This document shows, one piece after another, positions 1 to 64,000 of a stretch of 64,000 bases of DNA. The translations under genes were made by a program, and so were the position numbers. The stretch's first letter is position 1, and each line of letters opens with the position of its first letter. Origin of the DNA: Shimia sagamensis (lineage in GTDB: Bacteria > Pseudomonadota > Alphaproteobacteria > Rhodobacterales > Rhodobacteraceae); assembly GCF_900182745.1 (NCBI RefSeq), contig NZ_FXTY01000002.1, positions 62,001 to 126,000 on the forward strand. Direction: 5' to 3'. The notes under the pieces were generated by a model that ran no database searches, was not told where the DNA came from, and saw nothing but the letters and a program-made list of their open reading frames with translations.

Positions 1-956
1 AACGCACAAAACGCTCCGGCGTGATGGCAGGTCTGGGCGGCTTTGGCGCTCTGTTTGACCTCAAGGATGCGGGCTACACCGATCCAATCCTCGTCGGCGC
101 GACCGACGGCGTGGGGACCAAGCTGCGCATTGCCATCGATACCGGCAATGTTGACGGCGTCGGCATCGATCTTGTTGCCATGTGCGTGAACGACCTGGTC
201 TGCCAAGGTGCAGAGCCGCTGTTTTTCCTCGACTACTTTGCCACCGGCAAACTGGAAACAGAAACCGCCGCACGCATCATCGAAGGCATCGCGGAAGGCT
301 GTGTTCAGTCTGGCTGTGCTCTGATCGGTGGCGAGACCGCTGAAATGCCCGGCATGTATGAAGCGGGTGATTTTGACCTCGCAGGCTTCTCAGTTGGCGC
401 TATGGAGCGCGGAGCCGACCTGCCCGCAGGCGTAAAAGCTGGCGACGTGCTGCTTGGTCTTGCCTCCAACGGTGTGCACTCCAACGGCTACAGCCTTGTG
501 CGCAAGCTGGTCGAAGTCTCCGGCCTCAACTGGGACGACACCTGCCCATGGGATGACAGCCAAACTCTAGGCGCCGCCCTGCTCGCTCCAACACGTCTCT
601 ATGTGAAGCAATGTCTCGCTGCCGTACGTGCCGAAGGCGTGCACGCGCTCGCCCATATCACTGGCGGCGGTCTCACCGAAAACCTGCCGCGCGTATTGCC
701 TGAGGGCCTGTCTGGCGCCATTGATCTGAACAGCTGGGATCTGCCTCCAGTGTTCCAATGGCTGGCCAAAACCGGCCACATGGATGAAGCAGAACTGCTC
801 AAAACCTTCAACTGCGGCGTCGGTATGATCCTGTCTGTTGAAGCGAACCAAGCTGAGGCCCTTACTGCTTTACTGCAAGAGCAAGGTGAAACTGTGTACC
901 AACTGGGCTCTGTTGCTAATGGTGAGGGTGTCTCCTACACAGGCTCTCTCCTGTGA
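1..956 (+). CDS. purM: Phosphoribosylformylglycinamidine cyclo-ligase (AIR synthetase), 5' end outside window
   Basis: PurM makes aminoimidazole ribonucleotide from FGAM with ATP, step five of purine synthesis, in the cytosol. The reading frame is open from the first bases (RTKRSGV just before [14 protein letters not shown]), so the N-terminus lies upstream of the window; 318 codons are seen. Recognisable family motifs are [24 protein letters not shown] and the glycine-rich [13 protein letters not shown]. The stop codon overlaps the purN start by four bases (GTGA), so the two are translationally coupled and form a purMN operon. No internal defect is visible. Confidence 0.97.
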
Positions 957-1546
957 AAAAACGGGTTGCGATCTTCATTTCGGGCGGCGGGTCCAACATG
1001 GTCCGCCTGCTCGAAGACATGGCACTGCCCGGACATGCGGCCGAACCGGTATTGGTGCTGGCCAACAGTGCTGATGCGGCTGGCTTGGCCAAAGCTGAAG
1101 CCATGGGCGTCAAAGCCGTTTCCGTGGATCACCGCCCTTTCAAAGGTGATCGCCCTGCATTTGAGGCTGCCTTGCAGGCAGAACTGGATCAGGTTCAACC
1201 CGATATTCTCTGCCTCGCTGGTTTTATGCGTGTTCTGACTGAAGGCTTTGTGGCCCCGTGGGAAGGTCGGATGCTCAACATTCACCCGTCTCTGCTGCCA
1301 AAATACAAGGGCCTGCACACTCACGCGCGCGCACTCGAAGCCGGTGACAAAGAGCATGGCTGCACGGTTCACCTCGTGACACCGGCGTTGGACGATGGTC
1401 CAATCCTTGGCCAAGCCCGTATCGCAGTTGAACCTGGCGACACGCCAGACAGCCTTGCGTCACGCGTCTTGGTGCAAGAACACAAGCTCTACCCAGCTGT
1501 TTTGCGCCAATTTGCGGTAGGAAATACAACACCCGTCACTCTTTAA
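953..1546 (+). CDS. purN: Phosphoribosylglycinamide formyltransferase
   Basis: PurN transfers a formyl group from 10-formyl-tetrahydrofolate to glycinamide ribonucleotide, step three of purine synthesis. The protein is 197 residues, normal for the family. The phosphate-binding loop FISGGGSN is at about residues 8-15. The catalytic triad is visible as N109 and H111 (in [10 protein letters not shown]) and D147 (in TPALDDGP). The GTG start overlaps the purM stop. It ends about 85 bases before rnd; no clear terminator is seen in between. Confidence 0.97.
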
Positions 1547-1631
1547 GGGTTGGTGAATTGCTTTCTCCTAAGATTGTGCTTAGTGCTGTTATCCACAGCT
1601 CCATAGAACTCACCAAGAAGACACGCTGCAT

Positions 1632-2789
1632 ATGAAAACCCTCACGACGACCGAAGAGCTCGCGCAATTTTGTGAAATGGCGCGCAAAGAGCCTTATGTG
1701 ACCATCGACACGGAATTCCTGCGCGAGCGTACCTACTACTCCAAGCTCTGTTTGGTTCAGATGGCTATGCCAGGCGACAGCGACGATAATGCGGTTCTTG
1801 TGGACCCTTTGGTGGATGGCCTGTCGCTGGAGCCAATGTACGAGCTGTTCCGCGACACGAGTGTTGTCAAAGTATTTCATGCTGCGCGTCAGGATTTGGA
1901 AATCTTCTTTGTTGAGGCTGGCGTTTTCCCGGATCCGTTGTTTGACACGCAAGTTGCCGCCATGGTCTGTGGCTTTGGCGAACAGGCGGGTTACGAGACT
2001 TTGGTGCGCAAAATAGCCAAGCAAAGTCTTGATAAAAGCTCCCGTTTCACAGATTGGTCTCGTCGCCCGTTGACCGATGCCCAGAAGACCTACGCCATCG
2101 GCGACGTGACGCACCTGCGTAAAATCTATGAGTTCTTGTCTGCCAAACTGGCCGAGACCAAACGGGCCCACTGGGTGGAAGAAGAGCTGCAAATGCTCAC
2201 TCGCCCGGAAACTTACATCATTGATCCAGAGAACGCCTGGAAGCGCGTGAAAACCCGCACCACATCCCCGAAGTTTCTCGCCATCGTTCGCGAATTGGCC
2301 AGGTTCCGTGAAAACCATGCGCAAAGCCGCAACATCCCACGCAACCGCGTGTTCAAGGACGACGCATTGGTGGAACTGGCGTCTACCAAACCAGCCAACA
2401 TGAATGACCTCAGCCGTTCCCGCTTGCTGCTGCGTGAAGCTCGCAAAGGCGAGATTGCAGACGGTATTCTGGCTGCGATCAAGGCTGGCAAAGAGTGCCC
2501 TCAGGATAACATGCCGCGCCTGCCCAAACGGGATGATAAACTGCAAGTCAATCCGGCTCTTGCCGACCTTCTTCGGGTACTGTTGAAAGCCAAAACAGAA
2601 AGCTCCAGTGTGGCGCCCAAGTTGATCGCCTCCTCCGCAGATCTGGATACGCTTGCCTCTGGAGGTCGCGATGTTCAGGCCCTGCACGGTTGGCGTCACG
2701 AAGTGTTCGGTCAAGATGCGCTGCGGCTGTGCGAAGGCAAAGTTGCGCTTGCGGCCAAAGGCAACAATATCAAAATTGTTTCGCTCTAA
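1632..2789 (+). CDS. rnd: Ribonuclease D
   Basis: This is a 3'-to-5' exoribonuclease that trims tRNA precursors and other stable RNAs. The 385-residue protein has the DEDDy exonuclease domain first: D26 and E28 in TIDTEFLRE, D88 in HAARQDLEIF, and Y154/D158 in YAIGDVTHL, so all catalytic residues are present. An HRDC nucleic-acid-binding domain follows at about residues 205-290 (LARFRENHAQSRNIPRNR). The ATG at 1632 gives the expected N-terminus. A long open frame on the opposite strand here is a coding shadow. Confidence 0.96.
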   Translation: MKTLTTTEELAQFCEMARKEPYVTIDTEFLRERTYYSKLCLVQMAMPGDSDDNAVLVDPLVDGLSLEPMYELFRDTSVVKVFHAARQDLEIFFVEAGVFPDPLFDTQVAAMVCGFGEQAGYETLVRKIAKQSLDKSSRFTDWSRRPLTDAQKTYAIGDVTHLRKIYEFLSAKLAETKRAHWVEEELQMLTRPETYIIDPENAWKRVKTRTTSPKFLAIVRELARFRENHAQSRNIPRNRVFKDDALVELASTKPANMNDLSRSRLLLREARKGEIADGILAAIKAGKECPQDNMPRLPKRDDKLQVNPALADLLRVLLKAKTESSSVAPKLIASSADLDTLASGGRDVQALHGWRHEVFGQDALRLCEGKVALAAKGNNIKIVSL

Positions 2790-2822
2790 CCACGGTGCAT
2801 AATCTCTCCTAATGAAAGCAGA

Positions 2823-2834
2823 CGTCTCGAGACG
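2823..2834. repeat. 12-bp perfect palindrome upstream of the MscS gene
   Basis: CGTCTCGAGACG lies in the 100-bp gap between rnd and the mechanosensitive channel gene. A looser outer match (GCA/TGC) extends it to about 22 bp with two mismatches. It has no T-run, so it is not an obvious terminator. It could be an operator or a short stabilising hairpin. Confidence 0.35.
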
Positions 2835-2889
2835 CTTGCTTGAGTGAGGTTTGTCTGAAATCATTCTCCTGTTTCGGTTTACATGACAG

Positions 2890-4002
2890 GTGATGATTAT
2901 TAACTCAGTTTTCCTTTCAGAAGTCGCCTCCGAACTTGGACAGTGGTTCAACACCTCCAATCGGATTGAATTTGCCGCGGCTGTGCTCCTGGCGCTTATT
3001 GTGCTCACGTTTCGCAAACCCTTGGCGACATTCCTGCTTAAACGTCTTTCCCGCCTTATGGCGAGACTGGACGTTACCTTGTCGGATGCGGTGCGCGAAC
3101 AGTTCACAAGTGCCACAATTATTCTTCTGGCCGTTTTGTCGATCTACATAGGTTTGGAAGCCACCTCTCTGCCGCAATTGATTGACCAATTGGTACGTCA
3201 ACTCTGTGCATCGGTTGCGATTATTGCTGTATTTGCGACCTGGCACAGCCTGTGCGGGACGTTTGTGGCCTTGTTACAGGGACAGAGCATTGCCGGCGTT
3301 CAAACTGATAGACGCTGGATGGAACGGGTCGCCGAATTTGCGGTAATCCTTGTCGGGATTGCAGCGTTGTTGAAGGTCTGGGAGGTTGATGTGAGTGGTG
3401 CCTTGACCGGAGTTGGCGTGCTTGGGGCAGCCATCGCCATCGCGGCGCAAGACTTGGTTCGAAATCTTGTTGCAGGTATGAACAACATCAGCGAAAAACG
3501 CTTTTCCGTTGGCGATGCCATTGAAATCGAGGGCGTTCTAAAAGGAACAGTTGAGCAAATTGACTTGCGGTCAACCACCATTCGCGGATTTGACCAAATT
3601 CCACGATATGTGCCGAATTCGGAGCTCTCAAATGCGGTGGTCAAAAACTACGGACAAGTCAAAAACAGGCTCATTTTTCTGTCCGTGAACTTGGTTCTCT
3701 CTGCAAGCCAAGCCCAAATTCTTCAGGTTCGCGATGGGTTGCGGGATCATTTGAATGAAAGCGGCGATTTTGATGTAAGCGAGGACGCGCCCGTTTATGT
3801 TGCCGTTGAAGGTGTGTCCGATCACTCTGTTGATATTCAATTCTACGCTCGCACCAACGCGCCGGACTATGGTGGTTGGTTAGAGGCTAAAGAACGCCTG
3901 ACATTACGCCTACTGCAATTGGTTGAAACAGCAGGAACGGAGTTGGCCTATCCAACACAGACAATTGTCAGCACGTCAAAGACGTCGGTGACGAGCAACT
4001 AA
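2890..4002 (+). CDS. MscS-family small-conductance mechanosensitive channel
   Basis: This inner-membrane channel would open under membrane tension and release solutes during hypo-osmotic shock. The 370-residue protein has four hydrophobic segments in the first 190 residues. The pore helix and beta-domain signature of MscS follow: GVLGAAIAIAAQDLVRN, then NNISEKRFSVGDAIEIEG, then STTIRGFDQIPRYVPNSELS. A mixed alpha/beta C-terminal domain completes it. The start is GTG 2890 or the adjacent ATG 2893; these differ by one residue. It converges on the envelope operon at 4013, leaving 10 bp between stops. Confidence 0.92.
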   Translation: MMIINSVFLSEVASELGQWFNTSNRIEFAAAVLLALIVLTFRKPLATFLLKRLSRLMARLDVTLSDAVREQFTSATIILLAVLSIYIGLEATSLPQLIDQLVRQLCASVAIIAVFATWHSLCGTFVALLQGQSIAGVQTDRRWMERVAEFAVILVGIAALLKVWEVDVSGALTGVGVLGAAIAIAAQDLVRNLVAGMNNISEKRFSVGDAIEIEGVLKGTVEQIDLRSTTIRGFDQIPRYVPNSELSNAVVKNYGQVKNRLIFLSVNLVLSASQAQILQVRDGLRDHLNESGDFDVSEDAPVYVAVEGVSDHSVDIQFYARTNAPDYGGWLEAKERLTLRLLQLVETAGTELAYPTQTIVSTSKTSVTSN

Positions 4003-4012
4003 CCGGCCTCGT

Positions 4013-4480
4013 TTAGGTCTTCATGGCTTTCACAATTGCTTTTGCGATACTGGCCGCCACACCTGGCGCAATACCGCCCAGTGGATTGGCCGCCATTGAC
4101 TTCACTGCGTCAACCGCGGACTTCGCCTCATCCGCTGCTTGACGCACTTCTGCTTCCAAATCCTCAATCGCCATATCACGCACTTCGGAGACGGCGTTTA
4201 TGTCTTCCTCGATGCTGGACTTTGAGGAGGCCAGTAACACAAACAGGCCCGCCAAAAGAAAGTTCACAACCCCCACAATCAGCGCTGCCGCAGCGGCGGT
4301 CATGACTTCTTGCAGGGCAAAAAACGCAGCTACGTTCAGCATCACCAATCCAACTGCGGAAACCACCAACGCCATTGCCATTAAGCCAGTTTGGCGCCGC
4401 AAAACCGCCAGATGACGCTGCGCAATCAAACGTTCGGAACGCAGAATAATTGAAATGTTTCTTGAAATTCGGTTGCTCAT
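4013..4480 (-). CDS. YqjE/phage-holin-III-like membrane protein
   Basis: This is a 155-residue inner-membrane protein. Two adjacent hydrophobic helices, at about residues 33-58 and 62-87, are separated by a short polar turn, as in the YqjE/Phage_holin_3_6 superfamily. The C-terminal half is a charged Ala/Glu/Asp helix (EDLEAEVRQAADEAKSAVDAV) followed by a small glycine-containing hydrophobic tail. Its role is unknown; in enterobacteria the related yqjD-yqjE genes are stationary-phase envelope proteins. It lies 10 bp after the YqjD-like gene and is the last gene of the AI-2E permease operon. Confidence 0.7.
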   Translation of the reverse strand: MSNRISRNISIILRSERLIAQRHLAVLRRQTGLMAMALVVSAVGLVMLNVAAFFALQEVMTAAAAALIVGVVNFLLAGLFVLLASSKSSIEEDINAVSEVRDMAIEDLEAEVRQAADEAKSAVDAVKSMAANPLGGIAPGVAASIAKAIVKAMKT

Positions 4481-4490
4481 AATCGTGGTC

Positions 4491-4757
4491 CTATTTCATC
4501 CGGCCAATGAGGTAGCCAACGGTCAATGCACCAAGTGCAAACAACAGCGGTTGCTTGTGTGGTAACTCTTCAAGATCCGCCAGGATTTCTTTGATATCGT
4601 TCTCAAAACTTGTACTGTCTTCACCTTCTGCATCAAGTGCCTGGCGCGCGGTTGTGATCTCCTCCACGGGACTTTCCGATTTCACGTCTGCATCGCGCCT
4701 CGCCAACTCTGCACGCAACTGTGCAAGCTCAGCTTCCAATTCCGCTTTGGTTGCCAT
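4491..4757 (-). CDS. YqjD/ElaB-like tail-anchored small protein
   Basis: This 88-residue protein has an N-terminal coiled-coil-like charged helix (AELEAELAQLRAELARRD), an acidic middle and one C-terminal hydrophobic segment (LLFALGALTVGYLIGRMK). The layout is that of the YqjD/ElaB (DUF883-like) family, whose members tether ribosomes to the membrane in E. coli. That function is not shown here. Its ATG overlaps the stop of the upstream permease gene by one base, so translation is coupled. The next gene down is the YqjE-like protein, which supports the assignment by context. Confidence 0.65.
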   Translation of the reverse strand: MATKAELEAELAQLRAELARRDADVKSESPVEEITTARQALDAEGEDSTSFENDIKEILADLEELPHKQPLLFALGALTVGYLIGRMK

Positions 4758-5920
4758 CAGTCTGCCTTTCCTTGCAAGAACACATCGTCGTTTCCCTTCA
4801 ATTTGGAAGTTTCTTCATAAACCTCCTGCCCCTTAGAGGGATCTCCATCAATATACCCATCCCCAGACATCAGCACGGCCAACGGTCTTGTTGCGGGGAT
4901 ATGACTCAGCACAATCATGATACACACGGTCAACGGAACGCTCATCAATGCGCCTGGAATACCCCAAACCGCGGTCCAGAAGGTCAAGGAAAGGATGACA
5001 AGAAAGGGGGATAGGTTTAAGGAGCGTCCGGTCATTTTGGGCTCCAAAACATTGCCAATCGTAAACTGCACAGAGCCACAGCCAAGCACCACCACCAAAA
5101 TCGGCAATGTGCTATCAAACTGAACCAGTGCAACGATGGTTGGCAACACCACGCCAAGAATAGATCCAATGGTGGGGATGAAGTTCAGCATAAATGCCAA
5201 AACCGCCCAGGTCTCAGCAAAGTCCAAACCAACAGGCTTCATAAAAATGTAGCACCCGACAGCGGTGAGAATGCTGACAAATGTCTTGATGCTGACGTAC
5301 CTCTGCAGGCTGTTGGACATGCTGTCCGCGATAGCCAGCACTTTCTCATGTGTGTGCGCATCCGGAATGGCGAGCGCCAATTTTTGCCGCATTGGGGCGC
5401 GTTCCCCCATCAAAAACGCAACATACAAGATCACCAAAAACAGGGCACTCAAGAAGCCGCTCGCAGAGGACAAGGCGCCAGAGGCAAGGTTCGACAGGTT
5501 CATCTCCGCGACACCGGCCTTTGCCGCAGAAAATGCTTCGTCCCCAATCAATGACGCAAACTGGCTGACAATATGGGCGAACCGCGCCTCATATCGCGGG
5601 AAGGCTTCACTTACAGCGCCAGCTTGGCTGGTCAGGATAGACAAGATGATCGCAACGCCAATGACCACGGAACCAAACGCCAAAACATGCGCGATCCAAT
5701 CAGGCGTTCTCATGCCAAACAGCGTTGCCCCTTTGAACCGATCGATAATCGCCGATATGAGCACAAACAGCAAAACTGCCAAAGACAACGGCACAAGTAC
5801 CGAGGCACCAAACTTCAAACCCGCAACACCAAAAAATAGACACAAAACCACTTGCGTTACGAGCGTCATGCCGCGACCAACCAGTTTTTCGTCACTTCTA
5901 TTCATACCCACGACCCTCAC
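4757..5920 (-). CDS. AI-2E family transporter (PerM/TqsA-type permease)
   Basis: This is a 387-residue multipass inner-membrane protein. Hydrophobic pairs near residues 20-60 and 80-105 are followed by a soluble-looking stretch, then TM clusters from about residue 150 to 345. The conserved AI-2E/UPF0118 signature is visible around FMLNFIPTIGSILGVVLPT and NVLEPKMTGRSLNLSPF. Family members export small molecules or act in Na+/H+ exchange; the substrate cannot be read from the sequence. It is the first gene of a three-gene envelope operon. The start could also be M6 or M18 of this frame. Confidence 0.85.
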   Translation of the reverse strand: MRVVGMNRSDEKLVGRGMTLVTQVVLCLFFGVAGLKFGASVLVPLSLAVLLFVLISAIIDRFKGATLFGMRTPDWIAHVLAFGSVVIGVAIILSILTSQAGAVSEAFPRYEARFAHIVSQFASLIGDEAFSAAKAGVAEMNLSNLASGALSSASGFLSALFLVILYVAFLMGERAPMRQKLALAIPDAHTHEKVLAIADSMSNSLQRYVSIKTFVSILTAVGCYIFMKPVGLDFAETWAVLAFMLNFIPTIGSILGVVLPTIVALVQFDSTLPILVVVLGCGSVQFTIGNVLEPKMTGRSLNLSPFLVILSLTFWTAVWGIPGALMSVPLTVCIMIVLSHIPATRPLAVLMSGDGYIDGDPSKGQEVYEETSKLKGNDDVFLQGKAD

Positions 5921-6349
5921 TTAAAACGTGTATTTACCGAACCAGAATAACCTTTCGTGATCTTCTTGAGCACATTCCACAAAATCATTCTCAAATTCGC
6001 TGGACTAAAATTAAGCGTCAAACGCCACCTCGTTTGACAACGCAATCTACATCCAATTCCACCGCGCAATCCCTCAAACACCGTCAGAAAAGCCAGTACC
6101 TTCGCTGTAACTGTCGCAGGTCCATCGGAGCAATCAACTGAATTTTGAAGGTTTTTTCGGAACCACCACAAAAAAAGTGATGCCGATGACCGATTGCAAA
6201 CCTAGGCATCTTTGCCTCAAGTCTTAACTGAACCACACAAAATCGCCCCATTTCCGGCATCACCTCCGCAATGTGATACGTAAAATCATCTCTACACCCG
6301 CTGGCCGTCTCCACATTTGGGAAAGGGAGTTGTGCTGGCATGACATAAA
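5921..6349. other. Intergenic stretch without a supported gene
   Basis: This stretch of about 430 bp is AT-richer than its flanks. Short open frames exist on the minus strand, but their translations (many Phe, Cys, Trp and His, no hydrophobic pattern) do not look like protein. It carries the promoter region of the permease operon on one side. On the other side is the leader of the micro-ORF that starts at 6362. Confidence 0.5.
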
Positions 6350-6361
6350 AGGAGGCACACC

Positions 6362-6460
6362 ATGTCACAGTCCACAAAAGACCTGCCACGCCAACCGGAA
6401 AAACAGTCGAAACCGGCGCCAACCAACCCGCCTATCTTCAGTGATTGGGCAATGATCTAA
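6362..6460 (+). CDS. Candidate 32-residue proline-rich small protein
   Basis: This is a 33-codon frame ending in TAA. It is preceded by a perfect AGGAGG Shine-Dalgarno at 6350-6355, six bases before the ATG, stronger than the sites of most genes in this window. The product starts MSQSTKDLPRQPEKQSKP and ends PIFSDWAMI; it has five prolines, a basic first half and no membrane segment. I recognise no family. Free-standing, it precedes the TfoX-like gene by 74 bp on the same strand. It may encode a real small protein or a leader peptide; neither is proven. Confidence 0.5.
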   Translation: MSQSTKDLPRQPEKQSKPAPTNPPIFSDWAMI

Positions 6461-6534
6461 TTCCGCTGACGACTGCGGGAAAATGCTGCGGGCACCGCTT
6501 GCCACCGCTTTGATGTGCGGTCTAATGTGCCGCC

Positions 6535-6870
6535 ATGTCAGAGCCAATTTCCAGCATTCGCAACTTGGGGCCCGCCTATGAAGAGGCCTGCGGTCGCGCC
6601 GGTATCCATACTGCGGAAGAAGTCCGTATGCTGGGCGCCGATGAGACTTATGCCCGTCTGCTCAAGACCGGCACCAAACCTCATTTTATTGGCTACTATG
6701 TTCTGGTGATGGGCCTTCAGGGCCGACCGTGGAACGATTGCAAAGGCAAAGAAAAAGACGCGCTGCGCAAACGATTTGACGCGCTTAAAGCCAGCTCACA
6801 TGACAAAGGCCGCTCCGATCTCGAAGCCGCGCTGAACATGATCGGCGTGATCGAAAAGCGCAAAGCCTGA
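6535..6870 (+). CDS. TfoX/Sxy C-terminal domain protein
   Basis: This 111-residue protein matches the TfoX C-terminal helix-hairpin-helix-like domain: SIRNLGPAYEEACGRAGIHT, then EEVRMLGADETYARLLKTG, then YYVLVMGLQGRPWNDC. In gammaproteobacteria the two-domain TfoX/Sxy activates competence genes; here only the C-terminal domain is present, followed by a charged tail ending in KRKA. A role in competence is therefore not implied. It is monocistronic, convergent with ndk, and separated from it by the ndk terminator. Confidence 0.8.
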   Translation: MSEPISSIRNLGPAYEEACGRAGIHTAEEVRMLGADETYARLLKTGTKPHFIGYYVLVMGLQGRPWNDCKGKEKDALRKRFDALKASSHDKGRSDLEAALNMIGVIEKRKA

Positions 6871-6883
6871 ACCCCGCGCAAAG

Positions 6884-6910
6884 AAAAACGCGAGAGGTTT
6901 CCCTCCCGCG
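6884..6910 (-). terminator. Rho-independent terminator of ndk
   Basis: Read on the minus strand, a 9-bp stem (CGCGGGAGG with CCTCTCGCG, one G-U pair) with a GAAA loop is followed by TTTTTCTTT. It begins 33 bp after the ndk stop codon. On the plus strand the same position is a mismatch, so the element is better suited to ndk. Confidence 0.8.
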
Positions 6911-6942
6911 TCTCAATGTCATCTTCCGTGAAACGGTTGGGC

Positions 6943-7365
6943 TTAACCCACCAGTTCCAGACCGGAGAAGAAGTATGCGATTTCTACCGCTGCGGTTTCA
7001 GGAGCGTCGGAACCGTGTACAGAGTTTTCGCCAACAGATTCTGCAAACTCGGCGCGGATGGTGCCGGCTGCTGCGTCTGCTGGATTGGTTGCGCCCATAA
7101 CTTCGCGGTTTTTCGCGATGGCGCCTTCACCTTCCAGAACCTGCGCAACAATTGGCTCAGACGCCATGAATTCGCACAGTTCGTCGTAGAACGGACGCTC
7201 AGCGTGCACAGCGTAGAACACGCCAGCTTGCGCTTTGGTCAGGTGAATACGCTTCTGTGCAACAACGCGCAGGCCAGCTTCTTCAAACTTGGCGTTGATC
7301 GCGCCAGTCAGGTTGCGGCGTGTGGCATCAGGCTTGATGATCGAGAAAGTGCGTTCCAGAGCCAT
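6943..7365 (-). CDS. ndk: Nucleoside-diphosphate kinase
   Basis: This enzyme exchanges gamma-phosphates among nucleoside di- and triphosphates through a phosphohistidine. The 140-residue length is standard. The N-terminal [18 protein letters not shown] and the active-site [12 protein letters not shown] (His as phosphate carrier) are both present. The ATG at 7365 is chosen because it gives the family N-terminus and has GGAG nine bases upstream; the frame is open for 41 more codons but that extension is not protein-like. A strong terminator follows. Confidence 0.97.
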
Positions 7366-7497
7366 GTCTGTATCTCCATAAAGTGAGGGCCAGACACCTC
7401 GTCCGGCCGAAATTCGAATTGGCGCTGCGATACCACGCGTTGGCGCACTTGAAAAGCGGTGATTGACGCCGCTGCAATAGTGCGCCAAACCCGCCCC

Positions 7498-9354
7498 ATG
7501 CTAAAGATTTCAGACATCTCCTATTCCGTTGAAGGCCGCCCTCTGTTTGAAGAGGCCTCCGCCACCATTCCCACCGGCCACAAAGTGGGTCTGATTGGAC
7601 GCAACGGGGCTGGTAAAACCACCCTGTTCCGCCTGATCCGCGGAGAATTGTCGCTTGAAGGGGGCAGCATCACCCTGCCCAATCGCGCCCGCATTGGTGG
7701 TGTCGCGCAGGAGGTGCCCTCAAACGAGGTCTCTCTGATCAACACGGTTCTGGCCGCCGACACAGAGCGCGCCTCCTTGTTGGCAGAATCCGAGACAGCC
7801 ACGGATTCCAACCGGATTGCCGAAATTCAAACCCGGCTGACTGACATCGACGCATGGAGCGCCGAAGCGCGCGCCGCCTCGATCCTCAAAGGTCTGGGCT
7901 TTGATCACGAGGACCAACTACAACCCTGCTCCGCCTACTCCGGCGGCTGGCGCATGCGTGTGGCTTTGGCGGCCGTGTTGTTCTCGCAGCCCGACTACCT
8001 GCTGCTTGATGAACCTACCAACTACCTGGACCTCGAAGGTGCGCTGTGGCTGGAGAACTATCTGGTCAAGTATCCGCACACAGTGCTGATCATTTCCCAC
8101 GATCGCGAGCTTCTGAACCGGTCGGTGGGCGCGATCCTGCATTTGGATGAACGCAAACTCGCCTACTACACAGGCACCTATGATCAGTTTGCCAAACAAC
8201 GTGCTGAACAACGTGCGGTTCAGGCCGCAGCAGCCAAGAAACAACAGGCCCACCGAGAGCACTTGCAAGCCTTTGTAGACCGCTTCAAAGCCAAAGCCTC
8301 TAAAGCAAAACAGGCGCAAAGCCGCGTGAAAATGCTGGAGAAGATGACCCCGATCACGGCGCCCGAAGATGCGGCACGTGTGGTGTTCACTTTCCCCAAG
8401 CCGGAAGAACTCTCCCCGCCAATCATTGCCATCGAAGGTGGCTCTACTGGCTATGACGACACTGTGGTTCTCAAAAACCTGAACCTGCGCATCGATCAAG
8501 ACGACCGTATCGCGCTTTTGGGCAAAAACGGTCAGGGTAAATCTACTTTGGCCAAACTGTTGTCCAGTCGGCTTGAGCCGATGGGCGGCAAATTCACCAC
8601 CTCAACCAAGCTGCGTATTGGGTTCTTTGCCCAACACCAAGTTGATGAGCTTTATGTTGATGAAACGCCAATCCAACACTTGATGCGCGAGCGTCCCGCT
8701 GAAGGTCAGGCCCGCCTACGTGCCCGTCTCGCAGGCTTTGGCCTTGGCGCCGCACAGGCCGAAACCGAAGTTGGCCGCCTGTCTGGTGGGCAGAAAGCGC
8801 GTTTGTCGTTGTTGCTTGCCACGCTGGATGCGCCACATCTGTTGATCCTCGATGAACCGACCAACCACCTCGACATCGAAAGCCGCGAGGCATTGGTTGA
8901 GGCGCTGACAGCCTACACCGGCGCGGTCATCTTGGTCAGCCACGACATGCATCTGTTGACCCTGGTTGCAGACCGTCTGTGGCTGGTGAAAGACGGCACC
9001 GTCAAGCCATATGAGGAAGACCTTCAGGCTTACCGCAAGCTGTTGTTGACCTCTGACAAACCTGCTGGATCCAAATCGAAGTCCAAGCCAAAACCGGCCG
9101 CCAAAAAAGCCAGCCGCGACGACATCCAAGCGTTGCGCTCTGAGGCGAGAAAATCCGAGCAGCGGGTTGTGAAGATCAACGAGATGGCTGACAAATTGGC
9201 CAAGAAGCTCGCAGACCCAACTCTCTATGAAGATGAAAAGCTTGGGGAAATGGCCGTTTGGCAAAAGAAGTATGCCGAAGTGCGTGATGCACAGGACCGC
9301 GCCGAAGAACTTTGGATGAAGGCGTTGGAAAAACTGGAAAAAGCCGAAGGCTAA
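7498..9354 (+). CDS. ABC-F family ATPase (Uup/EttA-like translation factor)
   Basis: This soluble tandem ABC ATPase has 618 residues and no membrane segments. ABC-F proteins act on the ribosome rather than in transport. Domain 1 shows [21 protein letters not shown] and [12 protein letters not shown] charged P-site tRNA-interaction linker (residues about 240-290, Ala/Lys/Gln rich) follows. Domain 2 shows [22 protein letters not shown] and [11 protein letters not shown]. The C-terminal 100 residues are a Lys/Glu-rich coiled coil as in Uup. The ATG at 7498 is preferred to a GTG 13 codons upstream because it matches the start of the first ABC domain. Confidence 0.93.
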
Positions 9355-9395
9355 GCGTAGCGTTTGATCCAACACTGACGGGAGCACCCACGCAC

Positions 9396-10019
9396 ATGGA
9401 CAGCGCCGCCTTCATCACGGCTTTTGTAACGCTCTTTGTGATCATCGATCCCATTGGGCTATTTCCGATCTTCATCTCGCTAACCCACGGCGTTCCTGCC
9501 AGCGCACGGCGTAAAATAGCGATCCGCGCGTGCGTGACCTCTTTTGTGATCCTATCGATCTTTGGGTTCCTTGGTGAAGCTGTTCTCGGTGGCATTGGCA
9601 TCTCTATGCCAGCCTTCCGCATTGCAGGCGGCATACTGCTTTTCGTAACGGCGTTTGACATGCTGTTTGAGCGCCGCACCAAGCGCCGTGAGGATCAGGC
9701 GGAAGAGGCCGAAGAAGACTATCCCGACCCCTCTATTTTCCCGCTGTCCATTCCTTTGCTTGCAGGCCCCGGTGCCATCACCTCGGTGATCCTCTTGGCT
9801 GGCCAGGATTCCGGTGTACAAGCCACTTTGGCTGTGTTGGGCGTTGCAGCTTTGGTGCTCGCAATTGTGTTCTGCCTGTTCTTGACCTCCGGGTTTTTCG
9901 AACGCCTGCTTGGCCGCACTGGAATTACGGTGATCACACGCCTCCTTGGCATGTTGCTGGCCGCGCTATCGGTTCAGTTTATTCTGGATGGTCTCAAGGA
10001 CTTTGGATTCGCAGGCTAA
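9396..10019 (+). CDS. MarC family integral membrane protein
   Basis: This 207-residue protein has six predicted membrane helices and the MarC/UAAP signature FVTLFVIIDPIGLFPIFISLT near the N-terminus, plus ISMPAFRIAGGILLFVTAFDML and SIPLLAGPGAITSVILL. Its function is unknown; the old link to multiple antibiotic resistance came only from gene position in E. coli. The ATG 9396 has GGAG about ten bases upstream. It lies 41 bp after the ABC-F gene and four bp before the protease gene, probably one transcript. Confidence 0.9.
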   Translation: MDSAAFITAFVTLFVIIDPIGLFPIFISLTHGVPASARRKIAIRACVTSFVILSIFGFLGEAVLGGIGISMPAFRIAGGILLFVTAFDMLFERRTKRREDQAEEAEEDYPDPSIFPLSIPLLAGPGAITSVILLAGQDSGVQATLAVLGVAALVLAIVFCLFLTSGFFERLLGRTGITVITRLLGMLLAALSVQFILDGLKDFGFAG

Positions 10020-10023
10020 ACAC

Positions 10024-10605
10024 ATGGAACAAATCTCCTTTGGCAACCTTGCCTACCTCCTCTTGCTGTTGGTCATGGTGTTGATCTGGACCATCGGCTC
10101 CGGCCGCATCAATCTGGGCCAAACCCTGCGCTACGGTGCAATCTGGGCACTGATCTTTCTCGGTGCGATCGCGGTTGTCGGCATGTGGGAAGACATCCGC
10201 AGCACCGTGAAGCCCACGCAAGTGGTGTTGGCAGATGAAGGTCGTATTGAAATCCCTCGCAGCAATGACGGCCATTATTACGCCACCTTGTCAGTGAACG
10301 GCGCCGACGTGTTATTTGTTGTTGATACGGGGGCTACTGACGTTGTTCTGAGCCAAGCGGATGCCAGTCGCGCGGGTTTGGATCCGGACAACCTGCCCTA
10401 CTTTGGACGCGCGATGACGGCCAACGGCGAAGTGCGCATCGCGCCGGTTCGCCTGAAGGAAGTGGCGCTTGGCGGCTACGTTGATCGCAATGTGCGCGCC
10501 AGTGTCAACGAAGGTGAAATGAGCCAGTCCTTACTTGGCATGAGCTATCTACAGCTCTTTGATCAGATCACAATTGCAGGCAGCAAGCTGATCCTGACAC
10601 GTTAA
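10024..10605 (+). CDS. Retropepsin-like aspartic protease, TIGR02281 family
   Basis: This 193-residue membrane-anchored protein has two hydrophobic helices at residues 6-26 and 38-54. A single retropepsin-type domain follows from about residue 75. The active-site motif is VVDTGATDVVLS with D101-T102-G103-A104; a family hallmark, SLLGMSYL, is near residue 175. One Asp per chain means it must dimerise. The substrate is unknown. It starts four bp after the MarC gene, so the two are likely co-transcribed. Confidence 0.88.
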   Translation: MEQISFGNLAYLLLLLVMVLIWTIGSGRINLGQTLRYGAIWALIFLGAIAVVGMWEDIRSTVKPTQVVLADEGRIEIPRSNDGHYYATLSVNGADVLFVVDTGATDVVLSQADASRAGLDPDNLPYFGRAMTANGEVRIAPVRLKEVALGGYVDRNVRASVNEGEMSQSLLGMSYLQLFDQITIAGSKLILTR

Positions 10606-10614
10606 CTCGACTTC

Positions 10615-11082
10615 TTAAGTACTTTCGGAGTCAGCTTTTTTCTGCCAGTTTCCGGATTCTTCAGACCAATACTGCGCTGCACAGCCCGCATCGGTCAGGG
10701 TTTTCCACTGTCCCCGCGCATGTTGCACCGCTTCTTGGTCGTGCCCATCAAACAAGATGCAGACCCGCTCTACTGTGTTGACCTCTTCGGCACTCACATC
10801 AGCTCCATCCACGCTCATCACGCAGGCAGCTTCATTGGGCAATTCGGTTGTTGTGGTGAGTAGAACCGGCTGCATCGCATCATGCGGACCACCGGCCAGA
10901 CCATGGGCCAGGAAACTTACGTCACCCAGCATCCACAGTTTTTGATCAAGCCATTCCATGCGACTTTGTTCGCGACCCCGCACGACAATCTTCCACCCGG
11001 CCCCGCGCGCCTTTTCCAATAGACGCGGCAGGGTGACCTCCATGGAATTCTGGGTCAGATGGTAGAAATATGCGGCGCCCAA
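10615..11082 (-). CDS. holC: DNA polymerase III subunit chi
   Basis: HolC links the clamp loader to SSB at the replication fork. The 155-residue protein starts GAAYFYHLTQNSMEVTLPRLLEKA, typical for alphaproteobacterial chi, and shows the conserved RGREQSRMEWLDQKLW and FLAHG segments. It lies three bp after the pepA stop on the same strand, the usual pepA-holC arrangement. It converges on the protease gene with nine bp between stops. Confidence 0.93.
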   Translation of the reverse strand: MGAAYFYHLTQNSMEVTLPRLLEKARGAGWKIVVRGREQSRMEWLDQKLWMLGDVSFLAHGLAGGPHDAMQPVLLTTTTELPNEAACVMSVDGADVSAEEVNTVERVCILFDGHDQEAVQHARGQWKTLTDAGCAAQYWSEESGNWQKKADSEST

Positions 11083-11085
11083 GGC

Positions 11086-12555
11086 TTAACCCTCAAACTT
11101 ATCCGCAACCAAGCGGCTGAGAGCGCTGACGCCCCAACCGGTCGCCCCCGCAGGTGCCAGCGCCGTCTCGGATTTCACGCTGGCAACACCAGCGATATCA
11201 AGGTGAATCCACGGTGTGCCTTCTTGCACAAAGCGCTGCAAAAATTCCGCTGCCGTGATCGATCCCGCCGGACGGCCACCCACGTTTTTCACATCGGAAA
11301 TCCGGGACTTCAATTGCTTGGCATACCCCTTCCCCAGTGGCATCCGCCAAGCGCCCTCGCCTTCAGCTTCCGCGGCTTTGAGAAACCCGTTGCAAAGCGC
11401 GTCATCGTTGGAAAACACACCTGCATTCTCATGGCCAAGGCCAATGATTATCGCTCCCGTCAACGTCGCCAGATCAATCATAGCCGCTGGTTTGAAGCGC
11501 TCCTGAGCATAATGCATCACGTCACACAGCACCAAACGGCCTTCCGCATCGGTGTTGATGACTTCGATGGTGTCACCTTTCATAGAGGTCACAACATCAC
11601 CCGGACGTGTGGCACGGCCGGACGGCATGTTTTCCACCAAACCAACAAGACCTACCACATTGGCCTTCGCCTTGCGCAGTGCCAGTGCTTTCATGGCACC
11701 CGCCACAACACCAGCACCGCCCATGTCCATGGTCATTTCTTCCATGCCTGCGGCTGGCTTCAAGGAAATGCCGCCAGTGTCAAACACCACACCTTTGCCG
11801 ACCAAGGCCAATGGCGCGTCCTCTTTTTCGCCGCCGTTCCACTGCATCACCGCCACTTTGGAAGGGCTGTCAGAACCTTCGCCCACGGACAGCAACGCAC
11901 CCATGCCAAGCTCATTGAGTTTGTCTTCCTCCAGTACCTCCACCTCAAGGCCGAGGTCTTTGAGCGCCACCAAACGGTTGGCAAACTCAGTTGTGGTCAA
12001 AACGTTTGCAGGTTCATTGATCAGATCGCGGGTGAAGAATGTGCCCTCCGCCACGGCCAACAAAGGGGCTGCGGCCTCTTCCACTTCGTCCGGTTTGCTC
12101 ACCATCATAGTCACGGCGCGGCCATCTTCTTTGGCCTCGGCCGTTTTGTGATCGTCAAAGCCGTAATCGCGCATCGCAATGCCATAGGCGATATGCGCAG
12201 CTTTTGGATTGGTCCCTGCCAAAACGGTCAACGCCGCATTGCCACGTGCTTTGCCAAGGCCAGCTCCCGCTTTGCGAGCATCTTCAACCGAACAGCGGCG
12301 CGGCAGGATCACCACATCCACAGCTTCGGCGGCCACACCTGCGGGATAGGACAAGCTAAACACAGTCCCAAGGCTTGCATCTTCTACTTTGTTTTCGCGA
12401 ACCCGTTCCACCGCTCCTCGGGTCAGCCGGTTCAGACGGCGTGCGCCTTGATCTAAATTGCCCTCGGCCGGCACAAAAACGGCAATGCGCCCTTCCACTG
12501 TGCCAATTTCATCCAACTGAGTTTCTTCAAAAGAAATCGTCACAGGGCGCATCAC
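11086..12555 (-). CDS. pepA: Leucyl aminopeptidase (M17)
   Basis: This is a two-metal cytosolic aminopeptidase removing N-terminal residues from peptides; some homologues also bind DNA. The 489 residues have a smaller N-terminal domain (to about 160) and the catalytic domain. The metal-site motifs are GKGVVFDTGGISLKP, MDMGGAGVV and NTDAEGRLVL, all intact. The start is ATG 12555 or the adjacent ATG 12552. holC follows. It is divergent from lptF across a 141-bp gap that must contain both promoters. Confidence 0.96.
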   Translation of the reverse strand: MMRPVTISFEETQLDEIGTVEGRIAVFVPAEGNLDQGARRLNRLTRGAVERVRENKVEDASLGTVFSLSYPAGVAAEAVDVVILPRRCSVEDARKAGAGLGKARGNAALTVLAGTNPKAAHIAYGIAMRDYGFDDHKTAEAKEDGRAVTMMVSKPDEVEEAAAPLLAVAEGTFFTRDLINEPANVLTTTEFANRLVALKDLGLEVEVLEEDKLNELGMGALLSVGEGSDSPSKVAVMQWNGGEKEDAPLALVGKGVVFDTGGISLKPAAGMEEMTMDMGGAGVVAGAMKALALRKAKANVVGLVGLVENMPSGRATRPGDVVTSMKGDTIEVINTDAEGRLVLCDVMHYAQERFKPAAMIDLATLTGAIIIGLGHENAGVFSNDDALCNGFLKAAEAEGEGAWRMPLGKGYAKQLKSRISDVKNVGGRPAGSITAAEFLQRFVQEGTPWIHLDIAGVASVKSETALAPAGATGWGVSALSRLVADKFEG

Positions 12556-12696
12556 ATAACCTCCTAATTATCGTTTTGAAACACCTAACGCGCGCCTTCT
12601 CGCTTGACCAGAGCGCATCGCCAGATAGCAGTTTCGCCACCCAAACATTTCCCCTAAAGTGCCGCTCAATAATAAGGTTCGGGGGATTCTTGGCAG

Positions 12697-13815
12697 GTGA
12701 GCAGATTCGACAGATATATCCTGTCGCAATTCCTGACTCTGTTCGGTTTTTTTGCGCTGATCCTTGTATCCGTCTACTGGGTCAATCGCGCGGTGTCGCT
12801 GTTTGATCAGCTGATTGCCAGCGGCCAAAATGTCTCCGTCTTTCTGGAATTGTCGGTCCTGACATTGCCCAACGTGATCCGTTTGGTGCTGCCTATTGCC
12901 GTGTTTGCAGGCACGGTCTACGTGACCAATCGGCTCTCCTCCGAAAGTGAGCTGACCGTGATGCAAGCCACCGGGTTCAGCCCTTGGCGTCTCGCCCGAC
13001 CTGTGGCGATTTTTGGCATGATCACGGCGCTGATGTTGTCCGCACTCACACATTTTCTCGTTCCGACCAGCAACTCAGAACTCAGCAAGCGACAAAAAGA
13101 GATCACCGAGAACGTGACGGCACGCTTGTTGACCGAAGGCACCTTTCTGCATCCGGCAGACGGCATTACTTTCTATATTCGCGAAATCACACCGAACGGC
13201 GTGTTAAAAGACGTCTTTTTGGCGGATCATCGCTCTGAAGGACGCTCAACCTCCTACACCGCATCGGACGCCTATCTGGTACAGGATGAAACCGGCCCAA
13301 AACTTGTGATGGTCGATGGATTGGCCCAACTTCACCGCCATGACACCGACACTTTGATGACCACAAATTTCGCCGATTTTTCCTATGATATCAGCTCGCT
13401 AATTGATCCCGAAACCGCACCGCGCGCTTCAGCAAAACACTTCCCGTCATGGGATATCATCGGCAACATGGACGCCATTTCGGAACAAACCGGAGAGAGT
13501 ATTGGCAGCATCACTGAAGATCTTCACGACCGTTTTGCGATGCCACTGTCCACCATTAGCTTTGCCCTGATTGGTTTTGCCATGCTGTTGACTGGCGGGT
13601 TCAGCCGCTTTGGCGTTTGGCGCCAAATCATCGCTGCGTTTATGATTTTGGTTGTTCTCGAAGCGCTCAAAAATGCGATCGCAGATCCTGTGCGTTCCAA
13701 TCCTGACCTTTGGCCAATCATGTATTTGCCAAGCGCGTTGGGCTTCCTGATTGCATGCGGTCTGCTTTATTTCTCCGCTAACCCGGTCCGGTGGCACCGG
13801 AGGGTGACGACATGA
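12697..13815 (+). CDS. lptF: LPS export ABC transporter permease LptF
   Basis: LptF pairs with LptG and the ATPase LptB to pull LPS from the inner membrane toward LptA/LptD. The 372-residue protein has the YjgP/YjgQ layout: two N-terminal helices (with SRFDRYILSQFLTLFGFFAL), a large periplasmic beta-jellyroll domain (about 130-270), then further helices near the C-terminus. A signature SESELTVMQATGFSP is at about residue 83. The start is GTG 12697, with GGGGGA about ten bases upstream. The stop overlaps the lptG start (ATGA). Confidence 0.93.
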   Translation: MSRFDRYILSQFLTLFGFFALILVSVYWVNRAVSLFDQLIASGQNVSVFLELSVLTLPNVIRLVLPIAVFAGTVYVTNRLSSESELTVMQATGFSPWRLARPVAIFGMITALMLSALTHFLVPTSNSELSKRQKEITENVTARLLTEGTFLHPADGITFYIREITPNGVLKDVFLADHRSEGRSTSYTASDAYLVQDETGPKLVMVDGLAQLHRHDTDTLMTTNFADFSYDISSLIDPETAPRASAKHFPSWDIIGNMDAISEQTGESIGSITEDLHDRFAMPLSTISFALIGFAMLLTGGFSRFGVWRQIIAAFMILVVLEALKNAIADPVRSNPDLWPIMYLPSALGFLIACGLLYFSANPVRWHRRVTT

Positions 13816-14909
13816 CGGTTCATTTCTATTTTGCGCGTAAGTTTCTTTGGATCTTCCTGGGCATAGCCATGGTGTTCTTTGTGCTGACTGTTTTGGTCGA
13901 CATGATGGAACAACTCCGCCGCTACGACGTAGAAGCTGTTGGGTTTGAAAAAGTGGTTGGTCTCACTTTGCTGCGCACTCCTGAAAGTCTCTACCAGCTC
14001 ATGCCGCTGATCATAATTCTTGCGACCATTGCCCTGTTCATCAGCCTGTCGCGCAGCTCTGAACTGGTTGTTGTGCGCGCCGCTGGCCGGTCTGGCATCG
14101 TGTCTGTTCTGTCTCCAGCGACGATGGCCCTGGTCATCGGCTTGCTGTCGGTCAGCACCCTCAACCCCATTGTTGCCGCGACCTCAGTCCAATACGAAAC
14201 GCAAAGCGACATGCTGCGCTCCGGTGGCCGCAGTGCGCTGTCGTTGTCCAAAGAAGGTATTTGGCTTCGACAAGGCGGCGAAGAGGGACACGCGGTAATC
14301 CATGCTGGCAGCGCCAACACCGATGCATCGGTTTTCCACGAGATCACCATTGTAACGTATGCCCACGAGGGTGGCCCGCAAAAGCGGATTGAAGCAAATT
14401 CTGCTCGTTTGGTGGATGGCGGTTGGGAACTCTCCAACGTCCGAACATGGAACCTAAATGCTGGCCTGATTGAAGGCGCCAAGCCCTTAAGTGAAGCCTC
14501 TGTTACGTTTCCCAGCAGCCTCACAGCGGATCGTATCCGTGAGCGTTTTGGCACGCCCTCTTCAATCTCGATTTGGAAACTGCCAGCGTTTATTGCCGAG
14601 TTAAACGAGTCCGGCTTTTCCGCACGTCGGCATCAAGTTTGGTTGCAAATGGAGTTGGCGCAGCCTCTGTTCCTAATGGCCATGGTCCTTGTGGCCTCCG
14701 CTTTCACCATGCGCCACACCCGCTTTGGCAACACCGGCGTTGCTGTTTTAACCTCGGTGCTCATCGGATTTAGCCTGCATTTCGTGCGCAACTTTGCCCA
14801 GATCCTTGGAGAAAATGGTCAAATCCCGGTGTTGCTTGCTGCATGGGCACCCCCAACCGCAAGTGTGCTGTTGGCACTTGGACTGTTGTTGCATATGGAG
14901 GACGGATGA
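13812..14909 (+). CDS. lptG: LPS export ABC transporter permease LptG
   Basis: This is the partner permease of LptF: 365 residues, same topology of helices around a periplasmic domain. VRAAGRSGIVSVLSPATM corresponds to the coupling-helix region, and the C-terminal helices (FGNTGVAVLTSVLIGFSLHF) are conserved. The ATG 13812 overlaps the lptF stop by four bases, which decides the start over codons seven residues upstream. The stop overlaps the lptD start in the same way, so F, G and D are translationally coupled. Confidence 0.93.
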   Translation: MTVHFYFARKFLWIFLGIAMVFFVLTVLVDMMEQLRRYDVEAVGFEKVVGLTLLRTPESLYQLMPLIIILATIALFISLSRSSELVVVRAAGRSGIVSVLSPATMALVIGLLSVSTLNPIVAATSVQYETQSDMLRSGGRSALSLSKEGIWLRQGGEEGHAVIHAGSANTDASVFHEITIVTYAHEGGPQKRIEANSARLVDGGWELSNVRTWNLNAGLIEGAKPLSEASVTFPSSLTADRIRERFGTPSSISIWKLPAFIAELNESGFSARRHQVWLQMELAQPLFLMAMVLVASAFTMRHTRFGNTGVAVLTSVLIGFSLHFVRNFAQILGENGQIPVLLAAWAPPTASVLLALGLLLHMEDG

Positions 14910-17083
14910 CGACTTCTCCGCGCTTCTTATGTCCCCTGGTTGCGGTCGCCGCTCTCACCTTGGGATCGCCCTCAGAAGGATTATCCCAATCTGCGTCATC
15001 TGGCACACAGCCTTCGCAGAGCGCGCCATCCGAGCCACGTAACGTAGTCCTTGTGGCAGATTCAGTAAACGTGACTGCAGACGGCTTGCTGATTGCCCGC
15101 GGCAACGTTGAAGCGCTATCTGATGATGTTCGCCTGACCGCGCGGGAAATTATTTACAACGACACCACAGGCGAGATTGTCCTTAAAGGTCCGATCCGGA
15201 TCACCCAAGGAGATGAAGCCACAATTGTCGCGGATGCAGCCGAATTGCAATCTGACCTGCGAAATGGCCTGATTCATAGCGCCCGTCTGGTGTTGGCAGA
15301 TCAAGTGCAATTGGCTTCCGCTCGGATGACGAGGCTCGATGGTCGCTATAGCGTGTTGGACAAAACCACAGTCAGCTCATGCCATGTTTGCGAAACTGGA
15401 GAACCACCCCTTTGGCAGATCCGGGCTCAACGTGTGGTGCACGACCAGTTAGAAAAACAACTCTACTTTGACCACGCCAGCGTGTTGGTCCGTGACGTTC
15501 CGGTCTTTTACTTCCCACATCTGCGCATGCCGGATCCAACTTTGGATCGCGCACAGGGCTTTTTGATACCGGAGTTCAATCATTCCTCCCTGCTCAACTA
15601 CGGTGTCAAAGTCCCTTACTTTATACCTTGGGGAACAGAGCGCGACTTGGTGTTGTCGCCCTATTTGTCGTCTGAAACCCGAACAATGGAGTTCCGCTAC
15701 CGTCAGGCATTTGAAAAGGGCGGTATCCAACTGGAAGGAGCCATTTCTGATGATACAATTCGGTCTGATATCATTCGCGGCTTCCTTTTTGCCGAGGGTC
15801 TGTTTCAGTTGGGCCAGGACTACAAGCTGACCTTTGATCTGAAGGCTGTGTCCGACGACACCTACCTGACAGACTACGACTATGCGGACTACGATCGCCT
15901 CAACAGCGACATCACAATCGCGCGCGCAAGCCGAACCGAGAACACGCGCTTTGCGGCTTACCACTATCAGACTTTGCGCGAAGACGAAGACAATGACGAA
16001 ATCCCGTTTCTGGTGCTCAAAGCAGAAACAGAACGGCGATATCTCAACATGTGGGGGGGCGAGTTGCGCACCAGCGTCGAAGCCCACGGGCATCAGCGAC
16101 GCTCCACCAAAGATGGCGATGCCGGTCGCGACGTCGGGCGTGCAAACGCCAATGTTCAATGGCTTGGCGACTGGACCCTGGGCAACGGCCTCCGAACTGG
16201 TGTGACTGGAGCATTGGCGTTTGACGCGTATCGCACCGAAAACGACAGTTCCGTTAGCACCTTTGACAGCGGGCTGGCGCCTTCCGTGGCTGCTTATCTG
16301 CGTTACCCGATGTCCAAAACCGGTACCGATGGCGCAACGTACATCTTGGAACCTTTGGCCCAAGTGGCCTGGACCGGCGGGGACACTCTTGAAGTGGCCA
16401 ATGACGAAAGCACCCAGGTTGAATTTGACGAAGGCAACCTTTTGTCTCTGTCGCGCTTTCCGTCATACGACCGACGAGAACGCGGCCTTTCATCCGCGGT
16501 TGGTATGAATTGGTCCCGCATCAGCAGCAAGGGCTGGCAGGGCAGCCTGACATTTGGTCAAGTGATTCGCCAAGATGCGCAACCAGATTTTTCCAAAAGC
16601 TCCGGACTGTCCGGAACGTCGTCAGACCTTTTGGTCGCGGGTCAACTCAGAAACCAAAGTGGTTTGTTGTTCACAGGGCGCGCGCTGCTGGACACCAAGG
16701 GTGACCTAAACAAGGCTGGTGCACGGCTGGGGTGGTCCAACGACCGGCTATGGCTGGACGCCAGCTACATCTGGCTGGAAAAAGATCTCGTTGAATCCCG
16801 CCCAAACGATATCTCTGAGATGAAATTTGACGGCAGCTACCGCCTCAACCGCCACTGGACCGGGATGATGGATTGGCAGTTTGACGCGGTCAGCGGCAAA
16901 ACCTCCGAAGCTGGTGTTGGCTTGGAGTATCGAAACGAGTGCCTGCGTATGGAACTTTCTCTCTCGCGCCGCTTCTCAACATCCTCTACCGTGCAATCGA
17001 GCACCCGGGTGGGCTTTAACGTGGCCTTGCTTGGATTTTCGGTCAATTCGAACGACAAGAGCTATGACCGCAAATGCGGCTGA
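14906..17083 (+). CDS. lptD: LPS assembly protein LptD
   Basis: This outer-membrane beta-barrel inserts LPS into the outer leaflet together with LptE. The 725-residue protein begins with a signal peptide (hydrophobic residues about 8-22). An OstA/LptA-like beta-jellyroll domain follows (VVLVADSVNVTADGLLIARG, then VRLTAREIIYND) and the LptD barrel fills the C-terminal two thirds. A cysteine pair SSCHVCE is at about residues 158-163; only a few other Cys occur near the C-terminus. The ATG 14906 overlaps lptG. Opposite-strand open frames inside it are shadows. Confidence 0.95.
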   Translation: MTTSPRFLCPLVAVAALTLGSPSEGLSQSASSGTQPSQSAPSEPRNVVLVADSVNVTADGLLIARGNVEALSDDVRLTAREIIYNDTTGEIVLKGPIRITQGDEATIVADAAELQSDLRNGLIHSARLVLADQVQLASARMTRLDGRYSVLDKTTVSSCHVCETGEPPLWQIRAQRVVHDQLEKQLYFDHASVLVRDVPVFYFPHLRMPDPTLDRAQGFLIPEFNHSSLLNYGVKVPYFIPWGTERDLVLSPYLSSETRTMEFRYRQAFEKGGIQLEGAISDDTIRSDIIRGFLFAEGLFQLGQDYKLTFDLKAVSDDTYLTDYDYADYDRLNSDITIARASRTENTRFAAYHYQTLREDEDNDEIPFLVLKAETERRYLNMWGGELRTSVEAHGHQRRSTKDGDAGRDVGRANANVQWLGDWTLGNGLRTGVTGALAFDAYRTENDSSVSTFDSGLAPSVAAYLRYPMSKTGTDGATYILEPLAQVAWTGGDTLEVANDESTQVEFDEGNLLSLSRFPSYDRRERGLSSAVGMNWSRISSKGWQGSLTFGQVIRQDAQPDFSKSSGLSGTSSDLLVAGQLRNQSGLLFTGRALLDTKGDLNKAGARLGWSNDRLWLDASYIWLEKDLVESRPNDISEMKFDGSYRLNRHWTGMMDWQFDAVSGKTSEAGVGLEYRNECLRMELSLSRRFSTSSTVQSSTRVGFNVALLGFSVNSNDKSYDRKCG

Positions 17084-17105
17084 CTGACAGGAAGACAACG
17101 TAAAA

Positions 17106-18353
17106 ATGACGCCACGCACCATGATACGCTCAGCGCTCCGCGCACTCGCCAGCACCACGGCCGCCTGCACCATGATGGGCCTGTTTGCGCTTCCAACACA
17201 GGCGCAAAATGCTTTTAGCCCCGCTTTTGTCGTCAACGACTCCGTTGTCACGCATTACGAAATCGAACAACGTGCGCGCTTGTTGGTGGTTATGAGTGCA
17301 CCCGGAGACCCTTTGGAGTTGGCCCGAGAACAACTGGTTGAGGATCGACTGAAGCTCCAAGCCGCCCGACAAACCGGCATCGCGCCGTCCGAAGAAGGCG
17401 TCAACGCAGGTTTGGAAAACTTCGCCAAACGGGTGAACATGAAACCCGCTGACATGCTCAAGGCGCTTGCCGCCGAAGGCATCTCTGAAGAGGCTCTGCG
17501 TGATTTCATCATTTCGCAAATCGCTTGGGGCGGCGTGGTGCAATCCCGATTTGGGGCCAACGCGGAGGTCAGCGAAGAAGAGATCGACCGGGCCATAGCG
17601 CAAAGCAGCGGCCAAGGTGGTGTGCGGGTACTTTTGTCTGAAATCATCATTCCTGTGACCCCGCAAACCCGCGCACAAGTCGACAGCCTCGCTGCACAAA
17701 TTTCGGAGCTCAAGAGCTTTTCCGAATTTGAATCCGCCGCTCGCATTTATTCCGCTTCCGGTACCAAAGATCAGGGCGGTCACGTGGATTGGATGAATGT
17801 CACCAACCTGCCAGCGCCGCTGCGTCCGGTGGTCACTGCCCTGCGCAAGGGTGAGGTTTCCCCTCCTCTGCAACTGCCCAACGCCGTGGCATTGTTTCAG
17901 CTGCGCGGCATTGCCGAAACCGGCCGCAGTGCGCCACGCTACTCTGCAGTGGATTACGCAAAGTTCTATGTTCCAGGCGGTCGCACAGCCGATGCTTTGG
18001 CAGAGGCCGCAAAAGTGCGCGCATCTGTCGATAAATGTGATGACCTTTACGGCGTGGGCTTTGGGTTGCCAGCAGAGCGCCTATTCCGAGAGACCCAAAA
18101 ACCCAACGAAATCCCCCGAGATGTGGCCATCGAATTGGCAAAGTTGGACGACAATGAAATCTCGACCAACCTGACCACCGCAGACGGTCAAAATCTCATC
18201 GTTTTGATGCTCTGCGGACGGACTGCTGAAATTGGCTCCGAAGAACTATCTCGCGAGGACGTCGCGCAATCCCTGCGAAACCTGCGTTTGGAAAGCTACG
18301 CCAACAGCTATCTCAGCCAGCTGCGCGCCCAAGCCCGGATCACAGAAAAATGA
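17106..18353 (+). CDS. surA: SurA-like periplasmic peptidyl-prolyl isomerase
   Basis: SurA chaperones unfolded outer-membrane proteins, including LptD, through the periplasm. The 415-residue protein has a signal peptide ending near ALPTQAQ (residue about 35). The SurA N-terminal helical domain (FVVNDSVVTHYEIEQRARLL) comes next, then one PpiC/parvulin domain at about 175-275, with SEIIIPVTPQTRAQVDSLA and a GHVDWMNVTNLPAPL region. Only one parvulin domain is evident, against two in E. coli SurA. Its stop overlaps pdxA by four bases. Confidence 0.9.
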   Translation: MTPRTMIRSALRALASTTAACTMMGLFALPTQAQNAFSPAFVVNDSVVTHYEIEQRARLLVVMSAPGDPLELAREQLVEDRLKLQAARQTGIAPSEEGVNAGLENFAKRVNMKPADMLKALAAEGISEEALRDFIISQIAWGGVVQSRFGANAEVSEEEIDRAIAQSSGQGGVRVLLSEIIIPVTPQTRAQVDSLAAQISELKSFSEFESAARIYSASGTKDQGGHVDWMNVTNLPAPLRPVVTALRKGEVSPPLQLPNAVALFQLRGIAETGRSAPRYSAVDYAKFYVPGGRTADALAEAAKVRASVDKCDDLYGVGFGLPAERLFRETQKPNEIPRDVAIELAKLDDNEISTNLTTADGQNLIVLMLCGRTAEIGSEELSREDVAQSLRNLRLESYANSYLSQLRAQARITEK

Positions 18354-19318
18354 CCGGCGCGCCCATTGCGCTGACCTGTGGGGAACCGGCTGGTGTTGGG
18401 CTGGAGATTGCCGAAAAGGCTTGGTTGGCACTCAAAGATGAGCTGCCCTTCTTTTTGATTGCAGACCCGACCCACCTGCCCGGCACAGTGCCGCATAAAC
18501 TGCTACAAAGCCCGCAAGAGGCGGCCAAGGTCATGGCTGATGCGCTGCCTGTGTTGCCACATCCCTTTGCCGCAGCCCGCACACCAGGCACAGCGCTGCC
18601 GGAAAACGCGGATGGTGTGGTGGACGTGATCGCTCAGGCTGTTGACCTGGCCATGGAGGGCGAAGCCAGCGCCATCTGTACGCTGCCAATTCACAAAAAA
18701 GCTCTCAAAGACGGCGCGGAGTTCCCATATCCGGGCCACACCGAGTATCTCGCTGCATTGGGCGGCGTCGACAATGCTGTCATGATGTTGGCGTCTGATA
18801 TGTTGCGCGTGGTGCCCACCACCATCCACATCCCGTTGTCCGAGGTGCCTGCCGCGCTCACACCGGCGTTGCTGGAAGAGACCCTTCGCATCACTGCCAA
18901 AGGTCTGCAAACCCAGTTTGGCATTGCTGTCCCCCGCATCGCGGTTGCCGGCCTTAATCCTCACGCCGGCGAAGGTGGCGCGATGGGTCACGAGGATGCC
19001 AGCGTCATTGCGCCGGTGCTTGAGAGCCTGCGTCGTGAAGGTTTTGACATCACAGGCCCCTTGCCCGCCGACACCATGTTCCACGCCGCCGCCCGCGCGC
19101 GCTACGACGTGGCTGTCTGCGCCTATCATGATCAGGCGCTGATACCGATCAAAACGCTGGATTTTGACGGCGGCGTAAACGTCACCCTTGGATTGCCTTT
19201 TATTCGCACTTCTCCAGATCACGGCACCGCGTTTGACATTGCCGGCACTGGCCAGGCCAATCCGTCCAGCACCATTGCCGCGCTGCGTATGGCGGCACAG
19301 ATGGCACAAAGCGCTTGA
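18350..19318 (+). CDS. pdxA: 4-hydroxythreonine-4-phosphate dehydrogenase
   Basis: PdxA oxidises 4-phosphohydroxy-L-threonine in the DXP-dependent pyridoxal-phosphate pathway. The 322-residue protein carries the metal and substrate-site motifs [40 protein letters not shown] and [14 protein letters not shown], all with intact His residues. The ATG overlaps the surA stop (ATGA). The imp-surA-pdxA-ksgA order is the classic proteobacterial one. Confidence 0.96.
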
Positions 19319-19394
19319 CCCTTCATTTGGCCGGAAATATCTCCGCCAAAGGCACACATCTGCGGCTCAGCCGCCAAAACCCAAGGCTAATCCC

Positions 19395-20237
19395 ATGAGC
19401 GCCATTGATGATCTTCCCACTCTTCGTCAGGTGATCGACACGCACGGCCTGTCCGCGCGAAAGTCATTGGGTCAAAACTTTCTTCTGGATCTCAACCTCA
19501 CCGCCAAAATTGCCCGCCGCGCAGGTGATCTCACCGATTGTGATGTTCTGGAAATCGGCCCAGGTCCCGGTGGTCTGACCCGCGGCTTGCTGGCGGAAGG
19601 TGCGCGCAAAGTTCTTGCGATTGAAAAAGATGAGCGTTGCATGCCCGCTTTGGCCGAGATCGCAGCCGCCTATCCGGGACAGCTCGAAGTGATCAACGGC
19701 GACGCTCTGGAAGTGAACCCGTTGGCCCACCTCACCCCGCCTATCCGTGTTGCCGCGAACCTGCCTTACAACGTGGGCACCGAGCTGTTGGTACGGTGGC
19801 TCACACCCAAAGAGTGGCCGCCATTTTGGCAAAGCTTGACCTTGATGTTCCAGCGTGAAGTGGCTGAGCGCATCACCGCTCAACCCGGTTCAAAGGCTTA
19901 CGGGCGTCTCGCAATCTTGTCTCAATGGCGCGCTAACGCCAACATCGTGATGTCTCTGCCGCCCGGTGCGTTTTCGCCACCTCCCAAAGTGCATTCTTCT
20001 GTGGTGCACCTTACGGCTTTGTCGGAGCCGCGCTACCCGGCCGATGCGGCAACACTGTCTCGTATCGTAGCTGCTGCGTTTAATCAGCGCCGTAAAATGT
20101 TGCGCGCAGCACTTAAGGGCCAAGCACCTGATATCGAAGACCGTCTGATTGCTGCTGGCATCAAACCCACGGACCGGGCCGAAGTGGTCAGCTTGGAACA
20201 ATTCTGCGCTTTGGCGCGTTTGATGAAGAACAGCTAA
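19395..20237 (+). CDS. rsmA: 16S rRNA (adenine1518-N6/adenine1519-N6)-dimethyltransferase
   Basis: RsmA (KsgA) dimethylates two adjacent adenines in the 3'-terminal helix of 16S rRNA late in 30S assembly. The 280-residue protein has [11 protein letters not shown], the SAM-binding [10 protein letters not shown], the acidic motif IEKDERC and the catalytic NLPYNVGT; the C-terminal helical domain includes [15 protein letters not shown]. The ATG 19395 gives the family N-terminus; an upstream open stretch overlapping pdxA is not used. It is the last gene of the lpt-surA-pdxA-rsmA operon. Confidence 0.96.
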
Positions 20238-20309
20238 AGCCAACCAAGCACGCCACAGACAGATGTCGTAGAATCGCCAAACCTTGGCGGGTTCTCTCAA
20301 GCTGGCCGC

Positions 20310-20495
20310 TCATTGACTCCCCATATCTGTACCACGCAACAAACTACGACTGTCCATTAGCAACCCTCCTTGATGTGACACCGCTGTAAGTTGTGCGAGC
20401 CCTGACGCCTGCACCCCAATTCCCTCTTCCTCCAGTTGGGTGCGGGCGTATTCCGAAATGTCGAACCCTGGCAACTTGTCAAGGATTTCCCCATC
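20310..20495 (-). pseudogene. Possible remnant of a PgeF/YfiH-type (laccase-domain) C-terminus
   Basis: This open stretch of 61 codons has no good start and ends in TGA. Its middle reads LPGFDISEYARTQLEEEGIG and its end SRSLLRGTDMGSQ. This is reminiscent of the end of PgeF/YfiH proteins, where a FDLPxY helix is followed by a CTY motif and an SYRRxTHRGExDYGRQ tail. The Cys and His that bind metal in the family are absent here. The resemblance is by eye and weak. If correct, it is a dead fragment. Confidence 0.25.
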
Positions 20496-20506
20496 TCAAT
20501 TGAGAT
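20493..20506. promoter_or_regulatory. 14-bp perfect palindrome next to a TATAAT box
   Basis: ATCTCAATTGAGAT is a perfect 14-bp palindrome. A consensus TATAAT lies at 20515-20520 on the plus strand, eight bases downstream, but no convincing -35 element sits 16-18 bases before it. The arrangement resembles an operator overlapping a promoter that would drive rightward transcription into the decayed region and the PhaC-like gene. Confidence 0.35.
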
Positions 20507-20803
20507 AAGTTTTCTATAATTCACAAAGGCTTGAGGCCGTTTGAGGGAGGCTAGATTTCAGGTGAAACTGGTTCGGTCTCATTTCAATTACGCTGCAACC
20601 AGCCACTTGGAACACCCCTGACTTGCCACTTATCAGGCCAAGCGTGTTGCGCCACAGGTCGCAAGCCTTCTGTGGATACAACGTCTGGCTGAGTGGTGAC
20701 TTTCTCAACTTTCCCCCTGCCCGGCGCTGCAAGTCGCGGGCACCTTTGAAACAAATTTGAAGGCCATAACTGGATTGGTCTTTACGCAGAATGCGAGGAC
20801 CCA

Positions 20804-21523
20804 TTGGCCAAAGATATGCTCCCACTTCAACCGCCTGATGAAACGCTCGTGTACAGCACACGGTCGGCAAAGTTGGTTTTGGAGAGCAGCAACACAGAAT
20901 TGGCGCAAAATCCAATCTTGCTGATCCCCGGGCCGACACATGTGGATTTTGAACAAGCCAAATACCTGGTCCAAGAGCTCTTGACCGTCCGATCTCAGTC
21001 TGGGCCGCCAATCTACCTTCTTCAATGGAACAGCTTCTGGCCCGAGCACGGCCAATTTAGATTTGCTCCCATGATGCGAGAGATGCATGAAAGTGCGCAA
21101 CATCTTGCGAAAATATCTGGCCCGCCCAACCTACTCACTCTCGGAGCTGGCGCTCTTCTTATGTTGCGCGCCGCCGCAGACCCACGAGGAATGCCAAATG
21201 CGAACTCCTTTTCCAGCCTGAGTTTTTTCCGGCCGACCCTTGAAGTTCAAGGACGAGCTCCGAGATTTCGAACTCCTTCATTACCCAAAAAAGTCAGTGT
21301 GATAGGGGGTGATATTGATGTAAATTCCAGATACCACCCCTTGTTCAAACGACTGACGGGCAACCCCATTGATCTGTTTGTTGTGAACGACAAACACTGG
21401 TTTGTCCGTACTACGTATTCGGCTGTTGAGAAAGGTGCGCAAACACCGCCTGAAATTGGCTTTGCTGGGAATTGGGTGAACAGTTGGCTTGACTGGCTTC
21501 CCGATAGGGAAGTGCGCCGCTAG
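20804..21523 (+). CDS. PhaC-like alpha/beta-hydrolase remnant lacking the catalytic cysteine
   Basis: This intact 239-codon frame follows the order of class I/III PHA synthases in shortened form. A strand NPILLIPGPTHVDF stands where PhaC has PLLIVPPWIN; YLLQWNSFWP stands for the VISWRNP strand. LLTLGAGALLML is in place of the nucleophile elbow GxCxGG. VIGGDIDVNSRYHPL and VVNDKHWF match the late Asp/His region, and NWVNSWLDWL resembles the PhaC GSWWPDWLxWL end. The nucleophile Cys/Ser is missing and the length is less than half of PhaC. The start is TTG 20804 (GAGGA four bases upstream) or ATG 20816. It is a pseudoenzyme or a decaying gene. Confidence 0.5.
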   Translation: MAKDMLPLQPPDETLVYSTRSAKLVLESSNTELAQNPILLIPGPTHVDFEQAKYLVQELLTVRSQSGPPIYLLQWNSFWPEHGQFRFAPMMREMHESAQHLAKISGPPNLLTLGAGALLMLRAAADPRGMPNANSFSSLSFFRPTLEVQGRAPRFRTPSLPKKVSVIGGDIDVNSRYHPLFKRLTGNPIDLFVVNDKHWFVRTTYSAVEKGAQTPPEIGFAGNWVNSWLDWLPDREVRR

Positions 21524-21528
21524 CTGGC

Positions 21529-22371
21529 CTATACGTCTATTGGCCTTTTGGAAAAACTTGGGTTTCCGAAGGACCTTACTTGCCCTTGAAGCGCAAGTAA
21601 GCCGCCCAAGACGCCTTCCTTTTTGCCAAGGCTCTGGGCGACGCGCAGTCCCCGATCCAAGGCGGCAGACACCTCGTCTTGATGCAACTTCGTCACAGCA
21701 ATGGTCACCAACCTGGTGCCCAAATCACTGTCCAATTGCTGGCTCTCTGCCGTCGCACGTACAATGCCATGATGGCTTGGCAGATCAACCGCATTGGCAA
21801 TCACCGTTGCCGCCACATCGGCCAAAGCCGCGGAACCTGCCAACACTGAGACGGCATCCGCGATGCCAAAGGACAGGCTGCGCCCCCGCCATCCAGAGGT
21901 CGCCACCCCACGAACACTCCCGCGCCCGTGTAACGTTGCGCGGGCGATCCCCCCACCGATGTCGGTCACCATGACGGCCTCACCTTCAAGCACCAAGGCA
22001 ATATCGCCACCGTTATTGACGTATGCCTTGGTCACGTTGGGAGTCTCGGAAATGACCTGTGCAATTTCATCAGCAACCGCTCCAGCAACCGCCGCCATCG
22101 GTGTCACGAAACTGGGCAAGTACCGCGTTACCGCTTCATTCATTACCCTTGCAATATCGCCTCGAAAACATGTGTTGTTTGAGGCCGGTTGGCGAAGGTC
22201 AGGTAGTTCGTCCACCAATTCCTGAAGCACGGACTGAAATCGCGTCGCCGCTCTTTGATAGGCTTCCGCCTTGCCAGACCCCCATATTTCTATAACCAAA
22301 TCAATGGGCCCATGGTGCAGATGCATGCGCTTACCATCCGGTAACCAGGAAATCTGAGCGCCATTTTTCAT
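21529..22371 (-). CDS. UPF0280 family ApbE-like protein
   Basis: This 280-residue protein belongs to UPF0280, a branch of the ApbE (FAD:protein FMN transferase) superfamily. Visible family features are the NNTCFRGDIARVMNEAV segment, AAVAGAVADEIAQ, the AYVNNGGDIALVL strand and GVATSGWRGRSLSFGIADAV near the middle, comparable to the ApbE NxGGD and TSG motifs. It is the last gene of the molybdenum-hydroxylase operon, overlapping the upstream reductase gene by four bases. A job in flavin attachment to that reductase is a reasonable guess, not shown. It converges on the PhaC-like gene. Confidence 0.8.
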   Translation of the reverse strand: MKNGAQISWLPDGKRMHLHHGPIDLVIEIWGSGKAEAYQRAATRFQSVLQELVDELPDLRQPASNNTCFRGDIARVMNEAVTRYLPSFVTPMAAVAGAVADEIAQVISETPNVTKAYVNNGGDIALVLEGEAVMVTDIGGGIARATLHGRGSVRGVATSGWRGRSLSFGIADAVSVLAGSAALADVAATVIANAVDLPSHHGIVRATAESQQLDSDLGTRLVTIAVTKLHQDEVSAALDRGLRVAQSLGKKEGVLGGLLALQGQVRSFGNPSFSKRPIDV

Positions 22372-23822
22372 GGCTTGGGCAATTTGGTTGGGACAATATG
22401 TGTCGCCTTCGCATATTCACCACCGGTGGTCAAAATATCCTGGATGTCTCGGATGTGCGTTATATGTCCCCCCAGTTCTTCATATACGCCACGTGGCACG
22501 GTGAATTCCAACGGTGCCACAATGGCGGGCGTCGGCACCATTCCAAACGCACCTTCGGGCATCTTGGTCACATCGGCCATCAGCGTGATCCCGCCCCCTG
22601 GCCAGACATATGCGTGTGTGCCTCCAACAGTGACTTCGGCCTGCCCGCTTTGCACCGCGCGAGTGAGCTTTACAGGATTTTGCGTCACGCCAGAGCGCAG
22701 TGATCCACCTGCCCCCCCCATGAACATCACTGTGCACATTGCCGGTTCACAGTTTTCTGCAATCAACGCGACAGACGGTTTTAAAGCATCCGGCATTTCA
22801 CATTTTTGAGGAACAAGGTTGGCATCCAATTTGTAATAGGCAGCGTGTTCGCCGGTTGTGCTCACCATAAACAGCGTCAGCCCGTCACGCGCGCCTTTCT
22901 CCGCTCGCCATGGTCCAAGAATATCCAGTGGATCCACAATATCTGTGCCGCCCCAGCCCAAGCCAGGGTCCGCCACCTGAAAATATCGTCCGGGTGTGCT
23001 GCGGCGGCCTTTGATGCGAATGCCGGTGCTTGGCCAGTCGATGACCTTGCCTGCTTGGTGCTCACTGACAACGCCAGTGATGTGGTCATCCACAACAACA
23101 ACTTCGTCGACCAACCCTTTCCACTGGCTTGCAAACATACCAATCGTGGCAGACCCGCACCCAACACGCATACGAGCTTCTTTGTGTCCGTCAACAATCG
23201 GCGCCGCCCCGGCTTGCACCACCACCTCTGCACCATTTTCGACGGTCAAGTCCACGGGGGAGCGGTTCAACAGGTCCAGCAATACGTCACAGGTCGCGCG
23301 CCCTTCTGCTTTGCTGCCTCCAGTCAAGTGATCCACTCCGCCTAGGCTCATCATTTGGCTGCCATACTCGCTGGTCACCATCAGCCCTACGGCCTCACCT
23401 TGATGGCGCACCACCGCCCCCTCCACACCCAAATGCCGATCCGTGTCGATCTTCACTTTCACACCACAATAGGAAAAAATAGCCTCGGTCACGACGGTCA
23501 CACAATCGACACCGTCAATTTCCCGGCTCACCAAAAACGGTGCTGGCTTAAAATCCGGATAGGTGGTGCCCGCCCCCACTGCGGTGACAAACAGATCATC
23601 GGTCGACAACCCATCGTGCCAATCGCGCCCCAAAAACGGGCGCACGTCCGTGCCAGCCTCGATGGCCCGGTCCAAAACCGTCAGCGGATCACACCGTATG
23701 ATTTCTCCATTCACATTGGCGTAGCGGTCACATGCGCCAATTCGACCCTCCGCAATAAAACACATCACCGGACAGGCATCACATCGGATCTTCTCCTCGC
23801 GCTGTCTCGGTGACGGGCTCAT
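22368..23822 (-). CDS. 6-hydroxynicotinate reductase-like Fe-S flavoprotein
   Basis: This 484-residue protein is of the type annotated as 6-hydroxynicotinate reductase (Hnr), which in Eubacterium barkeri reduces 6-hydroxynicotinate to 1,4,5,6-tetrahydro-6-oxonicotinate. A cysteine cluster C14-x2-C17-x3-C21-x9-C31 at the N-terminus would hold an Fe-S cluster. A glycine-rich body contains GWGGTDIVDPLDILGPW and FMGGAGGSLRSGVTQNP. Residues 164-170 read DHLTGGS, close to the ApbE flavinylation motif. It overlaps the hydroxylase gene upstream and the ApbE-like gene downstream by four bases each. The true substrate here is unproven. Confidence 0.75.
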   Translation of the reverse strand: MSPSPRQREEKIRCDACPVMCFIAEGRIGACDRYANVNGEIIRCDPLTVLDRAIEAGTDVRPFLGRDWHDGLSTDDLFVTAVGAGTTYPDFKPAPFLVSREIDGVDCVTVVTEAIFSYCGVKVKIDTDRHLGVEGAVVRHQGEAVGLMVTSEYGSQMMSLGGVDHLTGGSKAEGRATCDVLLDLLNRSPVDLTVENGAEVVVQAGAAPIVDGHKEARMRVGCGSATIGMFASQWKGLVDEVVVVDDHITGVVSEHQAGKVIDWPSTGIRIKGRRSTPGRYFQVADPGLGWGGTDIVDPLDILGPWRAEKGARDGLTLFMVSTTGEHAAYYKLDANLVPQKCEMPDALKPSVALIAENCEPAMCTVMFMGGAGGSLRSGVTQNPVKLTRAVQSGQAEVTVGGTHAYVWPGGGITLMADVTKMPEGAFGMVPTPAIVAPLEFTVPRGVYEELGGHITHIRDIQDILTTGGEYAKATHIVPTKLPKP

Positions 23823-26530
23823 GGCTTGGCGGCCTTTAACGCTGCCAACACCCGATCCGGTCGGGCAGGCAATTGTGTCAGAACAGCCCCCGTAGCATGG
23901 CGTATCGCGTTGAGTATTGCCGGTGCTGTCGGGATCAGCACATGTTCCCCCAACCCTTTGGCGCCCATCGGTCCTTCCGGATCAGGCACCTCAATCAAAT
24001 GCGACACCACCTCCGGCACATCCCCGATCGTGGGGATCAGGTAATCATGCAGGTTCTCCGTGATGCCTGGGTGAAACTCTTCCATCAACGCCATGCCAAG
24101 CCCCTGGGCTATTCCACCTTCGATCTGACCTTCCGCAAGCAATGGGTTGATCACTTTGCCCACATCATGTGCCGCTGTGACTTTTAAGACCTGCACGGTC
24201 CCAAGCGCCAAATCCACTTCCACCTCAGCCAATTGCGCCCCGTAGCCGTAAACTGCATAAGGCGCGCCCTGCCCGTCTTTATCCAGCGCTTCGGTTGGCG
24301 GATCGTAGCGCGCCTCAGCCCAAAGCACATAGCCATGCGCGTCCTCTGGCAGTTCTTGCAGCGATACGTCTCGCCGCACCGTGCCGTCAATCAAGGTCAG
24401 CACGGCCCCCGATAGGGACATCTGAGAGTGCGGACCAACGTTTGCGAGTTGCAAAGCCTTAGATCGCAACGCCTCGGCTGCCAACACAGCTGCTTTGCCG
24501 CTCACCACGGTTTGGCGGCTGGCCGACGTTTTGCCGCAATCCGGCGTCACGGCCGTATCTGCATCGATCAGCGTGACATGATGTACCGGAACCCCAAGCG
24601 CATCCGCCGCCAACTGCGCAATCACCGTGTTGGCCCCCTGGCCAATATCCATCGCCCCTTGATGCAAACAAATCTTGCCGTCTGCTGTGATCCCGATGCG
24701 CATGGTGGACGGGTTTGGCAAGGCTGTATTCCCGCAACCGTACCAACAGCTTGCAACGCCTATTCCGCGTGCTTTCTCTTTCGTCGCCGCGTTAAAGCCC
24801 GCCACCGCAATCAGAGCGGCATCCCACCGCGACTGCAATGCGTCCAAACAAGCCCCAATTCCCACTCCAGATAGCTCTTGGCCGCAAACCGTGGGCACAC
24901 CATCCGACAGTGCGTTCAACCGCCGGAACGCCAAACTGTCCATGCCCACTTGATCTGCCAACTGATCCAACAGCTGCTCCTGAAGCGCTGCTGCTTGTGG
25001 CACGCCAAAACCCCGAAACGCGCCGGAAACAGGCCCATTTGTGTGGATTGCGCGCGCCTCGGCCTCATAGTTTGGCACAATATAGGGTCCGCTGGCATGC
25101 ACCGGCACCCGCACCGCAACGGTTGGCCCCCAACTGGCATAAGCGCCGGTGTCAAAATCCCCGTCAAACGTCATCCCGACCAGCCGTCCGTCGATGTCCG
25201 CGCCAATCCTGGCCTGCATCTCTGCCGGATGGCGTTTGGTACTCGCCATCATGCTTTCGCCGCGAGAATAAACCATCGCACTTGGGCGCCCGGTTAGCAA
25301 CGTCACCAAACCGACCAAAGGCTGCACCGTCACATCCAGTTTGGCGCCAAAACCACCGCCCGTGGCCGCAGGTCGAATGCGCACTTTTTGCGTCGGTAGC
25401 CCCAAAACCTTGGCCGTCGTTTGTTGGTCCAAAACCGGCGCCTGCGTACAGGCTCGAATGTTGAGCACACCGCCGTCCATCCAAGCCAGACCCGCTTCCG
25501 GTTCAATATAGGCATGTTCCACATGCCCTGTTCGCAATGTGCCTTGCACAACATGCGCAGCATTTCCCAGCGAAGCCTCTGCGTCCCCTCGACGGACGAC
25601 GCCTGCAATCAATTGGTTTCCAGCACGGTCCAAATGAAGTTGGCGGGCGCTTTCATCACGTGCTTCTGTTGCTGTCTCAAAAGAATAAGATGGTTCCCAA
25701 CACACAGGAAAGCTGCCCAAATCCAAATTGGACACCACATCTTTGCCTCCGGCGACCAAAGCCACCGCCTCGCCGACCATACGGACCTCAGCCTCAGCCA
25801 ACACCGGCTGGTCCGAAAACCGTTCAATCACGCCGAAGCAATTTTCACCAGGAATGTTCTTAGCGGTAAATACACGCACGTCATGCGTCTTGGCCCAGCC
25901 CTCAATATCGCCAAAGGCAAAACCTGCGGCGGCATGCGGACTGCGTAGAGCCCGCACCCAAAGCGCCCCGTCAGGAACAATATCTGCACCAAACGCCTCG
26001 GTTCCCATAACTTTTGCAGCTCCGTCCAGCCGCTCGACACGCGCGCCAACAGCTTTGCCCGCATCCGGTTCTGGTCCAGCACCACTGCCCGCCGCATCCA
26101 GAACCGCATCAATGATTTTTGTATATCCCGTGCAGCGACACAGCACCCCGCTCAGTGCCGCTTCCACTGCCGCTCTATCTGGCGACACATTCTGTCGTAT
26201 CAATGCCTCCGCTGCCATCACCATGCCGGGCGTGCAAATCCCACATTGTGCGGCACCATGGCGCAAAAACGCGCGCTGCAACGCGTTTGGGCCAGCGCGT
26301 CCAACACCCTCGATGGTCTCAACCGAGCGCCCGGAGATCTGCGCCACAGGGGTTAAACAGGCACAGGTTGCCTTGCCATCCACCAACACAGTACACGCGC
26401 CGCAATCCCCGGCGTCACAGCCTACTTTTGTCCCGCGCAATTGTAAGTTATCCCGCAAGACATCGGACAAACGGCGCCCCATTGGCACGTCTATAGATTG
26501 GGGTTCACCGTTGACCTCAAAGGAAATCAT
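23819..26530 (-). CDS. Xanthine dehydrogenase-family hydroxylase, fused [2Fe-2S] and molybdopterin subunits
   Basis: This 903-residue fusion hydroxylates a ring carbon using water. Residues 1-150 are the small [2Fe-2S] subunit: plant-type cluster C38-x4-C43-x2-C46...C58 and the second cluster C96-x2-C99...C131-x-C133. From about 170 on is the molybdopterin subunit: GGFGAKLDVTVQPLVG, SGAFRGFGVPQAAA, MDIGQGANTVIAQLAADALG and the catalytic glutamate at about E862 in AKGLGEHVL. These two units are usually separate genes. With the FAD subunit upstream it makes a complete enzyme. The substrate is probably an N-heterocycle, given the next gene. Confidence 0.88.
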   Translation of the reverse strand: MISFEVNGEPQSIDVPMGRRLSDVLRDNLQLRGTKVGCDAGDCGACTVLVDGKATCACLTPVAQISGRSVETIEGVGRAGPNALQRAFLRHGAAQCGICTPGMVMAAEALIRQNVSPDRAAVEAALSGVLCRCTGYTKIIDAVLDAAGSGAGPEPDAGKAVGARVERLDGAAKVMGTEAFGADIVPDGALWVRALRSPHAAAGFAFGDIEGWAKTHDVRVFTAKNIPGENCFGVIERFSDQPVLAEAEVRMVGEAVALVAGGKDVVSNLDLGSFPVCWEPSYSFETATEARDESARQLHLDRAGNQLIAGVVRRGDAEASLGNAAHVVQGTLRTGHVEHAYIEPEAGLAWMDGGVLNIRACTQAPVLDQQTTAKVLGLPTQKVRIRPAATGGGFGAKLDVTVQPLVGLVTLLTGRPSAMVYSRGESMMASTKRHPAEMQARIGADIDGRLVGMTFDGDFDTGAYASWGPTVAVRVPVHASGPYIVPNYEAEARAIHTNGPVSGAFRGFGVPQAAALQEQLLDQLADQVGMDSLAFRRLNALSDGVPTVCGQELSGVGIGACLDALQSRWDAALIAVAGFNAATKEKARGIGVASCWYGCGNTALPNPSTMRIGITADGKICLHQGAMDIGQGANTVIAQLAADALGVPVHHVTLIDADTAVTPDCGKTSASRQTVVSGKAAVLAAEALRSKALQLANVGPHSQMSLSGAVLTLIDGTVRRDVSLQELPEDAHGYVLWAEARYDPPTEALDKDGQGAPYAVYGYGAQLAEVEVDLALGTVQVLKVTAAHDVGKVINPLLAEGQIEGGIAQGLGMALMEEFHPGITENLHDYLIPTIGDVPEVVSHLIEVPDPEGPMGAKGLGEHVLIPTAPAILNAIRHATGAVLTQLPARPDRVLAALKAAKP

Positions 26531-27369
26531 GGGATCTCCTCAATCACATCGTGCACCGCGCGACGCACCAATTCTACGGCCGCGTCACGTCGATAATCCG
26601 CGTCGCCACGGACATCCGAGATGGGCGACAAAACGTCCCCAAACTTATCTGATTGTACCAATTGGACAGCACTCGAAAGTTCACACCCAACCAGCACATT
26701 TTCCAACGCTGACACGCGACAGGCGACCGGTCCACAAGCGCCGACAGACACAGCCGCGGCTTTGATCACTTTGGCCTCGACCTCAAGAAGCACGGCGGTC
26801 ATTGCAATGGAAATCACCAAATGTTTGCGTGCCCCCAATTTTAAGAATCGGCTGCGTCCAACTGCACTTGCCTCCGGGATCAAAACAGACGTCACCACTT
26901 CGTCTTTCTCGCGTGAAATTTCTCTCGGGCCGGTCACAAACTGCGCCAATGGCACCTGACGAACCCCACGTTCGGACACCAATTCCACCTGCGCATCTAA
27001 TGCTAACAATGGCGGCATCCCATCCGCCGCAGGGGATGCATTGCAGATGTTCCCCGCAACCGTCCCGGCATTTTGAACCTGAATGCCGCCAACCTCACGC
27101 GCGGCTTGTTTGAGCATGTCAAACGCGGCTGGCAGCGGTGCGTCACACACATCCCGCCAGGTTGTTGCGGCCCCAATTCGCCAACCGGTGCCAGTCTTTG
27201 AGATCCCGCGAAGCTCGGCAATCTGCGTAATATCCAAAACACTTCCGCACAGCTCTTGCGCTTCAGAGGCCGCAAACACATCAGTGCATCCCGCCACAAG
27301 TTGCACGTCTGACCTCGCCAAAACAGCGAGCGCGTCTTTCAACTTGCCGGGGCGATGGTAAATCCCCAT
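26527..27369 (-). CDS. FAD-binding subunit of a xanthine dehydrogenase-family enzyme
   Basis: This is the 280-residue CoxM/NdhF-type subunit, which passes electrons from the Fe-S clusters to an acceptor. It starts MGIYHRPGKLKDALAVLA and has the FAD-binding motifs VAGCTDVFAA (where family members usually have xGGTDL), IGAATTWRDV and NAGTVAGNICNASPAAD, then the CO_deh_flav_C domain from about 165. It is the first gene of the operon, overlaps the hydroxylase gene by four bases, and is divergent from the MarR regulator. Confidence 0.9.
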   Translation of the reverse strand: MGIYHRPGKLKDALAVLARSDVQLVAGCTDVFAASEAQELCGSVLDITQIAELRGISKTGTGWRIGAATTWRDVCDAPLPAAFDMLKQAAREVGGIQVQNAGTVAGNICNASPAADGMPPLLALDAQVELVSERGVRQVPLAQFVTGPREISREKDEVVTSVLIPEASAVGRSRFLKLGARKHLVISIAMTAVLLEVEAKVIKAAAVSVGACGPVACRVSALENVLVGCELSSAVQLVQSDKFGDVLSPISDVRGDADYRRDAAVELVRRAVHDVIEEIP

Positions 27370-27488
27370 GGTGACCTCTCAAATCGTCAGGGCGCGGCAC
27401 AATAACTTGTGTGTATACCAATGGATTTTGCGGCAGCTTTTACGTGTCTGTCAACAAACCGCATCGATTGCCCGCAATAAGGCCACAT
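27370..27488. promoter_or_regulatory. Divergent control region between hydroxylase operon and MarR gene
   Basis: This 119-bp gap must contain the promoter of the leftward hydroxylase operon and that of the rightward MarR gene, the usual place for a MarR operator. It holds the short palindrome GTATAC near 27412-27417 within an AT-rich TTGTGTGTATACCAA. I do not see a long convincing inverted repeat. Confidence 0.45.
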
Positions 27489-27941
27489 ATGATGACCTCC
27501 AAAACGCCCCCTTTGTCCGCGACCGCCGCTGCTGATGCATATGTATTGGACGATCAGGTTGGTTTTCTCATGCGCCGTGCGAACCAAAGGCATCTGGCAA
27601 TTTTTTCGGAAGGTATTTCGGACCTGACCCCCACACAGTTTGCAGCTCTTGCCAAACTCTGTGAATTGGGCGCAGTTTCTCAAAACGCCTTGGGGCGTGC
27701 GACGTCCATGGACGGCGCCACGATCAAAGGCGTGGTCGATAGGCTGCGCCTCAAAGACCTGGTCGCGAGCACTCCGGACCCAGACGATCAGCGTCGCATC
27801 TTGCTCAAGCCAACTGCCGCCGGCTGGGATCTGTTTGAAGCGGTCGCACCGACGGCACATCAGATCACCCAAGACACGCTTGCCCCCCTGAATGACGCAG
27901 AGCAAACCATCTTCCTTTTGCTGCTTCAAAAGCTGACCTAA
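27489..27941 (+). CDS. MarR-family transcriptional regulator
   Basis: This 150-residue winged-helix protein would bind DNA as a dimer and respond to a small ligand. The MarR core is visible: helices around DLTPTQFAALAKLCELG, a recognition helix region NALGRATSMDGATIKGVVDRL, then the wing LVASTPDPDDQRRILLKPT. It is divergent from the hydroxylase/reductase operon, like NicR-type regulators of nicotinate genes, so it probably represses that operon until substrate appears. The start is ATG 27489 or 27492. It converges on the ABC transporter operon. Confidence 0.88.
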   Translation: MMTSKTPPLSATAAADAYVLDDQVGFLMRRANQRHLAIFSEGISDLTPTQFAALAKLCELGAVSQNALGRATSMDGATIKGVVDRLRLKDLVASTPDPDDQRRILLKPTAAGWDLFEAVAPTAHQITQDTLAPLNDAEQTIFLLLLQKLT

Positions 27942-28021
27942 CCTGCGTTTCCGTCGCCAATTTTGCACCTCCGCAATGCAGTCGCGATACAGACGCAATA
28001 CCGACGTGATTTTTTGCGGCT

Positions 28022-28717
28022 TCAAACGCCAAGATGCCGTGCCAGTTTTGTCGGCTCTGACGCCACCTCGGCACGGGTCAAGACACCGCGCATCCGCCCA
28101 TTTTCCAACAACACCACTTGATCTCCCAACTCCGTTATGGCGTCCAGTCTCTGCTCCACCAATACCACGGCCACGCCCTTATCACGCATCTGCTCCGTGG
28201 CATCGCGGATGGACGTTATCATCGACGGTTGAAGCCCCTCTGTCGGCTCGTCAAGCAGCAAGACTTTTGGCCGCAAACACATGGCGCGGCCCATCGCCAA
28301 CATCTGTTGCTCACCACCGCTCAACGTTTTTGCACGTTGTCTGTATCGCTCGTTAAGCCTCGGAAAAAGCGTCAAAACTTCCTCCAATACCCGGGCATCC
28401 TTACCGTTCGTCAACCGTCCGACTTCTAGGTTTTCCGCGACCGTCATCTCTCCAAACAAACGGCGCCCTTGTGGCACGTAACCAATCCCCGCACGCGGCA
28501 CCTCGTGTGGTGGAAGATCTGATAAAACAGCGCCTTGCCATGTGACTTGACCAGCCATCAACGGCAACAGCCCCATGATGGATTTTACAGTGGTGGTTTT
28601 CCCGGCCCCATTGCGTCCCGTAAGGCAGAGAATTTCACCTGCCGTGGCAACAAATGACACCTCGCGCAACACTTGTGCGCGCCCATAACCTGCAGACACC
28701 CCTTCAAGCCGCAGCAT
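28022..28717 (-). CDS. livF: Branched-chain-type ABC transporter ATPase, LivF-like
   Basis: This 231-residue ATPase is of the LivF type, with Walker [10 protein letters not shown], signature LSGGEQQMLAMGRAM and Walker B VLLLDEPTEGL. Its start overlaps the end of the livG-like gene by 14 bases. It is the last gene of a five-gene transporter operon (binding protein, two permeases, two ATPases). By position next to the N-heterocycle genes the cargo may be that substrate; the family imports amino acids, amides, urea and aromatic acids. Confidence 0.92.
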   Translation of the reverse strand: MLRLEGVSAGYGRAQVLREVSFVATAGEILCLTGRNGAGKTTTVKSIMGLLPLMAGQVTWQGAVLSDLPPHEVPRAGIGYVPQGRRLFGEMTVAENLEVGRLTNGKDARVLEEVLTLFPRLNERYRQRAKTLSGGEQQMLAMGRAMCLRPKVLLLDEPTEGLQPSMITSIRDATEQMRDKGVAVVLVEQRLDAITELGDQVVLLENGRMRGVLTRAEVASEPTKLARHLGV

Positions 28718-29426
28718 GGCCACCCCCAAGGTACGCCGCCTGTACAGCAACATTGGCTTTGACGTCGTCTGGAATGCCTTCAAACAAGATCTTACCCGCG
28801 TCCAAAACAGTCACAAAATCAGACACTTGCATGACCACATCCATATTGTGTTCGATCAACAGAACTGTAGTTGTTCCAGCCAGTTCCAGGATCAGCTGAT
28901 TGAATGCCGCAACTTCACCGTCCGCCAATCCTTGCGTCGGTTCGTCCAAAATCAACAGCTTTGGCGCCTGCGCCAGCCCCATTGCAATTTCCAACAACCG
29001 CTGATGCCCATAGCTCAAATCTCCAGCCTCTTCGGAGCGGTGATCAATAAGGCCCACGCGCTCCAGTGATGAGTTTACTGCGTTCTCCACATCGGACCTC
29101 CCCGACACTGTCCGGCGTGCAGCCAAAGCCACATTTTCCCAAACGCTCAAGTTCGAAAAAATCGATGTGATTTGAAAGGTATAGCCCATACCCGCCGCAA
29201 TACGTTTATGGGCAGGCCACGCGGTCACATCGCGATCATCGAAGATTACAGTGCCTGCCGAAGGTGCAGTACGCCCACTTAACATACCAACAAGTGTGGT
29301 TTTGCCAGCGCCGTTGGGGCCAATCAATGCACGAACTTGCCCTTCAGGAATTTCAAGCGTCACGTCCTCTACAGCCATCAAGCCGTTGAATTCTTTGGTT
29401 AGTCCCTGAGCAGATAACAAACTCAC
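28704..29426 (-). CDS. livG: Branched-chain-type ABC transporter ATPase, LivG-like
   Basis: This 240-residue ATPase has Walker A GPNGAGKTT, signature DLSYGHQRLLEIAMGLA (Tyr-Gly in place of the usual Ser-Gly-Gly, common in LivG) and Walker [12 protein letters not shown]. The GTG start at 29426 is chosen because GGAGG lies eight bases upstream and it gives the four-base GTGA overlap with the preceding permease stop. An in-frame extension further upstream is inside the permease gene. Confidence 0.9.
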   Translation of the reverse strand: MSLLSAQGLTKEFNGLMAVEDVTLEIPEGQVRALIGPNGAGKTTLVGMLSGRTAPSAGTVIFDDRDVTAWPAHKRIAAGMGYTFQITSIFSNLSVWENVALAARRTVSGRSDVENAVNSSLERVGLIDHRSEEAGDLSYGHQRLLEIAMGLAQAPKLLILDEPTQGLADGEVAAFNQLILELAGTTTVLLIEHNMDVVMQVSDFVTVLDAGKILFEGIPDDVKANVAVQAAYLGGGHAAA

Positions 29427-30370
29427 GGCAGCCACCTCCAGAAGCGGCGTCGCAGCTCGCCCAAAAGCCCCTGAGGCGCAAAAAGCGTGAGGCAAACCAA
29501 TACAACCCCAGCAATCAGCATATAGGCGGTGGTTAGGCCAGAACTGAGATCAATAAGGTAGAACATGAATGCTGTGCCAACCAAAGGGCCAAGGACAGTA
29601 CCCGCTCCACCCAAAAGCACCCAAAGCAGGGGGAATATCGAATACTGGACCGATGCAAATGACGCCCCTACATAACCAAACAGCAGCCCATAGGCGGCGC
29701 CTGACAAAGCGGACAACGTGGCAGATAAAACAACCGCCACAAGCTTATACTTCGCCACGTCATAGCCGAGCATCCGCGCCCGTTCTTCATTTTCACGAAT
29801 GGCGACAAGCACTTTCCCAAACTGGGACTTAACCACGGAAAGACACATCACAAATGACACGCAACAAATTGTAAACGCGAAGAAATATCTATTTCGGGGA
29901 TCCGAAAGATCTTGGCCAAGAAACACGCGATCCGCCTGCGCAATAACAAACCCCTCGTCTCCACGTGTGTAGGCGCCAAAATACAAAATAGTCAGATACC
30001 CGGCTTGGGCAAACATCAGGGTGACGATCATAAACGCCACCCCTTCCGTACGCAGCGCCAAGACCGCAACCAGACCGCCAATCAGAGCGCCAAGAAAGAC
30101 ACCGCCCCCCAAGGCAAGCCCAGTGCCAGCACCAAACTGCGACATAGCAAGGCCCATCCCGTATAGGCCAGCCGCAAAAAACAGAGCATGACCCAAGCTT
30201 AGTAGACCCGTGTATCCAAACAACAAATTGTATCCAGCGGCATAGCTTGCCAAAACCATGATGCGTGCCAGATTGCCGTGGTGATAGGCCGGCAGCACAA
30301 ATTGCAAAGTGAACAGTGCAACCAACACGCCACCGTGAAGCAGCAGCGATTTTCTCATGTCACCGCTCAT
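29423..30370 (-). CDS. livM: Branched-chain-type ABC transporter permease, LivM-like
   Basis: This 315-residue inner-membrane permease has about nine hydrophobic segments. The LivM/LivH family signature is present: LLFGYTGLLSLGHALFFAAG near the N-terminus and AIRENEERARMLGYDVAKYK in the cytosolic loop that meets the ATPase. The start MSGDMRKS at 30370 is preferred over the internal Met five residues on because its ATG overlaps the stop of the livH-like gene (ATGA). Confidence 0.92.
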   Translation of the reverse strand: MSGDMRKSLLLHGGVLVALFTLQFVLPAYHHGNLARIMVLASYAAGYNLLFGYTGLLSLGHALFFAAGLYGMGLAMSQFGAGTGLALGGGVFLGALIGGLVAVLALRTEGVAFMIVTLMFAQAGYLTILYFGAYTRGDEGFVIAQADRVFLGQDLSDPRNRYFFAFTICCVSFVMCLSVVKSQFGKVLVAIRENEERARMLGYDVAKYKLVAVVLSATLSALSGAAYGLLFGYVGASFASVQYSIFPLLWVLLGGAGTVLGPLVGTAFMFYLIDLSSGLTTAYMLIAGVVLVCLTLFAPQGLLGELRRRFWRWLP

Positions 30371-31293
30371 GTTCGCTTGGCTCCAAATAGACCTTGCGGA
30401 CGGAACACCAACACCATCGCGACCACCAACGTGGCGAGAATTTTGGCCAAGGTTGGGGAAAAGAAAACCGAAATTATTCCATCAGATAACCCAATGAGAA
30501 GCGCCGCCAATACGGTGCCCGGAAAACTGCCCAAACCACCAATGATCACCACAATGAAGCTCAGCAACAACGGGTCTGCACCCATCAGATAGTGGGCTTG
30601 CTGGATCGGCACAATCAACACTGCCGCCAGCGCGGCCATGGCTGCCCCAAGCCCAAATACCATGGCATAGATCCGCTCCACGGGAATCCCAAAAGCCAGC
30701 GCCATGTCACGGTCCTGTTCTGTGGCACGCATCAAAAGGCCGAGCTTGCTGCGCGTCATCACCAGCCAAAGTGCGATCAAGATCACACCCGCAGCGCCGA
30801 TTACAGCCAGCTTGTAACTGGTGATCGACAATCCCCAGGGCCAATAGAGGCCAATCTTACCGTCAACAAATTCAAACCACGGCAGGGCGATGCGTGTGTT
30901 GAACGGAGGTGAAACCGGTCGCGCATCTGGCCCATACGTCATCAGCGTAACCTGCTGTAAAATATATAAAATACCGATGGTCGCGACAATTGTTCGCTCT
31001 GGATCATAGTCAATCCGTTTGAGAACTGTCATATCCGTGACCGCGGCCAACACGCCAACCAGAACGGGCACAACAATTAGGGCTACGGCAAATCCGACGG
31101 CCGCAGTGTCGCCCACCATTTGTGTCACCCACCACGCCAAAACCGAACCAAGCATAAAAAATTCGCCGTGCGCCACGTTCACAACACGCATGACGCCAAA
31201 CACCAACGCCAAGCCGGAGGCGGTTAACGCCAATACCGCCGCTGTGACCGCACCTTCCAAGGTGGCGAGCATCAAATATGGCCCGAAATCCAT
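30367..31293 (-). CDS. livH: Branched-chain-type ABC transporter permease, LivH-like
   Basis: This 308-residue membrane permease has the LivH pattern: TASGLALVFGVMRVVNVAHG near residue 25-45, the coupling loop RATEQDRDMALAFGIPVERI, and a conserved VVIIGGLGSFPGTVLAALLIG close to the end. It lies 53 bp after the binding-protein gene and overlaps the livM-like gene by four bases. Confidence 0.92.
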   Translation of the reverse strand: MDFGPYLMLATLEGAVTAAVLALTASGLALVFGVMRVVNVAHGEFFMLGSVLAWWVTQMVGDTAAVGFAVALIVVPVLVGVLAAVTDMTVLKRIDYDPERTIVATIGILYILQQVTLMTYGPDARPVSPPFNTRIALPWFEFVDGKIGLYWPWGLSITSYKLAVIGAAGVILIALWLVMTRSKLGLLMRATEQDRDMALAFGIPVERIYAMVFGLGAAMAALAAVLIVPIQQAHYLMGADPLLLSFIVVIIGGLGSFPGTVLAALLIGLSDGIISVFFSPTLAKILATLVVAMVLVFRPQGLFGAKRT

Positions 31294-31346
31294 CTATCCC
31301 CCTACCTCAAAGTGGGCGCGACATACCCGCCGCGCCCAAGCTCTCA

Positions 31347-32651
31347 TCAGAGCGTTTGTGTGGTGTAATCCACCTCATCGGGATAGAACGTGTCTTCAAT
31401 CGACGTGGTGTGTACCAAGAGCAATTTTCCATCGACGACTTTGGTGATGTACTGGTGCCCAAAGACTTGGTGCGTCTTGCCGTTGAAGATCTTCGCCCCC
31501 TGCGGATGTGCGTTGGAGTGTGGCAGGTCAGTCATTGCCTCAACCGCTTCAATTAGCGCCGCGCGATCCTTTGGCCCCTGGTATCCAGCACTTTCCATCC
31601 CGGCTTTCACCACATGTAAGGTTTCCCAACAGCCAAACATGTGGGCATAGGTCGACACATCTTTGGGATCACTGATTGAGGCCCCGTTTGCGTCAACGCC
31701 AACCCGCTCCCGGAAGAATGCGTCATAGTCGGACTGATCGTCCTGCGCATATCGTGGGTTGCCCTCCCAGAAGTAGGTGCCGTCAAGGAACTCGAGCCCC
31801 GGACTGCCAATGTCCACAGCTTCCAGGCTGTCGATAAATCCAAACATCTCAGGACGTTGTGGCCCAAAGAACTCACCCAATTCCTTCACAAAGGTCAGCA
31901 CAGCCGGCCCAACCATCACGTGATAAATCACTTCGGTGTCCCGAGGAATTTTGGGGAAATATTTGGTGAACGACGTTTCGGTTGGCGGGATTGCAATGTG
32001 CTCCAGAACTTCGCCGCCCTGTGCCTCGATCGCGGCTGTGAAATAATCCCGGTGATCATGACCAAACGCAAAGTCTGGGAAGATCATCGTGACTTTCTTG
32101 CCAAGGTTGTCCGCCACAAACGGCGCCATGGCCTGCACCTGACTTTTCACATCTGTGATGCCAGGCTGCAGTGTGTAGCGGTTCAACATGCCGCTTGCGA
32201 CATGGTGCCCTTCAGAAACCACAAAATATGGCAATTTCAATTCGCCCGCGCGCGGCGCAGATCCAATCACCACGTGGGAAAACAGTGTACCAAATCCGAT
32301 GTCACAATTGTGCTGTGTCGCAAATTTTTCGACAACTTCGGCGCCACGCTTTGGATCGGTCCCGTCATCCTCAGAGACAATTTCCAAGGGTCGCCCATTG
32401 ATGCCGCCTTGCTCATTGATCAAAGCTGCGGCTGCTGACGTTGTGCGATCATACCACCGGCCATAGGCCGCGCCGATGCCAGTCCGGTGCACCTGAAAAC
32501 CCACTTTAATTGGTTCAGATGTTTGCGCGCCGGCGTATCTGGCCCAAAGCGGCACTGTCGCGGCAGCGGCCCCGCCAAGCGCCAGAGTTTTGAGCGCGTC
32601 ACGGCGCGTAGGTCGCGCCCCTGTTGCTGGTACGGTCTTGGATTTGGTCAT
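31347..32651 (-). CDS. Periplasmic substrate-binding protein of branched-chain-type ABC transporter, Tat-exported
   Basis: This 434-residue type I periplasmic binding protein has a twin-arginine signal (TRRDALKTLALGGAAA at about residues 15-30) rather than a Sec signal, suggesting folding before export. The mature part starts near EPIKVGFQVHRTGIGAAYG and follows the Peripla_BP_6 fold, resembling amide/urea-type binding proteins (DGTDPKRGAEVVEKF; FPDFAFGHDHRDYF). The ATG 32651 has a purine-rich AGGGGG site a few bases upstream and is preferred to a Met seven codons earlier. It is the first gene of the transporter operon. Confidence 0.88.
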   Translation of the reverse strand: MTKSKTVPATGARPTRRDALKTLALGGAAAATVPLWARYAGAQTSEPIKVGFQVHRTGIGAAYGRWYDRTTSAAAALINEQGGINGRPLEIVSEDDGTDPKRGAEVVEKFATQHNCDIGFGTLFSHVVIGSAPRAGELKLPYFVVSEGHHVASGMLNRYTLQPGITDVKSQVQAMAPFVADNLGKKVTMIFPDFAFGHDHRDYFTAAIEAQGGEVLEHIAIPPTETSFTKYFPKIPRDTEVIYHVMVGPAVLTFVKELGEFFGPQRPEMFGFIDSLEAVDIGSPGLEFLDGTYFWEGNPRYAQDDQSDYDAFFRERVGVDANGASISDPKDVSTYAHMFGCWETLHVVKAGMESAGYQGPKDRAALIEAVEAMTDLPHSNAHPQGAKIFNGKTHQVFGHQYITKVVDGKLLLVHTTSIEDTFYPDEVDYTTQTL

Positions 32652-32758
32652 CACTTTACCCCCTGTGTTCACATGGTCTGTGACCGAAAATTCCGTTACT
32701 CTTCACACTTGTTAGAGTGCGAATGAATGACGGTTCTGTCTAGAGGGCGCGTGTTGTG

Positions 32759-34192
32759 TCAGAAGCCGCGCGGAGATGCAAGCAGCCAAAGCCCAAAAAA
32801 GGTGTAGCAAATCATAAAGATAGCAATAGGCACTTGAGACAGTAACGCGGCGCGCCCAGATCCAAAGTGCTGCACGGCCACCGCGTGTGCGAGTAAAACC
32901 GCTACAATATGGCCAATCACTACGCCACCCGCCTGGCACAGCCACAGCACACGCACGCTGTCCTGCGAATTAAAAAATCCGGTGGTCACATAGACCTGCC
33001 CAAGACCAAGAAAGTCCTGTCCCGTTGCCCAGGGATCGGTTGCAGCGATTAACGCATATTGCGCCTCAACAAGGAAGCTCGAGAAGTAATGTGCAAAATG
33101 ATAGCCAAGCGCGATGGGCAGCACAGTTGGCGCAAACAGGCAAAACGCACGGCCCAGCCCAACTTCCTTGATCCGACCAATCCTTAGCCCCAGCCAAAGA
33201 GTTCCTGTAAAGACCGCTACAAGCAAAACGTTGCTAACAGCCACCCCCCCCAGAGTTTGCCACACAACAGCAGAACGACCAGGGAACTCCAGTGGGTTAA
33301 GACCCAGTTGTGCCAACCACCAGAACGTTTCATTCACCCCATCAAAGCTTCCGCTGGCAAGCACCAAGAGGCTCAAAAGAGCCATGCCAAACGGCATGAC
33401 ACGCCCGTGCAAAATCTGCCAACCCCAAAGCCCAGCGGCATTACGTTGGGACACGCGCCCAAATGGAGCCAACTGAGCATAGAGGCGCATGACCATGCCA
33501 ATGCCCTCTGCGCGACGTTCCCAACGTGGTCCAAATAGGACTATACCGGTGAAGTGTATGCCCCAGTAAATCGCCACCGCACGCGCCAATCGTGCCGGGT
33601 CCGAGGGAGCTGTGTCAGCAAGCAGAAAAGCGACAAACGCAAGAAACGAGAAGACGCCCAAAACATGCCCAAACTGACGTGGAAACCGAAACAGAGGCTG
33701 TTGACCCAAGATCGCGCGCAACAGCCAAATCAGTCCTGACCATGGATTGATCCACCTCCAAAGGTCTCCAAGTAACCCTTGCAAAAACACCAACCCAACC
33801 CACCAAACAGTCCAAATCACCAGCGGCATGGGATTGGCAAGTGGATCGCGTGGTCCCTCCAGCCCAATGTAGATCAGCCAAAATAGGAACATGCTGGATA
33901 GCAGGCTGGTTATCTTTGGGAGAACCCAACCGTGGCGGCGCCATAACGTCACCGGGCGGAACAGATCTCCAACCACTGTGTCGGGCACCAATGCCAACAT
34001 CGCAACAGTCAAAGCCACCGCCAAGACGCCTGATGCAATGTAAATGTCTGTAGGCAAAAGCAACACAAATCCGCCTTCGGACGTGTGCGCCTGCGCCTGC
34101 CCTGAAACCATTGTAACACCAGCAAACACAGAGGCGACGGCAAAGAACCGGTGCTTGAAGGTGTGGTGTGAGTGAGACATCGTGGTGATCAT
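32759..34192 (-). CDS. Multipass membrane protein of unknown function, 'fenitrothion hydrolase'-annotated family
   Basis: This protein of about 477 residues has a cleavable-looking signal peptide (FFAVASVFAGVTMVSGQAQA) followed by roughly twelve hydrophobic helices. Motifs such as LLGDLWRWINPWSGLIWLL and LFGPRWERRAEG are shared with membrane proteins that databases sometimes call fenitrothion hydrolase; I see no hydrolase motif. The start may be ATG 34192 or ATG 34180; neither has a clear Shine-Dalgarno. It is divergent from the PCuAC-like gene with 28 bp between starts, which hints at a shared periplasmic task. Confidence 0.65.
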   Translation of the reverse strand: MITTMSHSHHTFKHRFFAVASVFAGVTMVSGQAQAHTSEGGFVLLLPTDIYIASGVLAVALTVAMLALVPDTVVGDLFRPVTLWRRHGWVLPKITSLLSSMFLFWLIYIGLEGPRDPLANPMPLVIWTVWWVGLVFLQGLLGDLWRWINPWSGLIWLLRAILGQQPLFRFPRQFGHVLGVFSFLAFVAFLLADTAPSDPARLARAVAIYWGIHFTGIVLFGPRWERRAEGIGMVMRLYAQLAPFGRVSQRNAAGLWGWQILHGRVMPFGMALLSLLVLASGSFDGVNETFWWLAQLGLNPLEFPGRSAVVWQTLGGVAVSNVLLVAVFTGTLWLGLRIGRIKEVGLGRAFCLFAPTVLPIALGYHFAHYFSSFLVEAQYALIAATDPWATGQDFLGLGQVYVTTGFFNSQDSVRVLWLCQAGGVVIGHIVAVLLAHAVAVQHFGSGRAALLSQVPIAIFMICYTFFGLWLLASPRGF

Positions 34193-34220
34193 GCGGCGAC
34201 TATAACGACGGGTTAAAGAG

Positions 34221-35006
34221 ATGAAAGCGCGAAAGGTTTTGGGATTTTTGCTACTTGTTGGTGTGGTTGCAGCGGGTGGATACACGCTTTTGAAGCCCAA
34301 GCAACCGCCTCCAATTTTGCTGACCAATGCCAAGGCTGCCCCCCTCGAAATGGGGGCAAGCCAACTGGCTGTTTTTGTGTCAATTGAAAACTCTGGCCCA
34401 TCGGACACGCTTCTCTTCGCAAGCGCGCCAGACGCGAAATCTGCAGCATTTAGTCAAACCTTCGGCCCTCTAGCGCTCCCGTCAGGTAGTACATCGGCGC
34501 TTGCCGCTGACGGGGTATTTCTCAAACTAAATGACGTTAGAGGTCCCTTGGATCACGGTCGTACCCTCCCAATTTCACTGACCTTTGCAAAAGCAGGAAC
34601 ACTCACAACACGTGCCCGCATTGTTGCATTTCGCAATCAAGGCAATGCGGCCAACTATGGTCTTTTTGGCATTGGTGATATTTGCCGCGTGGGCGACGGA
34701 GAACCCGCCCCGCACATTGAACTCGAAGCCTCCAAAATCGAAACAGGTTGGACAATCGACATTCTGTCCGATGACTTCGAGTTCACACCGGAGCTTGCCG
34801 ATGGCCCTCATGTTCCAGGCACTGGCCACGGCCATATTTATGTCAACGGATTGAAACTTGGTCGGCTCTATTCTGCGTCCACCTCGATCGGGCACTTACC
34901 AGTCGGTCAGCACGAGATTCGCGTAACTTTGTCGACCAATGACCACCGTGCATACGTTGTAGGCGACAGCCCAGTCACCGCTTCGATTCAAATTCACAGC
35001 GATTGA
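34221..35006 (+). CDS. PCuAC-like membrane-anchored periplasmic protein without copper ligands
   Basis: This 261-residue protein is anchored by one N-terminal hydrophobic segment (VLGFLLLVGVVAAGGYTLL). Residues about 35-130 follow the PCuAC copper-chaperone fold (LAVFVSIENSGPSDTLLFAS, then HGRTLPISLTFAKAGTL). The His/Met ligands of the family are absent, since the places read AAFSQTF and VFLKLND. A second beta domain at about 165-260 contains GTGHGHIYVNGLKLGRLYS and TLSTNDHRAYV, whose histidines could bind metal. It is divergent from the membrane protein gene. Copper function is uncertain. Confidence 0.65.
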   Translation: MKARKVLGFLLLVGVVAAGGYTLLKPKQPPPILLTNAKAAPLEMGASQLAVFVSIENSGPSDTLLFASAPDAKSAAFSQTFGPLALPSGSTSALAADGVFLKLNDVRGPLDHGRTLPISLTFAKAGTLTTRARIVAFRNQGNAANYGLFGIGDICRVGDGEPAPHIELEASKIETGWTIDILSDDFEFTPELADGPHVPGTGHGHIYVNGLKLGRLYSASTSIGHLPVGQHEIRVTLSTNDHRAYVVGDSPVTASIQIHSD

Positions 35007-35035
35007 CAGACAAATACTCGTGCCTCCATCATTTG

Positions 35036-35055
35036 CGTGCAAATAGATTTGCACG
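35036..35055 (+). promoter_or_regulatory. 9-bp perfect inverted repeat in front of hyuA
   Basis: CGTGCAAAT-AG-ATTTGCACG is a perfect 20-bp inverted repeat directly touching the hyuA Shine-Dalgarno (GGAGGA, 35055-35060). The hexamer ATTTGC also occurs at 35031-35036, so three alternating copies are spaced by two bases. It can act as a DNA operator or as an RNA hairpin masking the ribosome site. Confidence 0.55.
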
Positions 35056-35066
35056 GAGGATCGTTG

Positions 35067-37130
35067 GTGGCCGACTCAGAAGACGCGCAAGGCAACACCA
35101 TTGTGGGTGTTGATGTTGGCGGCACATTCACCGATTTGGTGGCTCTGAGCCCAAGCGGGCTTCGTCTCGCCAAAGTACCCAGCACAATCGACAACCAATC
35201 CAAAGGTGTCTTGAGTGCGCTTAAGGCAGCCGACTGTGACATTGCCGCGTTGGACCTTATCGTGCATGGCACAACCACCACCACCAATGCCGTCTTGGAA
35301 CGCAAACTTGCGCGCACTGGGCTGATCACCACCCAAGGCTTTCGTGACATTTTGGAACTTGGCCGGCGAACGCGACCACAGGCCTACGGCATGTTTGGTG
35401 AGTTCAAACCACTCATTCCCCGGGATCTCCGTCTTGAAGTGCCTGAAAGGATGGACTGCGATGGAAACATAATAACACCTCTCGACAATAACGCGGTAGC
35501 GAACGCAGCCAGATCTCTACTGGATCGGGGATGTGAAGCCGTAGTGGTGCATTTCCTGCACGCCTACGCCAATCCAACCCACGAACAACAGGCTGTAGAA
35601 GTCATTCAATCCCTTTGGCCAAATAACTACATAACCGCAGGGCACGCCTTGCTTTCGGAAAACCGCGAGTATGAGCGGGGTGTCACGGCGGCAGTAAACG
35701 CCTCTGTCCAGCCTGTTCTGAGCAAATACGTGGATCGGTTGGTTCGGGCCCTAACCGACAAGGGATACACACGCGACCTTCTGATCATGAACGGTAACGG
35801 TGGCATGGTCCGCGCCCAACACGTGGCCAAGGAGGCGGCAAAAACCGTGATGTCTGGACCTGCATCCGGCGTTATGGCTGCCGCTTTCACCGGACGCATG
35901 TGCAGCGAGCCAAACCTGATCACCTACGACATGGGCGGCACCTCAACAGATGTTGCCTTGATCCGTGACGCCACACCTTCGGTCTCAAATGAGATCGAAG
36001 TGGAATACGGTTTGCCAATTCACGTCCCTATGGTTGACGTGCGCACAGTGGGTGCTGGAGGCGGCTCGATTGCGCGGATCAACTCGGGAGGTCTGCTTGA
36101 AGTGGGACCAGAAAGCGCCGGTGCATCCCCAGGCCCGATATGTTATGGACGCGGCGGCACAGAACCAACAATCTCAGACGCCAACTTTCTGCTCGGCAGG
36201 TTACGACCACCCAATTTCTCCGGGACCGACGAAAGCAAAATTTCGCGTAATGTGCGTGGCGTTATGACGGGTCAACTGGCTTCCGCTCTAAACTGCTCTG
36301 CAGTGGAGGCCGCCGCAGCTGTTGTTCGCATCGCAAATGCAAAAATGGCCGGAGCAATCCGAATGGTGTCTTTGTCTTTGGGCGCAGATCCACGTGATTT
36401 TGCACTGTTTGCCTTCGGAGGAGCCGGCCCCCTGCACGCAGCAGATTTGGCAAGAGAACTTGATATCCCGAGAGTCGTCATTCCCGCCCGTCCAGGCCTC
36501 ACCAATGCGTTAGGATGTGTGGTCGCTGATCTTCGATATGACTTTGTTCGCACCCTCAACATTCCATTGAGCACTCTTGGCCCCAATCAGATCGCCTCGG
36601 TATTCTCGGCTCAAATCGAACAGGGCAAATCCATGGTTTCCAAAGAAACCGTCACTTTGGATCGTATTGAGAGTATCCTGTCTCTTGATATGCAATTCAC
36701 TGGCCAAACCCACCTTCTGCGGGTGCCGATCGACAACCCTGCCATAACAAATGCCGAATTGCAGAGCTTATTTGAACGGATTTACTTTGAGCGCTTTCAC
36801 GTTGAACTCCCCAACATTCAGGCAACCGTGGTAAATGTGAACTGCTCGATAGTCGGCCACCGCCCACCACTCGACCTCTCACAGCTGCTTGATCGAAAGG
36901 CGCGCGCCGTCAATCTACGGGAGGCACAAACCAGCACCAGACCCGTCTTTTTCGACACCACTTGGATTGAAACGCCTGTCTTTTCGCGCGATGCCATGCC
37001 CGCGCACGTTTCGTTTTATGGCCCCGCCATTCTCGAGCAAATGGACACGACAATTGTTGTCCCACCCGGAGATCGAGTGACGTCAGACAAGGTTGGAAAT
37101 CTGATCCTACACGTGGGAGGGGCTTTATGA
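35067..37130 (+). CDS. hyuA: Hydantoinase/oxoprolinase family protein, subunit A
   Basis: This is the ATP-binding subunit of an ATP-dependent cyclic-amide hydrolase (5-oxoprolinase, N-methylhydantoinase or acetone-carboxylase family). The 687-residue protein has the actin-like ATPase motifs IVGVDVGGTFTDLVAL at the N-terminus, TYDMGGTSTDVALI near residue 300 and VRTVGAGGGSIARI about 40 residues on. The GTG at 35067 is chosen because GGAGGA ends six bases before it; a GTG 10 codons upstream has no such site. It overlaps hyuB by four bases. Confidence 0.88.
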   Translation: MADSEDAQGNTIVGVDVGGTFTDLVALSPSGLRLAKVPSTIDNQSKGVLSALKAADCDIAALDLIVHGTTTTTNAVLERKLARTGLITTQGFRDILELGRRTRPQAYGMFGEFKPLIPRDLRLEVPERMDCDGNIITPLDNNAVANAARSLLDRGCEAVVVHFLHAYANPTHEQQAVEVIQSLWPNNYITAGHALLSENREYERGVTAAVNASVQPVLSKYVDRLVRALTDKGYTRDLLIMNGNGGMVRAQHVAKEAAKTVMSGPASGVMAAAFTGRMCSEPNLITYDMGGTSTDVALIRDATPSVSNEIEVEYGLPIHVPMVDVRTVGAGGGSIARINSGGLLEVGPESAGASPGPICYGRGGTEPTISDANFLLGRLRPPNFSGTDESKISRNVRGVMTGQLASALNCSAVEAAAAVVRIANAKMAGAIRMVSLSLGADPRDFALFAFGGAGPLHAADLARELDIPRVVIPARPGLTNALGCVVADLRYDFVRTLNIPLSTLGPNQIASVFSAQIEQGKSMVSKETVTLDRIESILSLDMQFTGQTHLLRVPIDNPAITNAELQSLFERIYFERFHVELPNIQATVVNVNCSIVGHRPPLDLSQLLDRKARAVNLREAQTSTRPVFFDTTWIETPVFSRDAMPAHVSFYGPAILEQMDTTIVVPPGDRVTSDKVGNLILHVGGAL

Positions 37131-38878
37131 CTTTGGACCCAATCACCCTCACGGTGATACAAGCTGGCCTGCAGCAGGTGTGTGATGAAATGGATCTTGC
37201 CTTTTCTCGTGCCGCGTTCTCTCCGGTCATAGCCGAAGCCAATGACCGTTCTGACGGCATTTATGCTGCGGCTGATGGGGCATTGATCGCCCAGGGATCC
37301 GCCGGCCTGCCTGTCTTTGTCGGGACAATGCAGTATTCGACACGCACGCTCATTGAAATGATTGTCTCGGGTGACGTCGCGGCGCCAAGTCCCGGCGACA
37401 TCTACATTGTGAACGATCCGTATCTGGGTGGTACCCACCTTATGGACGTGCGCTTTGCCAAGCCATTTTATCGCGACGGCAAAATCTTCTGTTGGCTTTC
37501 CAACACTGGCCATTGGCCGGATACAGGCGGTGCTGTACCGGGCGGCTTCTCGGCCTCTGCCACAGCTGTGGAACAAGAAGGTTTGCGCTTACCTCCCGTC
37601 AAACTGTTCAAGCAAGGCCTTCTGGACAAAGAGATTTTTTTCATCATTCGGTCCAATATTCGCGTCGCAGAGCAACGTATTGGCGATGTGCAAGCTCAGG
37701 CCGCGGCTCTACTCGTCGGCGAAACTCGATTGGCTGCCCTCTTGGACCGCTATGGCGACCATTCAGTTTGTGATGCGATCGATGAGTTAAACCAACGCGC
37801 CACGCAACAAATGCAGAATTGTCTTCATGACATTCCGGTCGGCACCTATGTTGCAAAGGCTTTTGTAGATAGCGACGGCGTGGTCAACAAACCACTGACC
37901 ATTGAATTGTCTGTGGTCAAATCTGGCCACAACCTTGTTTTTGACTTCAGCGGCAGCAGCCCGCCTTGTCTGGGGCCTATGAATTCCGTCCGCGCCACCA
38001 CCTACAGCGCCGTCTACCTCGCGATGCGCCATATCTTCCCGCATGTTCCTATGAACGCCGGCGCATTTAGGCCATTCGACATCACCGGAATTGAAAACAC
38101 TTTTCTGGACGCCCAATATCCCCGCCCTGTCTCCGGATGTGCAGCCGAAGTCTCCCAACGCATAGCTGAGGCCGTGTTTGCAGCTTTGGTCGACGCATTA
38201 CCAGACAAGGTCACCGCCGCCCCAGCTGGAACCAGCGGCAACTTCGCGCTTGGCGGTTTCGATCCCGACCGCAATCGCGACTATGTCATGTACCAAATTT
38301 CCGGTGGCGGTTATGGAGGGAATGCCGATCATGACGGTCTCACCAATGGCTGTTCAACCATCGGCATCTCCAAAGCCCCTCCCATTGAAATCATGGAACA
38401 GGCTTATCCAGTACTCTACCACCACTATGCGTTGCACGAAGGCTCCGGTGGCGCAGGCAAACACCGTGGAGGGTTTGGTCTAGATTATGAAGTAGAGCTG
38501 CGCCGAGGTCAGGCGAAGGCCAGCTTTGTCATGGACCACGGGCGATTTGGGCCACAAGGCGCATTGGGCGGCGCAGACGGCGGTCTTAACAAAGTGACGG
38601 TCCATCGAAACGGTATGGCCTACACACCTGAGCATCTTTCCAAAGAACAAGACATCCCTCTATGCGCAGGGGATCACGTACATGTCCAAACGCCCGGCGG
38701 TGGAGGTTATGGATCGCCCCTTGATCGCAAGCCAAGCCTTGTGCTCGAAGATGTACGCTTGGGGCGATATTCCGAACAACAGGCCAAAGACTTTTTTGGT
38801 GTTGTGTTCACCGGCACGCCTCCAATTGTTGACACAAATGCCACGCAGCTGCTACGCGCGAAAAAGCGCGCCATCTAA
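37127..38878 (+). CDS. hyuB: Hydantoinase/oxoprolinase family protein, subunit B
   Basis: This is the partner of HyuA, which together open a lactam or imide ring at the cost of ATP. The 583-residue protein shows family blocks IYIVNDPYLGGTHLMDV, CWLSNTGHWPDTGGAVPGG, EVSQRIAEAVFAAL, the Gly-rich GGGYGGNADHDG with LHEGSGGAGKHRGG, and a C-terminal VQTPGGGGYGSPLDR. The ATG overlaps the hyuA stop. The last codons and stop lie inside a terminator-like hairpin. Substrate is unknown; the product of the reductase in the neighbouring operon would be a six-membered lactam. Confidence 0.88.
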   Translation: MTLDPITLTVIQAGLQQVCDEMDLAFSRAAFSPVIAEANDRSDGIYAAADGALIAQGSAGLPVFVGTMQYSTRTLIEMIVSGDVAAPSPGDIYIVNDPYLGGTHLMDVRFAKPFYRDGKIFCWLSNTGHWPDTGGAVPGGFSASATAVEQEGLRLPPVKLFKQGLLDKEIFFIIRSNIRVAEQRIGDVQAQAAALLVGETRLAALLDRYGDHSVCDAIDELNQRATQQMQNCLHDIPVGTYVAKAFVDSDGVVNKPLTIELSVVKSGHNLVFDFSGSSPPCLGPMNSVRATTYSAVYLAMRHIFPHVPMNAGAFRPFDITGIENTFLDAQYPRPVSGCAAEVSQRIAEAVFAALVDALPDKVTAAPAGTSGNFALGGFDPDRNRDYVMYQISGGGYGGNADHDGLTNGCSTIGISKAPPIEIMEQAYPVLYHHYALHEGSGGAGKHRGGFGLDYEVELRRGQAKASFVMDHGRFGPQGALGGADGGLNKVTVHRNGMAYTPEHLSKEQDIPLCAGDHVHVQTPGGGGYGSPLDRKPSLVLEDVRLGRYSEQQAKDFFGVVFTGTPPIVDTNATQLLRAKKRAI

Positions 38879-38891
38879 TATGGCGCGCTTT
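38863..38891 (+). terminator. 12-bp perfect hairpin spanning the hyuB stop codon
   Basis: AAAGCGCGCCAT-CTAAT-ATGGCGCGCTTT is a perfect 12-bp inverted repeat whose loop holds the hyuB TAA. The downstream arm ends in TTT only, so it is a weak intrinsic terminator. It sits between convergent hyuB and gcdH and could serve both or protect 3' ends. Confidence 0.6.
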
Positions 38892-38915
38892 AACGTGACC
38901 TATTAACACTGTGAT

Positions 38916-40130
38916 TTAAAAGAAGGATTGCAGTCCTGTTTGAGCACGACCCAAGATCAATGCATGCACATCATGCGTGCCTTCATAGGTGTTTACAGTT
39001 TCCAGGTTCACCATGTGACGGATCACGCCAAACTCAAGGCTAATGCCGTTGCCGCCATGCATATCGCGTGACATGCGCGCAATATCTAGTGCCTTGCCAC
39101 AGTTGTTGCGCTTGATGATCGACACCATTTCCGGCGCGGCTTTTGCCTCATCCATCAGACGGCCAACCCTCAGCGCGGCTTGAAGACCCAGAGAGATCTC
39201 GGTCTGCATGTTTGCCAACTTCAGCTGGAACAGCTGCGTTTGCGCCAGTGGCTTGCCAAACTGTTTGCGGTCCAGGCCATACTGACGCGCCGCGTGCCAG
39301 CAGAACTCCGCTGCCCCCATCGCACCCCATGCAATGCCATACCGCGCACGGTTCAGACAGCCGAATGGACCTTTCAGGCCTTCGACATTTGGCAGCAGAG
39401 CATCTTCGGACACTTCCACATTCTCGAGCACAATCTCACCGGTGATCGACGCGCGCAACGAGGCCTTGTGCATGATCTTTGGAGCTGAAAGTCCCTTGGT
39501 GCCTTTATCCAAAACAAAGCCGCGGATCTTGCCACCATGTGCGTCTGACTTGGCCCACACCACAAACACATCTGCAATTGGCGAGTTGGAAATCCACATT
39601 TTTGCACCATTCAGCACATAGCCACCGTCCACCTTTTTGGCAGTGGTTTTCATGCTGCCCGGATCAGATCCCGCATCCGGCTCGGTCAGTCCAAAGCAGC
39701 CAATCCATTCGCCAGACGCCAGTTTTGGCAGGTACTTCTTGCGCTGCTCTTCAGAGCCATAGGCGTAGATCGGATACATCACCAGTGAGCTCTGCACCGA
39801 CATCATCGAACGATAGCCGCTGTCCACACGCTCCACTTCGCGCGCCACAAGACCGTAGGTAACGTAGCCAGCACCAATACCGCCGTATTCTTCTGGGATG
39901 GTGGTGCCCAACAGGCCCATCTCGCCCATCTCGGCAAAAATCGCCGGATCGGTCTCTTCCTGCTCAAACGCAGCGGTAACCCGTGGCGCCAGCTTTTCGT
40001 CACAATAAGCGCGTGCGGCATCCCGGATCATACGCTCATCTTCTTCAAGCTGGCTTTCAATCAGAAACGGGTCTTCCCAGTTGAACGAACCCAATTCCGG
40101 TTTGGACTGTGGTGCCAGATCCTTGGCCAT
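38916..40130 (-). CDS. gcdH: Glutaryl-CoA dehydrogenase
   Basis: This FAD enzyme oxidatively decarboxylates glutaryl-CoA to crotonyl-CoA, passing electrons to ETF. The 404-residue protein resembles GcdH more than other acyl-CoA dehydrogenases: [12 protein letters not shown]-type loop ([16 protein letters not shown]), [33 protein letters not shown], and the catalytic glutamate at about E383 in [16 protein letters not shown]. The ATG 40130 follows a purine-rich site; a Met 12 codons upstream is not needed. A 6-bp hairpin (40147-40163) lies in its leader. It is divergent from the XRE-cupin regulator. Confidence 0.92.
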
Positions 40131-40313
40131 GGTCTCTCCTTCCGTCCGCCTCACATAGAGGCGCAAAACATCAATTTCCGTTGTAGCCCAAAATGTCCGT
40201 CCCTGCCTCTACGTCAAGGCAACCCGTATCAAACGCCGCTACGTCGCGAAAACTTTCTTGCCTTCTATTGCGCAGAATATTGAGCATTGCTAGACCCAAT
40301 TGATCAAAGTTTC

Positions 40314-40356
40314 GTTGCGTCCTGTTGGCACAGTGTATCACATCAACAGGCGCAAC
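40314..40356 (+). promoter_or_regulatory. Long imperfect inverted repeat before the XRE-cupin gene
   Basis: Arm GTTGCG-t-CCTGTTG (40314-40327) pairs with CAACAGGCGCAAC (40344-40356): 13 pairs with one bulged T, around a 16-base loop. The right arm abuts the CGGAGG Shine-Dalgarno of the regulator gene. It may be an autoregulatory operator in the gcdH/regulator divergent region, or a 5'-UTR hairpin. Confidence 0.55.
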
Positions 40357-40368
40357 ACGGAGGACCCG

Positions 40369-40938
40369 ATGAGCGATCCGTTTGACGTAGGCGACCGCCT
40401 TAAAAAACTGCGCCTTTCCGCAGGATTGAGTCAGCGTCAACTGGCGCAATACGCTGGCGTGCCCCATGGTCAGATCTCGATGATCGAAACCAATCGCTCC
40501 AGTCCCTCTGTTGCCAGCTTGCGCAAGATATTGGGCGGCATGGGTATGTCTATGGGAGAGTTCTTTGAACCGGAAACCCATGCTCCAGGGCAAGTTTTCT
40601 TTGGTCCAGAGGCTCTCTCTGACCTTACGTCACAACTGGGCGCCGAGGCTTCGAAACTGACCCTCAAACAGGTAGGAAACGCCAAAGACCACGGCTTGCA
40701 GATCCTGCGTGAACACTACGCCCCAGGAGCTGACACCGGTGAAACCATGCTATCCCACCCCGCAAACGAAGGCGGCATTGTGCTCTCAGGCGAACTCGAA
40801 GTGACCGTGGGCCCCCAAACCCAAACCCTGCGTGCCGGGGACAGCTATCTGTTTGACAGCCGACAACCACACCGCTTCCGCAACATCTCTGACAAACCGG
40901 CCGAGGTGGTTTCCGCCTGTACGCCGCCATACCTCTGA
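40369..40938 (+). CDS. XRE-family regulator with C-terminal cupin domain
   Basis: This 189-residue regulator of the PuuR/MppR type has an HTH at about residues 8-62 (LRLSAGLSQRQLAQYAGVPH; ISMIETNRSSPSVASLRKIL). A cupin sensor domain follows at about 115-185 (SGELEVTVGPQTQTLRAGDS, YLFDSRQPHRFRN). The ATG 40369 follows CGGAGG by six bases. It is divergent from gcdH and ten bp upstream of the CoA-transferase gene, so it most likely controls glutaryl-CoA metabolism here and perhaps the adjacent transporter. Confidence 0.88.
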   Translation: MSDPFDVGDRLKKLRLSAGLSQRQLAQYAGVPHGQISMIETNRSSPSVASLRKILGGMGMSMGEFFEPETHAPGQVFFGPEALSDLTSQLGAEASKLTLKQVGNAKDHGLQILREHYAPGADTGETMLSHPANEGGIVLSGELEVTVGPQTQTLRAGDSYLFDSRQPHRFRNISDKPAEVVSACTPPYL

Positions 40939-40947
40939 AGGCTCCCC

Positions 40948-42060
40948 ATGACCCCACTCAAAGGTCTTAAAGTTGTAGAACTCGCCCGCATTTTGGCTGG
41001 CCCCTGGATTGGCCAATCGCTGGCCGACCTTGGTGCTGAAGTTATCAAAGTGGAAGCTCCGCAAGGTGATGACACCCGAACCTGGGGCCCGCCCTTTATC
41101 GAGCGCGACGGCGACAAAACCGCAGCCTATTTCTACGCAGCAAATCGCGGCAAGACCTCCGTGGTCGCGGATTTCCGAACTGAGAAAGGCCGCGCCCAGG
41201 TGCTGGAACTGATCAAAGACGCCGATATTCTAATCGAGAACTTCAAAGTTGGCGGGTTGAAGAAATACGGTTTGGACTACGACACGCTATCCCAAGTCAA
41301 TCCGCGCCTGATCTACTGCTCGATCACCGGCTTTGGCCAAACTGGCCCTTATGCCTCCCGCGCTGGCTATGATTTCCTGTTGCAGGGCATGTCTGGCCTG
41401 ATGTCGATCACCGGCGAGCCAGAACGCCAACCACAAAAGGTTGGTGTCGCGGTCACGGACGTGGTCACGGGTCTCTATGGCACCATCGGTATTCTTGCCG
41501 CTGTGGAGCAACGCCATGCCACTGGCAAAGGCCAACACATCGACATGTCTTTGTTGGATTGTGCCACGGCCATGCTCGCCAATCAGGCAATGAACTACCT
41601 GGCCACCGGCGACAGCCCAAATCGCAAAGGCAACGCACATCCCAACATTGCACCATATCAAGTGGTGCCCACATCGGACGGCCACATCATCATTGCGGTG
41701 GGCAATGACGGTCAATTCCAACGTCTTTGTGGCGTTCTTTCGCGTGGCGACTTAGGGGATGCACCGGACTATGCAACCAACCAATTGCGCGTCGCCAATC
41801 GCGAAGCGCTGACCAAACAGATCGAGCTGGAAACCAGTAAGTGGACATCGGAAAATCTGCTGTCCGCTTTGGAAGCAGCCACAGTCCCTGCTGGCCCGAT
41901 CAACTCCATTGAGCAAGCGCTCACCGATCCCCAAGTCGAAGCCCGCGGTATGGTGGTTGAGGCCGAAGGCGTGCGGGGCTTGCGCGGTCCTTGGGTGTTC
42001 TCGGACGCAGAGCTGGCGATAAACCGCACCGCGCCTGTTCTGCCAAAACCTGAGACTTAA
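40948..42060 (+). CDS. CaiB/BaiF-family CoA transferase (succinyl-CoA:glutarate type likely)
   Basis: This family III CoA transferase has 370 residues. It starts PLKGLKVVELARILAGPW, and the catalytic aspartate is D142 in SRAGYDFLLQGMSGLM; ADLGAEVIKVEAPQGDDTR and TGKGQHIDMSLLDCATAMLA are also typical. Next to gcdH, the best guess is activation of glutarate to glutaryl-CoA with a donor such as succinyl-CoA, as in SUGCT. That is by context. Its TAA overlaps the stop of the convergent livF-like gene: the two stops share the palindrome TTAA. Confidence 0.85.
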   Translation: MTPLKGLKVVELARILAGPWIGQSLADLGAEVIKVEAPQGDDTRTWGPPFIERDGDKTAAYFYAANRGKTSVVADFRTEKGRAQVLELIKDADILIENFKVGGLKKYGLDYDTLSQVNPRLIYCSITGFGQTGPYASRAGYDFLLQGMSGLMSITGEPERQPQKVGVAVTDVVTGLYGTIGILAAVEQRHATGKGQHIDMSLLDCATAMLANQAMNYLATGDSPNRKGNAHPNIAPYQVVPTSDGHIIIAVGNDGQFQRLCGVLSRGDLGDAPDYATNQLRVANREALTKQIELETSKWTSENLLSALEAATVPAGPINSIEQALTDPQVEARGMVVEAEGVRGLRGPWVFSDAELAINRTAPVLPKPET

Positions 42061-42746
42061 ACCCCAAGGTACCTATCGGTCTCTTCTGGCCCCAAATCAC
42101 CAAACGCTCCGGCCCAGACCGTGCGTCCCTTTTCAAGGATAACCGCACAGTCAGCCACCTGCCCCAATTCTTTTAGCGACTTGTCGATCGCAATGATCGC
42201 CATACCAGTCTCCGCTTTCAGCTTGGCCACAGCTTCCCAGATTTCCTGCCGGATCACCGGTGCCAACCCCTCGGTGGCCTCATCCAGAATAAGTAACTTT
42301 GGATTGGTCATCAGCGCGCGACCAATCGCCAACATCTGTTGCTCCCCACCGGAGAGCGAAGCTGCTGACTGATCACGCCGCTCTTCCAAGCGCGGAAACA
42401 GGCGACACACCGCCTCAAAGTCCCAAGCCCCTTTGCGGGCGGCCGCAATCAAGTTCTCGTGCACCGACAGATTTGCGAAACATCGGCGCCCCTCCGGCAC
42501 CAAACCAATGCCCAATCGAGCAGCCTTATAGGACGGCAACGCCCCGATATCCTGCCCGCCAAATTGCACCGCGCCATCCGAGTTCTTGAGCATCCGGCAC
42601 ATGACTTTCACGGTGGTGGTCTTGCCCATACCGTTGCGTCCCATCAGCGCCAAAACTTCGCCTTCACCAACGCTCAACGACACATCAAACAGCGCCTGAC
42701 TTGGACCATAAAACGCCGCGACATTTTTTAGCTCGATCAAACTCAT
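42057..42746 (-). CDS. livF: Branched-chain-type ABC transporter ATPase, second system, LivF-like
   Basis: This 229-residue ATPase has Walker A GRNGMGKTT, signature LSGGEQQMLAIGRAL and Walker B LLILDEATEGL, with Ala in place of the usual Pro after Glu, which is seen in some LivF proteins. It is the last gene of the second transporter operon. It overlaps the livG-like gene by four bases and is tail-to-tail with the CoA transferase. Confidence 0.92.
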   Translation of the reverse strand: MSLIELKNVAAFYGPSQALFDVSLSVGEGEVLALMGRNGMGKTTTVKVMCRMLKNSDGAVQFGGQDIGALPSYKAARLGIGLVPEGRRCFANLSVHENLIAAARKGAWDFEAVCRLFPRLEERRDQSAASLSGGEQQMLAIGRALMTNPKLLILDEATEGLAPVIRQEIWEAVAKLKAETGMAIIAIDKSLKELGQVADCAVILEKGRTVWAGAFGDLGPEETDRYLGV

Positions 42747-43498
42747 GCTGGCACCTCGTCGCCCAGATAGGCCCGCCGAATTTCCGGGTTCACTTTGATT
42801 TCCTCTGGCGTGCCAGTTGCGATCACCTCGCCATAAACCAACACACTAATCCGATCCGCCAACGCAAAAACCGCATCCATATCGTGCTCGATCAACAGAA
42901 TTGGTGCTTCTTTCCGCAACTCCGTCAAAAGCCCAATCATTTGTTGCGCCCCTTCCAAGCCCAGTCCTGCCATCGGCTCATCCATCAGGAAAGCTTTGGG
43001 TTTAAGGGTCAGGGCAACTGCCACCTCAAGCTGCCGTCGTTGACCATGACTCAAATCAGCAGTCCGTGTCGTTGCAAACTCAGCCAGGCCAACCTGCGCC
43101 AGTGCCGCCTTAGCGGCAGATACAAGCCGCACATCTTTCATGACCGGCTTAAAGAACGCCATCACATTGCCGCGTTGCCCCAGTGCTCCAAGCACCGCGT
43201 TTTGCAACACGGTGTGCTCCATGGCGAGCGACGAAATCTGAAATGTTCTCCCCAACCCTTTGCGTGCACGCTCTGCTGGTCCAACGTCGGTCAGATGCTC
43301 ATCCATCAGGCTGACTGCACCACTATCGGAGGCCAAATGCCCGGTGATTTGCTGGATCAACGTCGATTTCCCAGCCCCATTGGGCCCAATCAAGGCGTGG
43401 ATTTCCCCTTTGCGCAAATCCAATGACACATCGTTGGTCGCTTTGAGGGCACCAAAGCTTTTGAAAAGTCGATCTGTGCGCAACACCACATCAGTCAT
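42743..43498 (-). CDS. livG: Branched-chain-type ABC transporter ATPase, second system, LivG-like
   Basis: This 251-residue ATPase has Walker A GPNGAGKST, signature DLSHGQRRQLEVAVALT and Walker B KAFLMDEPMAGLG. The ATG 43498 is used; it overlaps the end of the livM-like gene by eight bases. An upstream extension of ten codons is open but lies fully within that gene. Confidence 0.9.
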   Translation of the reverse strand: MTDVVLRTDRLFKSFGALKATNDVSLDLRKGEIHALIGPNGAGKSTLIQQITGHLASDSGAVSLMDEHLTDVGPAERARKGLGRTFQISSLAMEHTVLQNAVLGALGQRGNVMAFFKPVMKDVRLVSAAKAALAQVGLAEFATTRTADLSHGQRRQLEVAVALTLKPKAFLMDEPMAGLGLEGAQQMIGLLTELRKEAPILLIEHDMDAVFALADRISVLVYGEVIATGTPEEIKVNPEIRRAYLGDEVPA

Positions 43499-44474
43499 GG
43501 GCTTTCTCCCGACCTGCAAAGGCACCAATCAAGCCCCCCTTCGCAAAAAGCACGATACCGAGCAGCAGCGCGCCTAAGTAGACATGCCAGAACTCTGACA
43601 GACCCCCGAGCGTATGCTCCAGAAGAATAAAGATCATCGCGCCAATCACTGGCCCAAACAGACGCCCCACCCCACCGATGATGATGAAAATAATGATCTC
43701 ACCCGACATCTGCCAACTCAGCATGGTGGGGCTGACAAACCGGTTGAGGTCCGCAAACAACGCCCCAGCCAGTCCGGTCACCGCGCCGGAAATCACAAAA
43801 GCCACCAGCCGAAGGTGGTACGGCTTCAGGCCAACCGACAACACGCGCGTCTCATTCTGCCGCGCCGCGCTTAGCGCCAAACCAAAGGCCGATTTGTGAA
43901 TTGCATTCATCAGCAGCAACACCAGACACAGGATCACAAAACACAGGCCAAAGAACTGGATTGGCACCAGTGTGTTCAACCCCGGAAACCCGTTGCGCAC
44001 ATAGATCGATAGGCCATCTTCGCCGCCATAGGCAGGCCAGCTGATCGCGAAGTAGTAGACCATCTGCCCAAAGGCCAAAGTGATCATAATGAAATACACG
44101 CCTGAGGTTCGAAGGCTCAGTACCCCGATCGCCAGCGCCGCCAGCGCACTTGTCACCATCGCCACCAGCCAGATCACTGGCATCGATTTGGTTCCCTCGA
44201 TCAGAAACGGTGCTTCCATAATTGGTGCGTAGGACTGTGCATGGCTCGCCAAAATTCCCATCGCGTAGCCACCAATTCCGAAAAACGCCGCATGCCCCAA
44301 GCTCACCAACCCGCCTGTGCCCAGTGCCAGGTTCAACCCAACGCCGGCCAATGCAAAAATCGCGGCCCGTGTCGCCAAGGTAATGATAAATGGCTCATCC
44401 GCCATCAACGCCCAAAGCGGCACCCCAAGCAGCACAGCTAATGAAGCAACGTTGATCCAAGTTTCGCGTGTCAT
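43491..44474 (-). CDS. livM: Branched-chain-type ABC transporter permease, second system, LivM-like
   Basis: This 327-residue inner-membrane permease has the LivM signature GVGLNLALGTGGLVSLGHAA near the N-terminus, the ATPase-coupling loop SAARQNETRVLSVGLKPYHL, and IIFIIIGGVGRLFGPVIGA toward the end. It starts one base after the livH-like gene stop, so it is tightly coupled. Confidence 0.92.
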   Translation of the reverse strand: MTRETWINVASLAVLLGVPLWALMADEPFIITLATRAAIFALAGVGLNLALGTGGLVSLGHAAFFGIGGYAMGILASHAQSYAPIMEAPFLIEGTKSMPVIWLVAMVTSALAALAIGVLSLRTSGVYFIMITLAFGQMVYYFAISWPAYGGEDGLSIYVRNGFPGLNTLVPIQFFGLCFVILCLVLLLMNAIHKSAFGLALSAARQNETRVLSVGLKPYHLRLVAFVISGAVTGLAGALFADLNRFVSPTMLSWQMSGEIIIFIIIGGVGRLFGPVIGAMIFILLEHTLGGLSEFWHVYLGALLLGIVLFAKGGLIGAFAGREKAHD

Positions 44475-44475
44475 C

Positions 44476-45393
44476 TTAGGCCACCCCATATAGTCCGCGA
44501 GGGCGGAACACCAAAACGCCTGCCATCAGGATATAAATCAGCATCGATGCCAACGCAGAGCCGACAGTCACCGCCGAGGATGGCTCCAAAAACAGTGCAA
44601 AAATCTGCGGCAACAAAATCCGGCCCATTGTATCCGTGAACCCCACCAAAAGTGCGCCAACAAACGCCCCTTTGATCGAGCCAATGCCACCAATCACAAT
44701 CACCACAAATGCCAAAATCAGCACAGGCTCGCCCATGCCAACCTGAACCGATTGAATGGCCCCTACCAAGGCTCCTGCAAAGCCAGCCAAAGCCGCGCCA
44801 AGCGCAAAAACAAAGGTATAGAGCTTGGCAATGTCCACGCCGAGGGCAGCGATCATTTCCCGATCAGCCTCCCCCGCACGGATGCGAATGCCCACGCGTG
44901 TGCGATTGATCAGGGCAAACATACCCCCCGCCACCAACAGGCCAATCACAATAATTGACAACCGGTAAGCCGGAAACTGGATGCCACCTGGCAAGGTCAC
45001 AGGCCCTGACAACACCTTCGGCACGTCGAGGAACAGCGGGAACGAGCCAAACATCCAGCGCGTGCCCTCCGAAAAAATTAGGATCAGCGCGAAAGTCGCC
45101 AGCACCTGATCCAAATGGTCCCGGTCATAGAGCCGCCGGATGATGGTCAACTCAATCAACGCGCCAGCCAGCGCTGCGGCGGCTAAAGAAGCCATCAAGG
45201 CCAGCACAAACGAGCCGGTTGCCGCTGCCACTGCTGCCGCTGCAAAGGCGCCAATCATGTAAAGCGACCCATGCGCCAAATTGATCAGTCCCATCACGCC
45301 AAAGACCAGCGTCAGTCCAGCGCTCATCAAAAATAGCATTACGCCAAACTGTAACCCGTTCAGCATTTGCTCTATGAAAAGTAGTATTGTCAT
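44476..45393 (-). CDS. livH: Branched-chain-type ABC transporter permease, second system, LivH-like
   Basis: This 305-residue membrane permease has MSAGLTLVFGVMGLINLAHG, the coupling loop RAGEADREMIAALGVDIAKL and FVVIVIGGIGSIKGAFVGAL. The ATG 45393 is used in place of a Met nine codons upstream. A 150-bp gap with a stable hairpin separates it from the binding-protein gene, which usually lets the binding protein be made in excess. Confidence 0.92.
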   Translation of the reverse strand: MTILLFIEQMLNGLQFGVMLFLMSAGLTLVFGVMGLINLAHGSLYMIGAFAAAAVAAATGSFVLALMASLAAAALAGALIELTIIRRLYDRDHLDQVLATFALILIFSEGTRWMFGSFPLFLDVPKVLSGPVTLPGGIQFPAYRLSIIVIGLLVAGGMFALINRTRVGIRIRAGEADREMIAALGVDIAKLYTFVFALGAALAGFAGALVGAIQSVQVGMGEPVLILAFVVIVIGGIGSIKGAFVGALLVGFTDTMGRILLPQIFALFLEPSSAVTVGSALASMLIYILMAGVLVFRPRGLYGVA

Positions 45394-45512
45394 GGCCCTC
45401 GTCCGGTGCCAAAGAAGCACCCCTCCGCCAAATGATCAGCGCAGAAAATTTCGGTTATTCAGGATATTAAAGACGGAACATCATGCACCTACCCCACCAG
45501 GATGCATGGAAG

Positions 45513-45534
45513 GGGAAGGCCATAAAGCCTTCCC
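45513..45534 (-). other. Intercistronic hairpin between binding-protein and permease genes
   Basis: GGGAAGGC and GCCTTCCC form a perfect 8-bp stem with a six-base loop nine bases after the binding-protein stop codon. On the minus strand no T-run follows, so it looks like an mRNA-stabilising stem or partial terminator, not a full stop. Confidence 0.6.
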
Positions 45535-45542
45535 AAAATCAC

Positions 45543-46676
45543 TTACATCTTGCAATCTGCTGCATAGGCATCCGCGTGGTCGGACAGGCCGGTCGCAATG
45601 ATCTTGTTGGTGTACACGTCACCTTCTTTGATCACTTCACGCACGTAGATGTCCTGCACCGGATGGTGGTTGTCGCCAAAGGCAAACTTACCGCGCACGG
45701 AGTCAAACTCCGCATCTTTCAATGCCGCACGGAAGGCATCCGCATCCGCAACATCCGCCTTGCCCATCGCAGAAATCAGCAGGTTAGCGGTGTCAAACCC
45801 TTGGCTCGCGTAGAGCGACGGCAGACGGCCATATTCGGCCTGGAAAGTTTCCACAAACGCCGCGTTGGTGGCGTTGTCGATGTCTTTGTTCCACTGGCTG
45901 GTGTTTTTCACACCCATTGCCGCGTCGCCTACCGCTTGCAGAATGCCTTGGTCAAAGCTGAACGCCGGGCCGACCAATGGCAGTTCCACACCGCTCGCGG
46001 CATATTGTTTCAGGAAGGAAATCCCCATGCCGCCTGGCAGGAAAAAATACACGCTATCGGCTCCGGACGCCCGGATCTGTGCAATCTCGGCTGCGTAGTC
46101 CGTCTGGCCCAATTTGGTGTAAAGCTCACCAGCCATCTCACCTTCGAAAAAGCGCTTGTAACCCGTCAGTGCGTCCTTACCGGCCGGATAGTTTGGTGCC
46201 AAAATGAAACTGTTCTTAAAGCCAGTGTCGTTTGCATACGCACCTGCCGCCTCGTGCAGATTGTCGTTCTGCCATGCGACGTTGAAGTAGTTTTTGTGAC
46301 AGCCTTTGCCAGCCAATGGAGATGGACCAGCGTTTGGTGACAGGTAGAATTTGCCCTGCGCAGTTGCTGCAGGCACCACAGCCATCGCGAGGTTGGACCA
46401 GATGATGCCGGTCAAAATATCAACCTTCTCAGACTGAATCATTTTGTCTGCCAATTGCACAGCAATGTCAGGTTTGCGCTGGTCATCCTCGATAACCACT
46501 TCAAGGTCATCCCGACCGGCCTGCTGCACAGCCAGCATAAAGCCATCCCGCACATCAATCCCTAATCCTGCACCGCCGCCGGACAGTGTGGTGATCATTC
46601 CAACTTTCACATCTGCCTGCGCTGTTGCGCCTGCCAATGCCATCGCCGCAGCCAATGCCGCACTCCGCAACTTCAT
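45543..46676 (-). CDS. Periplasmic substrate-binding protein, second branched-chain-type transporter
   Basis: This 377-residue type I binding protein has a Sec signal peptide (LRSAALAAAMALAGATAQA) and a mature start DVKVGMITTLSGGGAGLG, typical of aromatic-acid or dicarboxylate-type members (GRDDLEVVIEDDQRKPDIA; LSPNAGPSPLAGKGCH). The cargo is not readable, but adjacency to gcdH and the CoA transferase suggests a compound degraded through glutaryl-CoA. It is the first gene of the operon; a promoter must lie in the following 270 bp. Confidence 0.9.
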   Translation of the reverse strand: MKLRSAALAAAMALAGATAQADVKVGMITTLSGGGAGLGIDVRDGFMLAVQQAGRDDLEVVIEDDQRKPDIAVQLADKMIQSEKVDILTGIIWSNLAMAVVPAATAQGKFYLSPNAGPSPLAGKGCHKNYFNVAWQNDNLHEAAGAYANDTGFKNSFILAPNYPAGKDALTGYKRFFEGEMAGELYTKLGQTDYAAEIAQIRASGADSVYFFLPGGMGISFLKQYAASGVELPLVGPAFSFDQGILQAVGDAAMGVKNTSQWNKDIDNATNAAFVETFQAEYGRLPSLYASQGFDTANLLISAMGKADVADADAFRAALKDAEFDSVRGKFAFGDNHHPVQDIYVREVIKEGDVYTNKIIATGLSDHADAYAADCKM

Positions 46677-46761
46677 TTTGTCGCTCCCTGGTTCACTGTT
46701 TTCAATATGAACCTTGGGCGTTCTGAGGGCCGTCCGTCAATAAGCTGAAGCGATTTTTTTT

Positions 46762-46791
46762 AAGCTTAAAATATCTTCAAGCCTAAAATGT
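46762..46791. repeat. Direct repeats in the promoter region of the second binding-protein gene
   Basis: AAGCTTAAAATAT (46762) and AAGCCTAAAATGT (46779) are near-identical 13-mers exactly 17 bases apart; a further AAGCTGAAG occurs at 46742. The spacing of about 1.6 helical turns and the AT-rich setting fit a regulator-binding site or a bent promoter. The rest of the 46677-46943 gap shows no gene. Confidence 0.35.
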
Positions 46792-46943
46792 ATTTTTCCG
46801 TACCTTTTCAGCGTATTGCTGATCGTGGTTGAAGTGTGGAATCGGCTCAATCTGTGAGGTTTCTGCGTTCGCACTATCCACAGGCGGGAAATTTATCGAG
46901 CTAACTCAACCGTATAAAAGGTTGATCCAGTCGGAACACCGGC

Positions 46944-46973
46944 CAAAAAAACGCCGGGGAAGCCCCGGCGTTT
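46944..46973 (-). terminator. Rho-independent terminator of rne
   Basis: On the minus strand, AAACGCCGGGG-CTT-CCCCGGCGTTTTTTT: a very GC-rich stem of about ten pairs with a three-base loop and seven T residues. It starts ten bp after the rne stop codon. Confidence 0.92.
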
Positions 46974-46982
46974 CTCAACTTA

Positions 46983-49900
46983 CTATCCGCGTGACCACCA
47001 GCCACGTCGCTTCGGCTTTGGCGGAGCCGCCGGTTTTTCCGGCTCCATAGCCGGCTCTGGCTGTACTTCCACCACCTCAGGCTGGCGGCTGACTTCGGCC
47101 GCTTCTTCGACAGGAGCCTCAACAGTTTTAGAAGACTCGACGGCAGCCTCAGGTGTGGACACCTCTTCGGAGGCATTGGCGGGCTCTGGCGTGGCCGTCA
47201 CTTCGACCGGCACGTCATCAGTTGCCTGTGGTTCCACCACTTCAGACGGTTGAGCTTCAGCTTCGGCACTGGCATCTTCTGGCGTCACATCCTCCGCAAC
47301 GGTATCTTCACTCGCGGCTTCTGTTTTCTTGCCACGGGACCGGCTACGACGGCTACGGCTGCGCTTCTTTGGTTTCTCTTCACCTTCGGGCGTCTCTTCT
47401 ACAGAGGTCTCAGAGCCCCCCTCGGACACGTCGCCACTTTCAGGTTGCTCGGATGCAGCTTCGCTGTCAGGTTTTGTTTCCCCGTCGGCACTGTCTTCAC
47501 CTTCGCCGTTACCACGACGACGGCGACGACGACGACGACGCTTCTTAGGCTTGTCCTCACCTTCGTCTTCAGCAGGTTTGTCTTCAACAACGCTTTCTTC
47601 GGAAATCACTTCCGCGTCTTCCACTTCGGCGTCGTCTATTGCATCCATGATCGAGATATCGCCGGACACCACAGTCGCCTCAACTTCAGGCACCACACGG
47701 GTTGCTGTCTTGAACTTCTCTATCTCGAAGTTCGGCGACACCAGATGTGGATCGGCTTCTATCCGAACGGACAGGCCATAGCGCGCTTCAATCTGTGCCA
47801 CATGCTCACGTTTGTGGTTCATCAGATAGTTCACAATCGCAACCGGTGCCTTCACCAGCACCTCACGCGAGCGACCTCGTGTGCCTTCTTCTTCAATCTC
47901 GCGCAGAATTGACAGCGCAAGGTTGTCGTCCGACCGGATCAGACCTGTGCCATGACAATGCGCACAAGGCTGTGTCGTCGCTTCAATCATGCCCGGACGC
48001 AAACGCTGGCGGCTCATTTCCATCAGGCCAAAGCCGGAAATCCGACCCACCTGAATGCGGGCACGATCCGTCTTCAGCTTGTCTTTCATCCGTTTTTCAA
48101 CGGCTGTGTTGTTCTTGCGCTCATCCATATCGATGAAATCGATCACGATCAGACCAGCCAGGTCACGCAGACGCAGTTGACGCGCCACTTCTTCAGCCGC
48201 CTCTAGGTTGGTCTTCAGCGCAGTTTCTTCAATTGAGCCTTCTTTGGTGGCCCGACCGGAGTTGACGTCAATTGCAACCAGCGCCTCGGTCACGCCAATC
48301 ACGATGTAGCCACCGGATTTCAGTTGAACCGTCGGATTGAACATGCCGGACAGGTAGCTTTCCACCTGGTAGCGGGCAAACAGAGGCAGTGTGTCTTGAT
48401 AGCGTTTCACGTTTTTGGCGTGGGACGGCATGATCATCTTCATGAAGTCCTTGGCGATGCGGTATCCACGCTCGCCTTCCACCAAAACTTCGTCGATCTC
48501 ACGTGAATACAAATCGCGGATCGAGCGTTTGATCAAATCGCCTTCTTCATAGATCTTCGCAGGTGCTATCGACTTTAGCGTCAGCTCGCGGATCTGCTCC
48601 CACAAACGCTGTAGATATTCGTAGTCCCGCTTGATCTCGGATTTTGTGCGTTTTGCGCCAGCTGTACGCACGATCAAACCCGCGCCCTGTGGTACATCGA
48701 TTTCGCTGGAAATCTCTTTAAGCTTCTTGCGATCGACCGCATTGGTGATTTTGCGGGAAATACCACCGCCACGCGCGGTGTTTGGCATCAACACGCAATA
48801 GCGACCGGCTAAAGACAGATACGTGGTGAGCGCCGCGCCTTTGTTGCCGCGCTCTTCTTTAACAACCTGCACCAAGAGAATTTGGCGCACTTTCACCACT
48901 TCTTGGATCTTATAGCGACGGGCCCGTGGTTTACGCGGCGGACGGATGTCCTCGATGTCGTCGTCATCTGCAACGGATTCGATGCTTTCGTCTTTTTCTG
49001 TCGCATCGGAGCGTTTGCCGCGACGGCGGGAGCGGCGGCGGTTCGACTTTTTGCCATTCTCTTCATCGTCAGACTGCGCGTCTGCTTCAGAGGCCTCTTT
49101 GTCCGCGGTATCTTCACCAGCGCCAGATTCTGCCTCAGCAGTTTCCGCTACTTCGGTCTCATTTGTATCAGCTGTGGCGGCATCGTCTTTCGTAGCAACC
49201 TCGTCAGCCGCAACGTCTGTCTCTGCCACGGTCTCTTCGGTTGGTACCTCTTCCGCAACGTCCGCGTCAGCTTGCCCTTTAGAAGTCACGTCTTTGGCTT
49301 CAACGGAACCTTCTTCAGCGGCCGCGTCTTGAGCTTCAACTGCAACGTCTTCCTCAACCGTAGCGTCTTCGACGGCAGCAGGTGCCTCCTCAGAAGTTTC
49401 TTCTTCTGGTGCAGCGCTGGCCTCAGTTTCGGTTTCTGCGCCGGTCTCCGGGTCTTTGCTGACCACGGCATCTTCGCCTTCGGTGTTGGCTGCGATGGTC
49501 TTGGGGCCGTCGTCTTTGTTGTCTTCGTCGGCAGACACATCCGCATCGTCATCTTGAGTGACTTCGGCTTCTGGTACGACTTCTTCACTTGTCACGTCAG
49601 CAGCGACTTCGGCGACAGGTGTCTCCTCGACGCCCTCCTCTGACGCAGCCTCTTCTACTTCGGCAACAACCTCAGTTTCAGACGTGCCTTCAACAGCATC
49701 ATCAGCGTTAGCCGTTTCACCTTCTACAGGTTCCTCAACTGGTGTCTCTTCCACCAGTTCCATTGGAGACAGACCCTCGTCCGCGCTGCCAGCATCTTCC
49801 ACCAGGTCAATGGTTTCCATGCCTGAAATCTCAGCCGCAGACGTTTCCGTCACAACTTCTGATGTCTCAGCTTCAGCGGCATCTGCTGCTACCTGATCTT

Positions 49901-50273
49901 CAGGCTTCTTCTTACGGGAGCGAGACCGACGAGACCGGGATTTGGGTTTTTCTTCTTCTTCGTCACGGGCCTTCAAAGACTCCGCATACGCGCGCTCCTC
50001 TTCCAGAAGCGCCTCACGATCCGCGACAGGGATCTGATAGTAATCCGGGTGGATTTCGGAGAACGCGAGGAAACCATGACGGTTTCCGCCATAGTCCACA
50101 AAAGCCGCCTGAAGCGACGGCTCAACCCGTGTTACTTTTGCAAGATAAATATTGCCGGCGAGTTGCCGTTTGTTTTCAGATTCAAAGTCGAACTCCTCAA
50201 CTTTGTTTCCGTCCACCACCACAACGCGGGTCTCTTCCGCGTGGGTGGCATCGATGAGCATTTTCTTAGCCAT
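46983..50273 (-). CDS. rne: Ribonuclease E with large acidic insertion in the S1 domain
   Basis: This endonuclease is the core of mRNA decay and rRNA/tRNA processing. The 1,096-residue protein starts MAKKMLIDATHAEETRVVVV. The S1 domain begins at about residue 40 (AKVTRVEPSLQAAFVDYGG). It is interrupted by roughly 340 Glu/Ala/Asp/Val-rich residues flanked by Arg/Ser clusters (about 105-450), and resumes at YKIQEVVKVRQILLVQV (454 on). The DNase I-like domain keeps VAIDVNSGRATKEGS and IDFIDMDERKNN; the Zn-link is CAHCHGTG. The C-terminal 250 residues are disordered, with an Arg10-like run and a KRRGWWSRG end. Confidence 0.95.
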   Translation of the reverse strand: MAKKMLIDATHAEETRVVVVDGNKVEEFDFESENKRQLAGNIYLAKVTRVEPSLQAAFVDYGGNRHGFLAFSEIHPDYYQIPVADREALLEEERAYAESLKARDEEEEKPKSRSRRSRSRKKKPEDQVAADAAEAETSEVVTETSAAEISGMETIDLVEDAGSADEGLSPMELVEETPVEEPVEGETANADDAVEGTSETEVVAEVEEAASEEGVEETPVAEVAADVTSEEVVPEAEVTQDDDADVSADEDNKDDGPKTIAANTEGEDAVVSKDPETGAETETEASAAPEEETSEEAPAAVEDATVEEDVAVEAQDAAAEEGSVEAKDVTSKGQADADVAEEVPTEETVAETDVAADEVATKDDAATADTNETEVAETAEAESGAGEDTADKEASEADAQSDDEENGKKSNRRRSRRRGKRSDATEKDESIESVADDDDIEDIRPPRKPRARRYKIQEVVKVRQILLVQVVKEERGNKGAALTTYLSLAGRYCVLMPNTARGGGISRKITNAVDRKKLKEISSEIDVPQGAGLIVRTAGAKRTKSEIKRDYEYLQRLWEQIRELTLKSIAPAKIYEEGDLIKRSIRDLYSREIDEVLVEGERGYRIAKDFMKMIMPSHAKNVKRYQDTLPLFARYQVESYLSGMFNPTVQLKSGGYIVIGVTEALVAIDVNSGRATKEGSIEETALKTNLEAAEEVARQLRLRDLAGLIVIDFIDMDERKNNTAVEKRMKDKLKTDRARIQVGRISGFGLMEMSRQRLRPGMIEATTQPCAHCHGTGLIRSDDNLALSILREIEEEGTRGRSREVLVKAPVAIVNYLMNHKREHVAQIEARYGLSVRIEADPHLVSPNFEIEKFKTATRVVPEVEATVVSGDISIMDAIDDAEVEDAEVISEESVVEDKPAEDEGEDKPKKRRRRRRRRRGNGEGEDSADGETKPDSEAASEQPESGDVSEGGSETSVEETPEGEEKPKKRSRSRRSRSRGKKTEAASEDTVAEDVTPEDASAEAEAQPSEVVEPQATDDVPVEVTATPEPANASEEVSTPEAAVESSKTVEAPVEEAAEVSRQPEVVEVQPEPAMEPEKPAAPPKPKRRGWWSRG

Positions 50274-50705
50274 GTTATCCGTTTGCACCCGCGTAAGCGC
50301 CGCGCCCCTCCCGGGGGATCGGGTCGGTGAACTTTTTGGGGGTGTCTTGTTTGAGCGAGGGGATGCGCGCCGCCGATGGGGCCGCTTGCGGCCCCTGCTC
50401 GGTCTCTCAAATCAATCGCGCGCTTCATCGCGTTTCTTCTCCGACGCGGCATTCGGTGGTCCCGAGCCTGCGCCTGTTATATGCCCTCCGCCATGGCGGT
50501 GCGGGCGTCTCTACTGGTTCATTTTCATGAACCCAATCGGTCTGAGCATCCCGCCCGGCCCTCTGCCCCTCGGGGTCCTGTGGGCCAACTGAAACGCAAT
50601 ACTCAGCGAAACTCATACGGTGCGCAAACACTGCGCCATCCGTTCCCCCACATAAAACCACTCCTGTGGAAAACACAATGGGGAATCGTCTGACGGATAC
50701 GTGGG
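50274..50705. promoter_or_regulatory. Long rne leader region with stable hairpins
   Basis: This stretch of 430 bp without a supported gene precedes rne. It holds a perfect 8-bp GC hairpin GGGGCCGC-TT-GCGGCCCC (50378-50395) and a 12-bp palindrome CCGCCATGGCGG (50488-50499). In E. coli a long structured rne 5'-UTR is cut by RNase E to limit its own synthesis; a similar leader is plausible here but unproven. Short open frames in this region do not look like proteins. Confidence 0.45.
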
Positions 50706-51389
50706 TTAGGTTAACGCATCCTCAAAAAGCCCAATCTGCACAGCACCATGGAGCAAATCCTTAGCAACGATCTGCCCCAGCTCCGGCAACGGCGTGTTTG
50801 GCGGCCGCAGGTCTGGAATTTGCACTGTCAGGCACCCCGCCCGAACAGCTGCGGTGGTCCCAAAATCACTATCCTCAAACGCCACACACTGTGTTGGGTC
50901 CACTCCCAAACGACGCGCGCCTTCCAAATATGGCTCAGGATCTGGTTTATTGGCGGTAACCTCGTTGCCCGTGCATACCGTTTCAAAAAAAGGCAGAATG
51001 CCGGCCTTCTCCAAATGGTGCTGCGCGTCCGGTCCATGCGTGGAAGTCACAACCGCCATAGGCACCTCCGCTTCACGGATCGCTTGCAACACGTCCCGCG
51101 CATACGGCTTTGTCGGCACGCCATGTCCAACATTGTCCTGATGCAGCAAACGCCAACGCTGATCAAAATCCATTACATCTGTTTGGTGAGGCAAAAAATC
51201 ATGCAACCGCGCAGTGGTGACTTTGCTAGACGTCCCCACCAAACCGCCAAAAAACGCTTTTGCCTCTTCTGTTGCAATCCCCAGATCGTCCGTCAGCGTC
51301 AAAAACGCCTCCAAAAACATCCGCTCCGTGTCCAGAAGCAAGCCATCCATATCAAACAAATACGCGGCCGGTTTCTTTAACAATGCCAT
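50706..51389 (-). CDS. HAD-superfamily hydrolase (phosphatase, beta-phosphoglucomutase-like)
   Basis: This 227-residue cytosolic phosphatase has HAD motif I YLFDMDGLLLDTERM with the nucleophile Asp, motif II VVTSTHG, and motifs III/IV KPDPEPYLEGARRLG and CVAFEDSDFGTTAAVRAG. A helical cap lies between motifs I and II. The substrate is not predictable. The ATG 51389 is used; a Met five codons upstream is an alternative. It lies between dctD and rne on the minus strand, after the dctD terminator. Confidence 0.88.
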   Translation of the reverse strand: MALLKKPAAYLFDMDGLLLDTERMFLEAFLTLTDDLGIATEEAKAFFGGLVGTSSKVTTARLHDFLPHQTDVMDFDQRWRLLHQDNVGHGVPTKPYARDVLQAIREAEVPMAVVTSTHGPDAQHHLEKAGILPFFETVCTGNEVTANKPDPEPYLEGARRLGVDPTQCVAFEDSDFGTTAAVRAGCLTVQIPDLRPPNTPLPELGQIVAKDLLHGAVQIGLFEDALT

Positions 51390-51447
51390 AACAGGGTACT
51401 CCACAAATTTCCGTTAGCGCCAACAAAGCGACACCCTGCCATCAAAC

Positions 51448-51482
51448 AAAAAACGCCGCAAGCCTATCGAAAGCCTACGGCG
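51448..51482 (-). terminator. Rho-independent terminator of dctD
   Basis: On the minus strand, a 10-bp stem CGCCGTAGGC/GCTTGCGGCG (two G-U pairs) with a nine-base loop is followed by six T residues. It lies about 25 bp after the dctD stop codon. Confidence 0.78.
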
Positions 51483-51506
51483 CTTATGTTGTCTGTCGGT
51501 CAGAAA

Positions 51507-52829
51507 TCAGAGATAGTCTGCCCTCTGTAAGCTGTATTTGGCCATCTTCTCATTGAGTGTCCGACGTGGCAGGCACAGCTCTTCCATCACACCAGAAATT
51601 GACCCACGATGCCGCCGCATGGTGTTGTCGATCAACATGCGCTCAAATGCTTCCACGTATTCTTTTAGTGGTTTGCCTTCGGTGGTCACCACTGGCTGCA
51701 TCTCCTCGTGGTCGCTCATCAATAGCGATGCAATCGTGCCCTCACTGCGACGGCTTTGCAAAACAGCACGCTCTGCCAAGTTGATTAGCTGGCGTACGTT
51801 GCCCGGCCACGGTGCCTGCAGCAACTGCGCAGCTTCTTGCGCAGTGACTTTGGGGGCATCGCACCCATATTCTTCGCTGAATTGCTCTGACAGTCGCGTA
51901 AACAGTGTAAGTATGTCTTCCCCACGCTGGCGCAGTGGCGGAACTGTGATCCGCAAAGCAGCCAAACGATAAAACAAATCAGCGCGTAGCGCATCTTCGC
52001 AGGTCCGGTCTTGTTCCTGCATGTTGGAGATCGCCACAATGCGCGTCTCCGCCGGCGTGCCTTGCTCGTTGATCACGTTCAGCAGTTTTGCCTGCAACGC
52101 ATCGCTCAAGCTCTCGATGTCCTCAAGCACCAACGTCCCACCGCGCGCCTCTTCGACAGCAGGCAGTTGGGAATCCTCAGGGTTCATTGGCCCAAACAGG
52201 CGTTTCGCCAGCGCGTCTTCTTCAAATGCGCCACAGCTCACCAATACAAACTTCTTGCCAGCCCGGCTGCCAACGGCGTGTAACGCATGCGCCACCAACG
52301 TCTTGCCGGTGCCGGTCTCGCCATCAATCAGAACATGGCCATCAGCCTGCCCCAGATCGAGAATGTCCTCTTTGAGGCGCGCCATCACCGGGCTCGCCCC
52401 AATCAACTTGTTCATAATCTGATCGCCGTCAGACAATTCCCGACGTAGCGCGCGCGCATCCAGCGTCAGGCGTCGCGCATTGGTGGCCTTCTTGGCCAGC
52501 TGCGTCATGCGATCCGGATTAAACGGCTTCTCCAGGAAATCATACGCACCCACGCGCATCGCCTCCACCGCCATAGGCACGTCGCCGTGTCCGGTGATCA
52601 TAATCACCGGAAGCGAACTGTCCGCGCCCATCAGTTTTTTAAGGAATTGCATCCCATCCATGCCAGGCATCTTGATATCGGAAATCACGATCCCCGGATA
52701 TTCTGCGCCAAGCGCTTTCAGCGCATCTTCGGCGCTGGGAAATGTTTCTGTGTCATAGCCCGACAGCGCCAGCCATTGGCTGATCGACTGCCGCATGTCC
52801 TGCTCGTCATCGACGATTGCGATCTTCAT
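51507..52829 (-). CDS. dctD: DctD-type response regulator lacking the GAFTGA motif
   Basis: This NtrC-family regulator of C4-dicarboxylate transport genes has 440 residues. The receiver domain has D7/D8 and phospho-acceptor D51 (VISDIKMPGMDGM). The AAA+ domain has Walker A GETGTGKT at 171-178 and Walker B GGTLVLEDIE. The segment that should read ELFGHEKGAFTGA reads RLFGPMNPEDSQLPAVEEA, so the sigma-54-contacting loop is gone. The C-terminal Fis-type HTH is MRRHRGSISGVMEELCLPRR. It lies 16 bp after dctB. Confidence 0.85.
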   Translation of the reverse strand: MKIAIVDDEQDMRQSISQWLALSGYDTETFPSAEDALKALGAEYPGIVISDIKMPGMDGMQFLKKLMGADSSLPVIMITGHGDVPMAVEAMRVGAYDFLEKPFNPDRMTQLAKKATNARRLTLDARALRRELSDGDQIMNKLIGASPVMARLKEDILDLGQADGHVLIDGETGTGKTLVAHALHAVGSRAGKKFVLVSCGAFEEDALAKRLFGPMNPEDSQLPAVEEARGGTLVLEDIESLSDALQAKLLNVINEQGTPAETRIVAISNMQEQDRTCEDALRADLFYRLAALRITVPPLRQRGEDILTLFTRLSEQFSEEYGCDAPKVTAQEAAQLLQAPWPGNVRQLINLAERAVLQSRRSEGTIASLLMSDHEEMQPVVTTEGKPLKEYVEAFERMLIDNTMRRHRGSISGVMEELCLPRRTLNEKMAKYSLQRADYL

Positions 52830-52845
52830 GCTTTGTGCCACGAAT

Positions 52846-54609
52846 TTACTCCGCTGCTTCAATGTCTTCATTCAAGATAGGAAGTTGTACCTCAAATACA
52901 GCCCCCTGCCCGTCCCCATTTCGTGCCGTAAGCCGTCCGCCAAGGTCGCTGACGATACCAGAGCTGATCGCAAGCCCCAAACCAACCCCCTCACCAGGCT
53001 GTTTTGTGGTGAAAAACGGCTCAAAAAGGTTGTTCAAATCCTCAATGCCAGGGCCGTTGTCGCGCACCGTCAAAGTGGCTGTTTCCCCTGCTGCCAAAAG
53101 GATTTCGATCTCCGGATCGGCCACAGACTCGGTCGCGTCCAAGGCATTGCGCAGCAAGTTGATCATCACCTGCTCGATGCGCACCCGATCGCCCATCACC
53201 CGTACCGGATCCGTCGGCACAATCTTGCTTATGTGCACCTGTCTCTGGCGCAATTGCGGCTCCATCATCGACAAAGCCGAGGCCACCGCATCGCTCATCT
53301 CAACCACATGAAACTCATCGCCACCTTTTCGGGCATACGATTTGAGCTGCTTGGTGATCGCGCCCATTCTTTCGATCAGATCATCAATACGCTGAAACGA
53401 CGTCAGGGCTTCGTCCGGCCGGTTGCGCTTCACCAAAAGCTGCGCTCCGGCTAGGTAGGTCTTCATCGCCGCTAATGGTTGGTTCAACTCATGGCTCACC
53501 GCCGCAGACATCTCCCCCAACGCGGCCAATTTGGAGCTCTGCGCCAGGCTTTGTTCCGCCACCTCTAAACTCTGCTGCATGCGTTCTCGTTCGGCGATTT
53601 CCCGCTGAAGCCGTAGATTCAAACCGCGCAATTCGACGCTTTCGCGCTGAAACAACGCCATACGTAAAGCACTTTTTCGGCCCAAAACATAAAATCCAAG
53701 CGCCAGCAGGATCGCAAACCCCATAATTTCCAGTGCCAGAACCGCGTTCACCTTCTCGCGCACACCGGCGTAACTGGTGAAACTGGTCATCTGCCAGCCT
53801 CGGAACGGGATACGCGCGCCCATACGCATCACCGCTTCACCGCGCAAATACGCGTCCGCTGGGTCCTGTGCCCAATCCGCGGTCACCTTTATCGCCCGCT
53901 CTATCGCGCCTAAGGCTGGTTGACGTGATAGCGCCTCTGATTCAGTCAATCCGCGCCAACGCGGCTCACTGCTGAGGATAATCGTGCCTTCGCTGTTGGC
54001 CACCAGAACCGCATCCGAAATCCCGGCCCAGGCCCGTTCGAATTTGTGCAAATCCACTTCAACTGCGATCACACCAAGCGTGGCCCCGCCGCTTTCCAAT
54101 CGCCGAGAATAGATAAACCGATAAGCGCCGGTCTCATCTCTTGCTGTTGTAAAGAGTGTAACATTAGACCGTAACGCATTGATAAAAAACTCTTGTTCTC
54201 GATACATTGTACCAAGTCGGGTGCGGTCAGTCGCAGCCACCGTGCGCCCGGTTTCGTCCAGCATTAAAAGTGATGCCGCGCCAATCTCATCGACAAAGCT
54301 GATCAACCGCGCGGTGGAGCTGGAGAAATCTTGAGAATTCAATGCCCCTATCAATTCAGGGTCTTTGGCCAACAACTGCGGTACAATCGCGTTGCGGCGC
54401 AATTCACTGAGCAAGTTGCCAGAATACAGCGCGAGCCGGAGCTCCGCCCGATTGCGTGTGTTGGCGGTAAACCGATCTGTCAGGAAACTGTTGGTGACCC
54501 AAATTGTCACCCCTGCAACCACGACCAACAACGCCAAAGTCACACGCGCCCGCCAGCTTGTTGTCGCCGGGCGCAGTTTTTCAGAGGTGTCAGAAGCGTT
54601 TTGCGTCAT
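52846..54609 (-). CDS. dctB: DctB-type sensor histidine kinase
   Basis: This 587-residue membrane sensor has TM1 at about 21-41, a periplasmic double-PAS/Cache domain of about 245 residues and TM2 at about 290-310. A coiled coil (about 318-355) precedes the HisKA phospho-acceptor H373 in SAAVSHELNQPLAAM. The HATPase domain shows NLLRNALDATE, DNGPGIEDL and GEGVGLGLAISSGIVSDLGG. In family members dicarboxylates bind the periplasmic domain. It forms an operon with dctD; no dctPQM or dctA gene is in the window. Confidence 0.88.
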   Translation of the reverse strand: MTQNASDTSEKLRPATTSWRARVTLALLVVVAGVTIWVTNSFLTDRFTANTRNRAELRLALYSGNLLSELRRNAIVPQLLAKDPELIGALNSQDFSSSTARLISFVDEIGAASLLMLDETGRTVAATDRTRLGTMYREQEFFINALRSNVTLFTTARDETGAYRFIYSRRLESGGATLGVIAVEVDLHKFERAWAGISDAVLVANSEGTIILSSEPRWRGLTESEALSRQPALGAIERAIKVTADWAQDPADAYLRGEAVMRMGARIPFRGWQMTSFTSYAGVREKVNAVLALEIMGFAILLALGFYVLGRKSALRMALFQRESVELRGLNLRLQREIAERERMQQSLEVAEQSLAQSSKLAALGEMSAAVSHELNQPLAAMKTYLAGAQLLVKRNRPDEALTSFQRIDDLIERMGAITKQLKSYARKGGDEFHVVEMSDAVASALSMMEPQLRQRQVHISKIVPTDPVRVMGDRVRIEQVMINLLRNALDATESVADPEIEILLAAGETATLTVRDNGPGIEDLNNLFEPFFTTKQPGEGVGLGLAISSGIVSDLGGRLTARNGDGQGAVFEVQLPILNEDIEAAE

Positions 54610-54645
54610 GCACGAACAGTACGCTTACGCGCCGACACCCTCAAG

Positions 54646-55314
54646 TCATGCTGTGGCAAACTGATCCATCAACGCGCGGAACATTGCCACTCCGTCCGTG
54701 CCACCATGTCCAGTATCCGCCGCCCGCTCTGGGTGAGGCATCATACCAAGCACACGGCGATTTTTGCTGACCACACCTGCGATATCTGCAACCGACCCAT
54801 TTGGGTTGTCGGTGTAGGTAAACGCAATCCGGTCTTCGTCTCTCAGCTGTGCCAGCTTTTCATCCGTGACAAAGTAGTTGCCGTCATGGTGCGCAATTGG
54901 CACGTTCACAACGTCACCCTTGCCGTAACCAGACGTAAACGCAGTATCTGCGCTGGCCACTTCAAGACCAACTGTCCGGCAGATGTACTTCAGCCCAGCA
55001 TTGCGGCGCAACGCACCAGGCAACAGTCCCGTCTCAGTCAGGATTTGAAAGCCATTACAAACGCCAAGCGCATAGCCACCACGTTCCGCGTGTTTGATGA
55101 GTGACTGACAAATAGGCGAGTTTGCAGCAATGGCGCCGCACCGCAGATAATCGCCAAAGCTGAACCCGCCTGGAACACCAACCATATCGATGCCTTCGGG
55201 TAAGGCTGTATCTTTGTGCCACACCATAGTGACGTCTGCTCCGGCCTGTTCAAACGCCACCGCGAGGTCGCGATCACAGTTGGAGCCCGGAAAAACAATG
55301 ACCGCAGCTTTCAT
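54646..55314 (-). CDS. purQ: Phosphoribosylformylglycinamidine synthase subunit PurQ
   Basis: This glutaminase subunit supplies ammonia for FGAM synthesis with PurS and PurL. The 222-residue class I amidotransferase starts MKAAVIVFPGSNCDRDLA, with the nucleophile in YALGVCNGFQILTE and the His/Glu pair in GMMPHPERAAD. The ATG overlaps the purS stop by one base. purL is not in the window. Confidence 0.96.
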   Translation of the reverse strand: MKAAVIVFPGSNCDRDLAVAFEQAGADVTMVWHKDTALPEGIDMVGVPGGFSFGDYLRCGAIAANSPICQSLIKHAERGGYALGVCNGFQILTETGLLPGALRRNAGLKYICRTVGLEVASADTAFTSGYGKGDVVNVPIAHHDGNYFVTDEKLAQLRDEDRIAFTYTDNPNGSVADIAGVVSKNRRVLGMMPHPERAADTGHGGTDGVAMFRALMDQFATA

Positions 55315-55544
55315 CAGCCCATCTCCACCCGGTAGCTTTCGATCACTGTGTTGGCGAGCAGCTTCTCACACATCTCGGTCACGGTGGCCTCGGTGGAGCC
55401 CTCTGCCAGATCCAACTCGATCACCTTGCCCTGTCGCACGCCTTCCACGCCGTCAAAACCAAGGCTACCAAGCGCATGACGCACGGCCTCACCTTGTGGG
55501 TCCAGAACGCCGTTCTTCAGCATGACAAATACGCGGGCTTTCAT
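55314..55544 (-). CDS. purS: Phosphoribosylformylglycinamidine synthase subunit PurS
   Basis: This 76-residue small subunit holds PurQ and PurL together. It starts MKARVFVMLKNGVLDPQGEA and has GVRQGKVIELDLAEG and the C-terminal LLANTVIESYRVEM, all typical. The ATG 55544 is used; an open stretch of 61 codons upstream is intergenic. It lies 106 bp after purC and is coupled to purQ. Confidence 0.95.
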   Translation of the reverse strand: MKARVFVMLKNGVLDPQGEAVRHALGSLGFDGVEGVRQGKVIELDLAEGSTEATVTEMCEKLLANTVIESYRVEMG

Positions 55545-55570
55545 TTGGTCTCTCTCCAATTGGGCATGTG

Positions 55571-55585
55571 GCGGGACTGTCCCGC
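55571..55585. other. 7-bp perfect inverted repeat between purC and purS
   Basis: GCGGGAC-T-GTCCCGC lies in the 106-bp gap between purC and purS. A T-run follows it only on the plus strand, where no gene needs stopping, so it is not a purC terminator. It could be a processing or stabilising stem in the purC-purS-purQ transcript. Confidence 0.45.
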
Positions 55586-55650
55586 TTTTCTTACCAAAAA
55601 TTGTCTGTCTTCCCGCGCCCATCACAGGGCGCAGAAAGCTTAAGTCAGAA

Positions 55651-56406
55651 TTAGCTGACAAGCGTCGGCTTGGGGCCGGTGCCTTTTGGCAGTACACCAA
55701 GGCGGCGCGCAACTTCAGCATAGGCATCAGTCAGGCTGCCAAGATCACGGCGGAATACGTCTTTGTCGAGTTTCCGACCGCTTTCAATGTCCCAGAGGCG
55801 ACAGCTGTCGGGGCTGATTTCATCGGCCACAACCAAACGCTGAAAGTCACCTTCATAAACCCGGCCAATCTCGATCTTGAAGTCAATCAAGCGGATACCG
55901 ACGCCAAACATAACGCCGCTCAGCCAGTCGTTGACACGCAGCGCCAACCCCAGAATGTCATCCATATCCTGCTGGCTGGCCCAGCCAAAGGCAGCGATAT
56001 GCTCTTCTGAGACCAGCGGATCACCAAGACTGTCATCTTTGTAGCAGTATTCCACAATTGGGCGCGGCAATTGTGTGCCTTCTTCAATACCCAGGCGTTT
56101 GCTCATTGTGCCGGCGGCAAAGTTGCGCACGATGATTTCAAGTGGAATGATCTCGCAGTTGCGCACCAACTGCTCGCGCATATTCATGCGCTTGAGGAAA
56201 TGGGTCGGAACCCCAACCTGTGTCAGGCCCGTCATGAAGTATTCACTCAGGCGGTTATTCAGAACACCTTTGCCGTCGATGACGTCTTTCTTTTCTGCGT
56301 TGAACGCAGTGGCGTCGTCTTTGAAATATTGGACAATGGTGCCCGGCTCAGGGCCCTCAAACAGAATCTTGGCTTTGCCTTCATAGATTTTCTTGCCGCG
56401 GGCCAT
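55651..56406 (-). CDS. purC: Phosphoribosylaminoimidazole-succinocarboxamide synthase
   Basis: SAICAR synthase joins aspartate to CAIR in purine synthesis. The 251-residue protein starts [20 protein letters not shown] and has [44 protein letters not shown] and DFKIEIGR, all family hallmarks. AAGGAA lies nine bases before the ATG. Its leader contains a 7-bp hairpin and, farther up, a 17-bp inverted repeat. Confidence 0.96.
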
Positions 56407-56423
56407 GGCTTCATTCCTTCTCT

Positions 56424-56441
56424 TTCGGGATGAGTCCCGAA
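56424..56441 (-). other. Hairpin in the purC leader
   Basis: TTCGGGA-CTCA-TCCCGAA (minus strand) is a perfect 7-bp stem with a four-base loop ending 17 bases before the purC ATG. It does not cover the Shine-Dalgarno. It may modulate translation or stability. Confidence 0.5.
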
Positions 56442-56464
56442 TTTGATCGCCCTCTTACTGGATG

Positions 56465-56511
56465 GATAGCATTGTCGCAAGCACGCCGCTTACTCTTGCG
56501 ACAATGCTATC
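56465..56511. repeat. 17-bp perfect inverted repeat between purC and the zeta-inhibitor gene
   Basis: GATAGCATTGTCGCAAG (56465-56481) and CTTGCGACAATGCTATC (56495-56511) are exact complements around a 13-base spacer. There is no T-run on either side. It sits 59 bp from the purC start and 52 bp from the divergent gene, so it is positioned as a shared operator or a palindromic repeat element. Confidence 0.7.
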
Positions 56512-56563
56512 TGATGCTCATATTTAAACGAAGTCATACTAGGACCCTGAAGGAGACCAAAAA

Positions 56564-56878
56564 ATGAATACATTTGACGATCGTGAAGCCGCCTTCGAAG
56601 CCAAGTTTGCGCATGATGAAGAAACAAAATTCAAAGCCGAAGCCCGTGCCAACAAAAAACTGGGGCTTTGGGCTGCTGATTTGTTGGGCAAGTCCGGGTC
56701 AGACGCAGAATCCTACGCCATGACCGTTATCTCAGCCGATTTTGAAGAAGCAGGCCACGACGATGTCATTCGCAAAGTTGTTGCGGATCTAGGAAACAAA
56801 TCCGACGAGGCGACCATTCGCGCGAAGCGCCGTGAAAGTCTTGCTGCAGCAAAAGAAGAACTTGCCGGCGATTCCTAA
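56564..56878 (+). CDS. DUF1476 protein, F1-ATPase inhibitor subunit zeta
   Basis: This 104-residue helical protein of the alphaproteobacterial zeta family (PF07345) binds F1-ATPase and blocks ATP hydrolysis; its N-terminal helix inserts into the enzyme in Paracoccus. It shows FDDREAAFEAKFAHDEETKF, ARANKKLGLWAADLLG and FEEAGHDDVIRKVVADL. GGAG lies about 11 bases before the ATG. It is monocistronic, with a strong terminator after it. Confidence 0.93.
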   Translation: MNTFDDREAAFEAKFAHDEETKFKAEARANKKLGLWAADLLGKSGSDAESYAMTVISADFEEAGHDDVIRKVVADLGNKSDEATIRAKRRESLAAAKEELAGDS

Positions 56879-56905
56879 TCGATACAATGAAATGAAAATC
56901 AAATG

Positions 56906-56930
56906 CGCGGGCTCCGGCCCGCGTTTTTTT
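56906..56930 (+). terminator. Rho-independent terminator of the zeta-inhibitor gene
   Basis: CGCGGGC-TCCG-GCCCGCG, a 7-bp GC stem, is followed directly by seven T residues, 28 bp after the stop codon. Confidence 0.93.
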
Positions 56931-57022
56931 AGCTCCAATTGTCTTTGTTAAGGCGGCCGAAACCACACATCCGATAGCGATTTGGGTCACTCGGGACTGG
57001 TAACGATTTTGGGGCGGGAACC

Positions 57023-58927
57023 TTGAAGACATCAAAGATGAGGACCGCGCAGACCTTTCTGCGACGCGTTTGGCCGTTTGCATTTGGTGCATTGTGTCTT
57101 TGGCTGCTGTCAGAGCAGATCGATGACATTGATTATAGCGCCTTGTGGGCCTCCGTCTTCGCCGCCTCACCATGGCAATGGGGCTTGGCGCTTTTCTTTA
57201 CCGCGATCAGTTTCCTCGCCGTGTCGCGCTATGACGTAATTGCACAGCGCCATTTTCAAATGCACCGCAGTACATCCGAGGCCATGACGGTCGGCGCCAC
57301 TGCTATTGGCTTGGGTCAAACACTTGGTGCCGGCGTTGTTGTGGGGACCTTCGTGCGTTGGCGCATGATGCCGGATCTGTCACTCAAAGACGCGGCTCGC
57401 ATCACCGCCTTTGTCACTGTCACTTTTTTGACTGCCATGGCCGTGACTATTGCCTTAGCTGCCATATTCCTGCCAACGCCTCATGTGCCCGCGTCTTTGC
57501 CACCCGTTATTCTGGCCATTGCCTTTCTTATCGTTGTTGTGGCCTTTGTCTTTCCGGTACTCCCACGACAAGGCAGCCGCCTTTCCTTGCCAACGCTTCC
57601 CGCTATGGCCGCGCTGCTGACCCTGTGTCTGATCGACACCATCTTTGCGGCTCTGGCACTCTACGTGTTGCTACCTCCAGATCTGTCGCTCACCTTCGCT
57701 ATCTTGCTCCCAGTTTTCCTGATTGCATTGGGTGCCGCAATTTTTTCAGGCACGCCAGGTGGTGTTGGTCCGTTTGAACTCACTTTATTGGCTATGCTGC
57801 CAAACCAACCGGAGGCTTCGTTGTTGGCAGGCGTGTTGGCCTTCCGTGCAATCTACTATGCGGTGCCAGCGCTCATGGCGGGCTTGGTGCTCTTGCGCCA
57901 CCTCGCCCGTCCGCGTCCGGCCCGCACGCCGCGCCAACACCGCGCTTACGAGGCATATGACAATGAACCTTTCACCACCGTCAGTCGCGCAGAGTTGGGG
58001 GTGATCCGTCAAAATGGGGGCGCACTCTTGTCGTGCGACGCAGGGCGCTATGGCGCCGTGCGCATTGGCCAAACGCTCGTCGCCTTGTTTGACCCCATCG
58101 AAGGTGACGCCCACACAATGGCCCGCCCGTTAAAAAACGCCGCTCGGGCACAAAACCGCATTGCGTGTAAATACAAAATCTCCGCCCGACAGGCTGTAAA
58201 AACCCGCAAGGTTGGCTGGGCCGTTGTGCATATCTCCGACGAAGCTGTTCTGACACCAACCAAGCACAAAACATCTGGCTCCACTTATCGCCAGTTGCGA
58301 CGCAAACTTCGCCAGGCGGAAAAGGCCGAAGTTCAAGTCACCCAACCTGACACACTCATGCTGCCGCTCGGTGATATGGCGCGTGTATCTTCTGCATGGG
58401 AAGCCCGAAATGGTATCCCCAAAGGACTGACCATGGGTCGCTTTGACGACTTCTACGTGGGATGCCAAACCGTATTCCTCGCTTACCAAGGCAACCAACT
58501 TGTCGGATTTGTCAGTTTCCACGCCACCGGGCACGAATGGTGCCTCGACCTAATGCGCGTACTGCCAGAGGCACCTGATGGCACCATGCACCACCTCGTG
58601 CAAAAAGCCATCGAGGCGGCCGCAGCGGCTGACGTGCCCCGTCTGTCCTTGGCTGCAGCTCCCGCCCTGCCGGAAGGAAAAAATGTGTTGGAACGCAAAA
58701 TCCGGGGCTATCACTTCAAACACGCTGGCGGCGCAGGATTGCGCCAGTTCAAGGCCTGCTTTGCCCCACGCTGGGAACCGCTTTTTATGGCTGCTCCTGG
58801 ACCTGCCCAACTTGGGCTGGCCGCGCTTGACCTGACCCGCGCCGTGAACCTCCGCAGTGCTCCAGCGACGCCAATCGCCTGCCAGCAAATCGCCCAATCC
58901 GAGGCCTACCTGTCTTCCACCTCATAA
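57023..58927 (+). CDS. MprF-like aminoacyl-phospholipid synthase/flippase
   Basis: This 634-residue inner-membrane protein has about eight helices in residues 15-300. They carry the flippase-type signature GATAIGLGQTLGAGVVVGTF and FSGTPGGVGPFELTLLAMLP, as in the LPG-synthase TM family. A cytosolic DUF2156/phosphatidylglycerol-lysyltransferase domain spans about 330-610 (KYKISARQAVKTRKVGWAVV; YRQLRRKLRQAEKAEVQV; FHATGHEWCLDLMRVLPEAPDG). It would attach an amino acid to a phospholipid and flip it; which amino acid is unknown. The start is TTG 57023 (after GGGGCGGGAA) or ATG 57038. It has fewer helices than full-length MprF. Confidence 0.83.
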   Translation: MKTSKMRTAQTFLRRVWPFAFGALCLWLLSEQIDDIDYSALWASVFAASPWQWGLALFFTAISFLAVSRYDVIAQRHFQMHRSTSEAMTVGATAIGLGQTLGAGVVVGTFVRWRMMPDLSLKDAARITAFVTVTFLTAMAVTIALAAIFLPTPHVPASLPPVILAIAFLIVVVAFVFPVLPRQGSRLSLPTLPAMAALLTLCLIDTIFAALALYVLLPPDLSLTFAILLPVFLIALGAAIFSGTPGGVGPFELTLLAMLPNQPEASLLAGVLAFRAIYYAVPALMAGLVLLRHLARPRPARTPRQHRAYEAYDNEPFTTVSRAELGVIRQNGGALLSCDAGRYGAVRIGQTLVALFDPIEGDAHTMARPLKNAARAQNRIACKYKISARQAVKTRKVGWAVVHISDEAVLTPTKHKTSGSTYRQLRRKLRQAEKAEVQVTQPDTLMLPLGDMARVSSAWEARNGIPKGLTMGRFDDFYVGCQTVFLAYQGNQLVGFVSFHATGHEWCLDLMRVLPEAPDGTMHHLVQKAIEAAAAADVPRLSLAAAPALPEGKNVLERKIRGYHFKHAGGAGLRQFKACFAPRWEPLFMAAPGPAQLGLAALDLTRAVNLRSAPATPIACQQIAQSEAYLSSTS

Positions 58928-59021
58928 TGGTCTTGCATCTAATTGAGTTGTGCCTACTTGCCACCCGTGGCACATCGCTGCGCAACTGACACGCGGTTCC
59001 CCGCGCCTTAAGGAGTTTCTG

Positions 59022-60041
59022 ATGACCAACGCCCTCTCCAAGCTTTTGGAAACCCGTGACTGGCTCATGGCCGACGGCGCCACCGGCACCAACCTGTTCA
59101 ACATGGGCCTCAGCTCCGGCGATGCACCAGAACTTTGGAACGCGGATGAGCCACAAAACATCAAAAAACTCTACAGCCTCGCGGTGGACAACGGCTCTGA
59201 CATCTTCCTGACCAACTCCTTTGGCGGCAACGCGTCCCGTTTGAAGCTGCACGACGCCCAAGACCGCGTACGTGAACTCAACCGCCTTGCGGCGGAAATC
59301 GGCCGTGAAGTTGCCGACACAGCTGGTCATCCGGTGATCGTTGCAGGCTCCGTTGGCCCTACTGGTGACATTATGCAGCCTGTCGGCAGCCTGTCTCATG
59401 CCGACGCTGTGGAAATGTTCCACGAGCAAGCCGAGGGCCTGAAAGAAGGTGGCGCCGACGTTCTGTGGCTCGAGACCATCTCCGCGCCAGAAGAATACAA
59501 AGCGGCCGCTGAAGCTTTCGCCCTGGCCGATATGCCATGGGTGGGCACCATGAGCTTTGACACTGCCGGTCGCACAATGATGGGCATGACCTCCGCCGAC
59601 ATGGTGCAAATGGTTGGTGCGCTGCCAAACACACCGTTGGGTTTTGGCGCCAACTGTGGCACCGGAGCGCCAGATCTATTGCGCACCGTTTTGGGCTTCT
59701 CTGCCCAAGGCACGGAGACTCCAATTGTGGCCAAAGGCAACGCTGGCATTCCCAAATACGTCGACGGCCATATCCACTATGATGGCACGCCAGAACTGAT
59801 GGCAGACTATGCCGTGATGGCACGTGACTGTGGGGCCACGATCATCGGCGGCTGCTGTGGCACCATGCCAAACCACCTCAAAGCCATGCGCGAAGCACTG
59901 GAAACCCGCCCCCGTGGCGAGCGCCCAAGCCTGGAGCTGATTGCCGAGAAACTTGGTGGTTTCTCCTCCGCGGGCGATGGTACTGGCGATGATGCTACTG
60001 CCCCTGCCCGCGAACGTCGCGGCCGCCGCCGTCGCAGCTAA
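59022..60041 (+). CDS. Homocysteine S-methyltransferase-domain protein (betaine-homocysteine type; likely split-MetH module)
   Basis: This 339-residue zinc methyltransferase has MADGATGTNLFNMGL at the substrate site, FLTNSFGGNASRL, and the zinc cysteines in GANCGTG and IGGCCGT. It is usually called betaine-homocysteine methyltransferase. In roseobacters this type works with a separate corrinoid protein as the homocysteine-binding part of a split methionine synthase, and such a corrinoid gene begins at 63527. The ATG 59022 has AAGGAG eight bases before it. The tail RERRGRRRRS is unusually basic. A structured leader (58928-59021) precedes it. Confidence 0.88.
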   Translation: MTNALSKLLETRDWLMADGATGTNLFNMGLSSGDAPELWNADEPQNIKKLYSLAVDNGSDIFLTNSFGGNASRLKLHDAQDRVRELNRLAAEIGREVADTAGHPVIVAGSVGPTGDIMQPVGSLSHADAVEMFHEQAEGLKEGGADVLWLETISAPEEYKAAAEAFALADMPWVGTMSFDTAGRTMMGMTSADMVQMVGALPNTPLGFGANCGTGAPDLLRTVLGFSAQGTETPIVAKGNAGIPKYVDGHIHYDGTPELMADYAVMARDCGATIIGGCCGTMPNHLKAMREALETRPRGERPSLELIAEKLGGFSSAGDGTGDDATAPARERRGRRRRS

Positions 60042-60063
60042 GTCTAACACTGATAAAACTTCA

Positions 60064-60090
60064 AAAGCCCGGACACTGTCCGGGCTTTTT
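60064..60090. terminator. Bidirectional terminator between the methyltransferase and AhpD-like genes
   Basis: AAAGCCCGGACA-C-TGTCCGGGCTTTTT is a near-perfect palindrome giving a stem of about ten pairs, with T-runs on both strands (five on plus, four on minus). It serves the convergent genes on each side. Confidence 0.92.
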
Positions 60091-60092
60091 GT

Positions 60093-60701
60093 TTAAGTAT
60101 GGTTCCAGTCGTCAGGATTTTCTGAATTGTTGGGCGACAGACCCAAGATGTCACCTTTGATGGAACAGCCTAGCCCCAACACGGTGCGATTGGCATAACC
60201 AAAATAGGCCGACACCTGATTGATCTCCAGAATCTCGCCGTCGCTGAACCCAGTATCCCGCAACTGAACAATCAGTTTTTCGCTTAGTCCAGCTGGATCA
60301 CGCGTCAATTGACGGGCATATTCCATCGCCAACTTCTGCTTGTCATCCAGCGGTGCACGCGCGATGTCACGCGCCTCGATCGCTCGGCGAATACCATCCG
60401 CTCGCGCATCATCTGCCAGCAACCGCTTCAACCCGGAAAAATGATGCTCCACGCAGTACTCACACTCATTGAGCGAACTGACCCAAACCCCAAGCGTTTC
60501 CAAAAACCACTTCGGCACTGTGTTACCACTGTGATGCAGCACGTATTTGTAGATCGCCATATGCCCCTCCATGGTATGGGGCCGCAGGCTGTGCATCATC
60601 ATGATGTTGTCGACATTGTTGTCCGGGCCTTTCACCCGATCATACAACATCTTCAATTTTCCGTCGGCGTCATCATAGGCAACCGTATCGATCCAGGGCA
60701 T
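60093..60701 (-). CDS. Peroxidase-related AhpD/carboxymuconolactone-decarboxylase family protein
   Basis: This 202-residue helical protein carries the AhpD-type redox motif C80-x2-C83 with His at 86-87 (LNECEYCVEHH). The helix SYFGYANRTVLGLG closes the fold. Members act as alkylhydroperoxidases or as unclassified thiol peroxidases. The ATG 60701, with AAGGAC seven bases upstream, gives the family start MPWIDTV; an extension of 17 codons is not used. It is alone on its strand. Confidence 0.85.
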   Translation of the reverse strand: MPWIDTVAYDDADGKLKMLYDRVKGPDNNVDNIMMMHSLRPHTMEGHMAIYKYVLHHSGNTVPKWFLETLGVWVSSLNECEYCVEHHFSGLKRLLADDARADGIRRAIEARDIARAPLDDKQKLAMEYARQLTRDPAGLSEKLIVQLRDTGFSDGEILEINQVSAYFGYANRTVLGLGCSIKGDILGLSPNNSENPDDWNHT

Positions 60702-60876
60702 TACATAGTCCTTTGGTAGTGAGACACACTGCGCCGCATATACCGTCCGCACCGCGTTAAAGAGTCATGCGCGCAGCATGCATCGATAACAAAGCAACTA
60801 TCAAGGGGAAGCGTGTCGGGGCACTCCTGTCCGCGGTATGCGTCAAATCTGAGTTACCCGCCAAGCAACATTGATG

Positions 60877-61263
60877 CTAACAATAGCCTGCCCGTTTGAT
60901 CCGGTTCTTCGCCGACGCCTGTTCAAATTGCCGATACCGTCCGCCAGAATACCGCGCGCAATCCAACGCATGACCGGCCGCAATCACCGCTGCGCCAATG
61001 TCCTTCCCATCCGCATAACACACGCCGATGTAGCGGTCATAAGACCGCTCTCCGGTCAAATCACAGGACACTTTCTTGCCGCGCAAGTAATTCACAGTCC
61101 AACGTTTGGCGTCTTTTCCAGCGCGGGTTTTGAGTTCCGGCGCGTCAACGCCTTGGAAACGCACCGGTGTACCGTCCCATACAATTGTATCCGCATCGCG
61201 CACCTGCACATCCGCCCAAACAGGCGTAGCTACCAAAACGGCAACCGCTATTAGCATTTTCAT
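60877..61263 (-). CDS. Secreted thermonuclease (SNase-like) family protein
   Basis: This 128-residue protein has a short signal peptide (MLIAVAVLVATPVWA). The staphylococcal-nuclease OB-fold follows: DADTIVWDGTPVRFQGVDAPEL holds the calcium-site Asp and catalytic Arg, and ERSYDRYIGVCY the second Arg. AGHALDCARYSGGRY is typical of proteobacterial members. It is about the minimal length for the domain, and the catalytic residues appear present, so it could cleave DNA or RNA outside the cytoplasm. Confidence 0.85.
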   Translation of the reverse strand: MKMLIAVAVLVATPVWADVQVRDADTIVWDGTPVRFQGVDAPELKTRAGKDAKRWTVNYLRGKKVSCDLTGERSYDRYIGVCYADGKDIGAAVIAAGHALDCARYSGGRYRQFEQASAKNRIKRAGYC

Positions 61264-61347
61264 GTTGGTCTTCTGTCTGAGTGAGTGGTGGGCCCGCTCT
61301 ATCACGTGGCCAAGCGTGTGTCATAACACACAAAGCAGCTTCGCAAT

Positions 61348-61371
61348 CCATAGGCAGCAGACCGCCTATGG
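61348..61371. other. 8-bp inverted repeat after the family-3 binding-protein gene
   Basis: CCATAGGC-AGCAGACC-GCCTATGG is a perfect 8-bp stem in the gap between the binding-protein stop and the nuclease start. No T-run follows on the minus strand, so termination is doubtful. Confidence 0.45.
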
Positions 61372-61397
61372 TTATGTTTAACAAGGTGAATTTCCGC

Positions 61398-62129
61398 TCA
61401 AAAGGCGTGTTTTTTGCGCAGCGCCGTCACAGTGTCGCCATTTGCCGCCAACCATGTATTAAACGCCTCAACCACTTCCGGCCGAGCGCTTGACGACACA
61501 TGATAGTTTGACACCGAGTGCGGTAGGCCGTCGTCAAACACCAACGCATCTTCGTCTTTGCCAAGTTCCCGCAATACGCGCCGCACCACATCCTGATTGG
61601 CATAAGCCCCATCAATGCGCCCAACCAGTGCCTGCCGGATCATGCCAATGAAGTTCGCGTTTTCCGCCAAGTCCACGTCGCCGGCATTGATCCGGTCCAG
61701 CCAAGAGTACGGCGTGAAACCAAGTACGGTGCCAAGCCTGTCAATATCCTCCACAGAACGTCCAACTTGGTCTGGCAGTACCATTACCCCATCAACCGCT
61801 TCTGCCACCACTTCGGAGTACACCATACCCCGTCCATCTTTGAGCTCTGCTGACCAATAGGCGTTGTCCGGATATTTCAGATCCACATCCCCAGTCACAA
61901 CCGCTTGCATCAACCGAGTGATCGGCAGCGCTTTGAACTCAATCTCAAACCCACTATCCGCGGCAAAGGCCGACAAAAGGTCCGCCCCAAATCCAGAATA
62001 GTTTGTACCGTCCCAATTATAGTGCGGCAGGTATTCAATGTTTTCCACGCCCACAACAAGGCGCTCGGCGGTGGCCGTGCCGGCCACACAGGCCACCGCA
62101 AGGCTTGCAACTGCTATCAAGTGCTTCAT
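61398..62129 (-). CDS. Family-3 extracellular solute-binding protein
   Basis: This 243-residue periplasmic protein has signal peptide LIAVASLAVACVAGTATA and a mature SBP_bac_3 fold (YSGFGADLLSAFAADSGFEI, LPITRLMQAVVTGDVDLKYP, VGRIDGAYANQDVVRRVLRE). No permease or ATPase gene is adjacent, so it is an orphan. It could serve a distant amino-acid transporter or have a sensing role. Confidence 0.85.
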   Translation of the reverse strand: MKHLIAVASLAVACVAGTATAERLVVGVENIEYLPHYNWDGTNYSGFGADLLSAFAADSGFEIEFKALPITRLMQAVVTGDVDLKYPDNAYWSAELKDGRGMVYSEVVAEAVDGVMVLPDQVGRSVEDIDRLGTVLGFTPYSWLDRINAGDVDLAENANFIGMIRQALVGRIDGAYANQDVVRRVLRELGKDEDALVFDDGLPHSVSNYHVSSSARPEVVEAFNTWLAANGDTVTALRKKHAF

Positions 62130-62219
62130 AGTCTATCTCCAATGGAAACTTGTTCAGACCCGCACCATCAGGCGCGGAAACTTTCCAATGTGTTGACTTC
62201 ACCAATAGCTGAAACAGTT

Positions 62220-63305
62220 TCAGAAAAGCGCTAGTTGTCCGTCACGCTCAAATGGCACTTCAAACAAGTCACACCGAAGCGCAGGCATGTCTTTTTCCAG
62301 CCCATATCGCACCCGCGCTTTTTCCACCCGCTGTGCAATCATTTCCGCATAGATACCCTCGCCTCGCATGCGTTTGTTGAACTTCGCATGGTAAAGCTCC
62401 CCGCCATGCATTTCCCGCATCCGGGCGAATACCTTTGCGGCCCGCCCCGGATACGCCGCCTCCAGCCATTCCTCAAACAGCGGCGCCACTTCCATTGGCA
62501 ATCGCAGCATGATCCAAGCCATGCCCGTTGCCCCAACCGCCGCCGCGGCCTCCATCAACGCCTCAATTTCATGATCGGTTAATCCCGGCACCACCGGGGC
62601 CAACATCACCCGCACCGGGATCCCGGCGTCTGTCAATTTCCGGATGGTTTGCAACCGTCGCTGCGGCAACGGACATCGCGGTTCCATGGCGCGTGACAAT
62701 GCAACATCCATGGTGGTCAGCGAAATCCCAACCTGCGCCAACCCCTGCGCCGCCATCTCGCTCAATATATCAATGTCACGTTCGACCAACGTGCCCTTGG
62801 TGGTAATCGCCACTGGATGCTTAAACTGTTGCAGAACCTCCAACACTGATCGCATCACGCGATACCGTCGTTCAATTGGTTGATAAGGATCGGTATTGGT
62901 GCCAATAGCCAACAGGCTTGGCGCATAAGCCTTACGCCGCAACTCTTTCTCCAACACCTCCGCCGCCTTGGGACGTGCCACCAGCTTGCTCTCAAAATCC
63001 AGCCCCGGCGACAGACCAAGGTAGGCATGCGTGGGCCGCGCAAAACAATAGGTACACCCATGCTCACAGCCGCGATAGGGATTGAGCGAACGATCAAACG
63101 GAATGTCCGGCGAGGTATTTCGCGTGATCATCGTGCGCGGACGCTCCTCACTCACTTCAGTGGCAAAGATCGCGCGCTCCTCCGGAATGTCCCAGCCATC
63201 CTGCACCTCCTCTCGTTGGGCATCGTACCGGCTGGCAGCATTACTCTGTGCCCCTCGGGCACGTCGCCTCTCCGCGTCAATTTTAGGCTCTTTCAGATTT
63301 GACAT
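62220..63305 (-). CDS. PA0069-family radical SAM protein (SplB-like)
   Basis: This 361-residue radical SAM enzyme has the cluster C80-x3-C84-x2-C87 in NPYRGCEHGCTYCFARPTHA. The barrel continues with LLAIGTNTDPYQPIERRYR, AITTKGTLVERDIDILSEMA and RVMLAPVVPGLTDHEIEALM. It resembles spore photoproduct lyase and PA0069-type proteins widespread in non-sporulating bacteria, whose reaction is unknown. It is monocistronic, with a basic, disordered N-terminal 30 residues. Confidence 0.88.
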   Translation of the reverse strand: MSNLKEPKIDAERRRARGAQSNAASRYDAQREEVQDGWDIPEERAIFATEVSEERPRTMITRNTSPDIPFDRSLNPYRGCEHGCTYCFARPTHAYLGLSPGLDFESKLVARPKAAEVLEKELRRKAYAPSLLAIGTNTDPYQPIERRYRVMRSVLEVLQQFKHPVAITTKGTLVERDIDILSEMAAQGLAQVGISLTTMDVALSRAMEPRCPLPQRRLQTIRKLTDAGIPVRVMLAPVVPGLTDHEIEALMEAAAAVGATGMAWIMLRLPMEVAPLFEEWLEAAYPGRAAKVFARMREMHGGELYHAKFNKRMRGEGIYAEMIAQRVEKARVRYGLEKDMPALRCDLFEVPFERDGQLALF

Positions 63306-63526
63306 CTGCCCAAACTAGAACAAACAGAGAACACATGCAACAAACCCCATGATCTGGATGAGAAACTTTCATCGCATTCATGATTTTTGCCCCTACACGT
63401 CGCACGCGGTCTTGGCTATGTCGCTATTCAGACAGTTTGCCCGCTGAAAAAGTTTGAAAGCTGGGTTATAACGAACAGCAACCGGTGCCCGATTTTGGGG
63501 CCCCGCCAGGGTATTGGAATACGCGC
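63306..63526. other. Divergent intergenic region before the corrinoid protein gene
   Basis: These 220 bp between the radical SAM gene and the corrinoid protein gene must hold both promoters. I looked for a cobalamin or SAM riboswitch and found no recognisable conserved core. The GC-rich GGGGCCCC palindrome at 63497-63504 is the only clear symmetric element. Confidence 0.4.
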
Positions 63527-64000
63527 ATGTCAGAAGAAGACGACATCATCCTGTCCGAACTTAATGACGAGGAACTTGTCCAACAGATGTTTGACGACCT
63601 CTACGATGGTCTCAAGGACGAGATCGAAGAGGCAGTGAACATCCTTTTGGAACGTGGTTGGGCGCCTTACCGCGTCCTGACAGAGGCCCTTGTGGGAGGC
63701 ATGACCATTGTTGGTGCCGACTTCCGGGACGGCATCCTGTTTGTGCCAGAAGTGCTTCTGGCAGCGGGCGCAATGAAAGGTGGCATGGGCATTCTGAAGC
63801 CTCTGCTGGCCGAAACCGGCGCACCACGCATGGGCTCCATGGTGATTGGTACTGTCAAAGGCGACATCCACGACATTGGCAAAAACCTTGTGGCGATGAT
63901 GATGGAAGGCGCTGGCTTTGAAGTGGTCGACCTTGGCATCAACAACGCTGTCGAAGGCTATTTGGAAGCGCTCGAAGAGCACAAGCCCGACATCCTCGGC
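63527..64000 (+). CDS. Corrinoid (B12-binding) methyltransferase protein, 3' end outside window
   Basis: 158 codons are visible and the frame is still open at the window end. The N-terminal helical cap domain includes FDDLYDGLKDEIEEAVNILL and a LVGGMTIVGADFRDG-type stretch with PEVLLAAGAMKGG. The B12-binding Rossmann domain follows, with the cobalt-ligand motif GDIHDIGKNLV (DxHxxG, His at about residue 119). Such proteins carry methyl groups between partner methyltransferases. With the homocysteine methyltransferase at 59022 it probably forms part of a split methionine synthase. No clear Shine-Dalgarno precedes the ATG. Confidence 0.92.
   Translation, partial: MSEEDDIILSELNDEELVQQMFDDLYDGLKDEIEEAVNILLERGWAPYRVLTEALVGGMTIVGADFRDGILFVPEVLLAAGAMKGGMGILKPLLAETGAPRMGSMVIGTVKGDIHDIGKNLVAMMMEGAGFEVVDLGINNAVEGYLEALEEHKPDILG

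Follow-up and report, generated by a model that had tools for sequence, protein, structure and literature searches.

A probable reductive nicotinate-degradation island in Shimia sagamensis with HyuAB proposed in place of enamidase

The window analyzed here, a stretch of 64,000 nucleotides from Shimia sagamensis (contig NZ_FXTY01000002.1), holds at positions 21529-46676 what is probably a reductive nicotinate-degradation island of the Azorhizobium type, in which the two-subunit enzyme HyuAB seems to be a recurrent replacement of enamidase. By distribution, close enamidase and close HyuAB genes are mutually exclusive. The reductive nicotinate pathway itself is known, and we infer the chemistry of each of its steps at this locus. 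The HyuAB variant was not reported among the matches listed from the full-text literature, a body of text that leaves subscription papers mostly outside.

Gene content of the locus

The ring reductase (6-hydroxynicotinate-reductase type, HNR), HyuAB, CaiB, glutaryl-CoA dehydrogenase and two importers of the initial annotation were all found in the locus (Table 1), and its two local regulators correspond to the MarR-type and XRE-cupin genes. The molybdenum hydroxylase was also present, but as two polypeptides rather than three parts; the gene next after the reductase encodes a UPF0280 protein and no hydroxylase subunit.

Table 1. Predicted features of the locus in window coordinates, with the basis of each assignment.
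Feature	Position	Strand	Basis
UPF0280/COG2122 protein, ApbE-like fold	21529..22371	-	NF003322, 318 bits vs cut-off 290
HNR, 6-hydroxynicotinate-reductase-type protein	22368..23822	-	Alignments A1 and A3, depositor annotation of homologues
Fused [2Fe-2S]+Mo protein, xanthine-dehydrogenase-family hydroxylase, 903 aa	23819..26530	-	Pfam domains
FAD subunit of the same hydroxylase	26527..27369	-	PF00941, PF03450
MarR-family regulator, start codon uncertain	27411..27941	+	PF01047
First branched-chain-type ABC importer (LivF, LivG, LivM, LivH, substrate-binding protein)	28022..32672	-	Pfam
Membrane protein, family none known; real start probably inside ORF	32759..34408	-	
PCu(A)C-domain gene, with the membrane-protein gene separating the two halves of the locus	within 32759-35006		
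HyuA, ATP-binding subunit of putative ATP-dependent lactamase	35037..37130	+	Pfam, ATP motifs
HyuB, metal-binding subunit, partner of HyuA	37127..38878	+	PF02538
Glutaryl-CoA dehydrogenase (gcdH), TTG of ORF probably upstream of true start	38916..40166	-	
XRE-cupin regulator, PuuR-like	40369..40938	+	PF01381 and PF07883; PuuR model below cut-off
CaiB/BaiF CoA-transferase	40948..42060	+	Best NCBIfam model NF052585
Second branched-chain-type ABC importer	42057..46676	-	Pfam

The hydroxylase is probably a nicotinate dehydrogenase, judging from its family and matches. Its Mo subunit matched both Mo chains (A and B) of the Eubacterium barkeri nicotinate dehydrogenase 3hrd (251.7 and 222.4 bits, phmmer), and the aldehyde oxidoreductase 1dgj scored higher, at 397.5 bits over a longer stretch. 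A hydroxylase lies near HNR in 57 of the 67 loci of the class survey (Alphaproteobacteria). Because three relatives in the genus retain the hydroxylase although they lack HNR, the enzyme may serve a different purpose. MarR genes of this kind occur in 38 of the 67 class loci. Importers similar to the first one adjoin HNR in many loci of the named set, with the window's type near HNR in only 4 of the 67 class loci, and we regard it as the probable nicotinate importer. The membrane-protein gene had no match in Pfam or NCBIfam. Many of the named HNR loci have it next to the importer, as do 6 of the 67 class loci; its membership in the system is uncertain.

The second importer, by comparison, is probably not specific to the nicotinate pathway; three stretches from the genus that lack HNR (L154, L155 and L160) have it next to caiB too. 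The gcdH product scored 645 bits against solved glutaryl-CoA dehydrogenases such as 3gnc, and the highest-scoring entry, 4w9u at 689 bits, bears just the name 'acyl-CoA dehydrogenase'. The CaiB/BaiF protein scored 531 bits against NF052585, below the cut-off of 750, and is probably a CoA-transferase of the succinyl-CoA:glutarate type.

Distribution of the two ring-opening enzymes

HNR was found in 68 of 385 alphaproteobacterial genomes, of which 29 carried a close enamidase, 37 a close HyuA, none both and two neither, at identity thresholds (HyuA 53%, enamidase 70%) that were chosen after viewing the lists and on which the split is conditional. The two genomes with neither are incomplete (G248, 70%; G335, 86%), and HNR lies within about 1 kb of a contig end in them. 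Close enamidases were 71-100% identical to the query, which itself matches the enamidase 2vun at E=2.7e-114, and close HyuA proteins in the 37 genomes were 54-100% identical. HyuA taken at E<=1e-180 overlapped with none of the 29 close-enamidase genomes. Three HyuA genomes (G086, G126, G311) have a distant enamidase-like gene (37-40%) and would count as having both if identities down to 37% were admitted, and in G322, which has enamidase, a distantly related HyuAB (about 31-36%) lies near HNR. The split recurred on 26 HNR plasmids, 16 with enamidase, 10 with HyuA, and none with both or neither. No enamidase was found in the genome of the window, where the best match (E=3.6e-5) covered about 70 residues.

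The careful HNR tree needs six switches of ring-opener, four of which are forced by well-supported branches. Independent pairs on the tree went opposite ways in four of four cases, a small formal independence (p 0.125). Two genomes with HNR in pieces (G050, G253) are omitted from the trees, and the careful tree also omits two long branches (G361, G255). In one family (f104) the ring-opener varies within a largely shared neighborhood, HyuAB in G126 versus enamidase in G232, G322 and G400, and the linked Mo subunit is 69% identical. Among 24 genomes of the window's genus, HyuA was present in all nine with HNR and absent from the three that have the hydroxylase but no HNR.

Of the 37 genomes that have both HyuA and HNR, 22 have the two no more than 15 kb apart, and hyu accompanies HNR on 10 of the 26 plasmids; hyu is thus linked with the hydroxylase and reductase genes in relatives, contrary to the possibility, raised at the outset, that such a link would never be seen. 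Because the HNR-UPF0280-hydroxylase group and its link to hyuAB recur widely, the arrangement of the locus is not due to chance. The suggestion that HyuAB replaces enamidase as a new variant gains support from this distribution, and the sequence of hydroxylase, ring reductase and HyuAB holds as chemical logic.

Exceptions were also recorded. HyuA without HNR was found in 12 of the 385 genomes at E<=1e-180 (five of them at 53% identity or more) and on eight plasmids, so the HyuA family has other uses. One genome (G104) has enamidase without HNR; another (G019), with a broken assembly, has HyuA and HNR was not found in it; and two (G010, G011) have a single in-frame stop inside the HyuA match. 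In the named set, neither ring-opener was found within 10 kb in 54 of 80 loci (31 of the 54 in stretches of at least 20 kb) at thresholds of 50% for HyuA and 60% for enamidase, again chosen after viewing the lists. A count of neighbor families, made to look for genes particular to HyuAB loci and with enamidase taken at 45%, covered 97 HNR loci (35 enamidase, 62 HyuAB) after removal of seven same-genus loci. Among families in at least five of these loci, it picked out ferredoxin-NADP reductase and nicotinamidase genes, one OYE gene and SDR genes of a generic kind, and no aminotransferase was recognized.

HyuAB as a candidate lactamase

HyuAB carries the signature of an ATP-dependent lactamase in both subunits. 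The ATP motifs DVGGTFTD, DMGGT and GASPGP are present in the HyuA translation, as compared with the CapA motifs given in a passage of PMC8453981, and HyuB, whose closest solved relative is CapB (6yra), has an Asp-His-Asp-His metal site in which D40, H104, D107 and H129 align with CapB Asp41 and the subsequent His/Asp/His. HyuAB scores under the caprolactamase equivalog cut-offs. A six-membered lactam, delta-valerolactam, is a substrate for ring opening by the oxoprolinase OplAB (PMC11033972). We propose HyuAB as the ring-opener in place of enamidase.

The ring reductase and UPF0280

HNR matched no Pfam or NCBIfam model, and its identity was assigned through homologues. It is 56-71% identical to other alphaproteobacterial HNRs, and of its homologues on 26 plasmids 17 are labeled '6-hydroxynicotinate reductase' by depositors and three 'hypothetical protein', the remaining six being unlisted genes or lying on unannotated plasmids. 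An HNR homologue in a named nicotinate cluster has 42% identity to E. barkeri Hnr, according to a passage in PMC3511419. The N-terminal cysteines C14, C17, C21 and C31 are invariant in alignments A1 and A3, and T226 of the GCGSAT motif, considered as a candidate flavin-accepting Thr, varies (Ala in 1 of 16 rows; less than 90% conserved in a 25-row alignment). The predicted structure was weak (pLDDT 64) and Foldseek returned no matches at E<=0.001, so the structure supports no conclusion.

HNR and UPF0280 occur in the identical 68 of 385 alphaproteobacterial genomes, and from this perfect co-occurrence UPF0280 would be required for active HNR. We propose that it is a maturation partner of the ring reductase. 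The E. barkeri Hnr carries a covalent flavin and receives its electrons from ferredoxin. The UPF0280 model shows an ApbE fold; we do not claim UPF0280 as an established flavinyl transferase, because a passage in PMC5764234 speaks against it: there, the likeness of COG2122 to ApbE is said to stop short of the flavin-binding region, and COG2122 is tied to homocysteine synthesis in Desulfovibrio. A UPF0280-HNR link was likewise absent from the matches listed in the full-text literature, with subscription papers mostly outside. More tentatively, and with somewhat less than an even chance, HyuAB would hydrolyze 1,4,5,6-tetrahydro-6-oxonicotinate with ATP and would have been swapped with enamidase several times, and UPF0280 would act in the cytoplasm solely as a maturase essential to HNR, a flavinyl transferase or an enzyme of another kind. 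If true, this would give the first substrate for this branch of COG2122 and would explain UPF0280, a family of uncertain role, as the obligate partner of one enzyme. HNR and UPF0280 together form a marker pair for locating the pathway in genomes, including those of SAR116 bacteria.

Proposed pathway

In the pathway that we envisage, nicotinate would be taken up by the importer and hydroxylated by the Mo enzyme, as its family suggests, to 6-hydroxynicotinate, which HNR, activated with the help of UPF0280, would reduce to 1,4,5,6-tetrahydro-6-oxonicotinate, probably with reduced ferredoxin. HyuAB would open the reduced lactam with ATP. In E. barkeri this is the job of enamidase, and the gene content of the 29 enamidase genomes among the 68 suggests the same for them. 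The enamine product would yield ammonia and 2-formylglutarate, followed by decarboxylation and oxidation to glutarate in spontaneous or unlinked steps; CaiB could then form glutaryl-CoA and GcdH crotonyl-CoA. The initial annotation spoke of a possible complete route, which is accounted for only in part, as no gene at 21529-46676 could be assigned to the decarboxylation or to the oxidation of the semialdehyde. The deamination step that it found missing is most simply included in ring opening, since ring opening itself frees ammonia (a passage in PMC9304392), and its route to glutarate is not new, being known from Azorhizobium (PMC3511419, in part).

Alternative explanations

HyuAB could instead open the saturated 6-oxopiperidine-3-carboxylate, formed by an extra reduction, to 2-(aminomethyl)glutarate, which an enzyme encoded elsewhere would deaminate. 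This would explain the need for ATP, since saturation makes a lactam more resistant to opening than the enamide, and known ATP-dependent lactamases act on saturated lactams (PMC8453981, PMC11033972). An OYE-type ene-reductase gene does lie near HNR at some HyuAB loci, and SDR-family genes occur in seven HyuAB loci and one enamidase locus of the 97 (mostly 31-39% identical). However, the OYE gene (56-99% identical) is found in only eight HNR loci, seven of them labeled HyuAB, and is absent from the gene list of the window; the aminotransferase result above also argues against this reading, as does the presence of HNR in enamidase loci, where an enamide is the expected product, and we consider it rather unlikely. 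That HyuAB is a hydantoinase or oxoprolinase with an unrelated function, travelling with the island, seems very improbable: distant HyuAB paralogues at several loci, and close HyuA (at least 53%) without HNR in five of 385 genomes, are set against the finding that 66 of 68 genomes and 26 of 26 plasmids have either close enamidase or HyuA and never both, and against the joint absence of HNR and HyuA from three relatives retaining the hydroxylase.

The names of the Mo hydroxylase and HNR derive from families, and the ring could be another pyridine carboxylate or betaine such as picolinate, homarine or trigonelline. Homarine degradation was our initial idea, from the marine Roseobacter host, and the linkage to nicotinamidase and enamidase pointed to nicotinate instead. 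In 24 of the 80 named loci, HyuAB being present in 10 of these, a nicotinamidase-like gene, of a family with one member above the NCBIfam cut-off, lies divergently within 800 bp of the gene for the FAD subunit of the hydroxylase; enamidase is a nicotinate-pathway enzyme that alternates with HyuAB across one HNR tree, and the Mo subunit matches both nicotinate dehydrogenase Mo chains. Moreover, the Mgd route implies an N-methylglutamate-type intermediate, which also tells against homarine. Homarine is a ubiquitous marine pyridine with degradation genes reported in 2026 (cited in a passage of PMC13390433, which mentions the Mgd route for it); even so, a substrate other than nicotinate appears improbable. 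The chance is nearly even that the nicotinate island merely adjoins an older module for glutarate/lysine, made up of gcdH, caiB, the XRE gene and the second importer. In the genus, gcdH is present in 14 of 15 HNR-negative genomes and gcdH and caiB are adjacent irrespective of HNR (in 9 of 11 HNR- and HyuA-negative stretches examined around gcdH), so their tie to the island is weak. On the other side, the Azorhizobium route runs via glutarate, according to a passage in PMC3511419. In family f104, all four HNR genomes have gcdH and caiB at no more than about 15 kb from HNR. The glutarate route is reportedly one that requires enzymes of the gcdH/caiB type, as Kitts is said to have described for Azorhizobium in 1992. 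An older module and a nicotinate role can be compatible, with the module recruited by proximity.

Comparison with known systems

The nicotinate island proposed here resembles most directly the cluster of Azorhizobium caulinodans and Bradyrhizobiaceae (AZC_2804-2790, blr3818-3830), which, in the passages of PMC3511419, likewise combines HNR with an ABC importer and with genes for the three initial steps, and passes through a tetrahydro-oxonicotinate intermediate to leave by way of glutarate. There, the chemistry of aerobic proteobacterial nicotinate turnover via a reduced lactam was known earlier, and BLAST searches with the E. barkeri cluster had served to name the genes; the present loci broaden the gene-level map. 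CapAB and OplAB share with HyuAB the two-subunit build, the ATP motifs and the metal ligands, but their substrates as described in PMC8453981 and PMC11033972 are saturated lactams, and HyuAB falls below the cut-offs for the CapAB type. The ApbE/Ftp flavinyl transferases have the fold of the UPF0280 model in common, whereas the flavin-binding region is said to lie outside the similarity to COG2122 and the Desulfovibrio protein is linked to homocysteine (PMC5764234, in part). The nicotinate fermentation of E. barkeri has the same types of hydroxylase and HNR; it is anaerobic, and its product ends as propionate and pyruvate and not as glutaryl-CoA. Enamidase (2vun) opens the ring in E. barkeri and HyuAB seems to be its substitute here, which makes this pathway a testable example of a simple hydrolase being supplanted, again and again, by an enzyme that is unrelated to it and consumes ATP.

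Gene Layout of the Island

Reading the 25-kb island with Pfam and NCBIfam bore out the component list of the initial annotation. On one side the island is flanked by genes that we take to be ksgA and pdxA and on the other by an RNase E gene, and these flanks look like housekeeping genes. The 6-hydroxynicotinate-reductase-type protein (HNR) had no match in Pfam or NCBIfam, sequence search found no solved relative, and a fold search with its model, which is weak, found nothing. The membrane protein belongs to no known family and its gene is divergent from the PCu(A)C-domain gene; it adjoins the importer in many of a separate set of 80 named HNR loci, and it possibly has a role in uptake or electron transfer.

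Genes of the island and their positions in the window
Feature	Position	Strand
Substrate-binding protein and LivHMGF, FAD subunit, fused [2Fe-2S]-molybdopterin subunit, HNR-type protein, UPF0280 (in this order)	32672 down to 21529	minus
HNR-type protein	22368-23822	minus
MarR gene	between importer genes and FAD subunit	plus
Membrane-protein gene and PCu(A)C-domain gene, separating the UPF0280-to-importer half from the hyuA half	32759-35006	
hyuA-hyuB	beyond PCu(A)C-domain gene	plus
gcdH	after hyuB	minus
XRE-cupin regulator, caiB	after gcdH	plus
Second Liv importer	after caiB	minus

Distribution of the Known and Proposed Ring-Opening Enzymes

Several HNR loci contain an amidohydrolase with a match to the solved enamidase of E. 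barkeri (2vun, E = 2.7e-114). Across a class survey of 385 alphaproteobacterial genomes, a close enamidase (71–100% identity) was found in 30, of which 29 have HNR, and a close HyuA (at least 53%) in 42, of which 37 have HNR. The 68 HNR-containing genomes thus comprise 29 with enamidase, 37 with HyuA, none with both and two with neither (Fisher p = 3e-17, kinship ignored); the latter two are 70% and 86% complete, and in both a contig end is at most about 1 kb away from HNR. The same split was seen on 26 HNR plasmids, 16 with enamidase versus 10 with HyuA, with no overlap and no remainder. HyuAB and enamidase are therefore mutually exclusive among HNR genomes at these close-identity thresholds. 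The choice of threshold affects this result: at E ≤ 1e-40, enamidase-like genes are found in 36 of the 385 genomes, and the distant ones (37–44%) include extra copies in genomes that already have a close enamidase as well as one copy in each of three HyuA genomes (G086, G126, G311). A search for enamidase in the window's genome found none. From this distribution we infer that HyuAB acts on the reduced lactam, 1,4,5,6-tetrahydro-6-oxonicotinate.

A careful HNR tree (72 rows) requires 6 changes between the enamidase and HyuA labels, with 4 or more falling on well-supported branches, and all four independent pairs switch in the opposite way; a quick tree (74 rows) needs 7. Within family f104, whose common genes are gcdH, caiB, MarR, a 2-oxoacid:ferredoxin oxidoreductase, HNR, UPF0280, a Mo subunit and an AA_synth pair, G126 carries HyuAB and G232, G322 and G400 carry enamidase instead. 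The Rieske gene is missing from G126, and the FNR gene of the other f104 genomes was not seen in it. Near HNR in the enamidase genome G322 there is, in addition, a distant HyuAB (about 31–36%).

Among 24 genomes of the genus, HNR occurs in nine, HyuA (66–100%) in ten and the hydroxylase in twelve. All nine HNR genomes carry HyuA, with one in-frame stop in the match in each of G010 and G011. The tenth genome with HyuA, G019, is an assembly of 180 contigs in which the contig bearing HyuA starts next to livF. Three genomes (G004, G018, G021) keep the hydroxylase without HNR and HyuA, which sit at opposite ends of the island yet are jointly missing. In the stretches read, G018 and G004 (L154, L156, L166 and L167) are without HNR, UPF0280 and HyuAB but retain the hydroxylase, importer, MarR and FAD genes; the hydroxylase may have a different role there.

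Genomic Linkage and Exceptions

At most 15 kb separates HyuA from HNR in 22 of the 37 genomes with both; in 6 the two share a contig at a greater distance, and in 9 they are on different contigs. The corresponding numbers for enamidase (29 genomes) are 18, 3 and 8. Neither enzyme was found within 10 kb at thresholds of 60% (enamidase) and 50% (HyuAB) in 54 of the 80 named loci; enamidase matches in two named loci (L253, 49%; L259, 52%) fall under the threshold. Close HyuA also occurs without HNR in G136, G239, G329 and G405, all of family f114, and in G149. In three of these four f114 genomes HyuA adjoins a Mo subunit that is 44–47% identical to the f104 one. In L169, L170 and L171 (G136, G405, G239), HyuAB stands beside a Mo-hydroxylase large subunit in genomes without HNR, possibly a different ring pathway with the same lactamase type. 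G104 (L168), whose genome is 99% complete and has no HNR, also carries an enamidase with 77% identity to the query.

Probable Substrate, Possible Glutaryl-CoA Branch and Importers

Several observations point to nicotinate as the probable substrate. A nicotinamidase-like gene is present in 25 of the 80 named loci, in 24 divergent from the FAD gene at ≤800 bp; 10 of the 25 hold HyuAB in the stretch, and the one member tested scored above its NCBIfam cut-off. Of the 67 class loci, one contains this gene, an enamidase locus. The two Mo chains of nicotinate dehydrogenase from E. barkeri are both matched by the window's Mo subunit, although an aldehyde oxidoreductase reaches a higher score with one chain and a longer alignment. 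An Azorhizobium/Bradyrhizobiaceae cluster, whose HNR is 42% identical to that of E. barkeri, has been linked to nicotinate, with a route via the reduced lactam and glutarate (PMC3511419).

Of the 15 genomes of the genus that lack HNR, 14 have gcdH. Of twelve gcdH stretches from HNR-negative genomes, one (G019) has HyuA, and caiB adjoins gcdH in 9 of the remaining 11. Since gcdH is present and caiB-adjacent without HNR, its position in the island says little; its link to the pathway is supported by the chemistry and by f104, as all four HNR genomes sampled from that family have gcdH and caiB no more than about 15 kb away from HNR. The window-type importer is common next to HNR in the named set, but occurs in 4 of the 67 class loci.

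Accessory Genes and Wider Occurrence

Two tandem AA_synth genes (PF06684; solved relatives 2qtp and 3byq) accompany HNR at L076:14969-16185 and other HNR loci. Within the stretches read, the second copy occurs in 23 of 29 enamidase loci versus 1 of 36 HyuAB loci (G126), and so seems tied to the enamidase variant. No AA_synth match was found in the window's genome, an absence that is not firm as the search gave no match in any control genome. SAR116-labeled contigs L186, L204 and L212 bear HNR clusters, one (L212) with HyuAB, and the pathway may thus reach into abundant marine bacteria.

Electron Supply and Downstream Chemistry

The HNR of E. barkeri is ferredoxin-dependent, and ferredoxin-related genes near HNR fit such a dependence. 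Among the 67 class loci, 6 have a 2-oxoacid:ferredoxin oxidoreductase near HNR, and 2 have an aldehyde:ferredoxin oxidoreductase there. A single type of ferredoxin-NADP-reductase-like gene was found in 21 of the stretches searched (the tested member is under its NCBIfam cut-off); in plasmid records, such a gene directly neighbours HNR in Sagittula and is separated from it by a few genes in Sulfitobacter. No gene of these kinds was found next to HNR within the window. At L060:13751-15478 (G403) and L115 (G325), the aldehyde:ferredoxin oxidoreductase (PF02730, PF01314) adjoins the hydroxylase and HNR, and could couple oxidation of a pathway aldehyde to ferredoxin reduction for HNR. The island itself offers no gene for the loss of CO2 or for oxidizing the semialdehyde.

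An OYE-type ene-reductase was observed near HNR at L073:295-2415 and seven further loci, seven of the eight labeled HyuAB. This gene bears on an alternative in which HyuAB opens a fully saturated lactam after one more reduction. If HyuAB instead opens the reduced lactam directly, the product would be an enamine. The ring-opening enzyme of E. barkeri is described as yielding 2-formylglutarate with simultaneous deamination (PMC9304392); the same enamine, if made by HyuAB, would lose ammonia without a further gene.
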